Positions 1 through 64,000 of a DNA stretch of 64,000 bases are shown piece by piece. Numbering within the stretch: position 1 is the stretch's first letter; each line of letters starts with the position of its first letter. Position numbers and translations under genes: made by a program. The stretch is from Pelomonas sp. Root1217 (GTDB taxonomy: Bacteria > Pseudomonadota > Gammaproteobacteria > Burkholderiales > Burkholderiaceae_C), in NCBI RefSeq assembly GCF_001425705.1, contig NZ_LMDC01000001.1:1348486-1412485 (forward strand), read 5' to 3'. The notes under the pieces were generated by a model. It had not been told where the DNA came from, did not search any database, and was given only the letters and a program-made list of their open reading frames with translations.

Positions 1-1115
1 ACGAGCTGAAGGCCCACGGCAAGACCAGCGACAAGACGCGCTTCGCCTGCTCGGTGGCCGCGTTCAACCGCATCGCCCAGTACGACGCGGCCATCAGCAA
101 TTACCTGTCGGCGCTTCAAGAGGACGGCGCCAAATCCGAATACCCGGCGCAGATGAATGCCACCTTCGTCAAGGTGCAAGACCTGCGTTACGGCGAGAAC
201 TCGCACCAGAGCGCGGCGCTGTATCGCGACCTGTTCCCGGCGCCGGGTTCGCTCGTCACCGGCAAGCAGTTGCAGGGCAAGGAGCTGAGCTACAACAACA
301 TCGCCGATGCCGACGCCGCCTGGGAATGCGTGAAGAGCTTCGACACCCCGGCCTGCGTCATCGTCAAGCACGCCAACCCCTGCGGCGTCGCCGTGGCCGG
401 CACCGCGGCCGAGGCCTACAGCAAGGCCTTCAAGACCGACCCCACCAGCGCCTTCGGCGGCATCATCGCCTTCAACCGCGAAGTGGACGGCGCGGCGGCC
501 CAGCTCGTCGCCAAGCAGTTTGTCGAGGTGCTGATGGCCCCGAGCTTCAGCGCCGAAGCGCTGGAGATCTTCAAGGCCAAGGCCAATGTGCGCCTGATGC
601 AGATCGCCTTGCCGCCGGGTGGTTCGCGCCCCTGGGACCAGGGCCGCAATGCCGGCGACAGCAAGCGCGTGGGCTCGGGCCTGCTGCTGCAGACCTCCGA
701 CAACCACTTCCTGAAGCGCGAAGACCTCAAGGTCGTCACGACGCTGCAGCCTACCGCCCAGCAGCTCGACGACCTGATGTTCGCCTGGACCGTGGCCCAG
801 TATGTGAAGAGCAATGCCATCGTCTTCTGCGGCGGCGGCATGACGCTGGGCGTGGGCGCCGGCCAGATGAGCCGCCTCGACTCAGCCCGCATCGCCTCCA
901 TCAAGGCCCAACACGCCAGCTTGAGCCTGCAGGGCTCGGCCGTGGCCAGCGATGCTTTCTTCCCCTTCCGCGACGGCCTTGACGTGCTGGCCGACGCGGG
1001 CGCGAGCTGTGTCATCCAGCCGGGTGGCTCCATGCGCGACGACGAAGTCATCGCTGCCGCCAATGAGCGCGGCATCGCGATGGTGGTCACAGGCGTACGC
1101 CATTTCCGCCATTAA
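1..1115 (+). CDS. purH: Bifunctional AICAR formyltransferase / IMP cyclohydrolase (3' part)
   Basis: This protein makes the last two steps of de novo purine synthesis in the cytoplasm: formylation of AICAR with 10-formyl-tetrahydrofolate, then ring closure to IMP. The frame is already open at base 3, so the 5' end lies outside the window; about 370 codons remain of a family length near 520-530. The remaining part covers the end of the cyclohydrolase domain and the whole AICAR transformylase domain, with recognisable family blocks such as [16 protein letters not shown] and SNAIVF. The protein ends in RHFRH, a typical C-terminus. A hairpin follows 30 bases after the stop. Identification is by recognised family sequence and is secure. 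Confidence 0.97.
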
Positions 1116-1144
1116 TCCGGCTCTAGACGTACTTCTCTAGTCCA

Positions 1145-1174
1145 GGGCCTCCCCCGATGGTGGGGGCCCGTCTT
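1145..1174 (+). terminator. Putative rho-independent terminator after purH
   Basis: A GC-rich inverted repeat (arms 1145-1155 and 1159-1169, one mismatch and one G-T pair) has a short GATG-centred loop and is followed by a weak T-containing stretch (GTCTT). It lies 30 bases after the purH stop and 44 bases before the next start, so it probably ends the purH transcript. Confidence 0.6.
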
Positions 1175-1212
1175 GCGGTTAGCCTCGACGCACTAGATCG
1201 AGAACCGGAGAC

Positions 1213-2628
1213 ATGCCCATGGACACCGCCCTGCAGGAGCGCCTGCATCTGGCGCTGACGGCGCAGCGCCGCGCCTACGAGGCTGAGCGCATGCCTTCGT
1301 ACGAGGTGCGCCGCGACCGCCTGCAGCGCCTGCTGGCCATGACACGCCAGCACGGCGAGGCCATCGCCGCTGCCATGGCCCAGGACTTCGGCCATCGCGC
1401 CCGCCAGGAATCGCTGCTGGCTGACATCTTCACCGTCGAGTCCGGCGCCCGCCACGCCATCAAGCATCTGCGCCGCTGGATGAAGACCCGGCGCGTCGCC
1501 ACGCCGCTGCACTTCCTGCCCGGCCGCAATGTGCTGATGCGCCAACCGCTGGGTGTCGTGGGCATCGTGTCGCCCTGGAACTATCCGTACTACCTCGCCA
1601 TGGAGCCTGCCGTCGCCGCGCTGGCGGCAGGCAACCGCGTGCTGATCAAGCCCTCGGAGCTGACGCCGGCCACCAGCGAGCTGATGGCGCGCATCGTCGC
1701 CGAGCACTTCAAGCCCGAGGAAATGCAGGTCATCACCGGGGACGCCGAAGTGGGCAAGGCCTTCACGACGCTGCCCTTCGACCACCTGTTCTTCACCGGC
1801 TCCACCGCCGTGGGCCGCCACGTGGCCCAGGCCGCCGCCCGCAACCTGACGCCGGTCACGCTGGAACTGGGCGGCAAGTCACCGGCCGTCGTCGACCGCA
1901 GCTGCGACCTGCGGCTCACCGCCTCGCGCCTGGCCTTCGGCAAGCTCTTCAACGCCGGCCAGACCTGCGTCGCGCCCGACTACCTGCTGGTGCCGCGCGA
2001 GATGGTCGAACCGCTGAGCGAGCAGATCCTGGCCGAGATGCGCCGCATGTACCCGCGCATTGCCGGCAACGCCGACTACACCAGCATCGCCACGCCGCGC
2101 CACCTCGCGCGTCTGCAAGGGCTGATCGCCGATGCCGCCGAGCGCGGCGCACGCGTGCTGCGCAGCCACGACGAGCAGCCCGACGACCGTCGCCTTGTGC
2201 CGGCTCTGCTGCTTGACGTGCCGCCCGAGGCCACCGTCATGCAGGAGGAAATCTTCGGCCCGCTGCTGCCCATCGTCGGCTACGACAAGGTCGACGAGGC
2301 CCTGGCCCACATCAACCGCGGCGACCGTCCGCTGGCGCTGTACTGGTTCGGCCAGGATGGCGCGGCGCGTGACCACGTCATGCGCGAGACCCATGCCGGC
2401 GGCGTGACGATCAACGATTGCCTGTGGCACCTGGGCCAGGAGGAGCAGCCCTTCGGTGGCGTCGGCGCCAGCGGCATGGGTTCGTACCACGGCGAATGGG
2501 GTTTTCGCACCTTCAGCAAGGAGAAGCCGCTGTTCATCCAGTCCCGCTTTGCCGGCACCAAGCTGTTCCAGCCGCCGTATGGCGCCACCTTCGAGAAACT
2601 TCTTTCGCTGCTGCGACGCATCGCCTGA
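1213..2628 (+). CDS. Aldehyde dehydrogenase, coniferyl-aldehyde dehydrogenase-like
   Basis: NAD(P)-dependent oxidation of an aldehyde to a carboxylic acid in the cytoplasm. The 471-residue protein has the full ALDH catalytic set: Asn123 in PWN, Lys146 in IKPSE, general base Glu218 in LELGGKSP and nucleophile Cys252 in GQTCVAPDY. Length and the form of these blocks resemble the coniferyl-aldehyde dehydrogenase subgroup, but the true substrate cannot be read from sequence. ATG 1213 has a GGAG-type ribosome site just upstream; ATG 1219 is an alternative. The gene ends three bases before a GMC alcohol dehydrogenase, so the pair probably oxidises an alcohol to an acid in two steps. Confidence 0.88.
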   Translation: MPMDTALQERLHLALTAQRRAYEAERMPSYEVRRDRLQRLLAMTRQHGEAIAAAMAQDFGHRARQESLLADIFTVESGARHAIKHLRRWMKTRRVATPLHFLPGRNVLMRQPLGVVGIVSPWNYPYYLAMEPAVAALAAGNRVLIKPSELTPATSELMARIVAEHFKPEEMQVITGDAEVGKAFTTLPFDHLFFTGSTAVGRHVAQAAARNLTPVTLELGGKSPAVVDRSCDLRLTASRLAFGKLFNAGQTCVAPDYLLVPREMVEPLSEQILAEMRRMYPRIAGNADYTSIATPRHLARLQGLIADAAERGARVLRSHDEQPDDRRLVPALLLDVPPEATVMQEEIFGPLLPIVGYDKVDEALAHINRGDRPLALYWFGQDGAARDHVMRETHAGGVTINDCLWHLGQEEQPFGGVGASGMGSYHGEWGFRTFSKEKPLFIQSRFAGTKLFQPPYGATFEKLLSLLRRIA

Positions 2629-2631
2629 CCC

Positions 2632-4272
2632 ATGAACGACACCCAAGGTTTCGACGAGGCCCATGACGTCATCGTCATCGGTGGTGGCTCATCCGGCTCG
2701 GCGCTCGCCGGCCGGCTGAGCGAAGACCCCGGCACCCAGGTGCTGGTGCTGGAAGCAGGTGCCGACGTCAGCAACTGGCTGGGGACGGTGCCCACAGGTG
2801 CCGTGCTGATGGTGCCCAGCAAGCTGCACAACTACGCCTTCGAGACGGTGCCGCAGCCGGGCCTGAATGGCCGCTGCGGCTATGTGCCGCGCGGCAAGAT
2901 GCTCGGTGGCTCGTCGGGCATCAACGCGATGGTCTACATCCGCGGCCAGCGCGAGGACTATGACCACTGGGCCGCGCTGGGCAACCCCGGCTGGGGCTGG
3001 AGCGACGTGCTGCCGCACTTCATCAAGAGCGAGGGCAACGACACCTTCGGCGCCCCGCTGCATGGTCGCGATGGGCCATTGAAGGTCAGCCAGTTGCGCA
3101 CCGACAACCCGCTGCAGGCTGCCTGGCTGGCCGCCGGGCGAGAGGCGGGCCACGTCATCAATGCCGACTTCAATGGCGAGACGCAGGAAGGCGTTGGCAT
3201 CTACCAAGTCACGCAGGACCGCGGCGAGCGTTGCAGTGCGGCCCGCGCCTACCTGCGCCCGCACCTGGGCCGGCCCAACCTGCGCGTGACCGTGCAGGCA
3301 CAGGTGCAGCGCATCCTGTTCGACAGCCGCCGCGCGGTGGGCGTGGAGGTGAAGGTGGGCGGCGTGTTGCGTCGGCTGCAGGCCAGGCGTGAGGTCGTGC
3401 TGGCGGCGGGCGCCATCCAGTCGCCGCAGCTGCTGATGCTGTCCGGCGTGGGCGATGCGGCGCAACTGCAGGCGCAGGGCATCGCCGTGCTGCACCACCT
3501 GCCCGGTGTCGGTGCCAACCTGCAGGACCATCCCGACTTTGTGTTCGGCCTGCGCAGCAGCAGCCTCGACACCTTCGGCCTGTCCCTGCGCGGCGGCTTC
3601 GCCTTCTGGCGCGCCGTCCAGCGCTACCGCGCCGAGCGCCGCGGCATGCTGACCAGCAATTTCGCCGAAGGTGGTGGCTTCCTGCGCACCAGCGCCGCGC
3701 AGGCGCGGCCGAACATCCAGCTGCACTTCGTCGTCGCGGCCGTGGAAGACCACGCGCGCAAGATGCGCCTGGGGCACGGCATGTCCTGCCATGTGTGCCT
3801 GCTGCGCCCGCAAAGCCGCGGCACCGTCAGGCTGGCCGGGCGCGATGCCGGCACCGCGCCGCTGATCGACCCAGGCTTCTTCCAGCATGCCGACGACATG
3901 GCGCAGATGGTGGCCGGCTTCAAGCTCACGCGCGAGCTGCTTCACCAGCCGGCGCTGCGCGCGCATTGGCGCACCGAGATGTGGAGCACCGAGACGCGCT
4001 CGGATGCCGACATCGAAGCCCTGCTGCGCCAGCGCGCCGACACCATCTACCACCCGGTGGGCAGTTGCAGGATGGGCACGGACGCGATGGCCGTGGTGGA
4101 CGCCGAGCTGCGTGTGCACGGCCTGCAGGGCCTGCGCGTGGTGGATGCGTCCATCATGCCCACGCTGGTCAGCGGCAACACCAACGCGCCCGCCATGATG
4201 ATCGGCGAGAAGGCGGCGCAGATGATGCAGGCTTCGGCCCGCCAGCCCGAGATCGTTGCGCAGGCGGCCTGA
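2632..4272 (+). CDS. GMC-family FAD-dependent alcohol/choline dehydrogenase
   Basis: A 546-residue glucose-methanol-choline oxidoreductase that would oxidise a primary alcohol to an aldehyde using FAD. The N-terminus carries the dinucleotide fold (VIGGGSSGSALAGRLSE, residues 16-31) ending in LVLEAG. The C-terminal catalytic pair is visible as His474 in YHPVGSC and Asn518 in SGNTNAP. Overall it resembles choline dehydrogenase BetA and the alkanol dehydrogenase AlkJ. There is no signal peptide or clear membrane segment. It starts three bases after the aldehyde dehydrogenase stop, which argues for co-transcription and for the aldehyde product being passed to that enzyme. Substrate unknown. Confidence 0.9.
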   Translation: MNDTQGFDEAHDVIVIGGGSSGSALAGRLSEDPGTQVLVLEAGADVSNWLGTVPTGAVLMVPSKLHNYAFETVPQPGLNGRCGYVPRGKMLGGSSGINAMVYIRGQREDYDHWAALGNPGWGWSDVLPHFIKSEGNDTFGAPLHGRDGPLKVSQLRTDNPLQAAWLAAGREAGHVINADFNGETQEGVGIYQVTQDRGERCSAARAYLRPHLGRPNLRVTVQAQVQRILFDSRRAVGVEVKVGGVLRRLQARREVVLAAGAIQSPQLLMLSGVGDAAQLQAQGIAVLHHLPGVGANLQDHPDFVFGLRSSSLDTFGLSLRGGFAFWRAVQRYRAERRGMLTSNFAEGGGFLRTSAAQARPNIQLHFVVAAVEDHARKMRLGHGMSCHVCLLRPQSRGTVRLAGRDAGTAPLIDPGFFQHADDMAQMVAGFKLTRELLHQPALRAHWRTEMWSTETRSDADIEALLRQRADTIYHPVGSCRMGTDAMAVVDAELRVHGLQGLRVVDASIMPTLVSGNTNAPAMMIGEKAAQMMQASARQPEIVAQAA

Positions 4273-4274
4273 GC

Positions 4275-4562
4275 ATGATCCTGGAGATCGCGCAGCTTCA
4301 GGTGCGGCCTGGTCAGGGCGCTGAGTTCGAGAGGGCCTTTGCCGTCGCGCAGGGAATCATCTCGTCCATGCCCGGCTACCTGGGCCATGAGCTGCAGCGC
4401 TGCCTGGAGCGCGCCGATCACTACATGCTGCTGGTGCGCTGGGAGAGCGTCGAGCACCACGAGGTAGGCTTTCGCAAGTCCGAGAGCTACCAGGAATGGC
4501 GCCGGTTGCTGCACCACTTCTATGACCCCTCCCCGACAGTGCTGCACTACGAGCGGATTTGA
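4275..4562 (+). CDS. Antibiotic biosynthesis monooxygenase (ABM) domain protein
   Basis: A 95-residue single-domain protein of the dimeric alpha+beta barrel (ABM) fold. Visible family features are the N-terminal strand ILEIAQLQVRPGQ, the MPGYLGHEL block and the VRWESVEHHEVGFRKS block. Such proteins include small monooxygenases and heme-handling enzymes, but many have no known reaction. The start is ATG 4275, two bases after the GMC dehydrogenase stop; longer in-frame openings upstream overlap that gene and are rejected. It probably belongs to the same transcript, perhaps acting on the same substrate or on a toxic side product. Confidence 0.78.
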   Translation: MILEIAQLQVRPGQGAEFERAFAVAQGIISSMPGYLGHELQRCLERADHYMLLVRWESVEHHEVGFRKSESYQEWRRLLHHFYDPSPTVLHYERI

Positions 4563-4592
4563 AGCCTCGGGATGCGAACATGCGGTCCACGC

Positions 4593-5141
4593 ATGCACAG
4601 CCCGCCACAATTCCGCCACGCCACGCCTGAAGACGCTGCCGCGCTCGCGGCCTTCGGCGCCCAGGCCTTCGCCGACACCTACCGTGAGCTCAGCGACGCG
4701 CAGGAGATTGCCGACTATGTCGCCGAGCACTTCCAGCCCGAGGTCATGGCTGGCGTCATCCTGGACACCACCTGCACGGTGCTGCTGGCCTGGGTGGACG
4801 AGCAGCTCGCCGGCTACGCCATCGTCAAGGTCGAGCCTGCGCCCGATTGCGTGGCGGGCCCGGCCCCCATCCATCTCTGGCGCATCTATCTCGGCGAGGG
4901 CTTCATCGGCCGTGGCCTGGGCGCGGCGCTGATGCATGAGGTGCATGCCGTGGCGCGCCGGCGCGGGGCGCAGACCCTGTGGCTGGGTGTCTACGATCGC
5001 AATGTGCGAGCCGTGGCCTTCTACGAGCGCTTCGGTTTCGCCCAGGTTGGCGGCCAGGAATTCCTGTTCGGCGGCCAGATCTACATCGACCCGGTCTACG
5101 CGGCCGCCGTGCGTCCGCCCGAACTGAAGGAGGCCTGCTGA
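4593..5141 (+). CDS. GNAT-family N-acetyltransferase
   Basis: A 182-residue acetyl-CoA-dependent acyltransferase of the GNAT superfamily. The acetyl-CoA binding signature is seen as EGFIGRGLGAALM (R/Q-x-x-G-x-G/A type loop), followed by the terminal YDRNVRAVAFYERFGF block. The substrate cannot be told. The start ATG 4593 (MHSPPQ) is preferred over ATG 4572 because family similarity begins at FRHATPEDA. The stop overlaps the start of the next gene by one base (TGATG), so translation is probably coupled to the GFA-type protein. Confidence 0.85.
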   Translation: MHSPPQFRHATPEDAAALAAFGAQAFADTYRELSDAQEIADYVAEHFQPEVMAGVILDTTCTVLLAWVDEQLAGYAIVKVEPAPDCVAGPAPIHLWRIYLGEGFIGRGLGAALMHEVHAVARRRGAQTLWLGVYDRNVRAVAFYERFGFAQVGGQEFLFGGQIYIDPVYAAAVRPPELKEAC

Positions 5142-5530
5142 TGATCGAAGGTTCCTGCCTGTGCGGCAGCGTGTGCTGGCGTTTCGACGGACAGCCTGAC
5201 GGCGCAACCGCCTGCAACTGCACGGCCTGCCGTCGCTACGGCACGCTGTGGGCCTACGACTACGTGGACGAAGGCATCCACGTCACCGGCCCGACGCAGG
5301 CCTATGTGCGCGGCAAGGCGCTGGAATTCCATTTCTGCCCGACCTGCGGCTGCGTGACGCATTGGCGCGGGCTGAGGCTGGAAGCCGACGGGCGCCGCCG
5401 CATTGCCGTCAACCTGCGCCTGGCCGAGCCTGATGCGGTGGCGGCCGTCCCGATCGACCACTTCGACGGCCTTGATACCTTCGATGACCTGCCACGCGAT
5501 GGCCGATGCGTTTCCGATTATTGGTTTTAG
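5141..5530 (+). CDS. GFA-family (CENP-V/GFA domain) zinc protein
   Basis: A 129-residue protein of the glutathione-dependent formaldehyde-activating enzyme family. The three cysteine clusters that bind zinc are present: CLCGS near residue 7, CNCTACRR near residue 26 and FCPTCGC near residue 65. The family is named for accelerating S-hydroxymethylglutathione formation, but most members have no proven activity. The ATG overlaps the preceding stop by one base. The neighbourhood of alcohol and aldehyde oxidising enzymes fits a role with reactive aldehydes, which is inference only. Confidence 0.85.
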   Translation: MIEGSCLCGSVCWRFDGQPDGATACNCTACRRYGTLWAYDYVDEGIHVTGPTQAYVRGKALEFHFCPTCGCVTHWRGLRLEADGRRRIAVNLRLAEPDAVAAVPIDHFDGLDTFDDLPRDGRCVSDYWF

Positions 5531-5638
5531 TCCTACAGGTAAAGCCTTGAAACCGCACGGCTCGTCGCCAGATTGGGGGCGCAAACTGCCGTCTTCCCAC
5601 GCGCGTGGCGGGTGGGTGATGGTTTGAGGAGTGTTGCG

Positions 5639-6514
5639 ATGAAATTCCCCCGATTCCTGCTGCTGTGCATGGCCCTGCTAGGCACGCTCTGGCTGGGCAA
5701 CGCCCAGGCGCTGCCTAACGTCGACGAGGTGCAGGCCGCTGCTCAGCGTGGCGACTACGCCGGCGCGGAGAAGATGATGCGCGAGGTTGTTGCGGCCAAG
5801 CCCGACAGCCCGCGCGCCCATTACGTGTTGGCCGAGATCCTGGCCCACCAGCGCCAGTTCCCTGAAGCCGCCGAGCACACGCGCCGCGCTCGCGCGCTGG
5901 ACCCTGCCATCAAGTTCGCCGACGCCGCCAAGTTCAATGCCTTCGAACAGTTGCTGCAGCGTGAGCAGGCCGGGGTGGCGAAGTCCGTCGCGCCGACTGC
6001 CGTCAATGCGGCACCGCCGATGCGCGCCGCGCCGGTCGAGCGCAGCGAGAGCGGTGGTGGCGTGTCCCTCTGGCTGCTGATCGGTGGTGCCGTCATCTTC
6101 ATCTGGCTGGCCATGCGCTGGATGCGCAACCGCACCGCCGCGCAGAGCCAGCAGCCGGCCATGGCGGGTGGTTATGGCGCGGGCGGCTATGGCGCTGGTT
6201 ATGGGCCTGGCGGTATGCAGGCGCCTGGCTCGGGCGGCCCCGGCATGCTCGGCGTTGGTCTTGGCGTAGCGGGTGGCGTTGCCGCCGGCATGCTGGCCGA
6301 GAAGCTGCTCCATGGTGGCCATGACGAACGCAGCGTCCCGCGCGACACCGATACCAGCGGCGGCCTGATCCCCGGCAGCTTTGATTCCGGTGGCTCCAGC
6401 AGCGCCGCCGACGAACTGAGCCGCCGTGACATCGACTTCGGCAGCGGTGACGGCTGGGGCGACGCCGGCGGCGGCGATTTGGGTGGCGGTGGCGGCGGCA
6501 GCGACGACTGGTAA
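5639..6514 (+). CDS. Secreted/membrane TPR protein with Gly-rich C-terminus
   Basis: A 291-residue protein with a signal peptide (residues 1-24, ending NAQA), a TPR-like helical region (about 28-95), an Ala/Pro linker, a transmembrane segment (about 142-159) followed by Arg residues, and a Gly/Ser/Asp-rich tail ending GGGGGSDDW. The layout suggests an N-terminal periplasmic TPR domain and a low-complexity cytoplasmic tail. Start ATG 5639 is chosen because a GAGGA ribosome site lies 8-12 bases before it and the signal peptide begins there. No specific function is recognised; neighbours give no clear hint. Confidence 0.75.
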   Translation: MKFPRFLLLCMALLGTLWLGNAQALPNVDEVQAAAQRGDYAGAEKMMREVVAAKPDSPRAHYVLAEILAHQRQFPEAAEHTRRARALDPAIKFADAAKFNAFEQLLQREQAGVAKSVAPTAVNAAPPMRAAPVERSESGGGVSLWLLIGGAVIFIWLAMRWMRNRTAAQSQQPAMAGGYGAGGYGAGYGPGGMQAPGSGGPGMLGVGLGVAGGVAAGMLAEKLLHGGHDERSVPRDTDTSGGLIPGSFDSGGSSSAADELSRRDIDFGSGDGWGDAGGGDLGGGGGGSDDW

Positions 6515-6545
6515 GTCCTCACGGGCTGGCGCGGGGGCGGGCCCC

Positions 6546-6551
6546 GATAAT
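6546..6551 (+). promoter_or_regulatory. -10-like box directly before the acyltransferase start
   Basis: GATAAT ends eight bases before ATG 6560 and there is no Shine-Dalgarno sequence between them. With a normal distance from -10 box to first transcribed base, the transcript would begin at or next to the start codon. No good -35 box is visible. The same arrangement recurs in the window (see findings). Confidence 0.45.
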
Positions 6552-6559
6552 CCCGCCCC

Positions 6560-7210
6560 ATGACGCCAGCCGCTTTCACCGGCCAGTTGCTCTCCTTCAT
6601 TGCCCGCCTCATCACGGGGGCTCAGGGCCACTGGAAGGGCTGCCCGCCGACGGCGGAGCAGCGCATCTACATCGCCAACCACCAGAGCCACTTCGATCTC
6701 GTCCTGATCTGGGCCGCCTTCCCGCATGATCTGCGCGCCACCACGCGCGCCATCGCCGCCCGCGACTACTGGACAACCAGCGCGCTCAAGCGCTGGCTGA
6801 CGACCTCGGTCTTCAACGCCATCTACGTCAGCCGCACGCGCAGCAAGCCCGACGAGGACCCGCTGGAACCCCTCGTCGAGGCGTTGGCCAATGGCGACTC
6901 GCTGGTCATCTTTCCCGAGGGCACGCGGTCCAACAAGGGCAACCCGCAGCCCTTCAAGTCCGGCATCTACCACCTCGCCGAGCAGTTCCCGCATGTGCAA
7001 CTGATCCCAACCTGGATCGACAACGTGCAGCGTGTCATGCCCAAGGGCGAAGTCGTGCCCGTGCCCATCCTGTGCACGGTCACCTTCGGCGCGCCCATCC
7101 AGCTGCGCCCTGGCGAAACCAAAGCGGACTTCCTGTGCCGCGCCCGCGAGGCCGTCATGGAGCAGCGGCCCGACCCGTACTGGGTCGGCCGCGAGAACGA
7201 GGCCAATTGA
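6560..7210 (+). CDS. plsC: 1-acyl-sn-glycerol-3-phosphate acyltransferase-like protein (PlsC family)
   Basis: Transfers an acyl group to lysophosphatidic acid or a similar lysolipid to give phosphatidic acid. The 216-residue protein has the acyltransferase motif HX4D (His41 and Asp46 in NHQSHFD), a middle block around VFNAIYVSR and the glycerol-phosphate binding block FPEGTRS (118-124). The next gene, a CdsA-like cytidylyltransferase, starts inside its stop codon (TGATG, one-base overlap), so the two probably form a unit that makes and activates phosphatidic acid. A main plsC elsewhere in the genome is likely; this could be an accessory copy. Confidence 0.88.
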   Translation: MTPAAFTGQLLSFIARLITGAQGHWKGCPPTAEQRIYIANHQSHFDLVLIWAAFPHDLRATTRAIAARDYWTTSALKRWLTTSVFNAIYVSRTRSKPDEDPLEPLVEALANGDSLVIFPEGTRSNKGNPQPFKSGIYHLAEQFPHVQLIPTWIDNVQRVMPKGEVVPVPILCTVTFGAPIQLRPGETKADFLCRAREAVMEQRPDPYWVGRENEAN

Positions 7211-8190
7211 TGCGCTGGCTCAAGGCTTTGACCTCCAACGAGCAGGTGGCCCTGCTCTTCGTCGTGCTGTTCGGCTTCCTGATGCTGTTGACGGTGGGGC
7301 TGTTCCTGAACTCGCTGCGCGAGCGCGAGAGCGAGGACGAACGCCTGAAGTCCCAGCTCGCCTGGGAGCGCGTGCGGCGCGACCTGCGCGCTGCCTGGAT
7401 CGGCGGCTGCATGTTCTGGGTCGCGTGGATCTCGGGGCCGCTCGGCGCGACGCTGCTGTTCGCGCTGTTCTCCTTCCTGGCGCTGCGCGAGTTCATCACC
7501 CTCGTGCACACCGAGCGCAGCGACCACCGCACCCTCATCGTCGCCTTCTTCGTGCTGCTGCCCATTCAGTACATGATCTGCGGCACGCGCTTCTTCGACC
7601 TGTTCACCGTCTTCCTGCCCGTCTACGGCTTCCTGGTGCTGCCCATCGTCAGCGCGCTGGCCGGCGACCCGCGCCGCTTCCTGGAGCGCAACGCCAAGAT
7701 CCAGTGGGGCGTCATGGTCTGCGTCTATGGGCTGTCGCACGCGCCGGCGCTGCTGCTGCTGGACATCCCGGGCAACACCGGGCGCGGCGCCTTCCTGCTG
7801 TTCTTCCTGGTCATGGTGGTGGCGGCTTCGCAGATCGCGCAGGAGATCGCCACCCGCGCGCTGCGCCGCCGCCCGGTGGCCCGGCAGATCAGCCGCAGCT
7901 TCTCGATGCGGGCCTGGTGGATCGGCACTTGCACCGGCGCCGTGGCCGGCCTGCTGCTGTACTGGATCACGCCGTTCAAGGCCGGCCAGGCGCTGGCCAT
8001 GGCCTTCCTGACCGCCGGTGCTGCGGGCTTCGGCGGCCTGGTCATGAAGGCCCTGAAGAAGGACGCCGGCGTGCTGTACTGGGGCAACCGCAGCTCCATC
8101 ACCGGCGCCGTCGGCCTGCTGGACCGCATCGCGGTGCTGTGCTTTGCGGCGCCAGTGCTGTTCCATTCGGCGAACTGGTACTACCGGTGA
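7210..8190 (+). CDS. cdsA: Phosphatidate cytidylyltransferase-like membrane protein (CdsA family)
   Basis: CdsA enzymes convert phosphatidic acid and CTP to CDP-diacylglycerol at the inner membrane. This 326-residue protein has about eight hydrophobic segments and a C-terminal block (KKDAG, then GLLDRIA, then CFAAPVLFH) lining up with the CdsA signature. However, positions usually HGG read AVG and the final Asp of the DRxD element is Ala, so the activity may be changed or lost. It belongs to the shorter clade found next to PlsC-like proteins. Start ATG 7210 overlaps the acyltransferase stop. A structured repeat begins eight bases after its own stop. Confidence 0.82.
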   Translation: MRWLKALTSNEQVALLFVVLFGFLMLLTVGLFLNSLRERESEDERLKSQLAWERVRRDLRAAWIGGCMFWVAWISGPLGATLLFALFSFLALREFITLVHTERSDHRTLIVAFFVLLPIQYMICGTRFFDLFTVFLPVYGFLVLPIVSALAGDPRRFLERNAKIQWGVMVCVYGLSHAPALLLLDIPGNTGRGAFLLFFLVMVVAASQIAQEIATRALRRRPVARQISRSFSMRAWWIGTCTGAVAGLLLYWITPFKAGQALAMAFLTAGAAGFGGLVMKALKKDAGVLYWGNRSSITGAVGLLDRIAVLCFAAPVLFHSANWYYR

Positions 8191-8198
8191 AATGATGG

Positions 8199-8418
8199 AG
8201 CCCCTCGTCCAGTCTCGCCGCGCTGAACGCGGGCAAGCCCGGTCGGTCTTGCAGACCGCGCTGCGGCTTGAGCCGCAGCCCTTCGGCAGGCACATGCCGC
8301 CCACTGGGCGCCATGTGTCCGGCCTCAGCCCCCAAGGGGACGGCCATGCTTGGCGGATCGACCGCCAAGCACATCGCCCCAGGCGGGCCGGCTTGGGAGC
8401 GGCCCTGCGCTCGGCCCG
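8199..8418 (+). repeat. Dispersed structured repeat, copy 1 (with 80-bp insert)
   Basis: First of five copies of a 137-bp repeat. Conserved blocks in order are AGCCCCTCGTCCAGTCTCGCC, GCTGAACGC, GGTCGGTC, CCCCAAGGGGAC, a hairpin with stem GCTTGGCGG / CCGCCAAGC, ACATCGCC, and GGGCCGGCTTGGGAGCGGCCC. It starts eight bases after the cdsA-like stop and ends 17 bases before ruvC. Between GGTCGGTC and the CCCC/GGGG hairpin it carries an insert (about 8249-8328) absent from the other copies, with perfect arms CTGCGGCT / AGCCGCAG and a second palindrome with arms beginning CACATG and ending CATGTG. Confidence 0.9.
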
Positions 8419-8435
8419 CAGAACCGCTATCTAAC

Positions 8436-8984
8436 ATGAGAATTCTCGGCATTGACCCCGGCCTGCAGACCACCGGTTTTGGTGTCATCGAAGCCGACGG
8501 CCCGCGCCTGGCCTATGTGGCCAGCGGCACCATCAAGACCAACGCCGTCGCCACCGGCGACCTGCCGGCGCGGCTGAAGATCCTGTTCGATGGCATCCGC
8601 GAGGTCACGGCGCGCTACCAGCCACAGTGCGCAGCGGTGGAGATTGTCTTCGTCAACGTGAACCCGCAGTCCACGCTGCTGCTCGGCCAGGCGCGCGGCG
8701 CGGCCATCACCGCGCTGGTGTCGGCTGACCTGCTCGTCAGCGAGTACACGGCCCTGCAGATGAAAAAGGCCATCGTCGGCCACGGCCACGCCAAGAAGGA
8801 GCAGATCCAGGCCATGGTGCAGCGCTTGCTCAGCCTGCCGGGCCTGCCTGGCAAGGACGCCGCCGATGCGCTGGGCATTGCCATCATGCATGCGCATGCG
8901 CGCGTCAGCTTCGAAGCGATGAGCCGCAGCACGACGCTGGAGCGGCGCCAGCATGCGCAGTTCAAGGGCGGGCGGACGTACTAA
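8436..8984 (+). CDS. ruvC: Crossover junction endodeoxyribonuclease RuvC
   Basis: Resolves Holliday junctions in recombination and repair together with the RuvAB branch-migration motor, cutting as a dimer. The 182-residue protein has the four catalytic acidic residues of the RNase H-like fold: Asp7 (GIDPG), Glu69 (AVEIVF), Asp141 and Asp144 (KDAADALG). ATG 8436 (MRILGIDPG) is the obvious start; longer frames run through the upstream repeat. In many Burkholderiales ruvC directly follows purH and is followed by ruvA; here seven genes separate it from purH and ruvA is not next to it. A perfect hairpin follows the stop. Confidence 0.97.
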
Positions 8985-8989
8985 GAAGA

Positions 8990-9011
8990 ACGGCCCGCCT
9001 AAGCGGGCCGT
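8990..9011. terminator. Hairpin between convergent ruvC and PEP-CTERM gene
   Basis: Perfect nine-base arms (ACGGCCCGC / GCGGGCCGT, 8990-8998 and 9003-9011) with a CTAA loop, five bases after the ruvC stop and 21 bases from the end of the opposite gene. On the minus strand it is followed by TTCTT, giving a better terminator for the PEP-CTERM gene; on the plus strand there is no T run. Confidence 0.7.
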
Positions 9012-9031
9012 CGAAGCGACGCGGGTCGCGC

Positions 9032-9511
9032 TCAGATCAGCTTGCGGCGACGAGCGAGGAAGCCGACGACACCGAGGCCGCCCAGCATCAGGGCATAGCT
9101 TTCGGGTTCCGGTACTGCGCTGATGCTCAGCGTGCCACCTTGATCGATGCCGTTGATCGCATAGTTGAAATTGCTTGCACCGAAGTTCGAGAACAGATCT
9201 ACGGCGCCACCACCTTGGGTCGCGAAGCGGCCATTGGGGCCTGTCAGCGTGCCACCTTCGAACTTCACATAGGGGTCGGTGGCCTGTGCCAGCGTGTAGG
9301 TCTGGCCCTGAAAGCTGAAGCTCAGCGAGGTCAGGCCGAAGTCGCCGTCGAAGCCGCCAGCCGACACCACGGCGTCGTCGAAAGAGAAGCTGCCGTTCAG
9401 CACCGTGGCTGTGGGGGCGGTGTCGAAGCTGCCGGTGAAGTTGTACGTGGCGGCCTGAGCGGCGCCGGCCAGAGTCAGGGCCGCCAGGGCCAGGATAGAT
9501 TTGCGATTCAT
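9032..9511 (-). CDS. PEP-CTERM sorting domain protein
   Basis: A 159-residue secreted protein. A signal peptide (cleavage probably after AGAAQA, near residue 20) is followed by a beta-rich, Gly/Ser/Thr-rich body without a recognised domain. The C-terminus has the classic sorting signal: VPEP motif, a hydrophobic helix (about 141-153) and the basic end RRRKL. Such proteins are cut and anchored by an exosortase (EpsH family) and often join extracellular polymer or floc formation. It starts 11 bases after the large nuclease stop with an AGGA ribosome site, so both probably share one transcript and are exported together. Confidence 0.9.
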   Translation of the reverse strand: MNRKSILALAALTLAGAAQAATYNFTGSFDTAPTATVLNGSFSFDDAVVSAGGFDGDFGLTSLSFSFQGQTYTLAQATDPYVKFEGGTLTGPNGRFATQGGGAVDLFSNFGASNFNYAINGIDQGGTLSISAVPEPESYALMLGGLGVVGFLARRRKLI

Positions 9512-9522
9512 TTTGTATTTCC

Positions 9523-12500
9523 TCAGAACTTGAAGCTGGTGGCCGTGACTGCTGCGCAGGCAATGCCCTTGAGCTGCAGCAGCGGCTTGGACTTGATGGG
9601 GCCGGCAGCGCCGTCAGCGTCGATGCCGATGATTGCGCCGGTGGCATTGGCCGTGCAGGTCACATGGCCGCTGGCGAGCGGGTCTGCGCTGGCAATGCCA
9701 TTCGCAGTCAGCAGCTTGGTCAATACCAGCGTATCCACACCGGGCTTGAAGTCAGTGATGACGTCGCCGGCGTCCCCCATGCTGCGATAGACGAACTGGT
9801 TGCGGCCGCCATTGCCAGTCAGCGTATCGGCGCCCGGGCCACCTTCGATGATGTCGTCGCCTGCCGTGCCGACGATGTTGTCGCGGCCGTCGGTACCGGT
9901 GAAGCCCTTGGTCAGGTCCAGCCCGATCAACATCGGGTCATGGTCGGAGGCGCGGAACTGGTTGGGCTGGTACCAGTCATTGCCGGCGGCCTTGTCCTCG
10001 GTGTTGTAGTCGATCCATTCCGGCTCATCGGCGTTGATGTGCCAGCTGGTCGCGCCCGTCACCTTGGCGGCGATGGCCGCGGTGCCCAGGCCGTGGTCGA
10101 GGCGGCCGGCGCTGGCGTCGAAGACATAGCTGTAGTCGGCCGGGTCGAACATGCTGACCAGGTCGACGATGCCGTTGCTGGTCAGCAGGTCGATCGGGTC
10201 TTCCTTCGCATAGGAATTGAAGTCGCCGAGCATGATGACGCGGTCGGTGCCGGCCGTGGCTGTGACGGTGGGCAGCCAGTCCAGCAGGCGCTGGGCCTGC
10301 TGCTTGCGCTGCAGGTTCCAGCAGCCCTGCAGGTCGCCGGTGTCGCCGTTCAGGCCGGTGCCGCAGCTACCCTTGGACTTGAGGTGGTTGACGACGACGG
10401 CGAACTTCTCGCCGTTGGGGGCCACGAAGCCCTGCGCGTAGGTGGGCCGGTTGTTGATGGCGTTGTCGTCGGACATCGACGCACCCATCAGGCCGAGCTT
10501 GGCCGGCTTGTAGATCATGGCGACGCGGATGGCGTCGGTGCCCGTGGAGGGCGGCAGCGGCACGGCGGCATAGGTGTTGACGCCCATCATGGCGTTGAGG
10601 CCGTCGACGAGGTTCTGCACGGCGAAGTTGCCGCTGTTCTGGATCTCCATCAGGCCGACGACGTCGGCGTTCAGGCCCGACAGGGCGGCCAGGATCTTGG
10701 TGCGCTGGCGATCGAATTCCGCCTGGTTGTCCGCGCCGCGGCAGCCGGCGCTCGGGCAGGCGCCGCCGCCCGGCACGGCGCTGCCGTTGGTGAACGTCGT
10801 GAAGAAGTTCAGCACATTGGAGCTGGCCACGCGGACATTGCCGCCCACGGCAGGCGGCGCCAGCGGGCGCGCGATCGGGCGGGCGAACACCGGCGCGGCG
10901 GTCGGGTGGATCTTGTAGGCCAGCGGGCCGGTGGCCGAATCGGTCGAGGGGCCGAAGTCGACGACGCCGGTCACGCCTTCGACCGTGTCGCCGGCGCGCA
11001 CCGTGCCGTCTTGCCAGAGGTAGGGCGTGGGGTTGGGGAACTTGGTGGCGCTGCTGTCATCCAGCACGACGCTGCGAGCCAGGTTGGCAGCCTGCATGGC
11101 GAGCGCCGCCGGGCCGGGGCGCAGCACATTGGTTGGGTTGAGCGTGCGGCCGCCGGCCGACACGGTCAGCTGGCCCCAGCTGCCGACGAAGTTGGTCTGG
11201 TTGACGGTCAGCGGGTCGGTGATGTGGACCAGCATGCCCTCATAGCGCTCCATGTCCGACTGGCTGGCCAGGGATGCCAGGCTGACCTCGACCGGCAGGG
11301 GCAGCGGGTTGCCGGTGCTGACGACGGTGACATTGGTGACGCTGCTCAGCTCGGTCAGCGGGTTGGCCAGGCTGGCGGCGCTGCTCGAGACCGAGTACTC
11401 CTGCACCTTGGCCGACACGTTGACCTTGTCGCCGACGGCCACGGTGGGCGCCGTGCTGGTGAAGACGAAGATGCCGTCGGAGGTGGTGGCATCACCGTCG
11501 CCGTCCGGGTCCTGCAGGTAGAAGCCGTTGTTGATCAGCTTGGTGACGACGCCGCCGGTCGTGACGGTCGTGCCGTCCATGCCGCTCTTGGCCCCCGAGC
11601 CCTGGATGGCGGGAATCGTGACGACGCCGCTGACCGACAGCTTGAACGTGCAGCTGGCCGTCTGCGCCTCGTCGTTGTCCCATTTCAGGCCGAGGTTGTA
11701 ATTGCCGGCCGCGAGGGTGTTGTCGACGTTGATCTGCTGGGTCGCGGCCACGCCGTCGGCACTGGCGCCGACGAAGCTGCCCAGGGTCACGCCGGCGGGC
11801 AGGGCGCCGACGACGCTGGCCGCGTTGACGCGGCTGTCGCTGTCGGTGGCACTGACCACGAAGCTCGAGGCCGTGCCGGATACGACGGCCTGGTCAGGGC
11901 AGCTGGGGATGATGGGCTGGTTGACGTTGCCGCCACCGCACAGATTCACCGGACTGCTGGTGTTGCGCGGTGTGGGTGCGCCGGTGGCAAAGTCGGCGGC
12001 GTTGTTGTTGCTGTCCGTGCAGCCGCTGGCCGCGCGCAGGTTGGCCGTCGTGTTGGTCAGGACCGGGGCCGGGGCCGCGCCCTCCGCGCCGGTGCCGGTG
12101 GGGCCCCAGGAGATCAGGTCCTCAGCGCCGGCTGGCGCGGCGCCGCTCAGGGCCGCGGTGCTCTTCACCAGGGCGACCTTGCCTGTCGTGCCCGACAGCG
12201 CCAGGGTGCCGGTGAGATCCCCCACCACGTCAGTGGTGCCACCGGTGCCCGCGGCTTCACGGACGAGGTAGTACTGGCCCGGCTGCAGCGTCACACCGGC
12301 CGGAATGGCCGTCGCCTGCCAGCTCGTGCCGGTGGCCGACGCGTACTGCACCGACCAGCCGCCGATGGCGACAGGCGCCGCGCCGGCGTTGAACAGCTCG
12401 ATGAAGTCCTGCTTGTAGACCGCGCCGCTGTTGCCGCCACCGCCATAGACCTGGCTGATGACGACGCCGCTGGTCGAGGCCAGCACGGCGGGCGCGGCGA

Positions 12501-12540
12501 AGGCCGCGGCGAGGAGTGACACCAGAGGTTTGATCCGCAT
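9523..12540 (-). CDS. Large secreted ExeM/NucH-type nuclease with lamin-tail domain
   Basis: A 1005-residue exported DNase-like protein. Parts in order: signal peptide (about 1-21); lamin-tail domain (about 22-145, SGVVISQVYGGGGN...DFIELFN); linker domains; an OB-fold-like region around residue 330 (GFYLQDPDGDGD); an endonuclease/exonuclease/phosphatase domain from about 560, with Glu in LMEIQNSG (near 628), HLKSKGSCG (near 721), GDFNSY (near 773) and SDHDP (near 865); and near 890-935 one RTX-like calcium-binding block (GTDGRDNIVGTAGDDIIEGG). Family members degrade extracellular DNA in biofilms or for phosphate. Upstream DNA is AT-rich, shared with the divergent symporter gene. Confidence 0.92.
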   Translation of the reverse strand: MRIKPLVSLLAAAFAAPAVLASTSGVVISQVYGGGGNSGAVYKQDFIELFNAGAAPVAIGGWSVQYASATGTSWQATAIPAGVTLQPGQYYLVREAAGTGGTTDVVGDLTGTLALSGTTGKVALVKSTAALSGAAPAGAEDLISWGPTGTGAEGAAPAPVLTNTTANLRAASGCTDSNNNAADFATGAPTPRNTSSPVNLCGGGNVNQPIIPSCPDQAVVSGTASSFVVSATDSDSRVNAASVVGALPAGVTLGSFVGASADGVAATQQINVDNTLAAGNYNLGLKWDNDEAQTASCTFKLSVSGVVTIPAIQGSGAKSGMDGTTVTTGGVVTKLINNGFYLQDPDGDGDATTSDGIFVFTSTAPTVAVGDKVNVSAKVQEYSVSSSAASLANPLTELSSVTNVTVVSTGNPLPLPVEVSLASLASQSDMERYEGMLVHITDPLTVNQTNFVGSWGQLTVSAGGRTLNPTNVLRPGPAALAMQAANLARSVVLDDSSATKFPNPTPYLWQDGTVRAGDTVEGVTGVVDFGPSTDSATGPLAYKIHPTAAPVFARPIARPLAPPAVGGNVRVASSNVLNFFTTFTNGSAVPGGGACPSAGCRGADNQAEFDRQRTKILAALSGLNADVVGLMEIQNSGNFAVQNLVDGLNAMMGVNTYAAVPLPPSTGTDAIRVAMIYKPAKLGLMGASMSDDNAINNRPTYAQGFVAPNGEKFAVVVNHLKSKGSCGTGLNGDTGDLQGCWNLQRKQQAQRLLDWLPTVTATAGTDRVIMLGDFNSYAKEDPIDLLTSNGIVDLVSMFDPADYSYVFDASAGRLDHGLGTAAIAAKVTGATSWHINADEPEWIDYNTEDKAAGNDWYQPNQFRASDHDPMLIGLDLTKGFTGTDGRDNIVGTAGDDIIEGGPGADTLTGNGGRNQFVYRSMGDAGDVITDFKPGVDTLVLTKLLTANGIASADPLASGHVTCTANATGAIIGIDADGAAGPIKSKPLLQLKGIACAAVTATSFKF

Positions 12541-12645
12541 GACTATTTAGTAAAAATTGCCCAAAACGGGGCGCATCGTAGGGATGCTTCATGACGTTTT
12601 GGTCCACCGCATTCGAGGGGGTGTCCTCAGGCATCATCCCGGCCC

Positions 12646-14058
12646 ATGTCGCCTGCACTGCTTTTGCTCGGGGTTCTCACCTATTTCGCCCTGCTGTTGG
12701 TACTGGCGCGGTGCGTCTCGCACGGTTCGGGGGCTGAGGGTTTCTATGTGGGGGGCAGGGAAAGTCCCTGGCCGGTCGTCGCCTTCGGAATGATCGGGAC
12801 GTCGCTGTCCGGCGTCACTTTCATCAGCGTGCCCGGCTCGGTGGCGGTCAGCGGCTTCACCTATCTGCAGATCGCGATTGGCCAGGTCGTCGGCTATGTC
12901 GTGATCGCGTTGCTGCTGCTGCCGGCGTATCACCGCCTCAAGCTGGCCTCGATCTACGGCCTGCTGGGAGACCGCTTGGGCCCGGCCGCGCAGCGCCTGG
13001 GCTCGGCCTTCTTCGTGCTGAGCCGCACGCTGGGTGCGACGGCGCGGCTCTACCTCGTCGTGGCCGTGCTGCACACGCTGATCCTGCAACCGCTGGGCGT
13101 GCCCTTTGCCGTCGGCGCGGCCGTCGTGCTGGTGATGATCCTGCTCTACACGGTCGAGGGCGGCGTGAAGGCGCTGGTGTGGACCGACACGCTGCAGACC
13201 GCCGGCATGCTGACCGGCCTCGTCGTCTGCGTGGCGCTGCTGTGGCAGACGGGTGCGCTGGCCCAGCTGGAAGCTGCAGGCCTGAGCCGTGTCTGGGTCG
13301 GCGACCCGCTGTCCCGCGACTTCTCCGCCAAGGCGCTGCTGGCCGGCATGTTCATTGCCATCGCGATGACGGGGCTGGACCAGGAAATGATGCAGAAGAG
13401 CCTGTCGGTGGCCAAGCTGCGCGACGCGCAGAAGAACGTGCTCGTGCTGGCCGTGCTGATGCTGGTTGTCGTGGGCGCTTTCCTGCTGCTGGGCGGGCTG
13501 CTGACGCTGTTCGCTCAAGCGCACGGCATCACGGTCAAGGGCGACGCACTGTTCCCCACCGTCGTCATGCAGTACCTGCCGGCCTGGGTGCAGGTCGTCT
13601 TCGTACTGGCGCTGGTGTCAGCGCTATTGCCTAGCGCCGATGGCGCATTGACGGCGCTGACCGCCAGCACCTGCCTGGACTTGCTGCGCCTGCCACGCGA
13701 GGACGTGCGTACGCGGCAGCGCGTGCACTACGCCTTCGCGGTGCTGTTCCTGGCGTTGGTGCTGGGCTTCAAGGCGCTGGACAGCACCAGCATGATCTTT
13801 CTGATCCTGAAGCTCGCGGGCTACACGTATGGGCCGCTGCTGGGGCTGTTCGCGTTCGCGATGTTCACGCCGCGGGCGGTGTCGGGGCGGGCGCTGGTTG
13901 CTGTCTGCGGGGCGGCGCCGTTGCTGTGCGCGGTGCTGGACTTCGGGCAGCCTTGGGGTGGGTATCAGATTGGGCTGGAGTTACTGTTGTTGAACGGATT
14001 GCTGACGTGGGGTGGGCTTTGGTTGTCGAGTCGGCCATCGTTGCTCCTGCATTCGTGA
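12646..14058 (+). CDS. Sodium:solute symporter (SSS family)
   Basis: A 470-residue inner-membrane transporter with roughly 13 hydrophobic helices that couples solute uptake to sodium. The family core is visible early as FYVGGRESPWPVVAFGMIGTSLSG (split here by eye into the GGR substrate/sodium region and the following helix) and later as ALVSALLPSADGALTALT. The solute cannot be assigned; relatives carry sugars, amino acids, nucleosides or organic acids. The start ATG 12646 has no Shine-Dalgarno site, but a -10-like CATCAT sits eight bases upstream. It is divergent from the secreted nuclease gene, 105 bases apart, so a link with uptake of nucleic acid breakdown products is possible but unproven. 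Confidence 0.88.
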   Translation: MSPALLLLGVLTYFALLLVLARCVSHGSGAEGFYVGGRESPWPVVAFGMIGTSLSGVTFISVPGSVAVSGFTYLQIAIGQVVGYVVIALLLLPAYHRLKLASIYGLLGDRLGPAAQRLGSAFFVLSRTLGATARLYLVVAVLHTLILQPLGVPFAVGAAVVLVMILLYTVEGGVKALVWTDTLQTAGMLTGLVVCVALLWQTGALAQLEAAGLSRVWVGDPLSRDFSAKALLAGMFIAIAMTGLDQEMMQKSLSVAKLRDAQKNVLVLAVLMLVVVGAFLLLGGLLTLFAQAHGITVKGDALFPTVVMQYLPAWVQVVFVLALVSALLPSADGALTALTASTCLDLLRLPREDVRTRQRVHYAFAVLFLALVLGFKALDSTSMIFLILKLAGYTYGPLLGLFAFAMFTPRAVSGRALVAVCGAAPLLCAVLDFGQPWGGYQIGLELLLLNGLLTWGGLWLSSRPSLLLHS

Positions 14059-14068
14059 TACTGCGCTA

Positions 14069-14431
14069 ATGCATAACGACACCGTCACCTTGTATCGGCC
14101 GACCGGTCCGGCGGAGTTGCGTTTGGTCGAGAACGCGGGCTTTCGGGCTTGGCCGCCGCGTTTGCCGGACCAGCCCATCTTCTATCCGGTCACGAACCGG
14201 CAATATGCGGAGCAGATCGCTCGCGACTGGAATGTGCCGGCCAGCGGCTACGGGTGCGTCACCCGCTTCGAAGTCCGGCGTAGCTTCATGGACCAGTTCC
14301 CTGTTCAGCAAGTGGGTGGCGGCTTGCACACTGAATGGTGGGTGCCTGCCGAGCGCCTTGAGGAATTGAACGCCAACATCGTCGGGTTGATCGAAGTTGT
14401 CGCCGAATTCGGCACGCTGCCCTTGTTGTGA
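14069..14431 (+). CDS. Small conserved protein, 'ADP-ribosylation/crystallin J1'-type
   Basis: A 120-residue soluble protein. The blocks TLYRPTGPAELRLVE, PPRLPDQPIFYPV and QIARDWNV resemble small proteins often labelled ADP-ribosylation/crystallin J1 in databases; that label is historical and does not show an activity. Start ATG 14069 is chosen over an upstream frame that overlaps the symporter end. Its final TGA overlaps the GTG of the following ABC transporter gene (GTGA), which suggests translational coupling. Function unknown. Confidence 0.7.
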   Translation: MHNDTVTLYRPTGPAELRLVENAGFRAWPPRLPDQPIFYPVTNRQYAEQIARDWNVPASGYGCVTRFEVRRSFMDQFPVQQVGGGLHTEWWVPAERLEELNANIVGLIEVVAEFGTLPLL

Positions 14432-16206
14432 CTTTGCTCGTTTCTTCGCCACCTTTCGGCCTCGCCCGCATGCTTGGCGCCTTCGTGCGCGGCCACTGGC
14501 GCGCCTACGCGACCGCCGGCGCGATGCTCAGCTGCATCGCGGCCCTAACGGTCTGGATTCCTCGCCAGGTCGGCCATGTCGTCGATGCTCTCGTCGCCGG
14601 CGGCCTCAAGGGCGATGCGTTGCTGCAGCAACTCGGCCTGCTGGTGTTGGCCGGCCTCGTCATCTACCTGCTGCGCGCCGGCTGGCGGCTGACCCTCTTC
14701 AAAGCGTCCTTCCAGCTTGGTGCACGACTGCGCACGCGGCTCTACGCGCGTCTTGCGCTGCAAGGCCCCGCCTACTTCCAGTCCCAGCGCACCGGTGACC
14801 TGATGGCGCTGGCGACAAACGACATCGACACCGTCGAGCAGGCCGCCGGCGAAGCCATGCTGGCCGGCTTTGACGGCACGCAGACGCTCGTCCTCGTGCT
14901 GGCGATGATGACCATCGGCATCGACTGGCGCCTCGGCCTGGCGGCCCTGGTGCCGTTCCCGCTGATGGCCCTGGCGTTCTGGTGGATATCCAACCACCTG
15001 CACCAGGCTGCGCAGGACTCGCTGGGCGCCTTCAGCGGCCTGAACCAGCAGGTGCAGGAAAGCCTCTCGGGCGTGCGCACGGTGCGTGCCCTGGGCCTGG
15101 TCGCCCGCAGCGAGGCGCAGTTCACCGAGCTGGCCGAGAAGGCGGCCGAGGCGAGCTTTCGCTCGCAGCGCTGGGAGGCCGCCTACGAGCCGGCCGTCGG
15201 CATGACGCTGTCCGCCGCGTTCGCCATCGCGCTGGCCGTGGGCGGCTGGTTGGTCTCGCGCGGCGAGCTCAGCATCGGCCAGCTGACGGCCTTCACGATG
15301 TACCTCGGCCAGCTGATCTGGCCAATGTTCGCGGCGGGTTGGGTACTGGCATTGCTGGAGCGCGGGCGCGCGGCCTGGATGCGCCTGGCCCCCGTGCTGG
15401 ACGCGCCGCTGACACTGACCGACGAGGGCAGGGCGGCGCTGCCGGCCCACGCCGAACTGCGCGCTGACGGGCTCACCTTCAGCTTCCCCGGCGCCAAACG
15501 GCCGGCGTTGGAAGGCGTGGGCCTGGCACTCGCACCGGGCAAGACGCTGGGCATCGTCGGCGCGACCGGTGCGGGCAAATCCACTTTCGTGCGCTTGCTG
15601 CTGCGTCAGTCCGAGCCGGACGCGGGCCGGCTGACGCTGGGTGGTGTCGCATTGCCAGAACTGCCGCTCGCTACGCTGCGCGCCCACATCGCCTGGGTGC
15701 CGCAGGAGCCGTTTTTGTTCTCGGCCTCGGTGGCTGACAACATCGCGCTGGCCAAGCCCGGCGCAACGCGCGAAGAGATCGAGGCTGCAGCACGCCTGGC
15801 TTCGGTGCACGACGACGTCGCTCGGCTCCCCGAAGGCTATGCGACCGAGGTCGGTGAGCGCGGCGTGACGCTGTCGGGTGGCCAGCGCCAGCGCGTCGCC
15901 ATCGCACGGGCTCTGTTGAGTGACGCGCCGCTGCTGGTGCTGGACGATGCGCTTTCCGCCGTCGACACCGGCACCGAGACCGACATCCTCGACCACCTGC
16001 GCGAGCTGCGTGCCGCGCGGCCTGATCGCAGCGTCATCGTCATTGCGCATCGACTCTCGGCCGTGATGGATGCCGACGAAGTCATCGTGCTCAAGCAGGG
16101 CCATGTCATCGAGCGCGGCACGCACCAGCAGCTGCTCGAACTGAGTGGCTGGTACGCGGCGCAATGGCGCTATCAACAGATCGAGGCCAGTCTTGAAGCC
16201 GCCTGA
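14428..16206 (+). CDS. Heterodimeric ABC exporter subunit 1 (non-canonical ATP site)
   Basis: A 592-residue half-transporter: six membrane helices (residues about 20-315) and a C-terminal ATPase. Walker A is GATGAGKST (378-386), signature LSGGQ (482-486), Walker B LLVLDD with Asp507 where an active subunit has Glu. That change is known from degenerate sites of heterodimeric exporters such as TM287/288, and the next ABC gene has the matching pattern, so the two most likely form one drug or lipid exporter. GTG 14428 overlaps the previous stop by four bases; ATG 14470 is an alternative start. A structured repeat separates it from its partner. Confidence 0.9.
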   Translation: MTLLVSSPPFGLARMLGAFVRGHWRAYATAGAMLSCIAALTVWIPRQVGHVVDALVAGGLKGDALLQQLGLLVLAGLVIYLLRAGWRLTLFKASFQLGARLRTRLYARLALQGPAYFQSQRTGDLMALATNDIDTVEQAAGEAMLAGFDGTQTLVLVLAMMTIGIDWRLGLAALVPFPLMALAFWWISNHLHQAAQDSLGAFSGLNQQVQESLSGVRTVRALGLVARSEAQFTELAEKAAEASFRSQRWEAAYEPAVGMTLSAAFAIALAVGGWLVSRGELSIGQLTAFTMYLGQLIWPMFAAGWVLALLERGRAAWMRLAPVLDAPLTLTDEGRAALPAHAELRADGLTFSFPGAKRPALEGVGLALAPGKTLGIVGATGAGKSTFVRLLLRQSEPDAGRLTLGGVALPELPLATLRAHIAWVPQEPFLFSASVADNIALAKPGATREEIEAAARLASVHDDVARLPEGYATEVGERGVTLSGGQRQRVAIARALLSDAPLLVLDDALSAVDTGTETDILDHLRELRAARPDRSVIVIAHRLSAVMDADEVIVLKQGHVIERGTHQQLLELSGWYAAQWRYQQIEASLEAA

Positions 16207-16211
16207 AATGG

Positions 16212-16349
16212 AGCCCCTCGCCCAATCTTGCCTGGCTGAACGCAGGCGAGCCTGGTCGATCCCCCGAGGGGATGGCGATGCTCGCGTCATCGAGCCGCGA
16301 GCACATCGCCGGTGCGGGCCGGCTTGGGAGCGGCCCTGCGCTCGGCCCG
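16212..16349 (+). repeat. Dispersed structured repeat, copy 2
   Basis: 138-bp copy, beginning five bases after the stop of ABC subunit 1 and ending 28 bases before the start of subunit 2. Its first hairpin arms are CTTGCC / GGCGAG, the second is ATCCCC / GGGGAT (the other copies have GTCCCC / GGGGAC, a compensated change), the third is GCTCGCG / CGCGAGC inside GGCGAT / ATCGCC, and the last is GGGCCG / CGGCCC. It sits inside what should be a two-gene operon. Confidence 0.9.
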
Positions 16350-16377
16350 AAATGCAATGCGCGGTGGAGCGCCCTAG

Positions 16378-18147
16378 ATGAAGAAAGAGACACCTTGGAA
16401 GAGCGTCGGTTTGCTGCTGGACTCTGCACGGCCCGAGCGCAGCCACCTGATCAGCGGCGGCATCTGGCTCGTCCTTGCCGCCGGCCTCGAAGTGCTCGGC
16501 CCCATCCTCGGCAAGCGCTACATCGACCACCACCTGCTGCCGCGCCAGTTCGTCGTCGCCGAAATGGCCACGCTGCTGGCGCTGATGCTGCTGACCGGCT
16601 GGGCCGCGAGCTGGATCCGCTACGCCCAGCTGTCGCGCATGGCCGGCGTGGCGCGGCGCTCGGTGCTGCGGCTGCGCGAGCGGGTCTACGCGCATGTGCT
16701 GGCCCTGCCGATGGCCTTCTTCGACAAGGCCATCACCGGCCAGCTCGTCAGCCGCGTCACCAACGACACCGAGGCGGTGAACCAGCTCTACCGCCAGGTG
16801 CTGTACGTGATGCTGGACTCGACCATCGTCGTCTTCGGCTCGCTGGTGGCGATGGCCTTTCTCGACTGGCGGCTGATGCTCATCGTCGCGACGCTGGTGC
16901 CGGCCATGGTGGTCATCATCCTGGGCTACCAGAAGCTGTCGGCGCCGGCAGTGGCGCGCACCCGCCAGCTGCGCAGCGACATCAACGCGCAGATGGCCGA
17001 GAGCATGGCTGGCATGGCCGTGCTGCAGGCTAGCGGCGCGGCCGGGCGCTTCGGCGCCCGCTTCGAGACGACCAATGCCGAGCACCGGCTGTCGCGCATC
17101 GCCGAGCTGCGCGCCAACGCCTGGCTGCTGCGCCCGGCCCTGGACCTGATGAATGTGCTGCTGCTGGTCACGGTCATCTACAGCTTCGGTCGGCGAGAGA
17201 TGTCGGGGCTGGAGGTCGGCCTGCTTTACGCCTTTCTGAGCTACATCGCCCGGGTGGTGGAGCCGCTGATCCAGATCACCATGCAGTTCGGCCAGCTGCA
17301 GCAGGCCATGGTGGCGGCGTCGCGCGTGCGCACGCTGCTGGAGGAGGATGAGCACCGCGGCCCGGCCCAGGACGGCCGCGGGATTGCCCAGGGCAGCATC
17401 CGCATCGAGGGGCTGAGCTTCGGCTACGACCCTGCAAGGCCGGTGCTGCATGGCGTCGACGTGGACATCGCGGCGGGCAGCTTTGTCGGCATCGTCGGCC
17501 ACACCGGCAGCGGCAAGAGCACGCTGCTATCGCTGCTGCTGCGCTTCTACACAGCGCAGGCCGGGCGCATCACGGTGGACGGCCAGCCGCTGGCCAGCGT
17601 GCCGGACGCGGCCTTTCGCGACGCGGTGGGGCTGGTGCCGCAGGAGCCTTATCTGATGTCGGCGAGCGTGCGCGACAACATCGCGATGGGCCGGCCGGGC
17701 ATCAGCGAGGACGACATCCAGGACGCGGCCACGGCGGCGCGCGCGCATGACTTCATCACGGCGCTGCCGCAAGGCTATGACACGCTGCTCGGCGAGGGCG
17801 GGGCTCGCGTGTCCACCGGGCAGAAGCAGTTGCTGGCGATGGCGCGGGCATTGGCAGGCTCACCGCGCATCCTGTTCCTAGATGAGGCGACCAGCAATAT
17901 CGACAGCGCCACCGAGCAGCGCGTGGGTGAGGCGCTGACGGCGCTGCGCGGGCGCGTGACGGTGGTGGCCATCGCGCACCGGCTGTCGACCATCCGCGCG
18001 GCCGACCAGATCCTCGTGCTCAACCACGGACACCTGCAGGAGCGTGGTTCGCACGAGGCGCTGATGGCGATCGAAGGCGGCTTGTACCGCCGCCTGGTCG
18101 AACTGCAGACACTGGAAGAGCCCGACGCCGAAGCCGAGCCTGTCTGA
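16378..18147 (+). CDS. Heterodimeric ABC exporter subunit 2 (catalytic ATP site)
   Basis: A 589-residue half-transporter with six membrane helices followed by an ATPase domain. Walker A is GHTGSGKST (374-382) and Walker B ILFLDE ends in the catalytic Glu503. The signature motif is non-canonical, VSTGQ (478-482) instead of LSGGQ. In a heterodimer this degenerate signature would face the Asp-type Walker B of subunit 1, while the intact halves pair in the active site. It resembles MdlB/YheH-type proteins. Start ATG 16378. It is separated from subunit 1 by a 138-bp hairpin repeat, so its expression may depend on read-through or its own promoter. Confidence 0.9.
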   Translation: MKKETPWKSVGLLLDSARPERSHLISGGIWLVLAAGLEVLGPILGKRYIDHHLLPRQFVVAEMATLLALMLLTGWAASWIRYAQLSRMAGVARRSVLRLRERVYAHVLALPMAFFDKAITGQLVSRVTNDTEAVNQLYRQVLYVMLDSTIVVFGSLVAMAFLDWRLMLIVATLVPAMVVIILGYQKLSAPAVARTRQLRSDINAQMAESMAGMAVLQASGAAGRFGARFETTNAEHRLSRIAELRANAWLLRPALDLMNVLLLVTVIYSFGRREMSGLEVGLLYAFLSYIARVVEPLIQITMQFGQLQQAMVAASRVRTLLEEDEHRGPAQDGRGIAQGSIRIEGLSFGYDPARPVLHGVDVDIAAGSFVGIVGHTGSGKSTLLSLLLRFYTAQAGRITVDGQPLASVPDAAFRDAVGLVPQEPYLMSASVRDNIAMGRPGISEDDIQDAATAARAHDFITALPQGYDTLLGEGGARVSTGQKQLLAMARALAGSPRILFLDEATSNIDSATEQRVGEALTALRGRVTVVAIAHRLSTIRAADQILVLNHGHLQERGSHEALMAIEGGLYRRLVELQTLEEPDAEAEPV

Positions 18148-18179
18148 CCTGCGTCAAGGCGCCGTTGCGCTCCGCGGCC

Positions 18180-18185
18180 TAGGCT
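18180..18185 (+). promoter_or_regulatory. -10-like box before ubiM
   Basis: TAGGCT lies eight bases before ATG 18194 with no Shine-Dalgarno sequence in between, the arrangement expected for a leaderless or nearly leaderless transcript. No convincing -35 box is seen, so this is tentative. Confidence 0.3.
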
Positions 18186-18193
18186 GCGCGACC

Positions 18194-19354
18194 ATGAATG
18201 AACTCGTCCGCGCTTCGCCGCAAGTCCTGATCTGCGGCGCCGGCCCGGCCGGCCTGGCGCTGGCCTGCGCGCTGCACGACCGCGGCCTGGCCGTGCGCGT
18301 GCTGGAGCAGGCCGATGCCACCACGCTGGCCGCCCCCGCGGACGATGGCCGCGAGATCGCACTCACCCACCGCTCGCGCCGCGTGCTGGAGAACCTGGGG
18401 CTGTGGCAGCGGCTGAGCGACATCGCGCCGCTGCGCCGGGCCAGTGTTCGCTCCAGCGGCTCGCGCGTGGCACTGCCTTTCGAGTCGGGTGGGCAGGATC
18501 TCGGCTGGTTGGTGGCCAACCACCGCATCCGCGCCGCGGCCTGGGCCGGCGCGCAGCAGCGCGGCATTGACGTGCTCTGCGGCCGCACCGTCGTCGGTTT
18601 TTGCCGCGACGCCGAAATGGCCACCGTGGACACGCTTTGCGGTGAGCGACATCTGGCGTCGTTGGTCGTCGCGGCCGACAGCCGCTTTTCGCCGCTGCGC
18701 CGCCTGGCCGGTATCGGCGCCCGCCATCACGATTTCGGCCGCAGCGCGCTGCTCGTGCCGCTGGCGCACGAGCGCGACCACGACGGCGTGGCCCAGGAAT
18801 GCTTTCTGCAAGGCCACACGCTGGCGCTGCTGCCCAAGACGGGGCGGCGCTGCTCGGCGGTGTGGACGGTGGCGAACACCGAGCTGCCGCGACTGGCGGC
18901 AATGGATGACGTGGCGCTGGCGGGGGCCATCGAGGTTGCGGCCGAGGGCAGCCTGGGCGCGATGAAGATGGACGGTGCGCGGCACCTCTATCCGCTCGTG
19001 GCCGTGTGGGCGCAGCGCTTCGTCGCGCCGCGCCTGGCGCTGATCGGCGATGCGGCCGTGGGCATGCACCCCGTGACGGCCCATGGTTACAACCTGGGGC
19101 TTTACGGCATCGAGGCTCTGACCAGGCGCCTGGACCCGGCCCGCGATCCGGGCGAGATGGGCGCGCTGCTGGCCTACGAGGCCGAGCATCGCCGTGCAGC
19201 GGGGCCGCTGTATGCCGGCACGAATGCGCTGGTGCGCTTCTTCACCGACGACCGCGCGCCGGTGTTGGCGCTGCGCCGTGCCGTCATCGACATCGCCCGC
19301 CATCTGCCACCGCTGCGCGCGGCGATCACGCGGCGCCTCGTCGACGCCGCCTGA
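18194..19354 (+). CDS. ubiM: FAD-dependent ubiquinone hydroxylase, UbiM-like (UbiH/COQ6 family)
   Basis: A 386-residue flavoprotein monooxygenase. The FAD-binding fold is ICGAGPAGLALACAL (residues about 13-27), the family DG-type middle block lies near VVAADSRFSPLRRL, and the second FAD motif is GDAAVGMHPVTAHGYNLGL, whose wording is typical of UbiM, the 5-demethoxyubiquinol hydroxylase seen in several beta- and gammaproteobacteria. The early block DGREIALTHRS also fits UbiM. It would add one ring hydroxyl in ubiquinone synthesis at the membrane. It stands alone, convergent with the patatin gene seven bases away. UbiH or UbiF activity cannot be excluded. Confidence 0.8.
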   Translation: MNELVRASPQVLICGAGPAGLALACALHDRGLAVRVLEQADATTLAAPADDGREIALTHRSRRVLENLGLWQRLSDIAPLRRASVRSSGSRVALPFESGGQDLGWLVANHRIRAAAWAGAQQRGIDVLCGRTVVGFCRDAEMATVDTLCGERHLASLVVAADSRFSPLRRLAGIGARHHDFGRSALLVPLAHERDHDGVAQECFLQGHTLALLPKTGRRCSAVWTVANTELPRLAAMDDVALAGAIEVAAEGSLGAMKMDGARHLYPLVAVWAQRFVAPRLALIGDAAVGMHPVTAHGYNLGLYGIEALTRRLDPARDPGEMGALLAYEAEHRRAAGPLYAGTNALVRFFTDDRAPVLALRRAVIDIARHLPPLRAAITRRLVDAA

Positions 19355-19361
19355 GCCATCG

Positions 19362-20603
19362 TCAGCGCGCGCGCGCTTCCAGCACGCTCAAGGACCCGCG
19401 TAGCGACCGCATCGCCTGCTCCATTGGAGTCTCGCCCGGCGCGGGCAGCAGGCGGGCCTCGCGGCTGGCCAGCACGTCTTCGCGCAGCGTCAGGCCGGCG
19501 CGTGCGAACTGCGGCTTCAAGACCGCCGCACGCTCGCGCAGCAGCTCGCGGGTGGCCTGGTAGGCGTGCTCCGCGAGGTGGCGGCGCTGGCTGTAGCTGA
19601 AGGTGTTGGCCATGAACAGCTCGGCGTCGCGCGGGTCGGGTTCGAACAGCAGGATGTCGGTCTGCGGATGCGTCAGCTCGTAGCCTTTGAGGCCGAGGGC
19701 CAGGCGCGAGTGGATCAGCGAGCGGAAGGTCTGCGACAGCACCAGCGGCAGGCCACCGTCCACCAGGCGGTGGATGCGCGGCTGCAGGGCGCGCAGGGCC
19801 GGGCGGCCGAGCTTGCTGGCCAGCTTCCTGGCGCGGCGCGAGCGCGCATCGCGCGGCGACATGCGGTTGCTCTCGTAGGGCACGAGCGGGTTCAGGCAGA
19901 TCAGCAGGTCCAGGCCGCGGTCCAGCAGCACGGAAGCGTGCAGCGTCTTCTTCAATGCGCCGTCCACGTAATGCCGGCCGTCGATCTCGACCGGCGGGAA
20001 CAGGCCCGGCAGCGCTGCGCTGGCCTGCACGGCCTGCGAGATGGGCACGTGGTCCCAGCCCTCGGCGCCGAAGGGGATGGCTTCGCCGGTGTCCAGATCG
20101 GTGGCCACCAGCACGAGGCGATGGCGCAGGTCGCGGAAGTCGTTGCTGCGGCCGGGCTCGGCGAACACCTGGGTCAGTGCCTCGCCAAACCGTTCACTGC
20201 TCAGCAGGCCGGTGGGCAGCACACGGCCCAGGCGCTCGATGGCACCGAGCAGGGAGCGGCCTTCCAGCAGCACCTCGCGCGCGGCGTCGGCCAGCAGGCC
20301 GGGCAGCAGGCGCAGGCGCTCGCCGAACTCGGCCCAGGCGGGCTGCAGCAGCTCGGCGGGGTCGAAGCGGTCGGGGGCTTCCGCCGTGTTCTCGATGAAG
20401 GCGGCGCAGAGCTGGCGCGGCGTCATGCCGTTGGCCAGGCCGGCGGCGATGAAGCCGCCCGCACTGACGCCGATGTAGCCGTCGCAAGCGGTGAAGTCGA
20501 GGCCGCCAACGGCCTCCTCCAAAGCACAAAGGGCGCCAACTTCATAGATGGCGCCCAGTGGGCCTCCGCCTGCCAGGGCCAAACCGATCTTCGGTTGGCT
20601 CAT
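19362..20603 (-). CDS. Patatin-like phospholipase
   Basis: A 413-residue lipid acyl hydrolase of the patatin family with a Ser-Asp dyad. Visible are the oxyanion loop LAGGGPLGAIYEVG (residues 9-23), nucleophile Ser47 in GVSAG and Asp214 in YVDGAL. No signal peptide is seen, so it should act on membranes or lipid bodies from the cytoplasm. It lies 20 bases downstream of the phasin gene on the same strand and near a fatty acyl-CoA reductase. A role in turning over granule-associated or membrane lipid is plausible; some patatin-like proteins are also PHA depolymerases. Confidence 0.88.
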   Translation of the reverse strand: MSQPKIGLALAGGGPLGAIYEVGALCALEEAVGGLDFTACDGYIGVSAGGFIAAGLANGMTPRQLCAAFIENTAEAPDRFDPAELLQPAWAEFGERLRLLPGLLADAAREVLLEGRSLLGAIERLGRVLPTGLLSSERFGEALTQVFAEPGRSNDFRDLRHRLVLVATDLDTGEAIPFGAEGWDHVPISQAVQASAALPGLFPPVEIDGRHYVDGALKKTLHASVLLDRGLDLLICLNPLVPYESNRMSPRDARSRRARKLASKLGRPALRALQPRIHRLVDGGLPLVLSQTFRSLIHSRLALGLKGYELTHPQTDILLFEPDPRDAELFMANTFSYSQRRHLAEHAYQATRELLRERAAVLKPQFARAGLTLREDVLASREARLLPAPGETPMEQAMRSLRGSLSVLEARAR

Positions 20604-20623
20604 GGTCAGAGAGAGTTACTTGC

Positions 20624-21334
20624 TCAGGCTTGAGCGGCTTGCTCGGCGGCCGGAGCGGCGGCAGCCTTCTTGGCAGCCGGGGCGCGCTTGGCCGGAGCGG
20701 CCTTCTTCGCCGGGGCGGCAGCCTTCTTGGCGGGAGCGGCAACCTTCTTGGCCACAGCCTTGACGGCGGCCTTCACCGGAGCGGCCTTCTTGGCAACAGC
20801 CTTCTTGGCGGGCGCAGCCTTGGCCACGACGGCCTTCTTCACGGCAGCAGCCTTCTTGACCACGGTCTTCTTGGCCTTGGCAGCGGGCGAAGCTTTCTTC
20901 AGGCCAGCCGACACGGCGAGGTCGTCGATGCGCTTGATCAGGCTCTGCACGTCGCTGGCTGACGGCACGTTCAGGGTCTTCAGCGCCTTGGCGACGCGTT
21001 GCTCGAAGATGCTTTCCAGCTTGTCCCAGTGCTGACCGGCCTTGGCGCCGACATCACCGGCCATGCCGCTGACCTTGGTGGCCACGGCGCTGAGCTTTTC
21101 CTCAGCGGCGGATTGGGTCTTCTTCTGCAATTTGAGTCCTTCCGAAACGAGGGCCTCGAAAACCTTGCCGCCTTCGCCCTGGGCCTTGGCGAAAGAGGCC
21201 AGACCGGCGGCCCAGATCTGCTGGGCGCTGTCCTTGACATTCTTGGCCATGTCGCCATCGAGCAGGCCAGCCGGGAAGCCGGTGGCGGCCGAGGCCTTCT
21301 TCTTGTCTGCCATCTTTTGAAGCTTCTTGACCAT
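20624..21334 (-). CDS. Phasin / PHA granule-associated protein with histone-like tail (PhaF type)
   Basis: A 236-residue protein in two parts. Residues about 25-135 form the amphipathic helical phasin domain (MAKNVKDSAQQIWAAGLASFAKAQ region). Residues about 148-236 are an Ala/Lys/Pro-rich histone H1-like tail made of imperfect AKKA and APAKKA repeats. This is the PhaF design: the phasin part coats polyhydroxyalkanoate granules and the basic tail binds DNA, helping granule positioning and partition. The patatin gene follows on the same strand and a fatty acyl-CoA reductase is divergent. The tail repeats are low complexity, so copy number may vary among strains. Confidence 0.85.
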   Translation of the reverse strand: MVKKLQKMADKKKASAATGFPAGLLDGDMAKNVKDSAQQIWAAGLASFAKAQGEGGKVFEALVSEGLKLQKKTQSAAEEKLSAVATKVSGMAGDVGAKAGQHWDKLESIFEQRVAKALKTLNVPSASDVQSLIKRIDDLAVSAGLKKASPAAKAKKTVVKKAAAVKKAVVAKAAPAKKAVAKKAAPVKAAVKAVAKKVAAPAKKAAAPAKKAAPAKRAPAAKKAAAAPAAEQAAQA

Positions 21335-21539
21335 TTGGGTGTCCTTGCGAGTTAGCGCGGTTTGTTGGGATCAGCCGGCGGGACTGTAGCGGCGCGATCC
21401 CCCTTCAGCACGGCCATTCCTAGTGAGTGCGCTCTACGATGGCGAAGGCCGTTTCCTGGGGAAAGTGCCCAGCGGGCGGCCGCAAACCCTGGTCAAGAAT
21501 CAGCGCGACAACGTCCAAATCCACAAGCAGGAGACCCGC

Positions 21540-23534
21540 ATGCAGTATTTCGTCACCGGCGCCACAGGCTTCATCGGCAAGCGGCTCGTCAAGAAGCTGC
21601 TGGCTCGCCGCGGCAGCACGGTCCATTTCCTGATGCGCGAGGAGAGTGCGGCCAAGCTGCCCGACCTGCTCGCCTACTGGGGCGTCAGCAAGACCCGCGC
21701 GATCCCCGTCTACGGCGACCTGACGAGCAAGAAGCTCGGCGTGGCCAGCGACGTCATCAAGAGCCTGAAGGGCCAGATCGACCACCTTTACCATCTGGCT
21801 GCGGTCTACGACCTCGGCGCCGACGAGGAGTCGCAGGTCGCGGTGAACATCGAGGGCACGCGCAGCATGGTGGAGTTCGCGCAGGCGATCGACGCTGGCC
21901 ATGTGCACCATGTCAGCTCGATTGCGGCGGCAGGCCTGTACGAGGGCGTGTTCCGCGAGGACATGTTCGAGGAGGCCGAGAACCTCGATCACCCCTACTT
22001 CATGACCAAGCACGAGAGCGAGAAGATCGTGCGCAAGGAGTGCAAGCGCCCCTGGACGGTCTACCGCCCCGCGCTGGTGGTGGGCGACTCCACCTCCGGT
22101 GAGATGGACAAGATCGACGGGCCTTACTACTTCTTCAAGCTGATCCAGCGCATGCGCCAGATCCTGCCGCCGTGGCTGCCCAGCGTCGGCCTGGAGGGCG
22201 GCCGCATCAACATCGCGCCGGTGGACTTCGTCGTCGACGCGCTCGACCACATCTCGCACAAGGTCAGCAAGGGACAGGGCTGCTACCACCTCGTCGACCC
22301 CAAGGGCTACCGTGTCGGCGATGTGCTGGACATCTTCAGCAAGGCCGCGCACGCGCCCAAGATGAACCTTTTCATCAACGCCGCGTTGATGGGCTTCATC
22401 CCCAAGAGCGTTAAGAAGGGCCTGATGGCGCTGGCGCCGGTGCGCCGCATCAAGAATGCGGTCATGAAGGACCTCGGCATCCCCGAGGACATGCTGACCT
22501 TCGTCAACTACCCGACCCGCTTCGACTGCCGCGACACCGAGGCCGCGCTGAAGGGCTCGGGCATCGCCTGCCCCGACCTGAACGACTACGCCTGGCGGCT
22601 GTGGGACTACTGGGAGCGTCATCTCGACCCGGCCCTGTTCATCGACCGTTCCCTGCGCGGCGCGACCGGCGGCAAGGTGGTGCTGGTGACGGGTGGCTCC
22701 TCGGGCATCGGCCTGGCCGCGGCCATCAAGTTCGCCGAGGCCGGCGCCATCACGCTGATCTGCGCGCGTGACGAGGCCAAGCTGGCCGAAGCGGTCAAGG
22801 AGATCAAGGCTGCGGCGGGCAAAGACGCGCAGATCCACAGCTACGCCTGCGACATCGCCGACGAGGCCGGCTGCGCCGGGCTGATCCAGTGGTGCACCGA
22901 CGAGTTCGGCGGCGTCGACTTCCTCATCAACAACGCCGGCCGCTCCATCCGCCGCGCCATCGAGAGCAGCTACGACCGCTTCCACGACTTCCAGCGCACG
23001 ATGGACCTGAACTACTTCGGCTGCCTGCGCGTGACCATGGGCCTGCTGCCCGGCATGGTGGCCAAGAAGAAGGGGCACGTCGTCAACATCAGCTCCATCG
23101 GCGTGCTGACCAATGCGCCGCGCTTCAGCGCCTATGTGGCCAGCAAGGCTGCGCTGGACGCCTGGACGCGCTGTGCTTCCAGCGAGTTCGCCGACACGGG
23201 CGTGACCTTCACGACCATCAACATGCCGCTGGTGCGCACACCGATGATCGCCCCCACGGCGATCTACAAGAACGTGCCGACGCTGGCGCCCGAGGAGGCC
23301 GGCGACATGATTGCGCAGGCTTGCATCAACAAGCCGGTGCGCATCGCCACGCGCCTGGGCATCTCGGGCGAGATGCTGCACGCCGCCGCGCCGCGCATCG
23401 CGCAGATCGTCATGAACACGACCTTCCGCATGTTCCCCGACAGCTCGGCCGCCAAGGGCGACAAGTCGGGCAAGTCGGGGCTGTCGCCCGAGGCCATCGC
23501 GATGCAGCAAATGATGCGAGGGATTCACTTCTAA
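21540..23534 (+). CDS. Bifunctional fatty acyl-CoA/aldehyde reductase (Marinobacter Maqu_2220 type)
   Basis: A 664-residue fusion of two short-chain dehydrogenase domains. The N-terminal extended domain has the NADPH loop TGATGFIG (6-13) and Tyr153/Lys157 in YFMTK. The C-terminal classical domain begins near 380 (VTGGSSGIG) with catalytic Tyr532 and Lys536 in YVASK. Blocks such as HLAAVYDLGADEE, VDGPYYFFK-like GPYYFFK and INMPLV.TPMIAPT match the Marinobacter enzyme that reduces fatty acyl-CoA or acyl-ACP to fatty alcohol in two steps. Product alcohols could feed wax esters. Start ATG 21540 follows an AGGAG site; the frame extends upstream without support. It is divergent from the phasin gene. 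Confidence 0.88.
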   Translation: MQYFVTGATGFIGKRLVKKLLARRGSTVHFLMREESAAKLPDLLAYWGVSKTRAIPVYGDLTSKKLGVASDVIKSLKGQIDHLYHLAAVYDLGADEESQVAVNIEGTRSMVEFAQAIDAGHVHHVSSIAAAGLYEGVFREDMFEEAENLDHPYFMTKHESEKIVRKECKRPWTVYRPALVVGDSTSGEMDKIDGPYYFFKLIQRMRQILPPWLPSVGLEGGRINIAPVDFVVDALDHISHKVSKGQGCYHLVDPKGYRVGDVLDIFSKAAHAPKMNLFINAALMGFIPKSVKKGLMALAPVRRIKNAVMKDLGIPEDMLTFVNYPTRFDCRDTEAALKGSGIACPDLNDYAWRLWDYWERHLDPALFIDRSLRGATGGKVVLVTGGSSGIGLAAAIKFAEAGAITLICARDEAKLAEAVKEIKAAAGKDAQIHSYACDIADEAGCAGLIQWCTDEFGGVDFLINNAGRSIRRAIESSYDRFHDFQRTMDLNYFGCLRVTMGLLPGMVAKKKGHVVNISSIGVLTNAPRFSAYVASKAALDAWTRCASSEFADTGVTFTTINMPLVRTPMIAPTAIYKNVPTLAPEEAGDMIAQACINKPVRIATRLGISGEMLHAAAPRIAQIVMNTTFRMFPDSSAAKGDKSGKSGLSPEAIAMQQMMRGIHF

Positions 23535-23589
23535 GCCATCGATGAGCGCCCAGGGGCCACAGAGCCCCGGCGCGTGAAGGGAGGATCTC

Positions 23590-26500
23590 TTGCAACACTC
23601 ACACCCTGTCGGGCCGCTGCCGTCCGTCAAGCCGGCGCCCACGCCGCGCAGCTACCAACTGCGGGCCTGGGGCGCCGTGGCCTCGCTGGTCGCCTTCCTC
23701 GGCATCTATTTCGGCCTGGCCGGCTGGTTCGCCTGGACGGCGTGGCGGCTGGGCCAGAGCGCCTTCGCCGGCCGCAGCGACGGCTTCTGGGCCTTTCTGG
23801 TGGCGCTGTGCGCGGCGCTGCTGACCGTCTTCATGCTGAAGGCGCTGTTCTTTCGCCAGCGACGCGCTGAAGACCACAGCCTCGAGATCCAGTCCACCGA
23901 CCAGCCCGCGCTGTTCGTCGAGCTGAACGCCATTGCCGATGCTGTCGGCGCACCGCGTCCGCACCGTGTGCTGGTGTCGGCGCGCGTCAACGCGGCGGTG
24001 TTCTACGACCTGTCGCCACTGAACCTGCTCTTTCCGACCAAGAAGAACCTGGAGATCGGTCTCGGCCTGGTCAACGTGCTCAACCGCAGCGAGTTGCGCG
24101 CGGTGCTGGCGCACGAGTTCGGCCACTTCGCCCAGCGCGCCATGGCCGTCGGCCGATGGGTCTACGTGGCCCAGCAGATCGCCGCGCGGCTGGTGGCGCA
24201 GCGCGACATGCTGGACAACTTCCTGCAGGCCCTGAGCCGCTTCGACTTCCGCATCGCCTGGGTCGGCTGGCTGCTCAGCGTCATCGTCTGGGCCATTCGC
24301 AGCCTGGTGGACAGCGTCTTCACCGGTGTGCAGCTGCTGCAGCGCAGCCTGGGCCGCGAGATGGAGTACGGCGCCGACGCGGTGGCCGTCGCGCTGACCG
24401 GCAGCGACGCCCTCGTGCACGCCCTCTACAAGCTGCAGACAGCCGACATCGACTGGGACCGTGCCGCTGGCGTCGCGAGCGAGCTGCGGGCCAAGGAGCA
24501 GTGGGTGGGCGACCTGTTCGCGCTGCAGGAGCAGATCGCCGAGCGCACCGGCCGCATGCTGGATGACGCCGATTACGGCCGCGTGCCGCCTCGGCAGGCT
24601 GGCCCGACCCGCCTCTTCGACACCGCCGACAGCGCCGTGCCGCAGATGTGGCGCACCCACCCCCTCAACCACGAGCGCGAGGCGCGTGCCAAGGCCGAAT
24701 ACCGGGCCAGCGACGTGGATGAGCGCAGTGCCTGGACGCTGTTCGAGAACGCCGCCGCGCTGCGCGGGCAGGTGACGCGCCGGCTGATCGAGACGCCCGA
24801 GGCCGCGCAGGCCATGGACGAGGCGGCCCTGCATGCCGCACTGGAAGAGCGCTTCGGCGGTGAGCTGCTGCAGCCGCGCTATCGCGGTGCCTACCTGGGC
24901 CGGGCATTGACCCGCCATGTGGCCGAACCCGGCCAGCTGATCGGCGACCTGCCCGATGAAACGCAGGGTATCCAGCGCCTCGCCGCGCTCTATCCGGCCA
25001 GCCTGGGCGAGGCCGTGCGCCGCTGGCGCCGCATTGACGCCGACAAGGAGCCGGCGGAACACGCCGAGCTGCTGGCCGAACTGCGCCGCCATGACCAGGC
25101 CGCCCGTGCCACCCATCTGGCACTGGCGCGAGCAGTGGGCGACGGCAGCGAAGCACGGCTGCGCGGCCTGCTGGCGCAAGTGCATTACGCCGAGCACACC
25201 GCCGCCAACCTGCGCGACCTGCGCGGCGCGCTGGCGCACACGGTGCGCGTCGAGACCACCGGCCGCATCAGCGATGCGGGCCGCATGCGCGTGCGGGATG
25301 CGGGCGGCCGGCTGCATCACGCGCTGCAGCAGGTCTATGCCGAGGCGCTCGATGTCGTGCTGGACGCAGCCACATGCAAGCGGCTGCAGGCAGACAACTG
25401 GGCGGCGGCCCTCGGTGAGCTGAAGCTTGGACCGCCCGACATCAGCCAGCTGGGCGACTGGCTCGGCGTCATCGACAGCTGGATGGATGCGGCCGAGCAC
25501 GCCCTGGGCGAACTCCGCGATGCGGCGCTGGCGGAACTGCTGGTCGCGGAAAACCGCGCTGCTGCACAGCAACCCACGGGCGAGTCCACGGTGCCGTCCG
25601 CGCCGCGCGGCTACGCCACGCTGCTCGAGGGGGCCGAGCGCCCGCGCGACCTGCGCCCCAACCTGTGGGCGCGCTTCCTGGCTGCCCAGGGCCGCGGCGC
25701 GGCGGCGGCGCGCGTCGCGGTGGCCGGCGGCATCGTCGTCGGCGTGCTGGGTTTTGGCGGCGGCTATGGCGACATCGACGTGCAGGTGCTCAATGGCCTG
25801 GACCGTCCGGTCCAGGTACGGATCGGCGGTGCGAGTGCGATCACCCTGCCCGCCTTCGGTGCAGCCGTGGTCGCGCAGGCACCGGACGCGCATCTGCCCA
25901 TCGTGGCCGAGACCGCGCAGGGCGAGCTTATCGAGCGCTTCGAGGTGGCGCTTGAGCACGGCCCCGGCCATCCGGTCTACAACGTCGCAGGCGCCGCGCC
26001 ACTGGTCGAGTTGACCTACACCTATGGCCGCGACACCGGGCCTGCACCGCCCAGGATGCTGGGCGCGAAACGCTGGTCGGCCAGCGAGGCGGATGTGTTC
26101 TTCGGCGACCCACCGCAGAGCGTCTCGGTCAAGCAGGGGCAGACGGAAGTCCGCCGCGTGCTCTACAGCGGGGCAGACGTGGCGCCGGGAATGCAGCTCA
26201 GCCTGCTGCGCGATGACGCCGCGGCGCTCGAACGCCTGAGCGAGCTGCATCTGCATTGGGACCGCCGCGATTCACCCGTGCGCTATGTCTGGCTGCGCCT
26301 GCTGCGCGGTCAGCCTGCGCATGACAAGCTGCTGACCGCCGCCCTGGCGCGCGAGCCTTCAGGAATCGAGCTCATGCGCGAACGCCTGGACACCCTGCCC
26401 ACCGACGAGCGCAAGGCCCTGTGCGACGAACTCGGCCGCCGTGCGGACGCCGCGTCGGCCGATGGCCATGCGGTCTATCTGGCCGGGCGATGCCTGCCCG

Positions 26501-27276
26501 ACGGCCCGCTTCGTGACGCCGCCATGGTGGCGGGCCTGGCGCGCTTCCCTCAAGATGCATGGCTGGCCTATGGCGCGGCCAAGGTAGAAGCCGGCAATGC
26601 CAATTGGCGCGTGGCGTTGCGTGACTACGAGCTGGCACGCGCAGAGCCGGCGCTGGCGCCGTTTGCGGCCATCGAGGCTAACCGGCTGCGTCGGCTGCTG
26701 GGCGAAAAGGAGCTGGGCGTCGAGGCGGAGCGCATCGACCCACCGAGCCGGCTGCTGGCCGCGCTCGGCTACCAGATGCGGGCGCGAGCCCTGGTCGCCG
26801 AGCCTGAGGCCATGGCCAAGCTCGCGGCCGGCGAACCGGACAAGGCGGCCGGCGTCGACAGCGCGCCTTCCCCGCATCTGCTGCGTCTTGCAGCGGCCTC
26901 CGATGGCGCCTCGGCCGAGCTGCGCCGGCGTGTCGCGGCCTTGCCACCCGACGATGGCGTGGACGAGCTGACCTACTGGACTTCACTGGCCCTGGCTGAA
27001 CGCGAGGGACGGCCCGCGCCCGCGCTGCCCGCCGAGGCCATGGCCAGTGCGGGCATCGAGCCCGAACAGATCCACAAGCTCGAAGCCTTTCACGACGCGC
27101 TGGGCGGCCCTGCCACGCTGGCCGGCGCCGAAAAGCATCTGCTGGGTTTGGCGCTCGATTTGCGCGGCCAGGCCTACAGCATGGCCACCGTGCGCCTGGC
27201 TGGGCGCACCCCACCGGCATGGCGCGAGGCGGCCAAGCGCCTGCTCCAGAGCCACGAGCGCCCCTACTTCAACTGA
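23590..27276 (+). CDS. Giant M48-family membrane metalloprotease
   Basis: A 1228-residue protein. The N-terminal quarter is an M48 (Ste24/HtpX-like) protease: two membrane helices (about 27-50 and 66-87), zinc motif His175-Glu176-x-x-His179 in LAHEFGHF, and third ligand Glu259 in MEYGAD, with another hydrophobic stretch near 222-240. The long remainder has no domain I recognise; it holds one further membrane helix near 715-735 (AVAGGIVVGVLGFG) and helical, TPR-like regions after 900. Start TTG 23590 is supported by a strong AAGGGAGG site 7 bases before it. Possible roles are membrane protein quality control; the C-terminal half is uncharacterised. Confidence 0.85.
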   Translation: MQHSHPVGPLPSVKPAPTPRSYQLRAWGAVASLVAFLGIYFGLAGWFAWTAWRLGQSAFAGRSDGFWAFLVALCAALLTVFMLKALFFRQRRAEDHSLEIQSTDQPALFVELNAIADAVGAPRPHRVLVSARVNAAVFYDLSPLNLLFPTKKNLEIGLGLVNVLNRSELRAVLAHEFGHFAQRAMAVGRWVYVAQQIAARLVAQRDMLDNFLQALSRFDFRIAWVGWLLSVIVWAIRSLVDSVFTGVQLLQRSLGREMEYGADAVAVALTGSDALVHALYKLQTADIDWDRAAGVASELRAKEQWVGDLFALQEQIAERTGRMLDDADYGRVPPRQAGPTRLFDTADSAVPQMWRTHPLNHEREARAKAEYRASDVDERSAWTLFENAAALRGQVTRRLIETPEAAQAMDEAALHAALEERFGGELLQPRYRGAYLGRALTRHVAEPGQLIGDLPDETQGIQRLAALYPASLGEAVRRWRRIDADKEPAEHAELLAELRRHDQAARATHLALARAVGDGSEARLRGLLAQVHYAEHTAANLRDLRGALAHTVRVETTGRISDAGRMRVRDAGGRLHHALQQVYAEALDVVLDAATCKRLQADNWAAALGELKLGPPDISQLGDWLGVIDSWMDAAEHALGELRDAALAELLVAENRAAAQQPTGESTVPSAPRGYATLLEGAERPRDLRPNLWARFLAAQGRGAAAARVAVAGGIVVGVLGFGGGYGDIDVQVLNGLDRPVQVRIGGASAITLPAFGAAVVAQAPDAHLPIVAETAQGELIERFEVALEHGPGHPVYNVAGAAPLVELTYTYGRDTGPAPPRMLGAKRWSASEADVFFGDPPQSVSVKQGQTEVRRVLYSGADVAPGMQLSLLRDDAAALERLSELHLHWDRRDSPVRYVWLRLLRGQPAHDKLLTAALAREPSGIELMRERLDTLPTDERKALCDELGRRADAASADGHAVYLAGRCLPDGPLRDAAMVAGLARFPQDAWLAYGAAKVEAGNANWRVALRDYELARAEPALAPFAAIEANRLRRLLGEKELGVEAERIDPPSRLLAALGYQMRARALVAEPEAMAKLAAGEPDKAAGVDSAPSPHLLRLAAASDGASAELRRRVAALPPDDGVDELTYWTSLALAEREGRPAPALPAEAMASAGIEPEQIHKLEAFHDALGGPATLAGAEKHLLGLALDLRGQAYSMATVRLAGRTPPAWREAAKRLLQSHERPYFN

Positions 27277-27294
27277 ATCACAATGACCCCGAAG

Positions 27295-27314
27295 CCCGGC
27301 CTCGGCCGGGTTTT
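27295..27314 (+). terminator. Rho-independent terminator of the M48 protease gene
   Basis: Hairpin with arms CCCGGC / GCCGGG (27295-27300 and 27305-27310), loop CTCG, followed by TTTT and TCTC. It is 19 bases after the protease stop. It also argues against starting the next gene at ATG 27283, which would put the terminator inside the coding sequence. Confidence 0.85.
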
Positions 27315-27336
27315 CTCATTCAAGGAACCCGCACCC

Positions 27337-27882
27337 ATGCTGAGAGGACAACGCGTCGGCCTGCGCTATGTGACCGAAGATGACCTGCCTTGGCTCAAGC
27401 GCACCACGGGCGACCCGCAGGTGCGCGGCCCTTTCCTGGGCTCGCGCATGATGACGCCGCATGCCGTGGACCAGCGCTGGAAGGAGAGCGGCTTTGCCAA
27501 CGAGGACGCCGAGCGCCTGCTGATCTGTCACCTGCACGACGGCAGCGTCATCGGTGACGTGGTGCACTTCGCCGCGGCCCGCTACACGACGGCGCGCGAG
27601 ATTGGCTGGACGCTGGCCGACGTCGCAATGCGCGGCCAGGGGCTGGCCAGCGAGGCCGCCGCGCTGCTGGTCGACTATCTGTTCGAGAACTGGCCGGTGA
27701 ACCGCCTGTCCTGCGGCATGTCGGTGCACAACCATGCGTCGCGGCGCGTGGCCGAGAAGTGCGGCTTCAGGCACGAGGGCGTGCAGCGCGGCATCGTCTT
27801 CGTGGCCGGCGAGTATGTCGACTGCCATGCGCTGTCGCTGCTGCGCAGCGATTGGCTGGCTATGAAAGGCAGGGGCGAGTGA
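27337..27882 (+). CDS. GNAT-family acetyltransferase (RimJ/RimL type)
   Basis: A 181-residue acetyltransferase. The acetyl-CoA loop is VAMRGQGLASEAAALL and the C-terminal block NHASRRVAEKCGFRHEGVQRG is typical of the RimJ/RimL group, which acetylates protein N-termini or small molecules. Start ATG 27337 is downstream of the terminator hairpin. The stop overlaps the GTG start of the enoyl-reductase-like gene (GTGA, four bases), the first of two such couplings in a three-gene operon. Substrate unknown. Confidence 0.85.
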   Translation: MLRGQRVGLRYVTEDDLPWLKRTTGDPQVRGPFLGSRMMTPHAVDQRWKESGFANEDAERLLICHLHDGSVIGDVVHFAAARYTTAREIGWTLADVAMRGQGLASEAAALLVDYLFENWPVNRLSCGMSVHNHASRRVAEKCGFRHEGVQRGIVFVAGEYVDCHALSLLRSDWLAMKGRGE

Positions 27883-29105
27883 AAGACAAGGAATTCGATC
27901 TGATCGTCTTCGGCGCGACCGGCTTCACTGGCCGGCTCGTTGCCGAGTACCTGCATCTCAGCGGCGCCGGCGGCGCGCGCTGGGCGATTGCGGGGCGCAG
28001 CCTGGACAAGCTTGGCAAGGTGCGTGACGAGTTGCATCTGCCGCCCGCCGTGGCGCTGCTGAAAGCCGACGCGAAGGACCCCGCGGCGTTGAAGGCGCTG
28101 GTGGCGCGCACGCGCTGCGTCATCACGACGGTCGGCCCCTATCAGCTCCATGGCGAACCGCTCGCCACGGCCTGCGCCGAGGGTGGCACCGACTACGTTG
28201 ACCTGTGCGGTGAACCGCTGTGGATGGCGAGGATGATCGACAAGCTGAGGCCGCTGGCCGAAAAGAGCGGTGCCCGCATCGTCTTCTCCTGCGGCTTCGA
28301 TTCCATCCCCTTCGACCTGGGAGTGGTCTACCTGCAGGCCGAGGCGCAGAAGCGCTTTGGCGCGCCGTTGCCGGAGGTGCGCGGTCGTGTCGCCCGCGTG
28401 AAGGGCACAGCCTCGGGCGGCACGCTGGCCAGCATGATGGAGACCATCGAAGCGGTGCGCCGCGAGCCCGGTCTCATCAAGGTCATGGCCAACCCGTTTG
28501 CGCTGACGCCGGGCTTCAAGGGACCACGGCAGCCCAGCGGCCAGGACGCGAGCTTCGACGACTGGGCCGATGCCTGGAGCGGCCCTTTCTTCATGGCCAC
28601 CATCAACACCAAGAACGTGCATCGCAGCAATGCGCTGCGCGGCCATCCCTGGGGTGCCGACTTCATCTACAGCGAGAAGCTGCTGACCGGTAGGCCCGGC
28701 CAGGGCGACAAGGGCCGCAGGAAGGCGATGGCGCTGGCACGCTTCACCCGCTTGCAGAACCTGGCCCTGGGCTTCACGCCGATGCGTGCCCTGCTGCGCC
28801 GCTTCGTGCTGACCCAGCCGGGCGACGGCCCGAACAAGGCGGCGCGCGAGGCCGGGCATTACGTGCTCTGGTTCACGGGCAAGTCAGCGGGCGGCGAGAC
28901 ATTGCGCGCCATCGTCAAGGGCGATCGTGACCCCGGCTATGGCTCGACGTGCAAGCTCATCAGCGAGGCGGCGCTGTGCCTCGTGCAGGACGTGGGCCGC
29001 GACGCGACGCCCGGCGGCGTCTGGACACCCGGCAGCGCGATGGGCCTCGCCCTGGTGCGGCGTCTGCATGAACGCGCCGGGCTGACCTTCGAGATGGCGG
29101 CTTGA
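27879..29105 (+). CDS. Saccharopine dehydrogenase-family protein (trans-acting enoyl reductase-like)
   Basis: A 408-residue NAD(P)-binding protein. The N-terminal Rossmann loop is FGATGFTGRLVAEYL (residues about 8-22), followed by VITTVGPYQLHGEPL and DLCGEP blocks. This group is annotated as saccharopine dehydrogenase-like but in mycobacteria related proteins act as trans-acting enoyl reductases in lipid synthesis, and in eukaryotes SCCPDH is found on lipid droplets. Given the nearby phasin and fatty acyl-CoA reductase, a lipid role is more likely than lysine metabolism, but this is inference. GTG 27879 and the stop at 29103-29105 both overlap neighbouring genes. Confidence 0.82.
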   Translation: MKDKEFDLIVFGATGFTGRLVAEYLHLSGAGGARWAIAGRSLDKLGKVRDELHLPPAVALLKADAKDPAALKALVARTRCVITTVGPYQLHGEPLATACAEGGTDYVDLCGEPLWMARMIDKLRPLAEKSGARIVFSCGFDSIPFDLGVVYLQAEAQKRFGAPLPEVRGRVARVKGTASGGTLASMMETIEAVRREPGLIKVMANPFALTPGFKGPRQPSGQDASFDDWADAWSGPFFMATINTKNVHRSNALRGHPWGADFIYSEKLLTGRPGQGDKGRRKAMALARFTRLQNLALGFTPMRALLRRFVLTQPGDGPNKAAREAGHYVLWFTGKSAGGETLRAIVKGDRDPGYGSTCKLISEAALCLVQDVGRDATPGGVWTPGSAMGLALVRRLHERAGLTFEMAA

Positions 29106-29857
29106 CGCCCACCCCGCGCTGGGCGGTCAGCCAGCCGCGCATGCACTGGACGCTGCAGGCCAACGTGGCCGAGACGCTCGCCACACTGGAGGCTGCTGCG
29201 GCGGCAGGGGCGCAGGGCTGCATCGGTACCGAGCTGGCGCTGACGGGCTTTCACCGCCGCGTGCCCGAGTTGCTCGATCAGCAGGCCCTGGCCGACGCCG
29301 AGGCGCAACTGCGCGCGACCTGTGCCCGGCTGTGCATCGCGGCGGCCATCGGCGTGCCGACCCTGGGTGAGGGCGGTGCGGTGTTCAACAGCCATCTCTA
29401 CATCGATGCCTCGGGCTGCGAACTGGGCCGTGTGCACAAGCGCGGCTTGACCGACAGCGAGGCGACCTTCTTCGCGCGTGGCCGTGAGCGGGGCTGGACC
29501 ACCATTGGTGGCGTGCTGGCGACCTCGGTGCTGTGCCGCGAGACGCTGGACGGGGCGGCGCTGCTGGCAGAACTGCATGCCGCGACCAGCGGTTCGGTGC
29601 CGCGCGTGATCTTCTGGCCCAGCTACATCAGCGAGTCCGATGCCGAGCAGGCGGCGCTGTGCCAAGCCTATCGCGATGGCGCCGAAGCGCTGGCACGCGA
29701 GCTGGGCGCCTGGGTGCTGCAGAGCAATTGGCCCGAGTCGCTGAATGAGCCAGAGCAGCGCGGCTTCGGAGTGAGCGTGGTCATCGCACCGGATGGGCGT
29801 CGCGTGCAGACGCTGCCGCGGGATGAGGCGGCTCTGGTCGTTGTGGACCTGGCTTAG
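29102..29857 (+). CDS. Carbon-nitrogen hydrolase (nitrilase superfamily)
   Basis: A 251-residue amidase/nitrilase-fold hydrolase. The catalytic triad can be placed at Glu44 (GTELALTGF), Lys113 (VHKRGL) and Cys145 (SVLCRET). It would cleave a C-N bond of an amide or carbamoyl substrate; the particular branch is unclear. Translation probably starts at TTG 29102, overlapping the preceding stop (TTGA), so it is coupled to the enoyl-reductase-like gene. Its stop overlaps the end of the convergent PEP-CTERM gene by four bases. Confidence 0.82.
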   Translation: MTPTPRWAVSQPRMHWTLQANVAETLATLEAAAAAGAQGCIGTELALTGFHRRVPELLDQQALADAEAQLRATCARLCIAAAIGVPTLGEGGAVFNSHLYIDASGCELGRVHKRGLTDSEATFFARGRERGWTTIGGVLATSVLCRETLDGAALLAELHAATSGSVPRVIFWPSYISESDAEQAALCQAYRDGAEALARELGAWVLQSNWPESLNEPEQRGFGVSVVIAPDGRRVQTLPRDEAALVVVDLA

Positions 29858-30441
29858 CGGCGGCGCCTGGCCAGCCAGCCGAACATGCCCAGGCCGGCCA
29901 GCAGCAGCGCGCCACTGGCGGGTTCGGGCACCGGGGCGGTGGTGCCGGTCACGGTCGCGGCGTTCAGGCCCCAGCCCTCGTCGCCCAGGCCCTGGAAGCC
30001 GGCACGGTCTGAACCTTCAAAGCTCGTTGGGCTGTCGATGCTGAAGACCAGTTGGTTGCTGCCTGCGGCCAGCGTGACGGGAATGCTGATCGTCAGTTGC
30101 TGATTGACCACCGCACCGACCGTGGCGCCGTTCGGGTTGAACAGCACGCGGTCGGTGCCACCGCCGCCAAGATTCCAGGTGCCGCTGAACACTTCGCTGC
30201 CATTCAGCGTCACGTGAAGGATGTCGATGTAGCCGTTGTCGCCGTCCAAGGTGGCGTAGCCCGCCAGCGTGAAGTCGATCAGGCCGGCGCCGGCGCCAGC
30301 GGCGAAATTGGTGGTCACCGAGACCGTGGTGTCCAACGCGGCCGTCGGCGCGGGCAAGGTGTACAGCGTGGCGGCCCAGGCGGGCGCGACCGTCAGCAAG
30401 GCGGCAGCGGCGAGCAGCGGCAGGCGGGGCATCGAAGTCAT
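29854..30441 (-). CDS. PEP-CTERM sorting domain protein
   Basis: A 195-residue exported protein with a signal peptide (to about residue 23, APAWA) and a beta-rich, Gly/Thr/Asn-rich body containing LDGDNGYIDI and GWGLNAATVTG. The C-terminus is the exosortase sorting signal: VPEPASG, a hydrophobic helix (GALLLAGLGMFGWLA) and RRRR. It is the second such protein in the window and not similar in its body to the one at 9032. Start ATG 30441 or ATG 30432 are both possible. It overlaps the stop of the convergent nitrilase gene. Confidence 0.88.
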   Translation of the reverse strand: MTSMPRLPLLAAAALLTVAPAWAATLYTLPAPTAALDTTVSVTTNFAAGAGAGLIDFTLAGYATLDGDNGYIDILHVTLNGSEVFSGTWNLGGGGTDRVLFNPNGATVGAVVNQQLTISIPVTLAAGSNQLVFSIDSPTSFEGSDRAGFQGLGDEGWGLNAATVTGTTAPVPEPASGALLLAGLGMFGWLARRRR

Positions 30442-30537
30442 CGCGCGTCTCCAGTGAGGTTCGGCGCAATCTATCTGCCGCCGGTCCGCGTCGTGGGCTT
30501 TGAACTTGGGGGTGTCCCCCGACTCGGGGGGGCGGGT

Positions 30538-30996
30538 TCAGGCGCGCCGGATCAGGGCCGCATAGCAGCCGCGGCGGGCGAAATGCGCGTGGATGTAGTC
30601 CACCTTGGGCTGAGCCAGCAGGCGCTCGATGAGGCCCTCGATCGCGGCGCCGTCGACGACGTCCGCATCGACCATCAGGCCCGCCGCATCGAAGGCGCGC
30701 AATGACAGCAGGCGGCTGCGCAGGGCATCCGCCACGGTGTCGATGGCGTCAAAAGCTTCGCCTGCCTGTTCGCGCACGTAGATGGCATGGCGAGAGCGGT
30801 AGGGCGTGTCGGCAGGCTGGTGCTCATAGTTGATGAGCAGCACGGACTCGTCCGCCGTCGTGTCGCGCAGTTCGACGCGGTCCGGCAGGCCGGCGCCGCG
30901 ATGACGCTGCGCGCCATGGTCGGCCAGCGCTGCGTCGCTCAGGCCGAAGAGGTGCTTGAAGGGTTGGGCGGACAGCCCGGTGATGCGAAAGGACAT
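30538..30996 (-). CDS. DUF1203 domain protein
   Basis: A 152-residue soluble protein that fits the DUF1203 family: ITGLSAQPFKHLFGLSDAAL at the start, VLLINYEHQPADTPYRSRHAIYVRE in the middle (cited as two adjoining blocks) and the YIHAHFARRGCYAALIRR end. No reaction is known for the family. It lies 262 bases downstream of another minus-strand gene, with repeat copy 3 in between. A G/C-rich palindrome (CCCCC / GGGGG arms around 30505-30530) lies after its stop. Confidence 0.8.
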   Translation of the reverse strand: MSFRITGLSAQPFKHLFGLSDAALADHGAQRHRGAGLPDRVELRDTTADESVLLINYEHQPADTPYRSRHAIYVREQAGEAFDAIDTVADALRSRLLSLRAFDAAGLMVDADVVDGAAIEGLIERLLAQPKVDYIHAHFARRGCYAALIRRA

Positions 30997-31119
30997 GACG
31001 TGCTCCGTTGAAGGGGATGCACGTCATTCTTCAGACACGGCCGGGGCGCGTCTGGCCGCAATCGGACCTCGATTTCGGCTGTCCGTGGCGCGTTCGCGTG
31101 TCCTTGCCGCATTGATTTG

Positions 31120-31257
31120 CGGGCCGAGCGCTGGGCCGCTCCCTAGCCGGCCCGCGCTGGCGATGTGCTTGCGGCTCGATGCCGCAAGCATCGCCGTCCC
31201 CGCGGGGGACCGACCAGGTTCGCCTGCGTTCAGCAGGGCGAGACTGGGCGAGGGGCT
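31120..31257 (-). repeat. Dispersed structured repeat, copy 3
   Basis: 138-bp copy in minus orientation. Read on the minus strand it begins immediately after the stop codon of the gene at 31258-31740 (no gap) and runs toward the DUF1203 gene, ending 123 bases before its start. The central hairpin has stem GCTTGCGG / CCGCAAGC, where copies 2 and 4 have C-G at the position that is T-A here, so the stem is kept by paired changes. The GTCCCC / GGGGAC and GGGCCG / CGGCCC hairpins are also intact. Confidence 0.9.
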
Positions 31258-31740
31258 TCAGTCCCGGCCTGCGGGACGCTCATAGCCGTTGTCCACCCAG
31301 GCTTCGGCGGACGCCTGGCTGAGCTTGAAGCCGGCGGCGACCTTGACCTGCGCCAAGCGCTCGCCGGCAGCATCGAAGGCCGCCAGCCAGGCGTAGGGGT
31401 CGTCCTCGGCAGGCACGATCTCCAGCGTGATCTTCAGCCAGGCGCCGTCGCGAGCGACATACAACGCCTTGTTCAGCTGCGCATGCAACTGCTGCTCATG
31501 GCGGCGGAGGACCTCGGAGGCCGTCTTCACCAGCGTGTTGAAGGCGTTGACGTCCAGGGGCTTGGGATTCTTCTTGTCGCGCCCCATGGTCCAGGGGCCG
31601 ACCAGGGCCGGCTCGCTTTCGCCGGCCTTGAACATCGCGACGGCCCAGCCTTCATCGTCCTCGTTCTTGATGACCTGGGCGGTCCAGCCGTTGTCACGCC
31701 ACAGCCGGGCTTCGAAGACGGGTTCGTCAACTTCACTCAT
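31258..31740 (-). CDS. Conserved hypothetical protein
   Basis: A 160-residue acidic soluble protein without signal peptide or membrane segment. It contains WAVAMFKAGESEPALVGPWTMGRDKKNPKPLD-type sequence, here described as a WAVAMFK block followed by a GPWTMGRDKKNPKPLD block, and a C-terminal AWVDNGYERP. I do not recognise a family with known function. Its ATG overlaps the stop of the upstream gene (31737-31740, ATGA), so the two form an operon. Repeat copy 3 abuts its stop codon. Confidence 0.7.
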   Translation of the reverse strand: MSEVDEPVFEARLWRDNGWTAQVIKNEDDEGWAVAMFKAGESEPALVGPWTMGRDKKNPKPLDVNAFNTLVKTASEVLRRHEQQLHAQLNKALYVARDGAWLKITLEIVPAEDDPYAWLAAFDAAGERLAQVKVAAGFKLSQASAEAWVDNGYERPAGRD

Positions 31741-32012
31741 GCCTTCAATCCCTTGGCGAGCAGTTCGGCCACCAGCGCGTTGATGCCGCCTTCATGTCCG
31801 GCGGCCCGGTCGCGCAGCTGTTCGGTCAGCTCGGCGGGCAGCTTGCAGGCAAAGGGGACGAGGCCGGCGGCGGCGTCCAGCTTGCGCTGGGCCTTGCGGT
31901 CGGGCAGGGCGGCAGCGGCGTGGCCGAAGCGGCCTGGGGCCGCCTTGCCGCGCATTGCGGCGTCCAGCTTCAGGCCGGCCAGGCGTTCGAGATCGGTTTT
32001 CTTCATGCTCAT
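31737..32012 (-). CDS. Small conserved hypothetical protein
   Basis: A 91-residue, basic and Ala-rich protein beginning MSMKKTDLERLAGLKLDAAM. The second half (FACKLPAELTEQLRDRAAGHEGGINALVAELL) looks like a short helical, ribbon-helix-helix-like segment, as in some antitoxin or DNA-binding proteins, but this is weak. It is translationally coupled to the following gene by an ATGA overlap. A small two-gene toxin-antitoxin-like unit could be imagined, but the partner does not resemble a known toxin. A GACAAT box lies seven bases before its start. Confidence 0.6.
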   Translation of the reverse strand: MSMKKTDLERLAGLKLDAAMRGKAAPGRFGHAAAALPDRKAQRKLDAAAGLVPFACKLPAELTEQLRDRAAGHEGGINALVAELLAKGLKA

Positions 32013-32019
32013 GGGCCGG

Positions 32020-32025
32020 ATTGTC
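32020..32025 (-). promoter_or_regulatory. -10-like box before the small protein gene at 32012
   Basis: On the minus strand GGGACAAT is followed by CCGGCCC and then the ATG at 32012, a seven-base spacer without a ribosome site. It is one of several matching GACAAT-spacer-ATG arrangements and suggests a leaderless mRNA. Confidence 0.45.
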
Positions 32026-32054
32026 CCCGTTCGAGGAAACCTGCCCGTGAGCGG

Positions 32055-32546
32055 TCAGCCGTTGGTGGCCCGAGCAGCGGGAACGACGGCGGGTGCGCGC
32101 GTCACGCGGGTCTTGCCGCCGGTCGTCACGAGGACGACGGGGTCGCCGCTGTTGAAGGCCTCGGCGCCCTTGGCCTGGATGATGGCGCGGCGTTCGCCAT
32201 TGCGCAGCTGGACGATGATTTCCAGCGCATCTTCCTTGGTGGCCGAGCGCTCGATGGCATTGCCGATGACGGCACCGGCGACGGCGCCGATGACGCCGAC
32301 GACTGCGCCTTCACGGCGGCCGCCCACCGAGCTGCCGGCAATCGCGCCGGTCACGCCACCGGCCACGCCGCCGACGCCGCTCTGCGAGCCGTCCACAGTG
32401 ACGGGACGGGAGGACAGCACGGTGGCGTCCATGATCTGCGACATGCGTTGCGCGTCACCGCGCTGGACGACGTCGGGGCTGGTGGTCGAGCAGGCTGACA
32501 GCGCAACCGCGGCGGCCAGGGTGAGGGAAGTCATGAGCTTGGACAT
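32055..32546 (-). CDS. Glycine-zipper lipoprotein (17 kDa antigen / SlyB-like)
   Basis: A 163-residue predicted outer-membrane lipoprotein. The lipobox LSAC gives Cys19. Residues about 57-97 form a glycine-zipper double membrane segment (GVGGVAGGVTGAIAGSS and GAVVGVIGAVAGAVIGNAI). The C-terminal part (EIIVQLRNGERRAI..., GDPVVLVTTGGKTRVTR) is the usual beta-rich domain. Family members such as SlyB and PcP help envelope stability and often respond to envelope stress. An AGGAGT ribosome site precedes ATG 32546. Confidence 0.88.
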   Translation of the reverse strand: MSKLMTSLTLAAAVALSACSTTSPDVVQRGDAQRMSQIMDATVLSSRPVTVDGSQSGVGGVAGGVTGAIAGSSVGGRREGAVVGVIGAVAGAVIGNAIERSATKEDALEIIVQLRNGERRAIIQAKGAEAFNSGDPVVLVTTGGKTRVTRAPAVVPAARATNG

Positions 32547-32672
32547 TCGAATACTCCTTGGGCAAAACGGCAGCCCAACGTCGCCAATTGTCTCGCCGTT
32601 GACGGCTCGATGCCCCCGGCTACAACTCTTTACCGTTGGCGGTCAACGGGAATGACCCTCAATCGCCGCGAA

Positions 32673-33239
32673 TTACCCATGCAGGCGCGAGCTGCGCGGC
32701 ACGCTGGCGAGCAGGAACTCCATCTGGTCGGCCAGGATGCGGCGGCCGCGCAGGATCATGTCCTCGTGCAGGCTGGGCACATAGGGCAGGTAGAGCAGGC
32801 TCATGTGCGCCTCCTCCGGCATGCGGTTGCCCTTGCGGCCATTGCAGGGCCGGCAAGCGGTGATGCAGTTCATCCAGGTGTCGTAGCCGCCGCGCGACGT
32901 CGGGTGAATGTGCTCGCGTGTCAGGTCTTCGGGCAGGCAGTGGTGGCCGCAGTAGGCGCAGACGAAGCGGTCGCGCACGAAGAGCTTGCTGTTGGTCAGC
33001 GCCGGCGCCTGGCGCCAGGCCCGGCTGGGCACGGCCCCGCGCACGGCAATGATGGGGTGGACCTCGATGCGCGACTGGCGCCCGGAGATGCGCTGCCAGC
33101 CCCCGCGCAGCACCTGGCAGGGGTCGCCCAGCGTCCAGGCAACGCCGTCGCAGGCGTAGATCACGGCCGCTTCGCGGGTCGTGATCCAGGCCTGGGGGCG
33201 GCCGGAGACATCGAGTTGGAGCACATCCACAGAAGTCAA
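32673..33239 (-). CDS. HNH endonuclease domain protein
   Basis: A 188-residue protein with a C-terminal HNH nuclease fold: zinc cysteines CAYCGHHC (near residue 93) and CRPCNGRKGNR (near 130), and the catalytic region LTREHIHPTSRGG with HxH. The N-terminal 85 residues form a beta-rich part seen in housekeeping HNH proteins of proteobacteria (RPQAWITTREAAVIY block). It stands alone, not beside a methylase or phage genes, so a repair or processing nuclease is more likely than restriction. It could also be a homing-type relic. Repeat copy 4 lies upstream. Confidence 0.85.
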   Translation of the reverse strand: MTSVDVLQLDVSGRPQAWITTREAAVIYACDGVAWTLGDPCQVLRGGWQRISGRQSRIEVHPIIAVRGAVPSRAWRQAPALTNSKLFVRDRFVCAYCGHHCLPEDLTREHIHPTSRGGYDTWMNCITACRPCNGRKGNRMPEEAHMSLLYLPYVPSLHEDMILRGRRILADQMEFLLASVPRSSRLHG

Positions 33240-33325
33240 CCTCCAACGCAGAGACTACTTCAGAAGCGACCTCCCGCTCAAGCGTGACTCCATTACAGCG
33301 TGGCGCTTCTGCTCGCCCGGTATTT

Positions 33326-33461
33326 CGGGCCGAGCGCCGGGCCGCCCCTAGCCGGCCCGTCGGGCGATGTGCTCGCGGCTCGACGCCGCGAGCATCGCCG
33401 TCCCCGTTGGGGACCGACCAGGCACGCTCGCGTTCAGCGGCGCGGGACTGGGCGAGGGGCT
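33326..33461 (-). repeat. Dispersed structured repeat, copy 4
   Basis: 136-bp copy in minus orientation. The central stem is GCTCGCGG / CCGCGAGC with loop CGTCGAG, enclosed by GGCGAT / ATCGCC; the CCCC hairpin is GTCCCC-AAC-GGGGAC; the last is GGGCCG / CGGCCC. Unlike the other four copies it does not follow a stop codon: it lies upstream of the HNH gene, between divergent promoters. Confidence 0.9.
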
Positions 33462-33550
33462 GGGGTAAGCACTAGGTTGGCGTGCGTATTAGGCACATCA
33501 CCCTAGGAAATCGGTGGGACAAGCTGGCGCTGTCGCGGGAGCGACCTGCA

Positions 33551-33575
33551 AAATAGAACGATCGTTCGTTTTATT
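33551..33575. promoter_or_regulatory. Putative TetR-family operator
   Basis: A perfect ten-base palindrome AACGATCGTT (33557-33566) is set in an AT-rich stretch (AAATAG before, CGTTTTATT after), striking in such GC-rich DNA. It lies 37 bases before the TetR regulator start and thus probably overlaps its promoter. TetR proteins bind such short palindromes and commonly repress their own gene. A single site was found by eye. Confidence 0.65.
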
Positions 33576-33602
33576 CCAGGATGGCTTCCGCCCCTTCTGC
33601 CC

Positions 33603-34325
33603 GTGTCCACGCTGCCCACTCCCGCCAAGAAGACCGCCCCGCTGCGCGTTGCGAAGCCGGCGCGCGTTGCGCGTTCGCTGCAAAAAGGCCAGCAGACCCG
33701 TGCTGCCATCCTCGAGGCGGCTCTCGGCCTGGCTTCGCACATGGGCCTGGAAGGCTTGTCCATTGGCGCGCTGGCCGACGTCACCGGCATGAGCAAGTCG
33801 GGCGTCTTTGCCCACTTCGGCTCGCGCGAGGAACTGCAAATCGCAGTCGTCACCGAGTATCACGCCAAGTTCGAGGAAGAAGTCTTCTTCACCGCCATCC
33901 GTGAACCGCGTGGCCTGCCGCGGCTGCGCGCGATGTTCGAGCGCTGGGTGCGGCGCGTGTCCGTCGAGGTCGACTCCGGCTGCATCTACATCAGCGGCGC
34001 CGTCGAATTCGACGACCGGCCCGGCCCGGTGCGTGATGCTCTCGTGGCCATGGTCAAGGCCTGGCATGCGGCGCTGCAAAAGGCCATCCAGCTCGCCATC
34101 AGCGAGGGCCATCTGAAAGCCGATGCCGATGTCGAGCAGATCTGTTTCGAGCTGCATGGCCTGATCCTGTCCCTGCATCACGACGCGCGCTTCATGCGCA
34201 TTCCCGGCGCGCTCGCGCGTGCCGGCATCGGTTTCGACCGAACCATCCTTTTCTACGCCACGCCGCTTGGCCTCGACATCGACGGCAGCCGCAAGCTTCC
34301 AAAGACCGGCGCCGCCAAGCGCTGA
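33603..34325 (+). CDS. TetR/AcrR-family transcriptional regulator of the beta-oxidation cluster
   Basis: A 240-residue repressor. The helix-turn-helix is at about 54-73 (SIGALADVTGMSKSGVFAHF), preceded by a basic, disordered N-terminus (MSTLPTPAKKTAPLR). The C-terminal ligand domain has the TetR_C form common in fatty-acid regulators (VDSGCIYISGAVEFDDRPGPVRD). Start is GTG 33603. It precedes the acyl-CoA dehydrogenase gene by 40 bases on the same strand, and the palindrome at 33557 suggests autoregulation. A plausible ligand is an acyl-CoA, in the manner of PsrA or FadR-type TetR proteins, which is inference. Confidence 0.88.
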   Translation: MSTLPTPAKKTAPLRVAKPARVARSLQKGQQTRAAILEAALGLASHMGLEGLSIGALADVTGMSKSGVFAHFGSREELQIAVVTEYHAKFEEEVFFTAIREPRGLPRLRAMFERWVRRVSVEVDSGCIYISGAVEFDDRPGPVRDALVAMVKAWHAALQKAIQLAISEGHLKADADVEQICFELHGLILSLHHDARFMRIPGALARAGIGFDRTILFYATPLGLDIDGSRKLPKTGAAKR

Positions 34326-34365
34326 ACCCCTTTCTTGACCCACTGACCGTTCCAGGAGTACCCCG

Positions 34366-36156
34366 ATGCCCCAGTACACCCCGCCCATGCGTGACATGCA
34401 GTTCGTCATGCACGAGCTGTTGAACGTCGTCGACGAACTGAAGATGCTGCCCGCGCATGCAGACATCGACGCCGACACGATCAACGCGGTGCTCGAGGAG
34501 GGTGGCAAGTTCGCCGCCGCAGTCATCGCCCCCATCAATCTCAGCGGCGACGCCGAGGGCTGTGTGCTCGACAAGACCACGCACGAGGTCAAGCCGCCCA
34601 AGGGCTTCAAGGAAGCCTACAAGCAGTATGTCGAAGGCGGCTGGCCGGCTTTGAGCTGCGACCCGCAGTTCGGCGGCCAGGGCCTGCCCCACCTGGTGAA
34701 CCAGTTCTTCTACGAGATGCTGAATTCGGCCAACCAGGCCTGGACGATGTACCCGGGCCTGAGTCACGGCGCCTATGAAGCCCTGCATGCCCACGGCACG
34801 CCCGAGCAGCAGGCCACCTACCTGCCCAAGCTGACCAGCGGCGAATGGACCGGCACCATGTGCCTGACCGAGCCGCACTGTGGCACCGACCTCGGCATGC
34901 TGCGCAGCAAGGCCGAGCCGCAGCCCGACGGCACGTACAAGATCACCGGCGCCAAGATCTTCATCTCTGCCGGCGAGCACGACATGGCGGAGAACATCAT
35001 CCACCTGGTGCTGGCCCGCTTGCCGGACGCGCCCGTGGGTTCCAAGGGCATCTCGCTGTTCATCGTGCCCAAGTTCAACGTCAATGCGGATGGCTCGCTG
35101 GGCAGCCGCAACGGCATCTTCTGCGCCGGCCTGGAGCACAAGATGGGCATCCATGGCAATGCCACCGCACAGCTCGTGCTGGAAGGCGCCAACGGCACCC
35201 TGGTGGGCCAGCCCAACAAGGGCCTGGCGGCCATGTTCGTGATGATGAACGCGGCACGCCTGGGTGTCGGCAACCAGTCCCTGGGCCTGACCGAAGTGGC
35301 CTATCAGAACGCCGTTGCCTACGCCAAGGACCGCATCCAGATGCGGGCGCTTTCCGGCCCCAAGGCCCCGGACAAGCCTGCCGACCCCATCATCGTGCAC
35401 CCCGACGTGCGCAAGATGCTGCTGACGGCCCGCGCCTTCGCCGAAGGCGGCCGCATGCTGCAGGGCTACACGGTGCTGCAACTGGACAAGGCGCTGAAGA
35501 GCGACGACGAGGAAGAGCGCAAGGACGCCGAGGCCGAGGTCGCGCTGCTGACGCCCATCATCAAGGCCTTCATCACCGACAACGGCTGGCTGGCCACCTC
35601 GCACTGCATGCAGGTGTTCGGCGGCCACGGCTTCATCCACGAGTGGGGCATGGAGCAGTACGTGCGCGATGCGCGCATCAACATGATCTACGAGGGCACC
35701 AACACCATCCAGTCGCTGGACCTGCTGGGCCGCAAGGTGCTGGGCAACAACGGTGCGACGCTCAAGAAGTTCGGCAGGAAGATCGCCGCCTTCATCGAGG
35801 AAGAGGGCACGAATGAAGCCATGCAGGAGTTCGTGAACCCGCTCGCCGACCTGGGCGACAAGGTCAACAAGCTCACGCAGGAGTTGGGCATGAAGGCCTT
35901 CGGCAACCCCGACGAGGTGGGTGCCGCGGCGGTGGACTATCTGCGCGTGGTCGGCCACATGACCTTCGCCTTCTTCTTCGCCCAGGCCGCCAAGATCGCT
36001 CTGGCCAAGAAGGACAGCGGAGACCCGTTCTACACGGCCAAGCTGGCCACGGCACGCTTCTACTTCGCCAAGCTGCTGCCCGAGACGGCGACGCTGATCC
36101 GCACCTGTCGTGCGGGCCTGGCGCCGCTGATGGAAATGGAAGAAGCGCTGTTCTGA
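34366..36156 (+). CDS. Acyl-CoA dehydrogenase, long form (FadE-like)
   Basis: First step of beta-oxidation: FAD-dependent formation of trans-2-enoyl-CoA from acyl-CoA. The 596-residue protein is the longer bacterial type with an additional C-terminal helical domain. Visible are the MCLTEPHCGTDLG flavin/substrate block, ITGAKIFISAGEHD, and the catalytic base Glu443 in MIYEGTNTIQSLDL. A strong AGGAG ribosome site precedes ATG 34366. It lies between the TetR regulator and other beta-oxidation genes; electron acceptor ETF genes are not in the window. Chain-length preference cannot be told. Confidence 0.93.
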   Translation: MPQYTPPMRDMQFVMHELLNVVDELKMLPAHADIDADTINAVLEEGGKFAAAVIAPINLSGDAEGCVLDKTTHEVKPPKGFKEAYKQYVEGGWPALSCDPQFGGQGLPHLVNQFFYEMLNSANQAWTMYPGLSHGAYEALHAHGTPEQQATYLPKLTSGEWTGTMCLTEPHCGTDLGMLRSKAEPQPDGTYKITGAKIFISAGEHDMAENIIHLVLARLPDAPVGSKGISLFIVPKFNVNADGSLGSRNGIFCAGLEHKMGIHGNATAQLVLEGANGTLVGQPNKGLAAMFVMMNAARLGVGNQSLGLTEVAYQNAVAYAKDRIQMRALSGPKAPDKPADPIIVHPDVRKMLLTARAFAEGGRMLQGYTVLQLDKALKSDDEEERKDAEAEVALLTPIIKAFITDNGWLATSHCMQVFGGHGFIHEWGMEQYVRDARINMIYEGTNTIQSLDLLGRKVLGNNGATLKKFGRKIAAFIEEEGTNEAMQEFVNPLADLGDKVNKLTQELGMKAFGNPDEVGAAAVDYLRVVGHMTFAFFFAQAAKIALAKKDSGDPFYTAKLATARFYFAKLLPETATLIRTCRAGLAPLMEMEEALF

Positions 36157-36185
36157 ACCGCTTGATGAACGACAAGGATGCCCCG

Positions 36186-36611
36186 ATGAAATTCCTGTTC
36201 GCTGCTGCCCTGCTGTTGCCCGCGTTTGCCTTCGCGCAGACTTCACCCGTGGGCCTGTGGAAGACCATTGACGACGACGGCAAAACCGCGAAGTCGCTGG
36301 TCCGCATCAGCGAACAGGGGGGCACCCTCGTGGCCAGCATCGATAAGCTGCTGGACCCGAGCGCCGAGCCCAACGCGAAATGCGACAAGTGCAAGGACGA
36401 CCGCAAGGACCAGCCCATCGTCGGCCTGCAGATCATCCGCGGCGTGAAGGCCGAAGGCGACGGCATCTGGGGCGGCGGCGAGATCCTCGATCCCAATAAC
36501 GGCAAGACCTACCGCACCCGCCTGAAGCCGATCGACGGCGGCAAGAAGCTGGAGATGCGCGGCTACATCGGGCCGTTCTATCGCAGCCAGGTGTGGCTGC
36601 GCGTGGAGTGA
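36186..36611 (+). CDS. DUF2147 periplasmic protein
   Basis: A 141-residue exported protein: signal peptide to about residue 18 (AFAQ), then a small beta-barrel-like DUF2147 domain with SPVGLWKTIDDDGKTAKSLVRI, a CDKCKDD motif near residue 62, and the family ending YRTRLKP..GGKKLEMRGYIG. DUF2147 proteins are common downstream of fatty-acid or PHA-related genes but have no proven function. Start ATG 36186 is preferred to upstream ATGs since the signal peptide begins there. It is inside the beta-oxidation cluster, 29 bases after the acyl-CoA dehydrogenase. Confidence 0.82.
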   Translation: MKFLFAAALLLPAFAFAQTSPVGLWKTIDDDGKTAKSLVRISEQGGTLVASIDKLLDPSAEPNAKCDKCKDDRKDQPIVGLQIIRGVKAEGDGIWGGGEILDPNNGKTYRTRLKPIDGGKKLEMRGYIGPFYRSQVWLRVE

Positions 36612-36617
36612 AGCAGC

Positions 36618-37478
36618 ATGGGTGAACTCGCTGGCCGCGCCTGGCAGGGCTTGACCACCAGCACGCCGGACGCGCGCTGGTTCTGGCATCGCCAGTTGAA
36701 GAAGCCGTTCTTCGGTCGCTTCATGAAACCCTGGCGCTGGCCGCAAGGCGTGCCGGCAGACGGCTGGGAGCGCCTGGCCATCCCGAGTGCGAGCCAGTCG
36801 ACGCTGGCTGCCGTGCTCAAGCGCACGCCCGTTGACAGGCCGCGCGGCGTCGTCGTCTGCGCCCACCCGATGGGCCTGGCCGCCAAGGGCTTCTGGCTGC
36901 GCAACGGCCATGCGGATGCGCTGCTGCAGGCGGGCTTCCATGTGCTCGCCTTCGACTACAACGGTTTCGGCGACAGCCCCTGCACCAATTTCGACTGGCC
37001 GGCCGACAGCCTGGCCGCCGGCCGGCAGGCGCGGCAACTGTTCCCTGGCCTGCCGGTGCATGCGCTGTGCGCATCCTTCGGCGCGATGAACACGTTGAAC
37101 GCGCTCGGTACGGCGGATTTCCCCTTCCAGCGCATCGTGGCCGAGGGCTGCGCCTCCAGCCTGCCGGCGTTCTGGAAGAGCTACCCCTTCGCCCATGCCG
37201 TGCTGCGCCTGAGCAGCGCCGTCGCGCCCGAGGGCGAGCGCCGATTGCGGCCCGAACTCGCCATCACGCGGCTGCCCGCCCACGTGCGGCTGCTTCTCGT
37301 GCACAGCAAGGGAGACGACTGGACGCCCACGAGTCACGGCGACCGCCTGGCCGCCGCGGTGCCCGCCGGTGCGCATGTCGAACGGCTGACGCTCGCCAGG
37401 GCAGAGCACACCCACGGCATGCGCGACGAGCGCGAGGTCTACTGGCCGGCGGTGCACGATTTTCTGACCGCGGCTTGA
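36618..37478 (+). CDS. Alpha/beta-hydrolase fold protein
   Basis: A 286-residue soluble hydrolase-fold protein. The nucleophile elbow is CASFG with Ser153, so the usual first Gly of GxSxG is Cys. Candidate acid and base are Asp233/Asp234 (KGDDWTP) and His264 or His266 (AEHTHGM). An oxyanion block reads CAHPMGLAAKG, and FDYNGFGDSP is typical of the fold. It may cleave an ester or thioester linked to the beta-oxidation cluster in which it sits (34 bases before the next gene), but the substrate is unknown. Confidence 0.8.
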   Translation: MGELAGRAWQGLTTSTPDARWFWHRQLKKPFFGRFMKPWRWPQGVPADGWERLAIPSASQSTLAAVLKRTPVDRPRGVVVCAHPMGLAAKGFWLRNGHADALLQAGFHVLAFDYNGFGDSPCTNFDWPADSLAAGRQARQLFPGLPVHALCASFGAMNTLNALGTADFPFQRIVAEGCASSLPAFWKSYPFAHAVLRLSSAVAPEGERRLRPELAITRLPAHVRLLLVHSKGDDWTPTSHGDRLAAAVPAGAHVERLTLARAEHTHGMRDEREVYWPAVHDFLTAA

Positions 37479-37512
37479 GCCGCAGTCCCACGTTCTTCAG
37501 ACAGGAGACCCC

Positions 37513-39912
37513 ATGAGTTCCAAGTTTCAAGTCCGCAAGGTCGCCGTCCTCGGCGCCGGCGTGATGGGCGCGCAGATCGCGGCCCACCTCGTCAACTGCA
37601 AGGTGCCGGTCGTGCTGTTCGACCTGCCCGCAAAAGAAGGTGCCAAGAACGGCATCGTCACCAAGGCCGTCGACGGCCTGAAGAAGCTCAAGCCCGCGCC
37701 TCTCGGCGACGCGTCGGAAGCCGCGCTGATCCAGCAGGCCAACTACGAAGAGCATCTGGAGCTGCTCAAGGGCTGCGACCTCATCATCGAGGCCATCGCC
37801 GAGCGCATGGACTGGAAGCTCGACCTGTACACCAAGATCGCGCCGTTCGTCGCTACGCATGCCATCGTCGCGTCCAACACCTCGGGCCTGAGCATCACCA
37901 AGCTCTCCGAAGTGCTGCCCGAAGAAATCAAGCCGCGCTTCTGCGGCATCCACTTCTTCAACCCGCCGCGCTACATGGCCCTGGTCGAGCTGATCAACAC
38001 GCCGACCACGCAGCCCGAGATCCTCGACCAGCTCGAAGCCTTCGTCACCACGTCGCTGGGCAAGAGCGTCGTGCGCGCCCACGACACGCCCAATTTCGTC
38101 GCCAACCGCGTCGGCATCGCCGGCATGATGGCCACGATGATCGAGGCCGAGAAGTTCGGCCTCTCCGTGGACGTCGTCGACGACCTGACCGGCAAGAAGC
38201 TGGGCCGCGCGTCGTCGGGCACCTTCCGCACCGCGGACGTCGTCGGCCTTGACACCATGGCCCATGTCGTCAAGACCATGCAGGACAACCTGAAGGACGA
38301 CCCGTTCTACAGCACCTACGCCACGCCCAAGGTGCTGGCAGGCCTGATCGAGAAGGGCGCGCTGGGCCAGAAGACCGGCGCCGGCTTCTACAAGAAGGTC
38401 GGCAAGGACATCCAGCGGCTGGACTTCGCCACCGGTGAATACGTCGCCGGCGGCAAGAAGGCCGACGAGATCGTCGCCCGCATGCTGAAGAAGGCCCCGG
38501 CCGACCGTCTCAAGCTGCTGCGTGAATCGACCAACCCGCAAGCCCAGTTCCTGTGGGCCATCCTCCGCGACAGCTTCCACTACGCCGCTGTGCACCTGGA
38601 CACCGTGGCCGACACGGCGCGCGAGATCGACTTCGCGATGCGCTGGGGCTTTGGCACCACGCAAGGCCCCTTCGAGCTGTGGCAGGCCGCCGGCTGGAAG
38701 CAGGTCGCCGAGTGGATCTCGGCCGACATCGCCGACGGCAAGACGCTGTCCAGCGCGCCGCTGCCCGCCTGGGTCACCGACGGCCCCGTGGCCGAAGCCG
38801 GTGGCGTGCACACGCCTGCGGGCTCGTGGAGCGCCGCTGAGGGCAAGTTCAAGCCGCGCAGCGAACTGCCGGTCTACAAGCGCCAAGCTTTCCGGGAAAG
38901 CCTGCTGGGCTGCGGCGCCGCCGACCCGTTGAAGTCGGGCACCGAGCTGTTCAAGAACGAGGAAGTGCGTGTCTGGACGCTGGACGGCAATGTCGTCATC
39001 GCCTCCATCACCGCCAAGCTGCACCTGATCAGCCCGGCCGTCACGGAAGGGCTGCTCAAGGCCGTCGAGATTGCCGAAGCTGACTACAAGGGCCTGGTGA
39101 TCTGGTCGCCGGACGACGTGTTCTCGGCCGGTGCCAACCTCGAGAGCCTGATGCCCGTCTTCATGAAAATGGGCAGCAAGGGCATCGCGCCGGAAGAGAA
39201 GAAGCTGCAGGACATGATGCTGCGCCTGCGCTACGCCAGCGTGCCGGTCGTCGCCGCCATGCGCGGCCTGGCCCTGGGCGGTGGCGCCGAACTGGCCGTG
39301 CACTGCGCACGCCGTGTCGCCCACGTCGAGAGCTATGTGGGCCTGGTCGAAGTCGGCGTGGGCCTGGTGCCCGGCGGTGGCGGCCTGACTTATATCGCCC
39401 GTCGCGCCGCCGAGATGGCCGCCGCTGGCAATGCCGGCGCCGACATCCTGGCCTTCCTGAAGGACGGCTTCCTGACCGCGGCCACGGCCAAGGTCGCGAC
39501 CTCGGCGCACGAAGCGAAGAAGAACGGCTTCCTGCTGGACAGCGACATCATCGTGCCGCACAAGGACGAGCTGCTGCACGTCGCGACGGCCACCGCCATC
39601 GGCATGGCCGAGGCCGGCTACCGCCCGCCGCACAAGGCGCTGTTCCCGGTCGCCGGCCGCAGCGGCATCGCGACGATCAAGGGCCAGGTCGCCAACATGC
39701 GCGACGGTGGCTTCGTCAGCGCCCACGACTACCACCTGGCCGCGGCGATTGCCGACGTGGTCTGCGGTGGCGAGGTCGAGGCGGGTTCCCTCGTCACCGA
39801 GGAGTACCTGATGGCGCTGGAGCGCAAGCACTTCTGCGCGCTGCTGGACAACCCCAAGACGCAGGAACGCATCATGGGCATGCTGCAGACCGGCAAGCCG
39901 GTTCGAAACTAA
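37513..39912 (+). CDS. 3-hydroxyacyl-CoA dehydrogenase / enoyl-CoA hydratase fusion (FadB/FadJ-like)
   Basis: A 799-residue bifunctional enzyme for the second and third beta-oxidation steps. The NAD-binding dehydrogenase comes first (VAVLGAGVMGAQIAAHL, residues about 10-26; catalytic His in CGIHFFNPPRYM near 148), the C-terminal part holds the crotonase fold (RGLALGGGAELAVHC near 585-600 and EVGVGLVPGGGG). This is the reverse of E. coli FadB, where hydratase is N-terminal, and matches a known group widespread in Burkholderiales and Pseudomonas. It lies upstream of the thiolase gene, as fadB-fadA pairs do. An AGGAGA site precedes the ATG. Confidence 0.93.
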   Translation: MSSKFQVRKVAVLGAGVMGAQIAAHLVNCKVPVVLFDLPAKEGAKNGIVTKAVDGLKKLKPAPLGDASEAALIQQANYEEHLELLKGCDLIIEAIAERMDWKLDLYTKIAPFVATHAIVASNTSGLSITKLSEVLPEEIKPRFCGIHFFNPPRYMALVELINTPTTQPEILDQLEAFVTTSLGKSVVRAHDTPNFVANRVGIAGMMATMIEAEKFGLSVDVVDDLTGKKLGRASSGTFRTADVVGLDTMAHVVKTMQDNLKDDPFYSTYATPKVLAGLIEKGALGQKTGAGFYKKVGKDIQRLDFATGEYVAGGKKADEIVARMLKKAPADRLKLLRESTNPQAQFLWAILRDSFHYAAVHLDTVADTAREIDFAMRWGFGTTQGPFELWQAAGWKQVAEWISADIADGKTLSSAPLPAWVTDGPVAEAGGVHTPAGSWSAAEGKFKPRSELPVYKRQAFRESLLGCGAADPLKSGTELFKNEEVRVWTLDGNVVIASITAKLHLISPAVTEGLLKAVEIAEADYKGLVIWSPDDVFSAGANLESLMPVFMKMGSKGIAPEEKKLQDMMLRLRYASVPVVAAMRGLALGGGAELAVHCARRVAHVESYVGLVEVGVGLVPGGGGLTYIARRAAEMAAAGNAGADILAFLKDGFLTAATAKVATSAHEAKKNGFLLDSDIIVPHKDELLHVATATAIGMAEAGYRPPHKALFPVAGRSGIATIKGQVANMRDGGFVSAHDYHLAAAIADVVCGGEVEAGSLVTEEYLMALERKHFCALLDNPKTQERIMGMLQTGKPVRN

Positions 39913-39921
39913 TGACATCGC

Positions 39922-39958
39922 GGGACAGACCGAAGCGCACAGCGCGTAGCTCTGTCCC
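39922..39958. other. Inverted repeat after the fadB-like gene
   Basis: Eight-base arms GGGACAGA (39922-39929) and TCTGTCCC (39951-39958) enclose 21 bases with further GCGC pairing. It sits ten bases after the fadB-like stop and has no T run, so it might act as an attenuator or mRNA 3'-end stabiliser between fadB-like and the thioesterase gene. Confidence 0.4.
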
Positions 39959-39977
39959 CGACTGACCAAGACTCGAA

Positions 39978-40469
39978 ATGAATAGGCTTCAACGCACCCT
40001 TGCCAAGCTGGACGGCCTGCCGTCCGCGCTGCGTGGGCCTGCGCGCAACTTCGCGCTGCGGCGTGCCGTGCCCTTCACCGGCACGGCGTCGCTGGATTTC
40101 GTGGCGCTCACGCCCGAGCGCAGCGAGATCCGCGTCGCCAACAAGCGCCCGGTGCAGAACCACATCAAGGGTGTGCACGCGGCCGCGATGTCGCTGCTGG
40201 CCGAGACGGCCACCGGCATGGTGGTGGGCATGAATGTGCGTGACGACTGCCTGCCGCTGTGCAAGTCGCTGCAGGTGAACTTCCGCAAGCGTGCGACCGG
40301 CGGACTCACCGCCAAGGCGCACCTCACGGACGCCCAACGCGCCAGCATGGCCAGCGACACCAAGGGTGAAGTGCGGGTCGCCGTGACCGTGACCGACGAA
40401 GCCGGCATCGAGCCGATCGAGTGTGAATTTGTCTGGGCCTGGGTGCCCAAAGAGAAGCCCCAGGCTTGA
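39978..40469 (+). CDS. DUF4442 hotdog-fold thioesterase-like protein
   Basis: A 163-residue protein of the DUF4442 branch of hotdog-fold thioesterases. Blocks seen are RAVPFTGTASLDFVALTPE, NHIKGVHAAAMSLLAE (typical helix of the fold) and NFRKRATGGLTAKAHL. Such proteins hydrolyse acyl-CoA or bind acyl groups. Placement between the fadB-like and thiolase genes suggests a role in releasing CoA or controlling acyl-CoA level. The thiolase gene begins 11 bases after its stop. Confidence 0.8.
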   Translation: MNRLQRTLAKLDGLPSALRGPARNFALRRAVPFTGTASLDFVALTPERSEIRVANKRPVQNHIKGVHAAAMSLLAETATGMVVGMNVRDDCLPLCKSLQVNFRKRATGGLTAKAHLTDAQRASMASDTKGEVRVAVTVTDEAGIEPIECEFVWAWVPKEKPQA

Positions 40470-40480
40470 AAGGAACAAAC

Positions 40481-41695
40481 ATGAGCAAGCAAGTCCAAGA
40501 CGCCTACATCGTCTCCGCCACCCGTCTGCCGATCGGCAAGAGCGGCCGTGGTTTCTACAAGAACACCCGCCCCGACGAGATGCTCGTCAAGGTCATGCAG
40601 GCCGTGCTGGCACAGGCCCCGGGCCTGGACCCGGCCGCCATTGAAGACGCCATCGTCGGCTGCTCCTTCCCCGAAGGCGAGCAAGGCATGAACATCGCCC
40701 GCGTCGCCTCGGTGCTGGCGGGCTTGGGCCCGACCATCGGTGGCGTGACGATCAACCGCTACTGCGCCTCCGGCATCACCGCCGTGCAGATGGCCGCCGA
40801 CCGCATCCGCGTTGGCGAGGCCGACGTGATGTTCGCCGGCGGCGTCGAATCGATGTCCATGATCCCCATGGGTGGCAACAAACCCAGCTTGAGCCCGCTG
40901 ATCTTCGAGAAGGACGAGAACATCGGCATCGCCTACGGCATGGGCCTGACGGCCGAGAAGGTTGCCGCGCAGTGGAAGATCAGCCGCGAAGCCCAGGACG
41001 AGTTCTCGGTGGAATCGCACCGCCGTGCGGTGGTTGCCATGGCTGCCGGCCACTTCGACGCCGAGATGACGCCTTTCGATGTCGTTGAGCGCACGCCCAA
41101 CCTCGCCGACGGCAGCATCAACACCAAGACCCGCACCGTCAAGCTCGACGAAGGCGCCCGCCCCGACACGTCGCTGGAAGGCCTGGCCAAACTCAAGCCC
41201 GTGTTCGCCGCCAAGGGCAGCGTCACCGCCGGCAACAGCTCGCAGACTTCCGACGGCTCGGGCGGCCTGCTGATCGTCAGCGAAGCGGCCCTGAAGCGCT
41301 TCAACCTGACGCCGCTGGCCCGCTTCGTCTCCTTCGCCGTGCGCGGCGTGCCGCCGGAAATCATGGGCATCGGTCCCATCGCCGCCATCCCCGTGGCGCT
41401 CAAGGCGGCCGGCATCACCGCCGCCGACCTGGACTGGATCGAACTGAACGAGGCCTTCGCGGCGCAGTCGCTGGCCGTGCTGAACGACCTCGACAGCAAG
41501 GGCATCGTGCTCGACCGCAGCAAGGTCAACCCGAACGGCGGCGCGATCGCGCTGGGTCACCCGCTGGGCGCTACCGGCGCCATTCGCGCGGCCTCGGTCA
41601 TCCATGGCCTGCGCCGCACCGGCGGCAAGTACGGCATGGTGACAATGTGCGTCGGCGCTGGCCAAGGCGCTGCTGGCATTTTCGAAAGGCTGTAA
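40481..41695 (+). CDS. Acetyl-CoA C-acyltransferase (thiolase, FadA-like)
   Basis: Last step of beta-oxidation: thiolytic cleavage of 3-ketoacyl-CoA to acetyl-CoA and shortened acyl-CoA. The 404-residue protein has nucleophile Cys95 (NRYCASG), the NEAFAAQ block, His in GGAIALGHPLGATG and the C-terminal Cys in TMCVGAGQG. Start ATG 40481 (MSKQVQD) follows a GAAAGGA ribosome site; the frame extends 15 bases upstream without reason. With the fadB-like gene it makes a complete beta-oxidation cycle in the cluster. Confidence 0.94.
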   Translation: MSKQVQDAYIVSATRLPIGKSGRGFYKNTRPDEMLVKVMQAVLAQAPGLDPAAIEDAIVGCSFPEGEQGMNIARVASVLAGLGPTIGGVTINRYCASGITAVQMAADRIRVGEADVMFAGGVESMSMIPMGGNKPSLSPLIFEKDENIGIAYGMGLTAEKVAAQWKISREAQDEFSVESHRRAVVAMAAGHFDAEMTPFDVVERTPNLADGSINTKTRTVKLDEGARPDTSLEGLAKLKPVFAAKGSVTAGNSSQTSDGSGGLLIVSEAALKRFNLTPLARFVSFAVRGVPPEIMGIGPIAAIPVALKAAGITAADLDWIELNEAFAAQSLAVLNDLDSKGIVLDRSKVNPNGGAIALGHPLGATGAIRAASVIHGLRRTGGKYGMVTMCVGAGQGAAGIFERL

Positions 41696-41698
41696 ACC

Positions 41699-42232
41699 AT
41701 GGATCGTCGCCGCGCGCTCAAGACCGCCACGGTATTGCTCGCGGCGACCCCGCTGGCGGCCTGCACGGGCAAGTTGAAGACCTTTGCAACGTGGAAGGAC
41801 GGTCAGCAGGCCGTGCTCGATCTGCTGTTCGCGCCCAAGGTCGTGCAGGACAACCCCTGGAACCTCAGCCAGGTCATGCAGCACTTGGCCCAGAGCATCG
41901 AGTTCTCGATGCAGGGCTTCCCGGCGCTCAAGGGCGCCTGGTTCCGCTCCTCCATCGGCTCGGCGGCCTTCGCCGTCTTCAACGCGCGCGGCACCATGAG
42001 CCACAGTCTGGACGAGCCCATCCCCGGCGCACCGGCACTGGATGCGTCGCAGGCGCTGAAGACTTCGGTGCAGCGCCTGCTGGATGCCATGGACGCCTTC
42101 GCGCAGTTCAACGGCACACTGCGGCCTCATTTCGCCTACGGTGAGCTGACCAAGCCGCAGTACGAGCGAGCCCATCTGATGCACCTGGCGAATCACTGGA
42201 CGCAGTTCCACGCCAAGACAGCCACCGCTTAA
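41699..42232 (+). CDS. DUF1569 (DinB-like) lipoprotein/exported protein
   Basis: A 177-residue protein with a basic, twin-arginine-like start (MDRRRALK) and hydrophobic stretch ending LAACTG, which could be a lipobox with Cys21. The rest resembles DUF1569 proteins of the DinB-like four-helix fold (NPWNLSQVMQHLAQSIEFSM, HLANHWTQF, with His residues that could bind metal). No activity is known. It begins three bases after the thiolase stop and so is probably co-transcribed. An 80-bp palindrome follows ten bases after its stop. Confidence 0.72.
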   Translation: MDRRRALKTATVLLAATPLAACTGKLKTFATWKDGQQAVLDLLFAPKVVQDNPWNLSQVMQHLAQSIEFSMQGFPALKGAWFRSSIGSAAFAVFNARGTMSHSLDEPIPGAPALDASQALKTSVQRLLDAMDAFAQFNGTLRPHFAYGELTKPQYERAHLMHLANHWTQFHAKTATA

Positions 42233-42242
42233 CGATTTTCCA

Positions 42243-42322
42243 ATGCAACCACAGAGGCACAGAGACACGGAGCAACTCCTCAGGAGCTTCTTCTCTGTGC
42301 CTCCGTGCCTCTGTGGTTGCAT
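42243..42322. repeat. 80-bp near-perfect palindrome
   Basis: Two 30-base arms (42243-42272 and 42293-42322), beginning ATGCAACCACAGAGGCAC on each strand, match at 27 of 30 positions. The 20-base centre itself contains CTCCT-C-AGGAG. Together it would form one long hairpin in RNA or a cruciform. The CCACAGAGGCACAGAG wording resembles a palindromic repeat I recall from many unrelated proteobacterial genomes, so it is probably a mobile or dispersed element. It ends 27 bases before the crotonase start codon and no T run follows. Confidence 0.85.
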
Positions 42323-42349
42323 CTGTATTTCCAAATCTGGAGACAACCG

Positions 42350-43114
42350 ATGACCATCAAGAGCTACACCGTCAACGGCGTCGCGACCATCGAGATCGCC
42401 CGCCCCGAGAAGAAGAACGCCATCACCCAGGCCATGTACCAGGCCATGGCCGACGCCTTGCGTGCGGCCGATGCCGACCCGGCCGTGCGCGCCATGCTGA
42501 TCACCGGCCAGCCGGGCATCTTCACGTCGGGCAACGACCTGGAAGACTTCATGGCCGGCCCGACGCGCGGCGAAGACGCGCCAACCTTCCAATTCATGCA
42601 CGCGCTGGTGGACAGCACCAAGCCGGTCATCGCTGCCGTGACCGGCGCGGCCATCGGCATCGGCACCACCATGCTGCTGCACTGCGACTTCGTCTTTGTC
42701 GCCGATGACGCCCGCCTGGCCATGCCCTTCGTGGCCCTGGGCCTGGTGCCCGAATTCGCCTCCAGCGTCGTGCTGCCCCAGCTGATCGGCAACCGCCGCG
42801 CGGCCGAAAAGCTGCTGCTGGGCGACCCCTTCACAGGGGAGCAGGCCGTCGAATGCGGCATCGCCAACCGCGTGCTGCCGGGCAGCGAGGTGCTGAACCA
42901 CGCCCGCCGCATCGCCGAGCGCTTCAACACGCTGGCGCCGGGCGCCGTGCGCGACAGCAAGAAGCTGATCCGCGATGCGCAGCGCGACGCCGTCAAGGCG
43001 GCCATCACGCGTGAAGCCGAGATCTTCGGCGCGCGTCTGCGCAGCCCGGAGGCGATGGAGGCCTTCCAGGCCTTCTTCCAGAAACGCCTGCCGGACTTTT
43101 CCAAATTCTCCTGA
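42350..43114 (+). CDS. Enoyl-CoA hydratase/isomerase (crotonase family)
   Basis: A 254-residue crotonase-fold enzyme that probably hydrates or isomerises enoyl-CoA. The CoA and oxyanion blocks are IARPEKKNAITQAMYQAM, FTSGNDLEDF and VTGAAIGIGTTMLLHCD; an acidic residue follows in GLVPEFASS, in the place of one catalytic Glu, while the other Glu is not obvious, which could mean isomerase rather than hydratase activity. Start ATG 42350 with a GGAGACA ribosome site. The stop is CTGA-overlapped by the reading frame of the next gene. Confidence 0.88.
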   Translation: MTIKSYTVNGVATIEIARPEKKNAITQAMYQAMADALRAADADPAVRAMLITGQPGIFTSGNDLEDFMAGPTRGEDAPTFQFMHALVDSTKPVIAAVTGAAIGIGTTMLLHCDFVFVADDARLAMPFVALGLVPEFASSVVLPQLIGNRRAAEKLLLGDPFTGEQAVECGIANRVLPGSEVLNHARRIAERFNTLAPGAVRDSKKLIRDAQRDAVKAAITREAEIFGARLRSPEAMEAFQAFFQKRLPDFSKFS

Positions 43115-43164
43115 CCCTTTCGAAGGTCGCGCTCGGCCCGCTGCTGATTTGGCAGGGGCGGCGA

Positions 43165-43839
43165 GTGCGTGCCACAGCGCTGCGCCTGCCCGAGGCGGCC
43201 GGGCCGCGCTCGGGTGAGGGTTCAGCGCTGAGATTGCTGATCGTCGGTGACTCGTCCGCGGCGGGCGTTGGCGCATCCCACCAAGATGAAGCACTGGCCG
43301 GCCGGCTCGCGCAGGCCCTGGCAACGCGGCTCGGGCAACCCGTGGGTTGGCAACTGATCGCGACGAGCGGCCATCGCAGCGAGCAGGCGCTCGCAGCTTT
43401 TGAAGCGGCAGAAGTGGCACCGGCCGATGTGCTGATCACCTCCCTGGGCGTCAACGACGTTGTTGACCAGATCGCACCTGCGCAGGCCCTGGCGGCGTTG
43501 GACCGCATCCACGCCCTCGCGACCGAGCGCGCGGGCGTGCGCCTGAGCGTGCACTGCGCCGCACCGCCCATGCAGCAGTTCCCGCTGCTGCCCCAGCCGC
43601 TGCGTTGGTTCTTCGGCCGCCAGGCGGCGTGCTTCAACGCGGCCTTGAGTTCGGCTGTCGAAGGTCAGGCATCACGCCATGTGCTGCATCTGCCCGAGGC
43701 CATGCAACGCAATGCCGTCGAGCTGATGGCCGAAGACGGCTTCCACCCCGGCCCGCGCGGCTATGCGCTGTGGGCCGAGGCGCTGGCCGATCAGGTTGTG
43801 GCGTCGTTACCTCGGCTATCGATCTACTCACCAAGTTGA
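43165..43839 (+). CDS. SGNH/GDSL-type esterase/lipase
   Basis: A 224-residue hydrolase (counted from GTG 43165) of the SGNH family: Ser30 in VGDSSAAG, Gly/Asn in SGHRS and GVND, and the Asp-His pair in DGFHPG. It would cut esters or thioesters and lacks a signal peptide. The true start may be further upstream: the frame continues to 43111 with sequence that reads like a typical N-terminus of such proteins (KVALGPLLIWQGRRVR), starting at a CTG overlapping the crotonase stop. The usual start codons ATG and TTG are absent there. Confidence 0.82.
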   Translation: MRATALRLPEAAGPRSGEGSALRLLIVGDSSAAGVGASHQDEALAGRLAQALATRLGQPVGWQLIATSGHRSEQALAAFEAAEVAPADVLITSLGVNDVVDQIAPAQALAALDRIHALATERAGVRLSVHCAAPPMQQFPLLPQPLRWFFGRQAACFNAALSSAVEGQASRHVLHLPEAMQRNAVELMAEDGFHPGPRGYALWAEALADQVVASLPRLSIYSPS

Positions 43840-43841
43840 GC

Positions 43842-43883
43842 GTTGCGGCCGCTCGGCCGTTCCTAGACTGCCCCGGCCGCAAC
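43842..43883. other. Inverted repeat between SGNH hydrolase and rhamnogalacturonate lyase genes
   Basis: Perfect nine-base arms GTTGCGGCC (43842-43850) and GGCCGCAAC (43875-43883) enclose 24 bases. It is three bases after the hydrolase stop and 58 bases before the lyase start. It could be a terminator without T run or a protein-binding operator for the lyase; the sequence does not decide. Confidence 0.4.
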
Positions 43884-43941
43884 CACGCGGCAGCACCGGC
43901 CGCGCAAACCTGCAGACGGCGGGCTCAATAGGAGACAAAAC

Positions 43942-45780
43942 ATGCGGATCGAATTCCTCCGCCGGTGCTTGCGCCGGCTGAGCGCGGCAGCGTGCCTGCT
44001 TTTGGCGATGGTCACGGCAACGCCGGCGTTGGCGGCCTTGAGCCTCACCACCCTCTACGACGGCGGTAGCGCCGCCAAGCTGCAGTACCAGGTAGACACC
44101 GGCGGCGGCCTGGTATTCAAGGTCATGGCCTACGACAACGGCGTCAGCACCCAGTCCAAGGGCGACCTTTCCAGCCTGCTTTACAACGGCGTGCAATACG
44201 CGGATGCCAGCCGCGGCTCGCAGCTGAACTCCGGCTTCGACTTCCTCTACAGCAACGTTTCGGCGGTCGATGTGCAGGCCCAGATGATCAGCAGCAGCGG
44301 TGCAGCCACGTCGGCCTCCACCGCCAACGGCGGCGTGGTCAGCGGCGGCGCCTACGTCAAGATCACGGTGACCGTCTTAAGCGCCAACGGCGGCGTGCTC
44401 AAGCACTACTACATGGCCAGGAGCGGCGAGCCGCGCATCTACATGGGCACCTATTTCACCGAGGAGCCCGACACGCTGAATCTGGTGCGCTTCATCCTGC
44501 GCGTACCCATCGCGGCGCTCTCCAGGGGCGGCCCCGCGGGCCTGCCCGGCGGTCTGGCCAGCAATGGCAGCTGGCCGCAGGACCTGCGCGGCACCGACAC
44601 GACGGTCGAGGCGAGCGACGTGTTCGGCTTCTCCAGCGGCACCGCCAGCGCGGGGCAGACGCGCTCCAAGCACTACTCCAACATGCGGCTGAAGGACTGG
44701 CAGTATTTCGGCGGCCTCAACAGCACCAGCAGTGTCGGGCTGTGGTTCTACCGGGACAACAACGAAGGCAATTCCGGCGGGCCCTTCTACCGCAGCCTGC
44801 TCAACCAGATCACCGCCACCAACAACGAGCTGACCTACATCGTCAATTACGGCGAGGGCCAGACCGAGGCCTTCCGCATGGGGGTGTTGAACAGCTACAC
44901 GCTGATGTTCACCGCCGGCGGTGCGCCGTCGGCGCCGGACACGAGCTGGTTCTCGGTGATGGCGCTGGACGGTTATGTGGCGCCGTCCGGCCGCGGCACG
45001 GTGGCCGGTGTCGGCCTGTCGGGCACCGATCCGAACTACAGCTACACGGTGGGCTTCTCCAGCAGCACGGCGCAGTACTGGGCCAGCGCCAACCTCGCCA
45101 ACAACGGCTTCTTCAAGAGCACCGGCATGCGGCCTGGCGCCTACACGCTGACGGTCTACAAGAACGAGCTCGCCGTCTACACCGGCAGCGTGACCGTCAC
45201 GGCCGGTGGCACGACGACCTTGAACACGCTGGCGATCAATGCCGACCCGTCAGCCAAGGCGGCGTTGTGGCGCATCGGCAACTGGGACGGCACGCCAGCC
45301 GAGTTCCTGAACGGTGGCCGGCTCACGACCATGCATCCGACGGACGTGCGCATGAGCAATTGGGTGCCGGCCACCTTCGTGGTTGGCACGTCGAGTGCGG
45401 CCAGCGGTTTCCCGGCCTACCAGTGGAAGGACGTCAACAACGCCCGCGTCATCCAGTTCACGCTGACCAGCGCCCAGGTGCAGAACCTGACGCTGCGCAT
45501 CGGCACGACGGCCGACTTCAACGGCGCCCGGCCGCAGATCACAGTCAACAACAACAGCTGGACGTCCGCCATCCCGACCGCGCCGCCCAAGGGCTCGCGC
45601 AACCTGACGGTGGGCACCTATCGCGGCGTGAACCGGCTGTACAGCTTCGACATCCCGTCGACCGCGCTGGTGGCCGGCACTAACACGGTGACCGTCAATG
45701 TCGTCAGCGGTACCTCGGGCACGGCCTACCTGAGCCCGGCACTGTCTTACGACGCGGTCGACCTCATCGTGACGCCGTGA
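43942..45780 (+). CDS. Secreted rhamnogalacturonate lyase, polysaccharide lyase family 4-like
   Basis: A 612-residue exported enzyme expected to cleave the rhamnose-galacturonate backbone of pectin (rhamnogalacturonan I) by beta-elimination. Signal peptide about 1-31 (TPALA). Then a large N-terminal beta-domain (about 32-345), a small beta-sandwich near 350-430 (GTVAGVGLSGTDPNYSYTV, then GAYTLTVYKNELAVYTGS), and a carbohydrate-binding-like domain from 438 with the PL4 hallmark ALWRIGNWDGTPAEFLNGG and HPTDVRMSNW. A TAGGAGAC ribosome site precedes ATG. It is alone, without transporters or other pectin enzymes beside it. Repeat copy 5 begins four bases after its stop. Confidence 0.87.
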   Translation: MRIEFLRRCLRRLSAAACLLLAMVTATPALAALSLTTLYDGGSAAKLQYQVDTGGGLVFKVMAYDNGVSTQSKGDLSSLLYNGVQYADASRGSQLNSGFDFLYSNVSAVDVQAQMISSSGAATSASTANGGVVSGGAYVKITVTVLSANGGVLKHYYMARSGEPRIYMGTYFTEEPDTLNLVRFILRVPIAALSRGGPAGLPGGLASNGSWPQDLRGTDTTVEASDVFGFSSGTASAGQTRSKHYSNMRLKDWQYFGGLNSTSSVGLWFYRDNNEGNSGGPFYRSLLNQITATNNELTYIVNYGEGQTEAFRMGVLNSYTLMFTAGGAPSAPDTSWFSVMALDGYVAPSGRGTVAGVGLSGTDPNYSYTVGFSSSTAQYWASANLANNGFFKSTGMRPGAYTLTVYKNELAVYTGSVTVTAGGTTTLNTLAINADPSAKAALWRIGNWDGTPAEFLNGGRLTTMHPTDVRMSNWVPATFVVGTSSAASGFPAYQWKDVNNARVIQFTLTSAQVQNLTLRIGTTADFNGARPQITVNNNSWTSAIPTAPPKGSRNLTVGTYRGVNRLYSFDIPSTALVAGTNTVTVNVVSGTSGTAYLSPALSYDAVDLIVTP

Positions 45781-45784
45781 ACTG

Positions 45785-45921
45785 AGCCCCTCGTCCGGCC
45801 TCGCCTCGCTGAACGCGGGCGAGCCCAGCCGGTCCCCCAAGGGGACGGCGATGCTCGCCGGGTCGACCGGCAAGCACATCGCCAGTCGGGCCGGCTTGGG
45901 AGCGGCCCGGCGCTCGGCCCG
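45785..45921 (+). repeat. Dispersed structured repeat, copy 5
   Basis: 137-bp copy, four bases after the lyase stop, in sense orientation. First hairpin CTCGCC / GGCGAG, second GTCCCC-CAA-GGGGAC, third GCTCGCCGG / CCGGCAAGC (one C-A mismatch), last GGGCCG / CGGCCC. It ends 25 bases from the stop of the convergent thioesterase gene, so here it separates two converging transcripts. Confidence 0.9.
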
Positions 45922-45946
45922 CGAGTGCGACACGACACTGACCAGG

Positions 45947-46348
45947 CTAGACCGTGATCGGCCTGGACTTGCCTTCGCGGTCGATGGCCACGTAGGTCAG
46001 GTTGGCCTCGGTCACCTTGACCACGTGCAGGTTCTCTGGGTCGCGCTCGGCCATCACCTCCACGTGCACGGTGACGGAGGTGCGGCCCACCCGGGTGACC
46101 GTGGCGTAAAAGCTCAGCAGGTCGCCGATGGACACCGGCTGCTTGAAAACGAACTCGTTGACGGCGACGGTGGCAACGCGGCCACGCGAAATGCGCGCCG
46201 GCAGCACCGAGCCGGCAATGTCGACCTGGGCCATGATCCAGCCGCCAAAGATGTCGCCGTTGGCGTTGGCGTCGGCCGGCATGGGCATGACGCGCAGGAC
46301 GAGCTGGCGGTCACCGCCGTGCGGTGTCGAAGGGGCGTTTTCAGTCAT
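45947..46348 (-). CDS. yciA: Acyl-CoA thioesterase YciA-like
   Basis: A 133-residue hotdog-fold acyl-CoA thioesterase. The family block GDIFGGWIMAQVDIAGSVLP (with the Asp of the active site) and AVNEFVFKQPVSIGDLLSFYA are clear. It releases free fatty acids and CoA from a range of acyl-CoAs in the cytoplasm. Start ATG 46348 (MTENAP) is preferred over an upstream frame because a GACAAT box lies six bases before it; the frame upstream overlaps the chemoreceptor gene end. Confidence 0.9.
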   Translation of the reverse strand: MTENAPSTPHGGDRQLVLRVMPMPADANANGDIFGGWIMAQVDIAGSVLPARISRGRVATVAVNEFVFKQPVSIGDLLSFYATVTRVGRTSVTVHVEVMAERDPENLHVVKVTEANLTYVAIDREGKSRPITV

Positions 46349-46354
46349 GGCGGG

Positions 46355-46360
46355 ATTGTC
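46355..46360 (-). promoter_or_regulatory. -10-like box before the yciA-like gene
   Basis: Minus strand GGGACAAT, then CCCGCC, then ATG 46348. Six-base spacer, no Shine-Dalgarno sequence. It matches the arrangement seen before several other genes and supports a leaderless transcript. Confidence 0.45.
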
Positions 46361-46385
46361 CCGTACAAGCTGCCGTTCAGCAGCG

Positions 46386-48017
46386 CTACCGGTTGTCGGC
46401 GCCCGGTGTATCACCCCGCTGCGCCTTGCGCAGATCGGCCGCATCAGCCTCGGCCAGGCTCCTGTCCTGGTCGCTCAGGCGGAACACGCGGATGGAGTCC
46501 CGCACCCGGCTGACCTGGCCGTTCAGCGCTACGGCCGAGGCGGCAAGCTCCTCCACCATCGCGGCGTTTTGCTGCGTGATGGCGTCCATCTGCTGCACGG
46601 CCTCGCCGACCTGGGCGACGCCGGTGGCTTGCTCGCTCGCGGCGGTGTCGATCTGTACCAGCACATCGCTGACGCGCGACACGGCCGAGGCCACCTCGTC
46701 CATGCGCAGCTGTGCGTCACCGGCCCGGTGGCTGCCGGTCTCGACGCGCCCGCGCGATTCCTCGATGAGGGCGCGGATCTCCTTGGCTGCCGTGCCGGTG
46801 CGCTGGGCGAGAGCACGCACCTCGGCGGCCACCACCGCAAAGCCGCGGCCCTGCTCACCGGCGCGAGCCGCCTCGACGGCGGCATTCAGGGCCAGGATGT
46901 TGGTCTGGAAGGCCACGCCTTCGATGACCTCGATGATGTCGCCGATGCGCCGCGACGAGTCGGTGATCTCCTGCATGGTGTCGGCCACGCCGTGCACCGC
47001 CTGCTGGCTGCGCTGGGCCACGCCGGCAGTGTCGCGGGCGAAGCGGGCACCGTCGCCGGCCAGCTCCGAGGTCTGCCGCACGGTGCCGCTGATCTCGTCC
47101 ATCGCGGCGGCGGTCTGCTCCAGGCTGCTCGCTTGTGACTCCGTGCGGGAAGACAGCTCCTGGTTGCCGGCGGCGATTTCCCGGGCACCGCCTTCCAGGT
47201 GGATGACTTCCTCGCGCACGTCGCGCACGACGGTGCGCACGGATACGGTCAACTGGGCCAGGGCCAGCTGCAGCTCGCCGATTTCGCCCTGGCCGCTGAC
47301 CTCGACCGGCCGCGTCAGGTCGCCGCCCGCCAGCAGGTTGGCGGTGGCAATCACCTGGCGCAGCGGGGCGATCCCGCTTGCGAGCAGGCCGTAGCTGGCG
47401 GCGGCAACGCTGGCCGCGGCAGCCAGTACCAGGCCCCAGCCCGGCGCGCCGGCCCAGGCCGCGGCCAGCGGTCCGGCCGCGGCCAGCGCGGCCAGCAAGA
47501 TCATCTGGCCGCGCAACTCGGGCCGCAGCCAGTCCGTCAGGCGGCCCACTGCGTCGTTGCGCTTGACCACGCCGCGCCGCAGCACATGCGTCCGGCGGCC
47601 CGCGGCCGCCTCGGCGCGCATGGTGGCGTAGAGCTGCTCGAAGCGGCGCACCTCGGCGTCGCTGGGCTGGGTGCGCACCGACAGGTAGCCCACCGTGCGG
47701 TCGCCGTTTCGCACCGGTGTTGCGTTTGCTCGCACCCAGTAGTAGTCGCCGTTCTTGCGCCGGTTCTTGACGAGCGCGGTCCAGGGAAGGCCGCTCTGGA
47801 TGGTGGCCCAGAGGTCGCGGAAGGCCTCCTCGGGCATGTCGGGGTGGCGCACGAGGTTGTGGGGCTGGCCCAGCAACTCGGCCTGCGTATAGCCGCTGAC
47901 GGCCACGAAGCTCGGGTTGCAGTAGGTGATGCGCCCCTTCAGATCCGTGATCGACACGAGGGTCTGATCGGAGCTCAGGGTGTACCCTTTTTGGGTGACC
48001 GGCTGGTTGTTGCGCAT
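46386..48017 (-). CDS. Aer-like PAS methyl-accepting chemotaxis protein
   Basis: A 543-residue chemoreceptor. An N-terminal PAS domain (about 8-115, [49 protein letters not shown]) resembles that of Aer and suggests sensing of redox or oxygen from the cytoplasm. Two hydrophobic helices follow (about 168-205), then a HAMP-like part, and the long signalling coiled coil with hairpin tip [22 protein letters not shown] near 365-385. It would work with CheA/CheW encoded elsewhere. Start ATG 48017. Confidence 0.92.
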
Positions 48018-48167
48018 GATGCCCTCTCAGTTGGATGGAGAACCCGCCCCGTCTTTTTCTATCGGCCAGCATAGGGGCGGCGGCCGGGCGGGAATTGCGC
48101 TACGTCATGCCAGGCGCCGATGTGCCGCCCCAGTTCCCGGCTGCGCACACCGCCTAGGCCAGGGCGG

Positions 48168-48173
48168 GACAAT
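48168..48173 (+). promoter_or_regulatory. -10-like box before the Atm1-type transporter gene
   Basis: GGGACAAT ends seven bases before ATG 48181. If used, it excludes ATG 48172, which overlaps the box, as start. No Shine-Dalgarno sequence and no clear -35 are seen. Confidence 0.45.
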
Positions 48174-48180
48174 GCCGCGC

Positions 48181-49983
48181 ATGCGTTCCCTTGCCGCCCG
48201 CCTTCCCCCGTCCACGACCTCCAGCAACGTCCGCGGCGACTGGGGCACCGTTGGCCGTCTGCTGCCCTATCTGTGGCGCTACCGCTGGCGCGTGGCGCTG
48301 GCGCTGACCTTCATGGTGGGCGCCAAGCTCTGCAATGTCGGCGTGCCGTTGCTGCTCAAGCAGTTGATCGACAGCCTGAACCTCAAGCCTGGTCAGCCCG
48401 AGGCCCTGCTGGTGGTGCCGCTGGGCCTGCTGCTGGCCTATGGCGCCTTGCGGCTGTCGACATCGCTGTTCACCGAGGCGCGTGAGCTGATCTTCGCCAA
48501 GGCCACCGAGGGCACCTCGCGCAGCATCTCGCTGCAGGTGTTCCGGCACCTGCACGATCTGTCGCTGCGCTTTCACCTCGAACGCCAGACCGGCGGCATG
48601 ACGCGCGACATCGAGCGCGGCACGCGCGCCGTGCATTCACTGATCAGCTATTCGCTCTACAGCATCGTGCCGACGCTGATCGAGGTGGTGCTGGTGCTGA
48701 CGCTGCTGGGCGTCAAGTTCGACGTCTGGTTCGCCGGCATCACGGTGGCGGCGTTGGTGATCTATATCGGCTTTACCGTCGTCGTCACCGAGTGGCGCAC
48801 CAAATTCCGCAAGACGCTCAACGAGCTGGACTCGGTGGCCCACAGCAAGGCCATCGACTCGCTGCTGAACTACGAGACGGTCAAGTACTTCAACAATGAA
48901 GCCTTCGAGGCCACGCGCTATGACGAGAGCCTGGAGAAGCTGCGCAAGGCCCAGTTGAAGAGCCAGCGCACGCTGTCCATGTTGAACACCGGCCAGCAGC
49001 TCATCATCGCGTCGGCGCTGGTACTGATGCTGTGGCGCGCCACCCAGGGCGTGGTGGCCGGCCACATGAGCCTGGGCGACCTGGTCATGGTCAACGCCTT
49101 CATGATCCAGCTCTACATCCCGCTGAACTTCCTCGGCGTGATCTACCGCGAGATCAAGCAGGCGCTGACGGACATCGAGAAGCTTTTCGTGCTGCTCGAC
49201 CGTGAGCGCGAGATCGCCGATGCGCCGGATGCCGCCGAGCTGACCGTGGGTGGCGGCAGCGTCGTCTTCGACAACGTCCGCTTCGCCTACGACCCGGTGC
49301 GGCCCATCCTGCACGGCGTCAGCTTCGAGATCCCGGCGGGCAGGAAGGTCGCCGTCGTCGGCCCCAGCGGCTCAGGCAAGAGCACGCTGGCGCGGCTGCT
49401 CTACCGCTTCTACGACATCGACTCGGGCGCCATCCGCATCGACGGCCAGGACATCCGCGTCGTTACGCAGTCCAGCCTGCGCCGCGCCATTGGCATCGTG
49501 CCGCAGGACACCGTGCTCTTCAACGACACCGTGGCCTACAACATCGCCTATGGGCGGCCCGGCGCGAGTCAGCAGGAGGTCGAAGGCGCGGCGCGGGCGG
49601 CGCATATCCACGCCTTCATTGCGGCGACGCCGCTTGGTTACGACACCATGGTGGGTGAGCGCGGCCTGAAGCTGTCGGGCGGCGAGAAGCAGCGTGTAGC
49701 CATTGCGCGCACGCTGCTGAAGAACCCGCCCATCCTCATCTTTGATGAAGCCACGTCGGCGCTGGACTCGACCAACGAGCGCGCCATCCAGGCCGAACTG
49801 GAGGCTGTGGGCCAGAACAAGACCGTGCTGGTCATCGCCCACCGCCTGTCCACGGTGGTGGATGCACACGAAATCCTCGTGCTGGAGCAGGGCCGCATCA
49901 TCGAGCGCGGCCGGCACGACACCTTGCTGGCCAGGAACGGCCGCTATGCCGAAATGTGGCGCCTGCAGCAGTCCGCTGACTAA
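48181..49983 (+). CDS. ABC transporter of the Atm1/HMT1 heavy-metal/glutathione type
   Basis: A 600-residue fused half-transporter acting as homodimer. Six membrane helices with the Atm1 group blocks FFHLERQTGGMTRDIERGTR-like (seen as RFHLERQTGGMTRDIERG) and NYETVKYFNNEAFE; then ATPase with GPSGSGKST Walker A, LSGGEKQRVAIAR signature and ILIFDEATSALD Walker B with catalytic Glu. Relatives export glutathione-linked sulfur or metal compounds. Start ATG 48181 from promoter spacing and family length. The stop overlaps the end of a convergent small gene by four bases. Confidence 0.92.
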   Translation: MRSLAARLPPSTTSSNVRGDWGTVGRLLPYLWRYRWRVALALTFMVGAKLCNVGVPLLLKQLIDSLNLKPGQPEALLVVPLGLLLAYGALRLSTSLFTEARELIFAKATEGTSRSISLQVFRHLHDLSLRFHLERQTGGMTRDIERGTRAVHSLISYSLYSIVPTLIEVVLVLTLLGVKFDVWFAGITVAALVIYIGFTVVVTEWRTKFRKTLNELDSVAHSKAIDSLLNYETVKYFNNEAFEATRYDESLEKLRKAQLKSQRTLSMLNTGQQLIIASALVLMLWRATQGVVAGHMSLGDLVMVNAFMIQLYIPLNFLGVIYREIKQALTDIEKLFVLLDREREIADAPDAAELTVGGGSVVFDNVRFAYDPVRPILHGVSFEIPAGRKVAVVGPSGSGKSTLARLLYRFYDIDSGAIRIDGQDIRVVTQSSLRRAIGIVPQDTVLFNDTVAYNIAYGRPGASQQEVEGAARAAHIHAFIAATPLGYDTMVGERGLKLSGGEKQRVAIARTLLKNPPILIFDEATSALDSTNERAIQAELEAVGQNKTVLVIAHRLSTVVDAHEILVLEQGRIIERGRHDTLLARNGRYAEMWRLQQSAD

Positions 49984-50303
49984 TGTGGCTTCTTGGGCTT
50001 GTCGAAGCTCTTGGGCCGATAGACGTTGCCGTCCCACTCGCCGTCCGTGCGACTGTCGCGTGCATCGTGCAGGGCCGATTCGCGGGCGCGGCGGATGACG
50101 CGCTCGGCCTCCAGCGCGGCGGCCCGGGTCTGGCGCTGGCGGCGGCGCCAGCCGGTCAGGCGGGCGATCTGCAACTCCACCCACGATGCCAGGGCCGCCA
50201 CGCCGGCGTCCAGCCGCGCCTGCAGCCGGTAGGGCAGGGCCATGTGGACCGCCAGCGCGAGGCAGACGGCCAGGCCGGTGGCGGCGAGCAGGGTCTGGAG
50301 CAT
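49980..50303 (-). CDS. Small membrane protein of unknown function
   Basis: A 107-residue protein with one N-terminal hydrophobic segment (about 4-24, LLAATGLAVCLALAVHMAL) and a basic, Arg-rich helical remainder (RRRQRQTRAAALEAERVIRRARE). It may be a single-pass membrane protein with a cytoplasmic helix. No family recognised. A TTAACT box lies seven bases before the ATG. Convergent with the Atm1-type gene. Confidence 0.65.
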   Translation of the reverse strand: MLQTLLAATGLAVCLALAVHMALPYRLQARLDAGVAALASWVELQIARLTGWRRRQRQTRAAALEAERVIRRARESALHDARDSRTDGEWDGNVYRPKSFDKPKKPH

Positions 50304-50366
50304 GGCCTGAAGTTAACCTAAACCGACGCTTGCGGCCACCTGCAACCACCCGCGTTAGGGGGATGG

Positions 50367-50987
50367 TTACGCTTTCTGGTCGGCGCCTCGGCGCAGAGCC
50401 CACAACGCCAGCATGGCGTCAGGAATCTTGCGGCTGGCTTCGTCGCGCTCGGCAGCCGAGCCTTCGGCCAGGGCGCCATCTTCGCCGCCCAGGGCGGCGA
50501 TGGGCGCGAGCAGCTCGGCCGTCTCGGCACCGTCGAACAACGGCCCCCAGGCCTCGGGCGCCAGGTCCACGGCCATCAAAAAGCCGGCAGCCCAGTCTTC
50601 GGCGTCTGCGTACTCGGTGTCTTCCTCTTCGCCTTCGGCAAAGCTGAAGATCGGCTCCCAGGCCTTGGGCGCGTGCGTCCAGGCCATGGCGATGGACTGC
50701 ACATGCCGCAGTACCGCCATGACCACCTTCTTGCGCTGCTTGCCGCTGGCGAAAGGTTTGGGGTCGGGTTCCTGGTCGCCGCCCCAGACCACCGGCAGCC
50801 AGGCGTCGCCGGGCAGGTCGGCGAGGTTGTGCGGCGACAGCAGCAGGCCGGTCAGATAGCCATCCAGCGCCTCGATGTTCATCGCGCTCTCGGTGGGCAG
50901 CACCGAGAGCAGCTCGTCCAGATCGTCGAGCTCCTCATCGGACAGCGGCCGGTTGTCGGAGGCGGGGTTGTATTGGGGGTACTGCAT
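50367..50987 (-). CDS. YecA/YgfB family (UPF0149) protein
   Basis: A 206-residue acidic cytoplasmic protein matching the YgfB/YecA family: MNIEALDGYLTGLLLSP block near 37, WLPVVWGGD near 63, WAAGFLMAVDLAPEAW near 130 and the LLAPIAALGGEDG region. There is no SEC-C zinc motif at the C-terminus, so it belongs to the short type. The role of the family in these bacteria is unclear. Start ATG 50987. Confidence 0.87.
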   Translation of the reverse strand: MQYPQYNPASDNRPLSDEELDDLDELLSVLPTESAMNIEALDGYLTGLLLSPHNLADLPGDAWLPVVWGGDQEPDPKPFASGKQRKKVVMAVLRHVQSIAMAWTHAPKAWEPIFSFAEGEEEDTEYADAEDWAAGFLMAVDLAPEAWGPLFDGAETAELLAPIAALGGEDGALAEGSAAERDEASRKIPDAMLALWALRRGADQKA

Positions 50988-51012
50988 GGGATTCGTCCTT
51001 GGGCTCGCGAGT

Positions 51013-51252
51013 TCAGCCGTGGCGGCCGTGGCGGCTCTTGGGCTTCTTGTTGTCGATTTCGGCGATCTGTGCCTTCAGCAAGGCCATCAGCACGCGGGCG
51101 TTCTGCTCCGTCATGACGATGACGCTGCTGGGCTCGATGCCGTCGATGGGCGTCTTGGGCGTGACCATGGCGTCCACCTTGAACATGATCTGGCCATGCT
51201 GGTTGGCGGACGCGGCCTTGAACTTCTGGATTTCGATTTGGTGCGTTTTCAT
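51013..51252 (-). CDS. Small conserved hypothetical protein
   Basis: A 79-residue protein (MKTHQIEIQKFKAASANQHG start) with a basic tail KKPKSRHGRHG. The pattern IVMTEQNARVLMALLKAQIAEID suggests one helix. I do not recognise the family beyond a sense that similar short proteins occur in Burkholderiales. Start ATG 51252 is chosen over ATG 51288 because the homology-like part starts there. It lies 25 bases upstream of the YecA-like gene on the same strand, so both may be co-transcribed. Confidence 0.6.
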   Translation of the reverse strand: MKTHQIEIQKFKAASANQHGQIMFKVDAMVTPKTPIDGIEPSSVIVMTEQNARVLMALLKAQIAEIDNKKPKSRHGRHG

Positions 51253-51315
51253 GGCATTGCGCGGGCCTGCAAACCGCCATCTTGCCATTCCGGGCGGCGA
51301 GACTTAAGGTGGCGC

Positions 51316-52161
51316 ATGGCAAGGCCTGCCCGACTCGAGATCGCTGGCGCCGTCTATCTGATCGGCGCGCACTGCCCGTTCGAGAGCGGGCAGCTGGCTT
51401 TTGTCGACGAAGCCGACCGTGCCGAAATGCGTGCCTTGCTCGCCCAGGCCTTGCACCGCTTCGACGCCCAGGCCCTGGCCTACGCCCTGCTGCCCGACCA
51501 CTACCACCTGCTGCTGTTCACGCGCCGCGCCAATCTGTCGCAGCTGATGCGGCATGTGAACGGCGTCTACACCCAGCATCACCAGCGCCGCCACGGTTTC
51601 AGCGGCCCCCTGTTCCAGGGGCGTTTCCATGCCGTGCTGGTCGACCGCGAGCGCCATCTGCTGGACGCCTGCCGCTATGTCGATCTCAGCCCAGTGCGCC
51701 TGCGCCTGGCGCGCGGCGCGGCGGATTGGGCCGGTTCGAGCTTTCGCGCGCTGGCCGCCATGGAAGTCGCGCCCGAATGGCTGGACGTCGACGGCCTGCA
51801 CAGCCATCTGCTGGGGCGCCCGGCGGCGACGCCGGCCCAGCATCGCCTGGCCGGCGAGCGCTATGCCCGCCTGGTCGCCTCCGAGCCCGGGCTGCAGCTG
51901 TGGCCGGGGCGGCTGCGTGAACAGATCTTCCTGGGCGACGCGGACTTCGCCGCACGCATGCGCGCCGCCGCCGCGGCGCCCCGGCGCGCTGCGCGCACGA
52001 GCTGGGCCGAATGGCTCAAGCGCGCCGGCGGCATCCGCGAGCAGGCGCTGTGGCTGGCCCATGCCGAAGGTGGCGTCGCGATGACGGAGCTCGCGGGCCA
52101 GCTCGGTTTGTCGGTATCGCGAATCAGCCGCCTTATTGCGGCCGCAGAAAGAGCGGCTTGA
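51316..52161 (+). CDS. REP-associated tyrosine transposase (RAYT, Y1/HUH family)
   Basis: A 281-residue protein of the IS200-like Y1 transposase fold. The HUH pair is His62-Tyr-His64 in [10 protein letters not shown] and the catalytic Tyr is Tyr121 in [35 protein letters not shown] is the typical region linking them (listed here in pieces). Residues 131-281 form a long C-terminal extension ending in a helix-turn-helix ([19 protein letters not shown]). RAYTs are domesticated single-copy transposases that nick and move REP hairpin repeats. No flanking insertion-sequence ends are visible. A TTG start for the next gene overlaps its stop (TTGA). Confidence 0.88.
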
Positions 52162-52991
52162 AGCGCCGTGCGCTGCTGCTGGCCGGCCTGCCGGTTCCGG
52201 CATGGGCGCAGGCCTATGCAGGCCCGCTGTTCGACGCCCATCTGCACTACAACGACGACGCCCAGGCGCCGCATCCCCCGGCCGATGTGCAGGCCCGCAT
52301 GGTCCGCGCCGGCGTGCGCGGGGCGCTGGTCAACAGCCGGCCCAACGACGGCACGCTGCGGCTGGTGGCCGAGGCGGGGCCGCAGTGGGTGCCCTTCATC
52401 CGTCTCTACCGCAACCGGGCCGACTACACCGGCTGGTTCGCCGACGACAGCATCCGGCTGATGGTGCTCGACTTGCTGAAGCGCGGCAGCCCGGCCGGGC
52501 CCTTCCGGGGCCTGGGCGAATTCCATCTCTACGACAGCGCCAATGCCGACGGGCCGACCGCCGTCGCGCTGATGAAGCTGGCGCGCGAGCGCGGCCTGAC
52601 GGTGCTGGCCCATGTGGACGATGTGGCGGTCGACAGGCTGCTTGGCCATGCGCCCGGCGCGTCGCTGATCTGGGCCCACACCGGCATTTCCGGCGAGCCC
52701 TTGCCGCGCGTGAAGGAGCTGCTGGCCAAGCACCCGGGCCTGCGCGGCGAACTGTCCTACCGGCCGGGCATCACCTTTGACGGCAAGCTCAGCGACGACT
52801 GGCGCGCACTGATGACGCAGCATCCGGGACGCTTCCTGATCGGCTCCGACACCTGGGTCACGCAGCGCTGGCAGCACTATGAAGGCCTGTTCGCCGACTA
52901 CCGCGGTTGGCTCGGGCAGATGCCGGCTGAGGTGGCTCAGCGCATCGCCTGGAGCAATGCGGCCGAGCTGTTTGCCCTTAAAGCTGTTTGA
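52158..52991 (+). CDS. Amidohydrolase-family protein with signal peptide
   Basis: A 277-residue metal-dependent hydrolase-like protein. A basic start and hydrophobic stretch ([19 protein letters not shown]) suggest export. The metal motif HxH is His-Leu-His in FDAHLHYND, with later candidates His in VLAHVDD, His in WAHTGISG and Asp in IGSDTW. The substrate is unknown. TTG 52158 is taken as start because it overlaps the transposase stop and gives the complete signal peptide. The 3' end overlaps the convergent response regulator gene by 14 bases. Confidence 0.75.
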
Positions 52992-53718
52992 ACCGGTGGG
53001 CGTAGGCCGGGCTGACTTCCAGCGTCTCCGGCCTGTCCTTCAGCGCGATGCTGAGCTTGCCGCTCAGCGAGCGGCTGACCGACTTGATCGCCCGCGCGTT
53101 GACGATGGTCGAGCGGTGCACCTGCCAGAAGTGTTCGCCGTCCAGTCGCGCGACGAGGTCCTTCAGCGGCACCGAAATAAGCGCCTCGCTGTCGGCCGTG
53201 ACGACGGCGACATACTTGTGGTCGGCACGGAAATAGGCCACGTCTTCCACCGTGATGAGCTGCAGCTCGCGGCCGCGCTGCACGGTGATCCAGCGCAACG
53301 GCTCCGTGGCCACGGCGGGAGCGGTGCGCGCGGCCAGGCCGCCCAGGTCGGCGGGCAGTTGCGTCAGGCGCTCCTTCAGCCGCAGCAGCGTCTTGGCCAT
53401 GCGCACCGGGTCCAGGGGTTTGAGCAGATAGCCGACGGCGCCTTCGTCGAAGGCCTGCACCGCATACCGCTCATGGGCCGTGATGAAGACGACGTGGGCG
53501 CGACGGCCGATCAGTTGGGCAACTTCCAGCCCCGACAGCCCCGGCATCTGCACGTCGAGGAAGCAGACCACGGGCGCCAGCTGCTCGACCAGGCGCAGCG
53601 CCTCGTGGCCGTCGCGCGCCATGCCGACGATCTGGGCCTCGGGCCACTGGCGCAGCAGCTCCTCGCGGATCTCGGCGGCGAGCAGGGCCTCGTCTTCGGC
53701 AATCAGGATGCGGGTCAT
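52978..53718 (-). CDS. LytTR-family response regulator (LytR/AlgR-like)
   Basis: A 246-residue two-component regulator. The receiver domain has Asp9, phospho-acceptor Asp55 (FLDVQMPG), Thr80 and Lys100. The C-terminal part from about 140 is a LytTR DNA-binding domain ([30 protein letters not shown]). Such proteins regulate adhesion, polysaccharide or cell wall genes. Start ATG 53718 overlaps the pseudokinase stop (ATGA). A longer frame upstream on this strand is out of phase with the sensor gene and is rejected. Confidence 0.93.
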
Positions 53719-54740
53719 GTCGGCCAGATCAACGTGAACAGCGGCATATCTTCGGCGAGCAAGCTCAGCGATGCGGCCTCGCCATGCACGGCGCGCAACC
53801 GTTGGCACAGTTCGGCCACCGGCACGTGGGCGGCCGCACGCTGTGTGCGCTCGGCATCCGGCCCCAGCGCCTGCAGGCGCAGTTCGGCCACGCCGGCGCT
53901 CGCATGCAGCGACAAGCTCCACAGCGTCGTGCCCTCGTCCAGCAGCGGGCGCACCAGCGGCAGCAGCACCATGGGTGCCAGCGGCCAGTCCGCGGGCTCG
54001 GCCAGGCCGGCGAGATGCAGTCTCTCGGTGTGCTGGGCGTCGGCGCTGACCAGCTTGGCATAGGCGCGCAGCGCGACGATCTCGCGGGCCAGCGTCGACA
54101 CCTCGGCCTCGATGTGGGGCTGCAGCGCACGCAGCAGCTCGATCAGCGCCGCCAACCGCGCCTGGGCGCGCAGGGGTTCCCGCAGCAGCTCGTCGTCGAT
54201 GGCGGCCAGGCGCTCGGACAGCAGGGCCGGGTCCACCCGCGCCTGCAGCGCCAGCAGCTGGGTGGCGGCGAGCTGGCGCTCGCGCTGGGCGGCCGCGTCG
54301 CGCAGCGTCGCCAGGCGGGCCTGGGCGCGCTGCGAGAAACGCAGCTGCACATAGACGGCCACGCCCAGGCCATGCCAGATCAGCGTGGTGCTGGCCAGCG
54401 CGAAGTCGTTCTCCCAGGTCCACCAATCCACCTTGCCGAGCAACGGGTACAGGCGCGGCGCGATGAGCCAGATGCCGCCGAAGACGGTCAGGCCGACGAC
54501 GCCGATATAGGCCGGCCAGGCCGGCAACCAATCCGCGTCGACCAGCGCGTTGGCCAGGCGCAGCAGCAACACCGCCGGGATGCCGAATTGGATGACGTTG
54601 TAGGCCAGCGCATTCAGCACTTCGCGGCCCGACATGGTGTTGTCCAGCGGCGTGCCATTGGCCACCAGCGTGGCGGCACCGACCAGCAGCATCCAGCCGG
54701 GGTCGCTCGGGCTCAGTCGCAAGTCCTTCATCAGGGCCAT
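53715..54740 (-). CDS. Degenerate LytS-like sensor (pseudokinase)
   Basis: A 341-residue membrane protein that lines up with LytS-type histidine kinases but has lost the key parts. Four hydrophobic helices lie in residues about 15-133. The phospho-acceptor region reads LQARVDPALLSERL, so Ala172 stands where the active form PHFLFNTL has His. The ATP-binding part lacks the N-box ENAIKHG (here PLVRPLLDEG) and G-boxes. It is coupled to the response regulator (ATGA overlap) and to the active kinase upstream (start ATG 54740 or 54731). Probably a partner or modulator rather than an enzyme. Confidence 0.78.
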   Translation of the reverse strand: MALMKDLRLSPSDPGWMLLVGAATLVANGTPLDNTMSGREVLNALAYNVIQFGIPAVLLLRLANALVDADWLPAWPAYIGVVGLTVFGGIWLIAPRLYPLLGKVDWWTWENDFALASTTLIWHGLGVAVYVQLRFSQRAQARLATLRDAAAQRERQLAATQLLALQARVDPALLSERLAAIDDELLREPLRAQARLAALIELLRALQPHIEAEVSTLAREIVALRAYAKLVSADAQHTERLHLAGLAEPADWPLAPMVLLPLVRPLLDEGTTLWSLSLHASAGVAELRLQALGPDAERTQRAAAHVPVAELCQRLRAVHGEAASLSLLAEDMPLFTLIWPT

Positions 54741-55810
54741 GGCAACTGCACTCGGGCGATCAGGCCGCGCGGCTGGTTGAGGTGGAGGCTCAACTTGGCG
54801 TCGGCGCCATGGGCCGCTGCCAGTCGCGCCCGCAGCGTGGCCAGGCCCGTGCCGCTGCCGCTGCCGCTACCCATGCCGGCGCCGGTGTCGGCCACTTCCA
54901 GGCGCAGCAGGCCCGCATCGTCGGGGTCGGGGCCGGCGCGCACGCAGATCTCGCCGCCCCCCACCTGCGGGCCGATGCCATGCTTGATGGCGTTCTCGGC
55001 CAGCGTCAGCAGGCAGGTGGACGGCACGATGACATCCTCCAGGCCCGGCGCGATCTCATAGTGCAGGGCGAGGCGCTCGGGGCCGATGCGGCGCTGGTGC
55101 AGTGCCAGGAAGGCGGCCACCAGCTCCAGCTCGCGCGCCAGCGGGGTCTCGGCCTGGCGCAGCTCGGGCAGGGCGGCGGCCAGGTAGCGGCGCAGGTCGG
55201 CCAGCATCGCGTGGGCGGCCTGGGCGTCGGTGCGCGCCAGGCGGCGCAGATGGGCCAGGGTGTTGAACAGGAAATGCGGCTCGACCTGGGCCTGCAGAAG
55301 CGCCGCGCGGGCTTCGTCGAGCTGGCGGGCCTGGACCTGCTCTTCGCGCTGCAGCGCCTGGGCGTCAGCCTCGCCGCGAGAGCCGCGCTGGCGGTATTCC
55401 AGGCCCAGGCAAACGCAGGCAGCAAAGGTGAGCAGCATCTGCAGCGTGTAGGCGTTGAGCCGGCTGTCCGGCGCGCCGACGGTGTGCAGCACGCCGTTCA
55501 GCGTCGCGAACAGCAGCGTCAGGCCGCCGATCTGCACAGCCAGCCCCCAGCGCCTGGCCACGCCAGCACGCGGCAGCAGCGGCTGGGTCAGCGCCGCCGC
55601 CAGCCACAGCCCCCACAGCAGGGCAGCCAGGCCGAGGCCGCCCTTCAGCCCGACACCCGTGCCGCAACCATGGTCCTCGCGCCACAGCGCGCAGCGCAGC
55701 GCGCCCGGCAGCAGCAGGGCCAGCGCCAGCGCGGCACTCAGCGCGGCGGCGGCCAGCAGGGCGGGCCAGCGCAGCAGGGCGACGCGATCAGGAGGGGCAG
55801 CGGGAGGCAT
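54731..55810 (-). CDS. LytS-type sensor histidine kinase
   Basis: A 359-residue membrane kinase. Several hydrophobic helices (about 10-36, 57-78, 90-110, 120-137) are followed by a coiled region, the His-kinase box with His179 in VEPHFLFNTL, N-box Asn273 in LAENAIKHG and G-boxes DTGAGM and GTGLATL. It should phosphorylate the LytTR regulator two genes downstream, with the degenerate paralogue between them. ATG 55810 is used; its A is the last base of the preceding stop (TGATG). Confidence 0.9.
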   Translation of the reverse strand: MPPAAPPDRVALLRWPALLAAAALSAALALALLLPGALRCALWREDHGCGTGVGLKGGLGLAALLWGLWLAAALTQPLLPRAGVARRWGLAVQIGGLTLLFATLNGVLHTVGAPDSRLNAYTLQMLLTFAACVCLGLEYRQRGSRGEADAQALQREEQVQARQLDEARAALLQAQVEPHFLFNTLAHLRRLARTDAQAAHAMLADLRRYLAAALPELRQAETPLARELELVAAFLALHQRRIGPERLALHYEIAPGLEDVIVPSTCLLTLAENAIKHGIGPQVGGGEICVRAGPDPDDAGLLRLEVADTGAGMGSGSGSGTGLATLRARLAAAHGADAKLSLHLNQPRGLIARVQLPWP

Positions 55811-56187
55811 CAACGCGCAGTGTCACCGGGTCTGGCCTGGGCCAATGTGGAAGACGCGGCGGCAGCGACCGCCCGGGGCGCGGGGTCGGCGAAGCGGATG
55901 TTGAGGACGTAGCGCTGCGGCGTGCCGCGCTGGCATTCCAGCGTGGTCATCGCGATGCGGACCGGGCTGCGGTACATGCGCGAGCCGTCCAGCGCCAACA
56001 GCCTGGCATGGCCGTCGGCATCTACCTCGAACTCGACGCGCACCTCGCCGTCGGAGCCGACGCGCTGCTTGGCGCTTGCGAGGTATTCGCTCAATTGCTC
56101 GCCGACCTGGGGACAGGTGGCGGGAGCGGCGAAGGCCGGCGACGCGCTGCAGGCGGCGAGCAACAACAGGGGCAGGATGGCTTTCAT
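55810..56187 (-). CDS. Small periplasmic protein, TonB C-terminal-like fold
   Basis: A 125-residue exported protein: signal peptide to about residue 20 (SPAFA), then a beta-rich domain (GEVRVEFEVDADGHARLLAL, QRYVLNIRFADP) similar in pattern to TonB C-terminal-like domains, with two Cys (CPQ and LEC). It is the first gene of the kinase/regulator operon, overlapping the kinase start by one base, so it may be part of signal perception. Function unknown. Confidence 0.65.
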   Translation of the reverse strand: MKAILPLLLLAACSASPAFAAPATCPQVGEQLSEYLASAKQRVGSDGEVRVEFEVDADGHARLLALDGSRMYRSPVRIAMTTLECQRGTPQRYVLNIRFADPAPRAVAAAASSTLAQARPGDTAR

Positions 56188-56398
56188 GAGGGCTCCTTGG
56201 TGGATGGCGATGCCGCAAAGTTAGAGATCGCCACGGCCCCGGTCAGCCGCTGCCAGACAAAGCTTGGAAATCGGCCGACGAAGCCCGCGCCGCGCCCGAC
56301 GGCGCAAGGCCACCATGACTTCTGGCAGGTCGCCGTCGTGGCCACCGAGGGCGCTAAGCTGGCGGCCCTGCCAATCGGCACCATGCCGGGAGACGTCC

Positions 56399-56839
56399 AT
56401 GCGCCGCTTCGTCCTGACCGCCCTGCTGCTGGCCAGCTCCGCGTGGGCCGCCGACATGAGCCCAGCGCCGGAGATCAAACCCGCCGCGGCTGACCCTCTG
56501 GCTGCGCCACGCCGTCTCATCGCGGTCAAGGACTGGGCGGGCGCCCTGGTCGCGTTGCGCGCCGAGCCCCAAGCCGGCAATGCCGACTGGCACAACCTGA
56601 TGGGCTACACGCTGCGCAAGCAGGCCCCGCCGCAATTCGGCGAGGCCGAGGCCCAGTACCTGCAGGCGCTGCGCATCGACCCCAACCATCGCGGTGCCAA
56701 CGAATACCTCGGCGAGCTCCATGTGATGAAGGGCGAGCTGCCCAAGGCACGTGAGCGCCTGGCCGTGCTGGAGAAGCTCTGCCCGGCCGGTTGCGAGCAG
56801 CGCGACGACCTGCAGCGTGCCATCGCGGCGGCCAGGTAA
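56399..56839 (+). CDS. Exported TPR protein
   Basis: A 146-residue protein with a signal peptide (about 1-19, SSAWA) and two TPR-like repeats: WHNLMGYTLRKQAPPQFGEAEAQYLQALRIDP and NHRGANEYLGELHVMKGELPKARERL (given by their first and last residues, about 70-125). Such small TPR proteins serve as periplasmic scaffolds. Start ATG 56399 (MRRFVL) is chosen because upstream in-frame sequence is not signal-like. It is followed after 51 bases by penicillin-binding protein 1A. Confidence 0.78.
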   Translation: MRRFVLTALLLASSAWAADMSPAPEIKPAAADPLAAPRRLIAVKDWAGALVALRAEPQAGNADWHNLMGYTLRKQAPPQFGEAEAQYLQALRIDPNHRGANEYLGELHVMKGELPKARERLAVLEKLCPAGCEQRDDLQRAIAAAR

Positions 56840-56877
56840 CAGCTTGCAGCGCGCGCCAGAGCCAGGCGTCCACCCCC

Positions 56878-56883
56878 TAGGAT
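56878..56883 (+). promoter_or_regulatory. -10-like box before the PBP1A gene
   Basis: TAGGAT ends seven bases before ATG 56891. If used, ATG 56882 would overlap it, so the start at 56891 (MLKYLLQ) is preferred. No ribosome site is seen. Confidence 0.35.
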
Positions 56884-56890
56884 GCGCGCC

Positions 56891-59125
56891 ATGCTGAAGT
56901 ACCTTCTCCAACGCCCCTGGCTCGCCGCCCTCGTGGGCGTGCCGCTGGCGATCCTGCTGCTGGGTGCCATCGCGGCGGCCCTGATCTGGGCGCAGCTGCC
57001 GGCCCTCGACGCGCTGACCGACTACCAGCCCCACCAGCCACTGCGCGTGCTCAGCGAAGACGGCCAGCTGCTCGGCGAATTCGGCGCCGAGCGGCGGCGC
57101 TTCGTGCCGCTGAAGGAGATCCCAAAGGCCCTGCAGGACGCGCTGCTGGCCGTCGAGGACGGCGACTTCTACGTGCACTCCGGTATCGACTACAGCGGCA
57201 TCGCCCGCGCCGTGCTGCACAACATCCTGCACCCGACGCGGCTGCAGGGCGCGTCCACCATCACGCAGCAGCTGGCCCGCAACATCTTCCTGAGCAACCG
57301 CCAGACCTTGGCGCGCAAGGCCCAGGAGGGTCTGCTGGCCATCAAGATCGAGAGGAACCTGAGCAAGGACCAGATCCTCGAGATCTACATGAACCAGATC
57401 TCGCTGGGCAACAAGGCTTATGGCTTTGGCGCTGCGGCCGAGCGCTATTTCGGCAAGCCGCTGGACAAGCTCAGCACCGGCGAGATCGCCGTCCTCGTCG
57501 GCCTGCCCAAGGACCCGAACCGCCTCAACCCCGTTCTGTACCCTGAGCGCACCAAGCGTCGCCAGGCCGTGGTGCTGGGTCGGCTCGTCGCCGTGGGCCA
57601 GATCACCCAGGCGCAGGCCGACGCCGCGCGCGAGAAGCCGCTGGACGTGCGCCGGCCCAAGCGCCTGTCCGGCGTGGCCGACCATGCCGCCGAGCAGGTG
57701 CGCGCCGAGATGGTGACCCGCTATGGCGAGGAGGCCTACACGCGCGGCCTGACCGTCTACACGACGCTGCGCTACGCCGAGCAGGCGGCAGCGCAGGAGG
57801 CGCTGCGCCACGCGCTGTTCGAGCTGGAGCGCCGCCAGCCCTTCCGCGGCCCTGAGGCGACCGTCGAGCTGCCTGACGGCGACGACTACGACGAGGCGCT
57901 GGAGGCCGCCTTCGACGCCCACCCCGATCTCGGCGAGCTGCGCACCGCGGTGCTGCTCAAGGTCGACAAGAGCGCCGCTGAGCTGGTGATGGCCGACGGC
58001 GAGAAGATCACGTGGAAGGGCCAGGCGCTGCGCCCGCTGCAGAGTCTCAAGCGCGGAGCCGTGCTGCGGGTGCTGGAGTCGGGCAAGCAGTGGCAGCTCA
58101 GCCAGACGCCGCAGGCCGAAGGCGCCGTCGTCACGCTGGACCCCACCACCGGCGCCATTCGCGCCCTGGTGGGCGGTTTCGACTTCGCCCGCAACCAGTT
58201 CAACTCCGCCACGCAGGCCTGGCGCCAGCCGGGCTCGGCCTTCAAGCCCTTCATCTACTCGGCCATCATCGACCAGGGCGCCTGGGCCGGCACGCTGGTC
58301 AGCGACCAGCCCGTCCAGGTTGGCGACTGGTCGCCACGCAACTACGACGGCCAGTACGAAGAGGCGCTGACGCTGCGCCAGGGCCTGGCGCGCTCCAAGA
58401 ACATGGTCACCGTGCACCTGGTGCAGGCCCTCGGCCCCCAGCGCGCCCGCGCCTGGGCGGCGCGCTTCGGCCTGGACGAGGACAAGCAGCCGCTGAACCT
58501 GACCATCGCACTGGGCACCGGCTCCGTCACCCCGCTGCAGATGGCCCAGGGCTATGCCGCCTTTGCCAACGCCGGTCAGCTGCCCACAGCCTGGCTCATC
58601 GACCGCGTGCAGGATGCGCAAGGCGCCGTGCTTTGGAAGGCCGAGGCGCCGCGCTTCAGGACGGCCGTCAGCCCGCGCAATGCCTTCATGACCTCGCAAC
58701 TGCTGGCGGCTGTCGCGCGCGAAGGCACCGGTGCGCGCGCCAGCAGCCTGCTCGGTCGCTGGGACCTCTACGGCAAGACCGGCACGACCAACGATGCCGT
58801 CGACGCCTGGTTCTGCGGTTTCCAGGCCACGCGGGCCGGTGCTGTCTGGATCGGCTATCCCCAGCCCCGATCCCTGGGCGAGCGTGAAACCGGTGGCGGG
58901 CTGGCCTTGCCGGTCTGGGCCGCGACCATGGCGGTGGCCTTGAAAGGCCAGCCCAATACCCAGCTGCCACCGCCAGACGAGGGCCTGGTGCAGCAGGACG
59001 GCAACTGGTTCTACTCGGAGTTCGCCGGCGACATGGCGATCGCGCGCATCGGCCTGCCGCCACCGCCACCGCCGGTGGCTTCTGAGCCCGAAACGGAGCG
59101 GGTGCTGCCGCCGATCAATCAGTAA
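56891..59125 (+). CDS. mrcA: Penicillin-binding protein 1A-like transglycosylase/transpeptidase
   Basis: Builds peptidoglycan in the periplasm. The 744-residue protein has an N-terminal membrane anchor (about 10-35), a GT51 transglycosylase domain with catalytic Glu89 in EDGDFYVHSGID and GASTITQQLARN, an OB-like linker, and a transpeptidase with SxxK at Ser449-Lys452 (GSAFK), SKN near 510 and KTGTT near 645. The tail is Pro-rich. It is the class A type; whether it is the main PBP1A or a second copy is not known. ATG 56891 is used because of the box at 56878; ATG 56882 is the alternative. Confidence 0.93.
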   Translation: MLKYLLQRPWLAALVGVPLAILLLGAIAAALIWAQLPALDALTDYQPHQPLRVLSEDGQLLGEFGAERRRFVPLKEIPKALQDALLAVEDGDFYVHSGIDYSGIARAVLHNILHPTRLQGASTITQQLARNIFLSNRQTLARKAQEGLLAIKIERNLSKDQILEIYMNQISLGNKAYGFGAAAERYFGKPLDKLSTGEIAVLVGLPKDPNRLNPVLYPERTKRRQAVVLGRLVAVGQITQAQADAAREKPLDVRRPKRLSGVADHAAEQVRAEMVTRYGEEAYTRGLTVYTTLRYAEQAAAQEALRHALFELERRQPFRGPEATVELPDGDDYDEALEAAFDAHPDLGELRTAVLLKVDKSAAELVMADGEKITWKGQALRPLQSLKRGAVLRVLESGKQWQLSQTPQAEGAVVTLDPTTGAIRALVGGFDFARNQFNSATQAWRQPGSAFKPFIYSAIIDQGAWAGTLVSDQPVQVGDWSPRNYDGQYEEALTLRQGLARSKNMVTVHLVQALGPQRARAWAARFGLDEDKQPLNLTIALGTGSVTPLQMAQGYAAFANAGQLPTAWLIDRVQDAQGAVLWKAEAPRFRTAVSPRNAFMTSQLLAAVAREGTGARASSLLGRWDLYGKTGTTNDAVDAWFCGFQATRAGAVWIGYPQPRSLGERETGGGLALPVWAATMAVALKGQPNTQLPPPDEGLVQQDGNWFYSEFAGDMAIARIGLPPPPPPVASEPETERVLPPINQ

Positions 59126-59143
59126 TGCGATGCGGGAGGAACC

Positions 59144-59560
59144 TCAACGTCGGCACTCCTTCCGCTCATCGATATCCCGCACCAGGACCGCCGTGATGGT
59201 CTCTTCAATGCGCACGGCATCGAACATCTTGCGCCCCGACAACTCGCGACCTCGGCGGTCGAAGTAGCGAGCCGTTGTGCAAATCCGGAGCTCGCGCTCA
59301 CGCGGCTCCAGCGCCGCGCGGCGATGCAATCGCACGGTGTAGGGGCCGGCGCGCGCTCCCCCCAGATGGATGAAGTGATTGCCGAAGCGGATGTCGGCAA
59401 ATGCGGCTTCAGACAGTTCGTACTCGGTCCTGACGGCGGCGATCTCCTTGGGTCGCTGCTCCAGCAGGATTGCGAGTTCATCGGTGCCCAGCGAGCCGCC
59501 CGCCCGTGCAGACATCAGCATCAGAGCCAGCAGTGCACCCAACAGCAAGCGGCAGGTCAT
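59144..59560 (-). CDS. Hypothetical exported protein
   Basis: A 138-residue protein with a signal peptide (about 1-20, MSARAGG) and a basic, Arg/Glu-rich body (RLHRRAALEPRERELRICTTARYFDRRGREL). Not recognised. It is convergent with the PBP1A gene (18 bases between stops). A GACAAC box lies six bases before the ATG. Confidence 0.6.
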   Translation of the reverse strand: MTCRLLLGALLALMLMSARAGGSLGTDELAILLEQRPKEIAAVRTEYELSEAAFADIRFGNHFIHLGGARAGPYTVRLHRRAALEPRERELRICTTARYFDRRGRELSGRKMFDAVRIEETITAVLVRDIDERKECRR

Positions 59561-59579
59561 CGCCGGGTTGTCCGCTGGA

Positions 59580-59966
59580 CTATTGCCCCGCCGGGGGCTC
59601 CCAGAGCTCGACCTTGTTGCCGTCGGGGTCCATGACCCAGCCGAACTTGCCGTATTCCGAGTCCTGCGGTTCGCCGACGACGTTGCAGCCTTCCTCGCGC
59701 AGGGCGGCGAGCAGGCCGTGCAGATCGGCGACGCGGAAATTGATCATGAAGGACGCTGTGCTCGGCGCAAAGTAGCCGGTATCGGCCTTGAAGGGGCACC
59801 AGTTGGTGCCACCCGCGCCGCCCGGGTTGTCGGGCGTCGTCCAGGGGAAGGTGACGCCGCCCCAGGCCTCGACGGGCAGGCCCAGGTGCTTGCCGTACCA
59901 CTCGGCCAGGACCTTGGGGTCGGGCGATTTGAAGAAGATGCCACCGATGCCGGTCACGCGTTTCAT
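59580..59966 (-). CDS. VOC-family (glyoxalase/bleomycin resistance) protein
   Basis: A 128-residue single-domain VOC protein. Family marks: GIGGIFFKSPDPKVLAEWYGKHLGLPV at the start and the final FGWVMDPDGNKVELWEPP with the metal ligand Glu. A His or Glu metal site at the first strand is not obvious. It could be a lyase, isomerase or binding protein; substrate unknown. An AGGAGA ribosome site precedes ATG 59966. Confidence 0.87.
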   Translation of the reverse strand: MKRVTGIGGIFFKSPDPKVLAEWYGKHLGLPVEAWGGVTFPWTTPDNPGGAGGTNWCPFKADTGYFAPSTASFMINFRVADLHGLLAALREEGCNVVGEPQDSEYGKFGWVMDPDGNKVELWEPPAGQ

Positions 59967-60017
59967 GGGAGTCTCCTGAAGTGACGCGATTTCAGCACGC
60001 GATGGGGTGCCTGCGCA

Positions 60018-60488
60018 TCAGCCTTGATAGGGCCCCTTGACCTCGCCCCAGCCCCATTTGGGCATCGGCGCGTCAGCATCGACCGTCACACCCGGTTGGG
60101 AATTCAGGACGGCCAGGCGCGAGCCCCATTCAAGGTAGCCCACCAGCGCGGAGCGGAACTCCGGGTCGTCGGGCATGCCGAGCTGATCAGCCGTGTCCAG
60201 CAGCAGTGCAACCCAGGCGCGGCGCTGCTCCTGGCTCAGGTGGCGGTTCAAGTGCTGTCTCACCATGTGCGGATGGCCGCCATGCTCGGCGGAATAGGTG
60301 GCCGGACCGCCCAGCACCTCACCGAGGAAGGCGGCCACATGGGCCGGGTGCTCGCCGTTCATGTGGGCGAAGACGGGCGCGAGCAACGCATCGTCCGTGA
60401 CGCGCTGGTAGAAGCGCTCGGTCAGCTGTTGCAGTGCGGGCAGCCCGCCGAGCCAGTCGTAAAGGGTAGGGACAGCGGGATCGTTCAT
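60018..60488 (-). CDS. Group 2 truncated hemoglobin
   Basis: A 156-residue globin of the truncated group II type: YDWLGGLPALQQLTERFYQRVTDDALLAPVF at the N-terminus, proximal heme His near residue 79 in HMVRQHLNRHL, and Trp in RAW. The C-terminus is extended by a Trp-rich tail (PMPKWGWGEVKG). Likely roles are oxygen/NO chemistry. Its start overlaps the stop of the DUF4386 gene by four bases (60485-60488), so it is third in a coupled minus-strand group. Confidence 0.88.
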   Translation of the reverse strand: MNDPAVPTLYDWLGGLPALQQLTERFYQRVTDDALLAPVFAHMNGEHPAHVAAFLGEVLGGPATYSAEHGGHPHMVRQHLNRHLSQEQRRAWVALLLDTADQLGMPDDPEFRSALVGYLEWGSRLAVLNSQPGVTVDADAPMPKWGWGEVKGPYQG

Positions 60489-61222
60489 GGGGGTGAGGGC
60501 AGTGTGGATGCGCTGGACGTGGGGTGGGCCGTGACCTTCACAAGTCGGTGTTTGCCCGCGGTCAGCCACAGCGCAAACGCCAGCTCGCCCACCAGGGCCG
60601 GGAGCATGACGGCCGGGAACAACAGCCTGGCGAACGCCGGCGCCAGCAGCAGCGCGAAGCTGTTGAGCAGATAGGCCAGGCCAGCGGACGCGAGCAGCCA
60701 GCCCAGGACGCGTGGCAGCACGCCGCTGCGCGCGATCAAGGCGCCACGGATGACGCAGGCGAAGCCGAAGAAGATCAAGCCGATGCCGAAGCCCTGGCTG
60801 TGCAGCTGCACGGCCAGCATCGCCAACGCCTCGCGCTGGCCGGGCGGGATTGCGGCCACGGTGGTGGGCCCCGTCAGCAGGTCGAGCGCCGCGAGCAACT
60901 GCACTCGGTTGGCGACGAGCACGGCCGTCTGCACGAGGTTCAGGCCGGTTGCGGTCAGTGCCAGCGACTCGTTGATGGGCCGCAGCAGCCGCCACATCAT
61001 GACGATGATGGGCAGGTCCAGCACCTGCATCAGCAGGTCGGCGACCAGGCCGCTGCGCCACAGCAGCGGGTTGGCGGCGATGCGCTCGGCCGTCGCGGCG
61101 GCATCGCCGGCCACGACGAGGCTGCCGCGCACGAAGGCCTCGCTGTACAGGCCCAGGGCAATGATGGCGAGATAGCACAGCCCGGAGATGCGCAGTTCGC
61201 GCGCGCTGACGGTGTTGCTCAT
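60485..61222 (-). CDS. DUF4386 membrane protein
   Basis: A 245-residue integral membrane protein with about six hydrophobic helices. Matches the DUF4386 pattern: RISGLCYLAIIALGLYSE at the start, WRSGLVADLLMQVLDLPII and GFGIGLIFFGFACVIRGALI. No function known. Start ATG 61222. Its stop region overlaps the globin start (ATGA) and its own start overlaps the stop of the next upstream gene, so all three are one transcript. Confidence 0.85.
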   Translation of the reverse strand: MSNTVSARELRISGLCYLAIIALGLYSEAFVRGSLVVAGDAAATAERIAANPLLWRSGLVADLLMQVLDLPIIVMMWRLLRPINESLALTATGLNLVQTAVLVANRVQLLAALDLLTGPTTVAAIPPGQREALAMLAVQLHSQGFGIGLIFFGFACVIRGALIARSGVLPRVLGWLLASAGLAYLLNSFALLLAPAFARLLFPAVMLPALVGELAFALWLTAGKHRLVKVTAHPTSSASTLPSPP

Positions 61223-61737
61223 GCCGGCCTCGCCGCATGCCAGGCACGGCGGGCGACGCCGCGCACCCCCCACGACAGGCCGGCGATGACGCCGCCGATC
61301 ACGGTGGGTAGCACGGCGCCGAAGGTCCAGCTCATGCCGAGCACGAAGCCGAACAGGCTCTCGGCCCGATGGGCGGGAAGCAGCAGGGCCAGCAGCGGCA
61401 GCAGGCCCATGAAGATGATCGCGGTCAGCTCCTGCAGGTGCAGCTCGAAGCTCAGGGCCAGCGAGGCGCCCAGCAGCAAGGGCAGGACGAAGCCGATGGC
61501 GACGGGCCACCATTCGCGTCGAGTGGCGGGGGCACGGGGCAGGCGGCCGGCCGCCCAGGCGGCGAGGGCGGGCAGCAACAGCAGGCCCCAGGCGTTGGAC
61601 AGGCCGGGCAGGTCGGGGCGTTGCAGCAGATGGTGAGTGACGATGCCGCCGTGCAGGGCCTCCCAGGTGAGGTGAACAGCCTCGGCCATCAGGGCCAGGG
61701 CGGCGAGGGTCAGGCGCGGTGGGGTCGATGCTTGCAT
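61219..61737 (-). CDS. Small integral membrane protein of unknown function
   Basis: A 172-residue protein with about five hydrophobic helices (e.g. NAWGLLLLPALAAWAAG, WWPVAIGFVLPLLLGASLAL, ELTAIIFMGLLPLLALLLP, WTFGAVLPTVIGGVIAGLSWG). Start ATG 61737; upstream frames have no support. First gene of the coupled group with DUF4386 and the globin. Family not recognised. Confidence 0.68.
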   Translation of the reverse strand: MQASTPPRLTLAALALMAEAVHLTWEALHGGIVTHHLLQRPDLPGLSNAWGLLLLPALAAWAAGRLPRAPATRREWWPVAIGFVLPLLLGASLALSFELHLQELTAIIFMGLLPLLALLLPAHRAESLFGFVLGMSWTFGAVLPTVIGGVIAGLSWGVRGVARRAWHAARPA

Positions 61738-61946
61738 GGCATTGGAGTGTGACGGAGCAGCGGCGCAGCTTGCCGGTGTCGGCGCCGCGTAGCGACGCGG
61801 CTGCGACCGATGGTGGCGGCATGGTGTCCAGCTGCAGCGAGGGCCGACGGCCGGTGTGGCGTTTAACGGAAGCAACGCCGGGTAACAGCTGTCCGCCCGG
61901 CGCGGCCCTAGAGTCGGCATATCCGTCACGACCCAGGTTCCTGCCC

Positions 61947-62660
61947 ATGCGCCATCGCTTCTTGACCGTCTCCGTCCCGACTCTGCTGGCCTTGCTGCTC
62001 GTGGGCTGTGCCTCGGTGCGCGACGGGCGTGAGGTGCGCGGGCGTGATGGGCGCGACGCGCACATGGCTCAGGCGCCTTCGGTGGCGGGCGTGGCGGAGG
62101 AGAGCTTCGGCAAGCCGGCCTGGGGGCGCAAGGGCGAGTTCTCACTGAGCGGCCAGCGGGTGCGCTACGAACGCGGTGCCGAGCGGCTGGCCTTGTTCGA
62201 GCCTTTGCCCGCCAATTTGCGCAACCCGCTGAACTTCAGCTGGCAGGGGCCGGGCGGCGAGAGCTCGACCGTTTGTGAAGCCTGGACGCCGGAGGCCAGC
62301 GCCAACAGCCGCCTGACCGACAGCAAGCCCTGGGTGCTGAGCTGCCGCTGGGGCAGCGCGCCGGCTGCGATGCTGCAGATCGGCGAGGGCCAGATGCGCC
62401 GTGGCAAGCTCAGCCGTGAAGGTGCCTACCGCCGCGGCGAGCTGACGGTGGGGCTGCGCTCAGTGCATCTGCACGAAGGCAGCGCGCAGCCGCAAACGGT
62501 GGCCACGGGCTATGAGATGCTGCACCAGGGCACCGTTGTGGGCAGCCTGGACCTGAGCGGTAGCCAACCGCGCCTGCGCCGCCCCGACCCGGCCACGCCG
62601 TTGGGCCGTGCGGTGACCGAGGCGGCCCTGGCGCTGGCCCTGGTCTGGGAGCCAAGCTGA
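61947..62660 (+). CDS. Predicted lipoprotein
   Basis: A 237-residue protein with a lipobox (LLVGC, Cys21) after a hydrophobic stretch, then a charged linker (RDGREVRGRDGRD) and a beta-rich body (GEFSLSGQRVRYERG, WVLSCRWGS, GYEMLHQGTVVGSLDLSG). No family recognised. It is probably in the outer membrane facing the periplasm. It lies between divergent upstream genes and a convergent Lrp-type regulator 11 bases from its stop. Confidence 0.72.
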   Translation: MRHRFLTVSVPTLLALLLVGCASVRDGREVRGRDGRDAHMAQAPSVAGVAEESFGKPAWGRKGEFSLSGQRVRYERGAERLALFEPLPANLRNPLNFSWQGPGGESSTVCEAWTPEASANSRLTDSKPWVLSCRWGSAPAAMLQIGEGQMRRGKLSREGAYRRGELTVGLRSVHLHEGSAQPQTVATGYEMLHQGTVVGSLDLSGSQPRLRRPDPATPLGRAVTEAALALALVWEPS

Positions 62661-62671
62661 GCTTAGGAGCG

Positions 62672-63118
62672 TCAGGTTTCCAGCTTCAACGGCGGTACGC
62701 GCCGACGCAGTGGCTGGGCCTTGACGATGCTGGAGCTGGTCTGGGCGCAATCGGACAGCCTGTCCAAGGCCTGGTCGAGGTGCTCGATGGAGCGTAGCGC
62801 CAGCCGCAGCACGAAGCAGTCGTCACCGGTGACCTTGTCGCATTCCAGCGCCTCGGGCATGGCGTCGATGCGCTGCTGCACCATGGCCAGTGCGCCCGGC
62901 ATGGGCCGCACGCGCACGATGGCCTGCAGCGGGAAGCCCAGGGCCAGGGGGTCGATGTCGATGGTGAAGGCGCGGATCACGCCGCGTTCGCGTAGCCGCG
63001 CCAGCCGCTCCGACGTGGCGGGCGGCGACAGCCGAATAGCTTCGGCCAGGTCCTTCAGCGGTGCCCTGGCGTCCGCGGCCAGCGCGGCCAGCAGCAGGCG
63101 GTCGATGTCGTCGATCAT
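62672..63118 (-). CDS. Lrp/AsnC-family transcriptional regulator
   Basis: A 148-residue regulator with an N-terminal helix-turn-helix (about 16-50, APLKDLAEAIRLSPPATSERLARL) and a C-terminal RAM ligand domain (about 65-140, VRVRPMPGALAMVQQ, VTGDDCFVLRL). These proteins sense amino acids. Start ATG 63118 (MIDDIDRLLL); the frame upstream is not family-like. It is divergent from an EamA-type exporter, and Lrp-type proteins often control an adjacent exporter of the amino acid they bind. The 126-bp gap would hold both promoters. Confidence 0.9.
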   Translation of the reverse strand: MIDDIDRLLLAALAADARAPLKDLAEAIRLSPPATSERLARLRERGVIRAFTIDIDPLALGFPLQAIVRVRPMPGALAMVQQRIDAMPEALECDKVTGDDCFVLRLALRSIEHLDQALDRLSDCAQTSSSIVKAQPLRRRVPPLKLET

Positions 63119-63244
63119 GATTAGGTTTGAATAGTGAACTGCCTTTGCCAATTCTGCCAAGTCATCGGATTGCCGCGCATATTGCATGTATCTGCCATGC
63201 GGGCCTTGGAACAATGGCCTCCTTCGTCATTGCAAGGATTCACC

Positions 63245-64000
63245 GTGTCCCCCACCACACGCGGCGCCCTCGAGATGGGCAGCGCGATGAGCTTGCTGGG
63301 CTCCATCGGCTATTTCGTGCTGCTGTCCGGCTTGGCGCCGCTGGACGTCGTGTTCTGGCGCTGTGGCTTCGGGCTGTTGACGCTGGCACTGATCTGCACG
63401 GTGCTGGGCCTGTGGCGCCGGCCGAGCGCGCGGGAACTGGGGCTGACCGTGCTGGGAGGCGTGGCCATTGTTCTGAACTGGGTGCTGCTGTTCGGCGCCT
63501 ACGGCCGGGCCTCGGTGGCCGTGGCCACGGCGGTCTACAACCTGCAGCCCTTTTTGCTGATGGGCCTGGGCGTGATGTTCTTCGGCGAGCGGCTCAGCCT
63601 GGCGCGGCTGGCCTGGGTGGCCCTGGCCTTTGCGGGCATGGTGCTCATCGTGCAGGCACGGCCGAGCGCCGGCTATGTCGGCGGCAACTTCGGGCTGGGT
63701 GTGGCGATGGCCCTGGGTGCCGCGGCGCTGTGGGCGGTGGCGGCCGTTGTCGCCAAGCGCTTGAGCGGCATGTCCGCCCCGCTGATCGCCATGATCCAGG
63801 TCGCCGTCGGCATGCTGATGCTGACGCCCTTTGCCGACTTCGGCCATTTGCCGCAGACGGCACTGGGCTGGATGCCGCTGGTGGTGCTGGGCGTCGTGCA
63901 CACCGGGCTGATGTACGCGCTGATGTATGCCGGCGTGCAGCGCCTGCCGACGGCACTGCAGGGTGGCCTGTCCTTCCTCTACCCGGTGGTGGCCATCGGC
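63245..64000 (+). CDS. EamA/DMT-family transporter (5' part)
   Basis: An inner-membrane exporter of the drug/metabolite family, cut by the window end after 252 codons with no stop. The GTG start is at 63245. Hydrophobic helices fill the frame; the EamA repeat is visible as TAVYNLQPFLLMGLGVMFFGERLS and again later as LPTALQGGLSFLYPVVAIG at the edge. It probably exports an amino acid or metabolite controlled by the divergent Lrp-type gene. Confidence 0.88.
   Translation, partial: MSPTTRGALEMGSAMSLLGSIGYFVLLSGLAPLDVVFWRCGFGLLTLALICTVLGLWRRPSARELGLTVLGGVAIVLNWVLLFGAYGRASVAVATAVYNLQPFLLMGLGVMFFGERLSLARLAWVALAFAGMVLIVQARPSAGYVGGNFGLGVAMALGAAALWAVAAVVAKRLSGMSAPLIAMIQVAVGMLMLTPFADFGHLPQTALGWMPLVVLGVVHTGLMYALMYAGVQRLPTALQGGLSFLYPVVAIG

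Follow-up and report, generated by a model that had tools for sequence, protein, structure and literature searches.

Small DNA elements rich in hairpins, mostly behind stop codons, in a Roseateles/Pelomonas-type genome

The window (the whole stretch of 64,000 nucleotides of Pelomonas sp. Root1217 that was analysed) holds five copies of a structured repeat, all of them present where an earlier note made from the letters had placed them. Copy 1 (8201-8418, plus strand) lies between a gene of the cytidylyltransferase family (7210-8190) and ruvC (8436-8984); it is split by about 84 nt and gives two CM matches (8201-8299 and 8311-8418), the insert (module I, about 8244-8327) being located between hairpins A and B. 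Copy 2 (16214-16349, plus) separates two co-directional ABC transporter genes (14470-16206 and 16378-18147) and is missing from the closest relative (G007) and from G008. Copy 3 (31120-31255, minus) comes directly after the stop codon of gene 31258-31740 on the minus strand; G007 lacks an element at this site, and the comparison shows an apparent duplication of 13 nt. Copy 5 (45787-45921, plus) lies directly 3' of a rhamnogalacturonan lyase family gene (44008-45780), convergent with 45947-46348, and its site in G007 carries a different hairpin sequence of 33 nt. Copy 4 (33326-33459, minus) is found between the divergent genes 32673-33230 (minus, HNH family) and 33603-34325 (plus, TetR family) and, alone among the five, also occurs in G007.

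Copy 2 is 86, 85 and 82% identical to copies 3, 4 and 5, respectively. An nhmmer profile recovered the four whole copies from which it had been built at E 4e-49 to 6e-43 and also matched all 36 flanked loci taken from elsewhere in the genome, and the family is therefore not a product of chance. We counted at least 130 matches at E<=0.001 in this genome, a lower bound since only 150 candidates were scored, which agrees in order of magnitude with the hundreds per genome that had been guessed; matches were merged where an element had given two of them, and the detailed analysis covered 102 elements. The family was present in 20 of the 20 genomes of the genus that were searched. No Rfam 15 family matched the window at its gathering cut-off (with permissive filters copy 2 reached E 4.6 at best), in line with the earlier statement that no named family was known, and we recognised no description of the repeat in the open-licence full-text literature. 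A plasmid or phage origin was considered and found no match, the exact hairpin-D pattern being missing from viral contigs. The five copies belong to a family of short, hairpin-rich elements with more than 100 members in this genome.

The consensus of 39 copies is 136 nt long and contains four hairpins, for which RNAalifold gave 40 pairs, 12 of them with at least one double change. In copy 2 (plus strand) these are hairpin A (16219-16258, approximate limits, with loop region GCTGAACGC), hairpin B (16259-16273, ATCCCC/GGGGAT), hairpin C (16274-16310, GGCGAT..ATCGCC) and hairpin D (16315-16349, GGGCCG..CGGCCC), the last of which is nearly invariant, so that most of its pairs are uninformative for covariation. 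The compensated stem changes described before were indeed seen (ATCCCC/GGGGAT in copy 2, GCTTGCGG/CCGCAAGC in copy 3 and GCTTGGCGG/CCGCCAAGC in copy 1), and copy 2 also carries an uncompensated change (GCGTC versus GCCGC). The 5' end of the element (ATGRAG-CCCCTCG) faces the stop codon. We noticed no terminal inverted repeats: in the 39 aligned copies, judged by eye and with some uncertainty about the exact 3' end, the ends CCCCTCG.. and ..GGCCCG are not inverted repeats of each other. Copy lengths vary by one or two nt, tandem arrays occur in some species, and orthologous copies differ in place by whole modules I or J (L014, the second copy of L029, L034 and L044); by comparison, whole hairpin modules are exchanged in place at fixed sites. 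A 78-bp relative of the element was found in six other genera, mostly in reversed orientation and before start codons; among 80 named ruvC loci all matches were to the long form, at loci of the Roseateles group, and none to the short form.

The element is placed very regularly with respect to genes. In 94 of the 102 copies it lies in sense orientation behind a gene, 75 of these within 12 nt of the upstream stop codon, and no copy of the 102 lies inside a called gene; 67 are found between co-directional and 27 between convergent genes, and the remaining eight, copy 4 of the window included, break the rule. The same placement was seen for 45 of 49 copies in other species of the genus and for 23 of 23 in other genera, with gene calls based on the codon model of the window genome. 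At the next start codon CTGANATG was found for 16 of the 77 genes behind an element, versus 2 of 174 co-directional controls (p 2e-7) and 0 of 125 others, and a TGANATG-type sequence was present at the upstream stop in 15 of 90 versus 6 of 296 cases. At L028, L044, L127 and L177 a separate terminator-like hairpin with a T-run is visible by eye downstream, the element lying between stop codon and terminator.

Comparison with G007 pointed to a high turnover of the element at the same genes among relatives. Out of 34 copies with an orthologous site there, judged by eye, 18 are absent, 2 are short remnants, 12 are shared and 2 have given way to a copy on the opposite strand that follows the other gene (an ortholog was obtained for 29 of the 30 loci queried, L023 being the exception). 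Four of the 18 filled/empty pairs show duplications, of 14, 13, 9 and 9 nt, each including the stop codon, one shows 2 nt and 13 show no clean duplication; the enrichment of CTGANATG at start codons bears on a target duplication indirectly. A target duplication of fixed length was rejected, the general flank test reaching a weak z of 1.3 to 2.5 only (flank tables without 15 of the 102 elements, whose ends were not found by pattern).

With 121 full-length copies, column pairs 74-84, 76-82 and 71-87 (hairpin C) and 17-36 (hairpin A) covary more strongly than in any of 40 tree-based simulations, which places four canonical stem pairs above the phylogenetic null; with 39 copies no more than two pairs, one being non-canonical, came to E 0.08. 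The five little-diverged ortholog pairs with the closest relative contain six one-sided and no two-sided stem changes, whereas all eight two-sided changes fall in three strongly diverged pairs that look replaced or converted (these eight pairs come from the 12 shared ones, the rest differing by modules or being seen only in part). Selection on the structure of each copy at its own site is not established. The earlier note was right about genome-wide copies, the lack of a named family and the covariation, so that its interpretation is partly supported; it had not seen the stop-codon placement, the presence/absence differences, the duplications or the module exchange. On our best reading, the structure would be maintained mainly through the spread of the family and less at the single sites.

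We consider it probable that the repeat is a mobile element, non-autonomous, modular and rich in hairpins, whose insertion sites are stop codons or the positions right after them, in most cases stop/start junctions in operons. Comparison shows its position and orientation, its presence and absence in relatives, the module exchange and, in some filled/empty pairs, a duplicated stop region; the covariation and the sequence enrichments at the adjoining start and stop codons also speak for this reading. The element would be co-transcribed as a 3' or intercistronic segment and moved by a trans-acting enzyme that works on the folded strand, insertions at other places would be purged, and the covarying stems would serve spreading more than a host function at each site. 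Upon insertion the stop/start junction would be duplicated, leaving both adjoining genes whole, so that the element could accumulate in operons cheaply. One candidate for the mobilising enzyme is a RAYT that is inherited vertically. RAYT genes are present in this genome, and in G016 an element follows the RAYT homolog. Against mobility stand the 13 of 18 pairs without clean duplication and the one with 2 nt, the weak flank test, the failure to notice terminal inverted repeats, the lack of a linked enzyme, the eight exceptions to the placement and the mostly opposite orientation of the short relative.

Alternatively, the hairpins could be an RNA of benefit to the host that protects or processes the mRNA 3' end or sets the ratio of two cistrons, as proposed for ERIC in Yersinia, which is reported to affect upstream transcripts depending on orientation (PMC2229807). 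The sense orientation behind genes, the covarying stems and the position ahead of the visible terminators would fit such a role, but the high turnover at the same genes, the one-sided stem changes in little-diverged orthologs and the opposite orientation of the short form make it unlikely. We regard it as still less probable that the element is a translated spacer whose open frame keeps translational coupling from the upstream stop to the next start. Such a frame, running to a stop that overlaps the next start, is open in 37 of 67 co-directional cases versus 12 of 52 control gaps of 61-400 nt (p 7e-4), but the duplicated junction and the high GC content account for much of it, copies differ in length by one or two nt and entropy is flat across codon positions 1-3 (0.33, 0.36 and 0.38 in 39 copies). 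A conserved small protein was rejected on the same values, third positions not being more variable; the spacer reading itself is compatible with a mobile element. The uneven length of the duplications could also recall a retroelement spread by target-primed reverse transcription, but this is very improbable in a genome where no RVT_1 (PF00078) match was found by a search that was positive in 3 of 14 control genomes; it would take a divergent reverse transcriptase that escapes this model. Hardly credible, finally, is a family of transcription terminators: GC-rich hairpins do lie behind stop codons, in 27 of 102 cases between convergent genes, but 67 of 102 copies are located between co-directional genes, hairpin D is not followed by a T-run in the copies read by eye and separate terminators stand downstream at the four loci named above. 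The terminator, the conserved small protein and the element driven by reverse transcriptase are all disfavoured.

How does a mobile element of this type relate to known repeats? Integron attC sites immediately follow stop codons with a fixed orientation, fold as single strands and end in RYYYAAC and GTTRRRY. The repeat shares the placement, the orientation and the folding, but these motifs are not found at the ends of its consensus and it is dispersed rather than arranged in a cassette array. On our best reading the closest kinds are YPAL and BOX. YPAL (RU-2) of Yersinia, as far as the consulted part of its description goes, is about 168 bp long with stable hairpins, target duplications of 3-26 bp, filled and empty sites between relatives and a contiguous open frame, TA ends not being reported there (PMC2229807). 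It thus resembles our repeat in size (136-bp core), hairpins, uneven duplications, filled/empty sites and open frame, a likeness by description and not by sequence, whereas that part of the description has neither the module exchange nor the nearly constant, one-way placement behind stop codons seen in the repeat. BOX of Streptococcus pneumoniae, in the sections consulted, is modular, is present in about 125 copies in one genome, changes length through gain or loss of modules, in some cases supplies stop codons or open frames, and was judged parasitic (PMC3049150). The repeat is likewise modular and of high copy number, with module content that varies by gain or loss among homologous copies, but BOX has terminal inverted repeats and repeated boxB units (PMC3049150, in part) where the repeat has alternative hairpins at fixed places. 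ERIC (IRU) is also structured, intergenic and about 130 bp long, but in the part of the source consulted it has terminal inverted repeats and TA ends (PMC2229807), neither of which was seen here. REP sequences are described, in the part consulted, as 20-40 bp long with a GTAG or CGTC tag, the GTAG-tagged ones being able to flank RAYT genes (PMC3733652). Like REP, BIME and REPIN the repeat forms high-copy intergenic hairpins in a genome with RAYT genes, with tandem arrays in some species, but it was rejected as a member: it is a 136-nt consensus with four hairpins in 39 copies instead of a single tagged palindrome, it lacks GTAG, CGTC occurs in some copies only and within a stem, and the two Y1_Tnp genes of this genome have no element within about 1.5 kb.

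Tentatively, we can imagine a superfamily of mobile hairpin elements compatible with operons, which would target and duplicate the stop/start (ATGA-like) junction and thereby spare both genes and often a through-open frame. A domesticated RAYT with vertical inheritance would move them in trans, and they would swap hairpin modules in place; in one group of genera the long form would enter behind stops in sense and in another the short form before starts in antisense, its CGAGGGG end possibly being a ribosome-binding site. This wider scheme is possible, although we would not expect it to hold in full. Repeats are usually thought to survive in the spare intergenic space of dense bacterial genomes; this family appears to live in operons, landing where an insertion and a short duplication harm neither gene. 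More than 100 copies, many of them variable between close relatives, offer a natural system in which the spread of structured repeats can be followed directly, together with the possible part of a domesticated transposase in it and any change of mRNA ratios in operons. Co-directional gene pairs in this group may contain a long structured spacer, which might be mistaken for a small protein in gene calling.

We also considered which strand folds. Mismatches in hairpin C, which an earlier count had located by pattern in 132 of 174 matches (116 unique), are A.C 42 times versus G.T 4 times in 185 sequences, and A.C would correspond to wobble pairs in the complementary strand. Unpaired columns share the bias (G>A 32, C>T 10), so that mutation bias may explain most of the A.C excess; antisense folding was rejected on this count, the difference being not significant (p 0.08). 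Columns 9-44 alternate between C/T (79) and T/C (35) among 121 copies, which on the other strand are G.A and A.G, and the short form also shows G-C and A-T at this place; this flip is a remaining hint of antisense folding. In 81% of 95 copies, which are not independent of each other, folding energies favoured the antisense strand.

The finding is real, and the repeat, a hairpin element with a core of about 136 bp, is best regarded as a new family of mobile elements that are small, structured and non-autonomous. All five copies claimed in the earlier note are present in the window (8201-8418, 16214-16349 and 45787-45921 on the forward strand, copies 1, 2 and 5; 31120-31255 and 33326-33459 on the reverse strand, copies 3 and 4), copy 1 with about 84 additional nt separating hairpin A from hairpin B. 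The four hairpins per copy that it described were recovered as A to D from 39 copies, and the compensated stem changes that it quoted can be read in the sequence. The covariation of the stems, for which the note had proposed a test, is genuine. In a home-made, R-scape-like test with a null that preserves the tree and the changes per column, applied to MAFFT alignments made without fitting to the structure, four canonical pairs from 121 full-length copies scored above all 40 simulations: columns 74-84, 76-82 and 71-87 of hairpin C and 17-36 of hairpin A. The same was true of the non-canonical pair 9-44 (C/T to T/C) and of the cross-pairs 76-84 and 74-82, the latter because of a linked flip of the hairpin C stem. 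With hairpins B to D of 185 copies, two hairpin C pairs exceeded all simulations; in the alignment of 39 copies only two pairs attained an E-value of 0.08. In other genera the hairpin C stem is wholly replaced and its loop largely retained (e.g. at loci L187-L189, where the element also occurs in tandem arrays).

The element is modular. The 5' hairpin comes in two types: long, with loop GCTGAACGC, and short (CCAAGG-AGTA-CCTTGG). Further variation consists of an insert (module I) between A and B, differing C stems and a hairpin D that may be enlarged or exchanged for an alternative. Some orthologous copies of the window genome and its closest relative, G007, are near-identical apart from whole modules: the G007 copy holds module J at L014, module I at L034 and in the second copy of L029, and both I and J at L044. 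Gene conversion between dispersed copies would be the simplest cause of such differences.

A covariance model built from 39 copies gave at least 130 matches in the window genome (150 candidates scored), of the order of abundance expected earlier, and 19 to 148 matches in each of 20 genomes of the genus, the window's own included. The window genome belongs to the Roseateles/Pelomonas group: the nearest named ruvC, that of Pelomonas sp. Root1444, is 98% identical to its own, in a search set that may lack the record of the window itself. At family level, with stricter filters and scoring limited to 16 candidates per genome, 51 of 200 genomes matched at E<=0.001, 20 of them strongly (E<=1e-11); with the same filters, none of 250 genomes drawn evenly from the order matched at E<=1e-8 beyond the window's own. 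Nothing in Rfam or in plasmid and phage collections matched the element, and the exact hairpin D pattern was absent from viral contigs.

The placement of the element at gene junctions is unusually strict. Relative to the calls of a codon-usage gene caller trained on the window genome, 94 of its 102 merged elements lie in sense behind a gene 3' end (67 between co-directional and 27 between convergent genes), five lie between divergent genes, three are antisense and none is inside a called gene. The match starts at most 12 nt past the stop codon in 75 of the 94 and 13-27 nt past it in 15, mostly short 5' types, of which the profile misses the first ~18 nt; in the other four it starts 67-128 nt past the stop. 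At two loci (L020 and L160) the frame of the upstream gene extends 27 nt into the element. Likewise, 45 of 49 elements in other species of the genus (one copy is inside a called gene) and 23 of 23 in other genera, with tandem arrays merged, stand in sense behind a gene. Terminator-like hairpins with T-runs, where visible by eye, follow the element (at L028, L044, L127 and L177), so that, given its place behind genes, the element would be expected to be transcribed and not itself to be the terminator.

Comparison with relatives points to mobility of the element. G007 is syntenic, with a RuvC of 100% amino-acid identity. Orthologous sites in G007 were read by eye for 34 copies of the window genome, from 29 of 30 queried loci and the five in the window. 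Eighteen of these copies are absent in G007, two are short remnants there, 12 are common to both genomes (one seen at its 5' end only) and two have given way to a copy on the opposite strand, behind the other gene. Among the absent sites, that of copy 5 holds another hairpin and the junction upstream of ruvC (8436-8984), the site of copy 1, another insert; no relative compared carries the hairpin element at the latter. The junction of copy 2, between two co-directional ABC transporter genes, is filled in the window genome, G009, L047/G006 and L058 and empty in G007, G008, G002 and G014. Stem changes, compared in 8 of the 12 shared pairs, were six one-sided and none two-sided in five little-diverged pairs, and six one-sided and eight two-sided in three much-diverged ones; small as these numbers are, they suggest a decay of fixed copies and a spread of structured variants by insertion or conversion.

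Other repeats were seen at such junctions. The insert upstream of ruvC in G007 (L227), G009/L045 and L055 (TTTAGCTTCGGCCCGTCGCTG...) shows an apparent duplication of ~45-50 nt spanning the first ruvC codons and represents a second family of repeats at a junction of this type. A palindromic repeat, CCACAGAGGCACAGAG...CTCTGTGCCTCTGTGG, is found behind the stop codon at the G007 41096 locus in G002, G014 and the window genome, at the spot occupied by the hairpin element in other relatives. In G002, the element at the G007 1094 locus (L235) has behind it a long stretch of short tandem repeats (CCGAGCAG / CCGAACAG units), not seen at that junction in the other genomes compared.

Insertion probably often duplicates the stop/start junction. 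A duplication of 9-14 nt including the stop codon was found in 4 of 18 filled/empty pairs (L035, copy 3 of the window, L027 and L030), one of 2 nt in another and none in 13. The sequence CTGANATG occurs at the next start codon of 16/77 genes behind an element versus 2/174 co-directional controls and 0/125 others, and a TGANATG-type sequence at the upstream stop in 15/90 versus 6/296. The 5' flank has the consensus ATGRAG ahead of CCCC, with ATG[AG] within the last 12 nt of 38/87 flanks versus 54/270 control stops. In 37/67 cases versus 12/52 control gaps, a frame is open all the way from the stop of the upstream gene to a stop that overlaps the following start codon; the variation among copies shows no codon pattern.

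A homologous 78-bp form was found in six genera with weak model matches. It consists of CCCCTCG and hairpins A, B and D, the loop of A being of GTAC type; hairpin C is missing. At 24 loci it was antisense between co-directional genes in 18, between divergent genes in two, in sense in two and inside called genes in two, and at least six of the loci are in tandem arrays. In 10 loci, exactly 5 nt separate the CCCC end from the start codon called for the opposite-strand gene. There the antisense end, CGAGGGG, may occupy the ribosome-binding-site position. By eye, many loci have CATG adjoining CCCC and TCATG behind hairpin D, which suggests a duplicated junction here too.

No description of this repeat was recognised in full-text searches of open-licence papers. 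According to a review, YPAL/RU-2 elements are ~168 bp long, lack TA ends, contain an open frame of 56 codons, duplicate 3-26 bp of their target and were recently mobile (PMC2229807). BOX elements are built of modules and considered parasitic (PMC3049150), and REPs are 20-40 bp long and tagged (PMC3733652).

As to a mobiliser, no RVT_1 gene was found in the window genome, and the transposase-type Y1_Tnp/RAYT genes are candidates as a lead only. The genome has two Y1_Tnp genes, one of which passes the NCBIfam RAYT cut-off; the gene at 51316-52161 of the window scores 58.7 bits, below that cut-off of 80, and shares ~37% identity with the second RAYT of the genome. Five relatives carry a homolog of it in synteny, and in G016 a hairpin element lies behind the homolog. 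By hand count, uncorrected for shared ancestry, 20/20 genomes with strong element matches have a Y1_Tnp match versus 127/180 others, and 13/20 versus 20/180 have at least two. Y1_Tnp is absent from G074, a genome with the short form, and seemingly also from G210 and G214. Elsewhere in the window, 9032-9511 encodes a small protein with a C-terminal motif, VPEPESYALMLGGLGVVGFLARRRK, of putative PEP-CTERM type.
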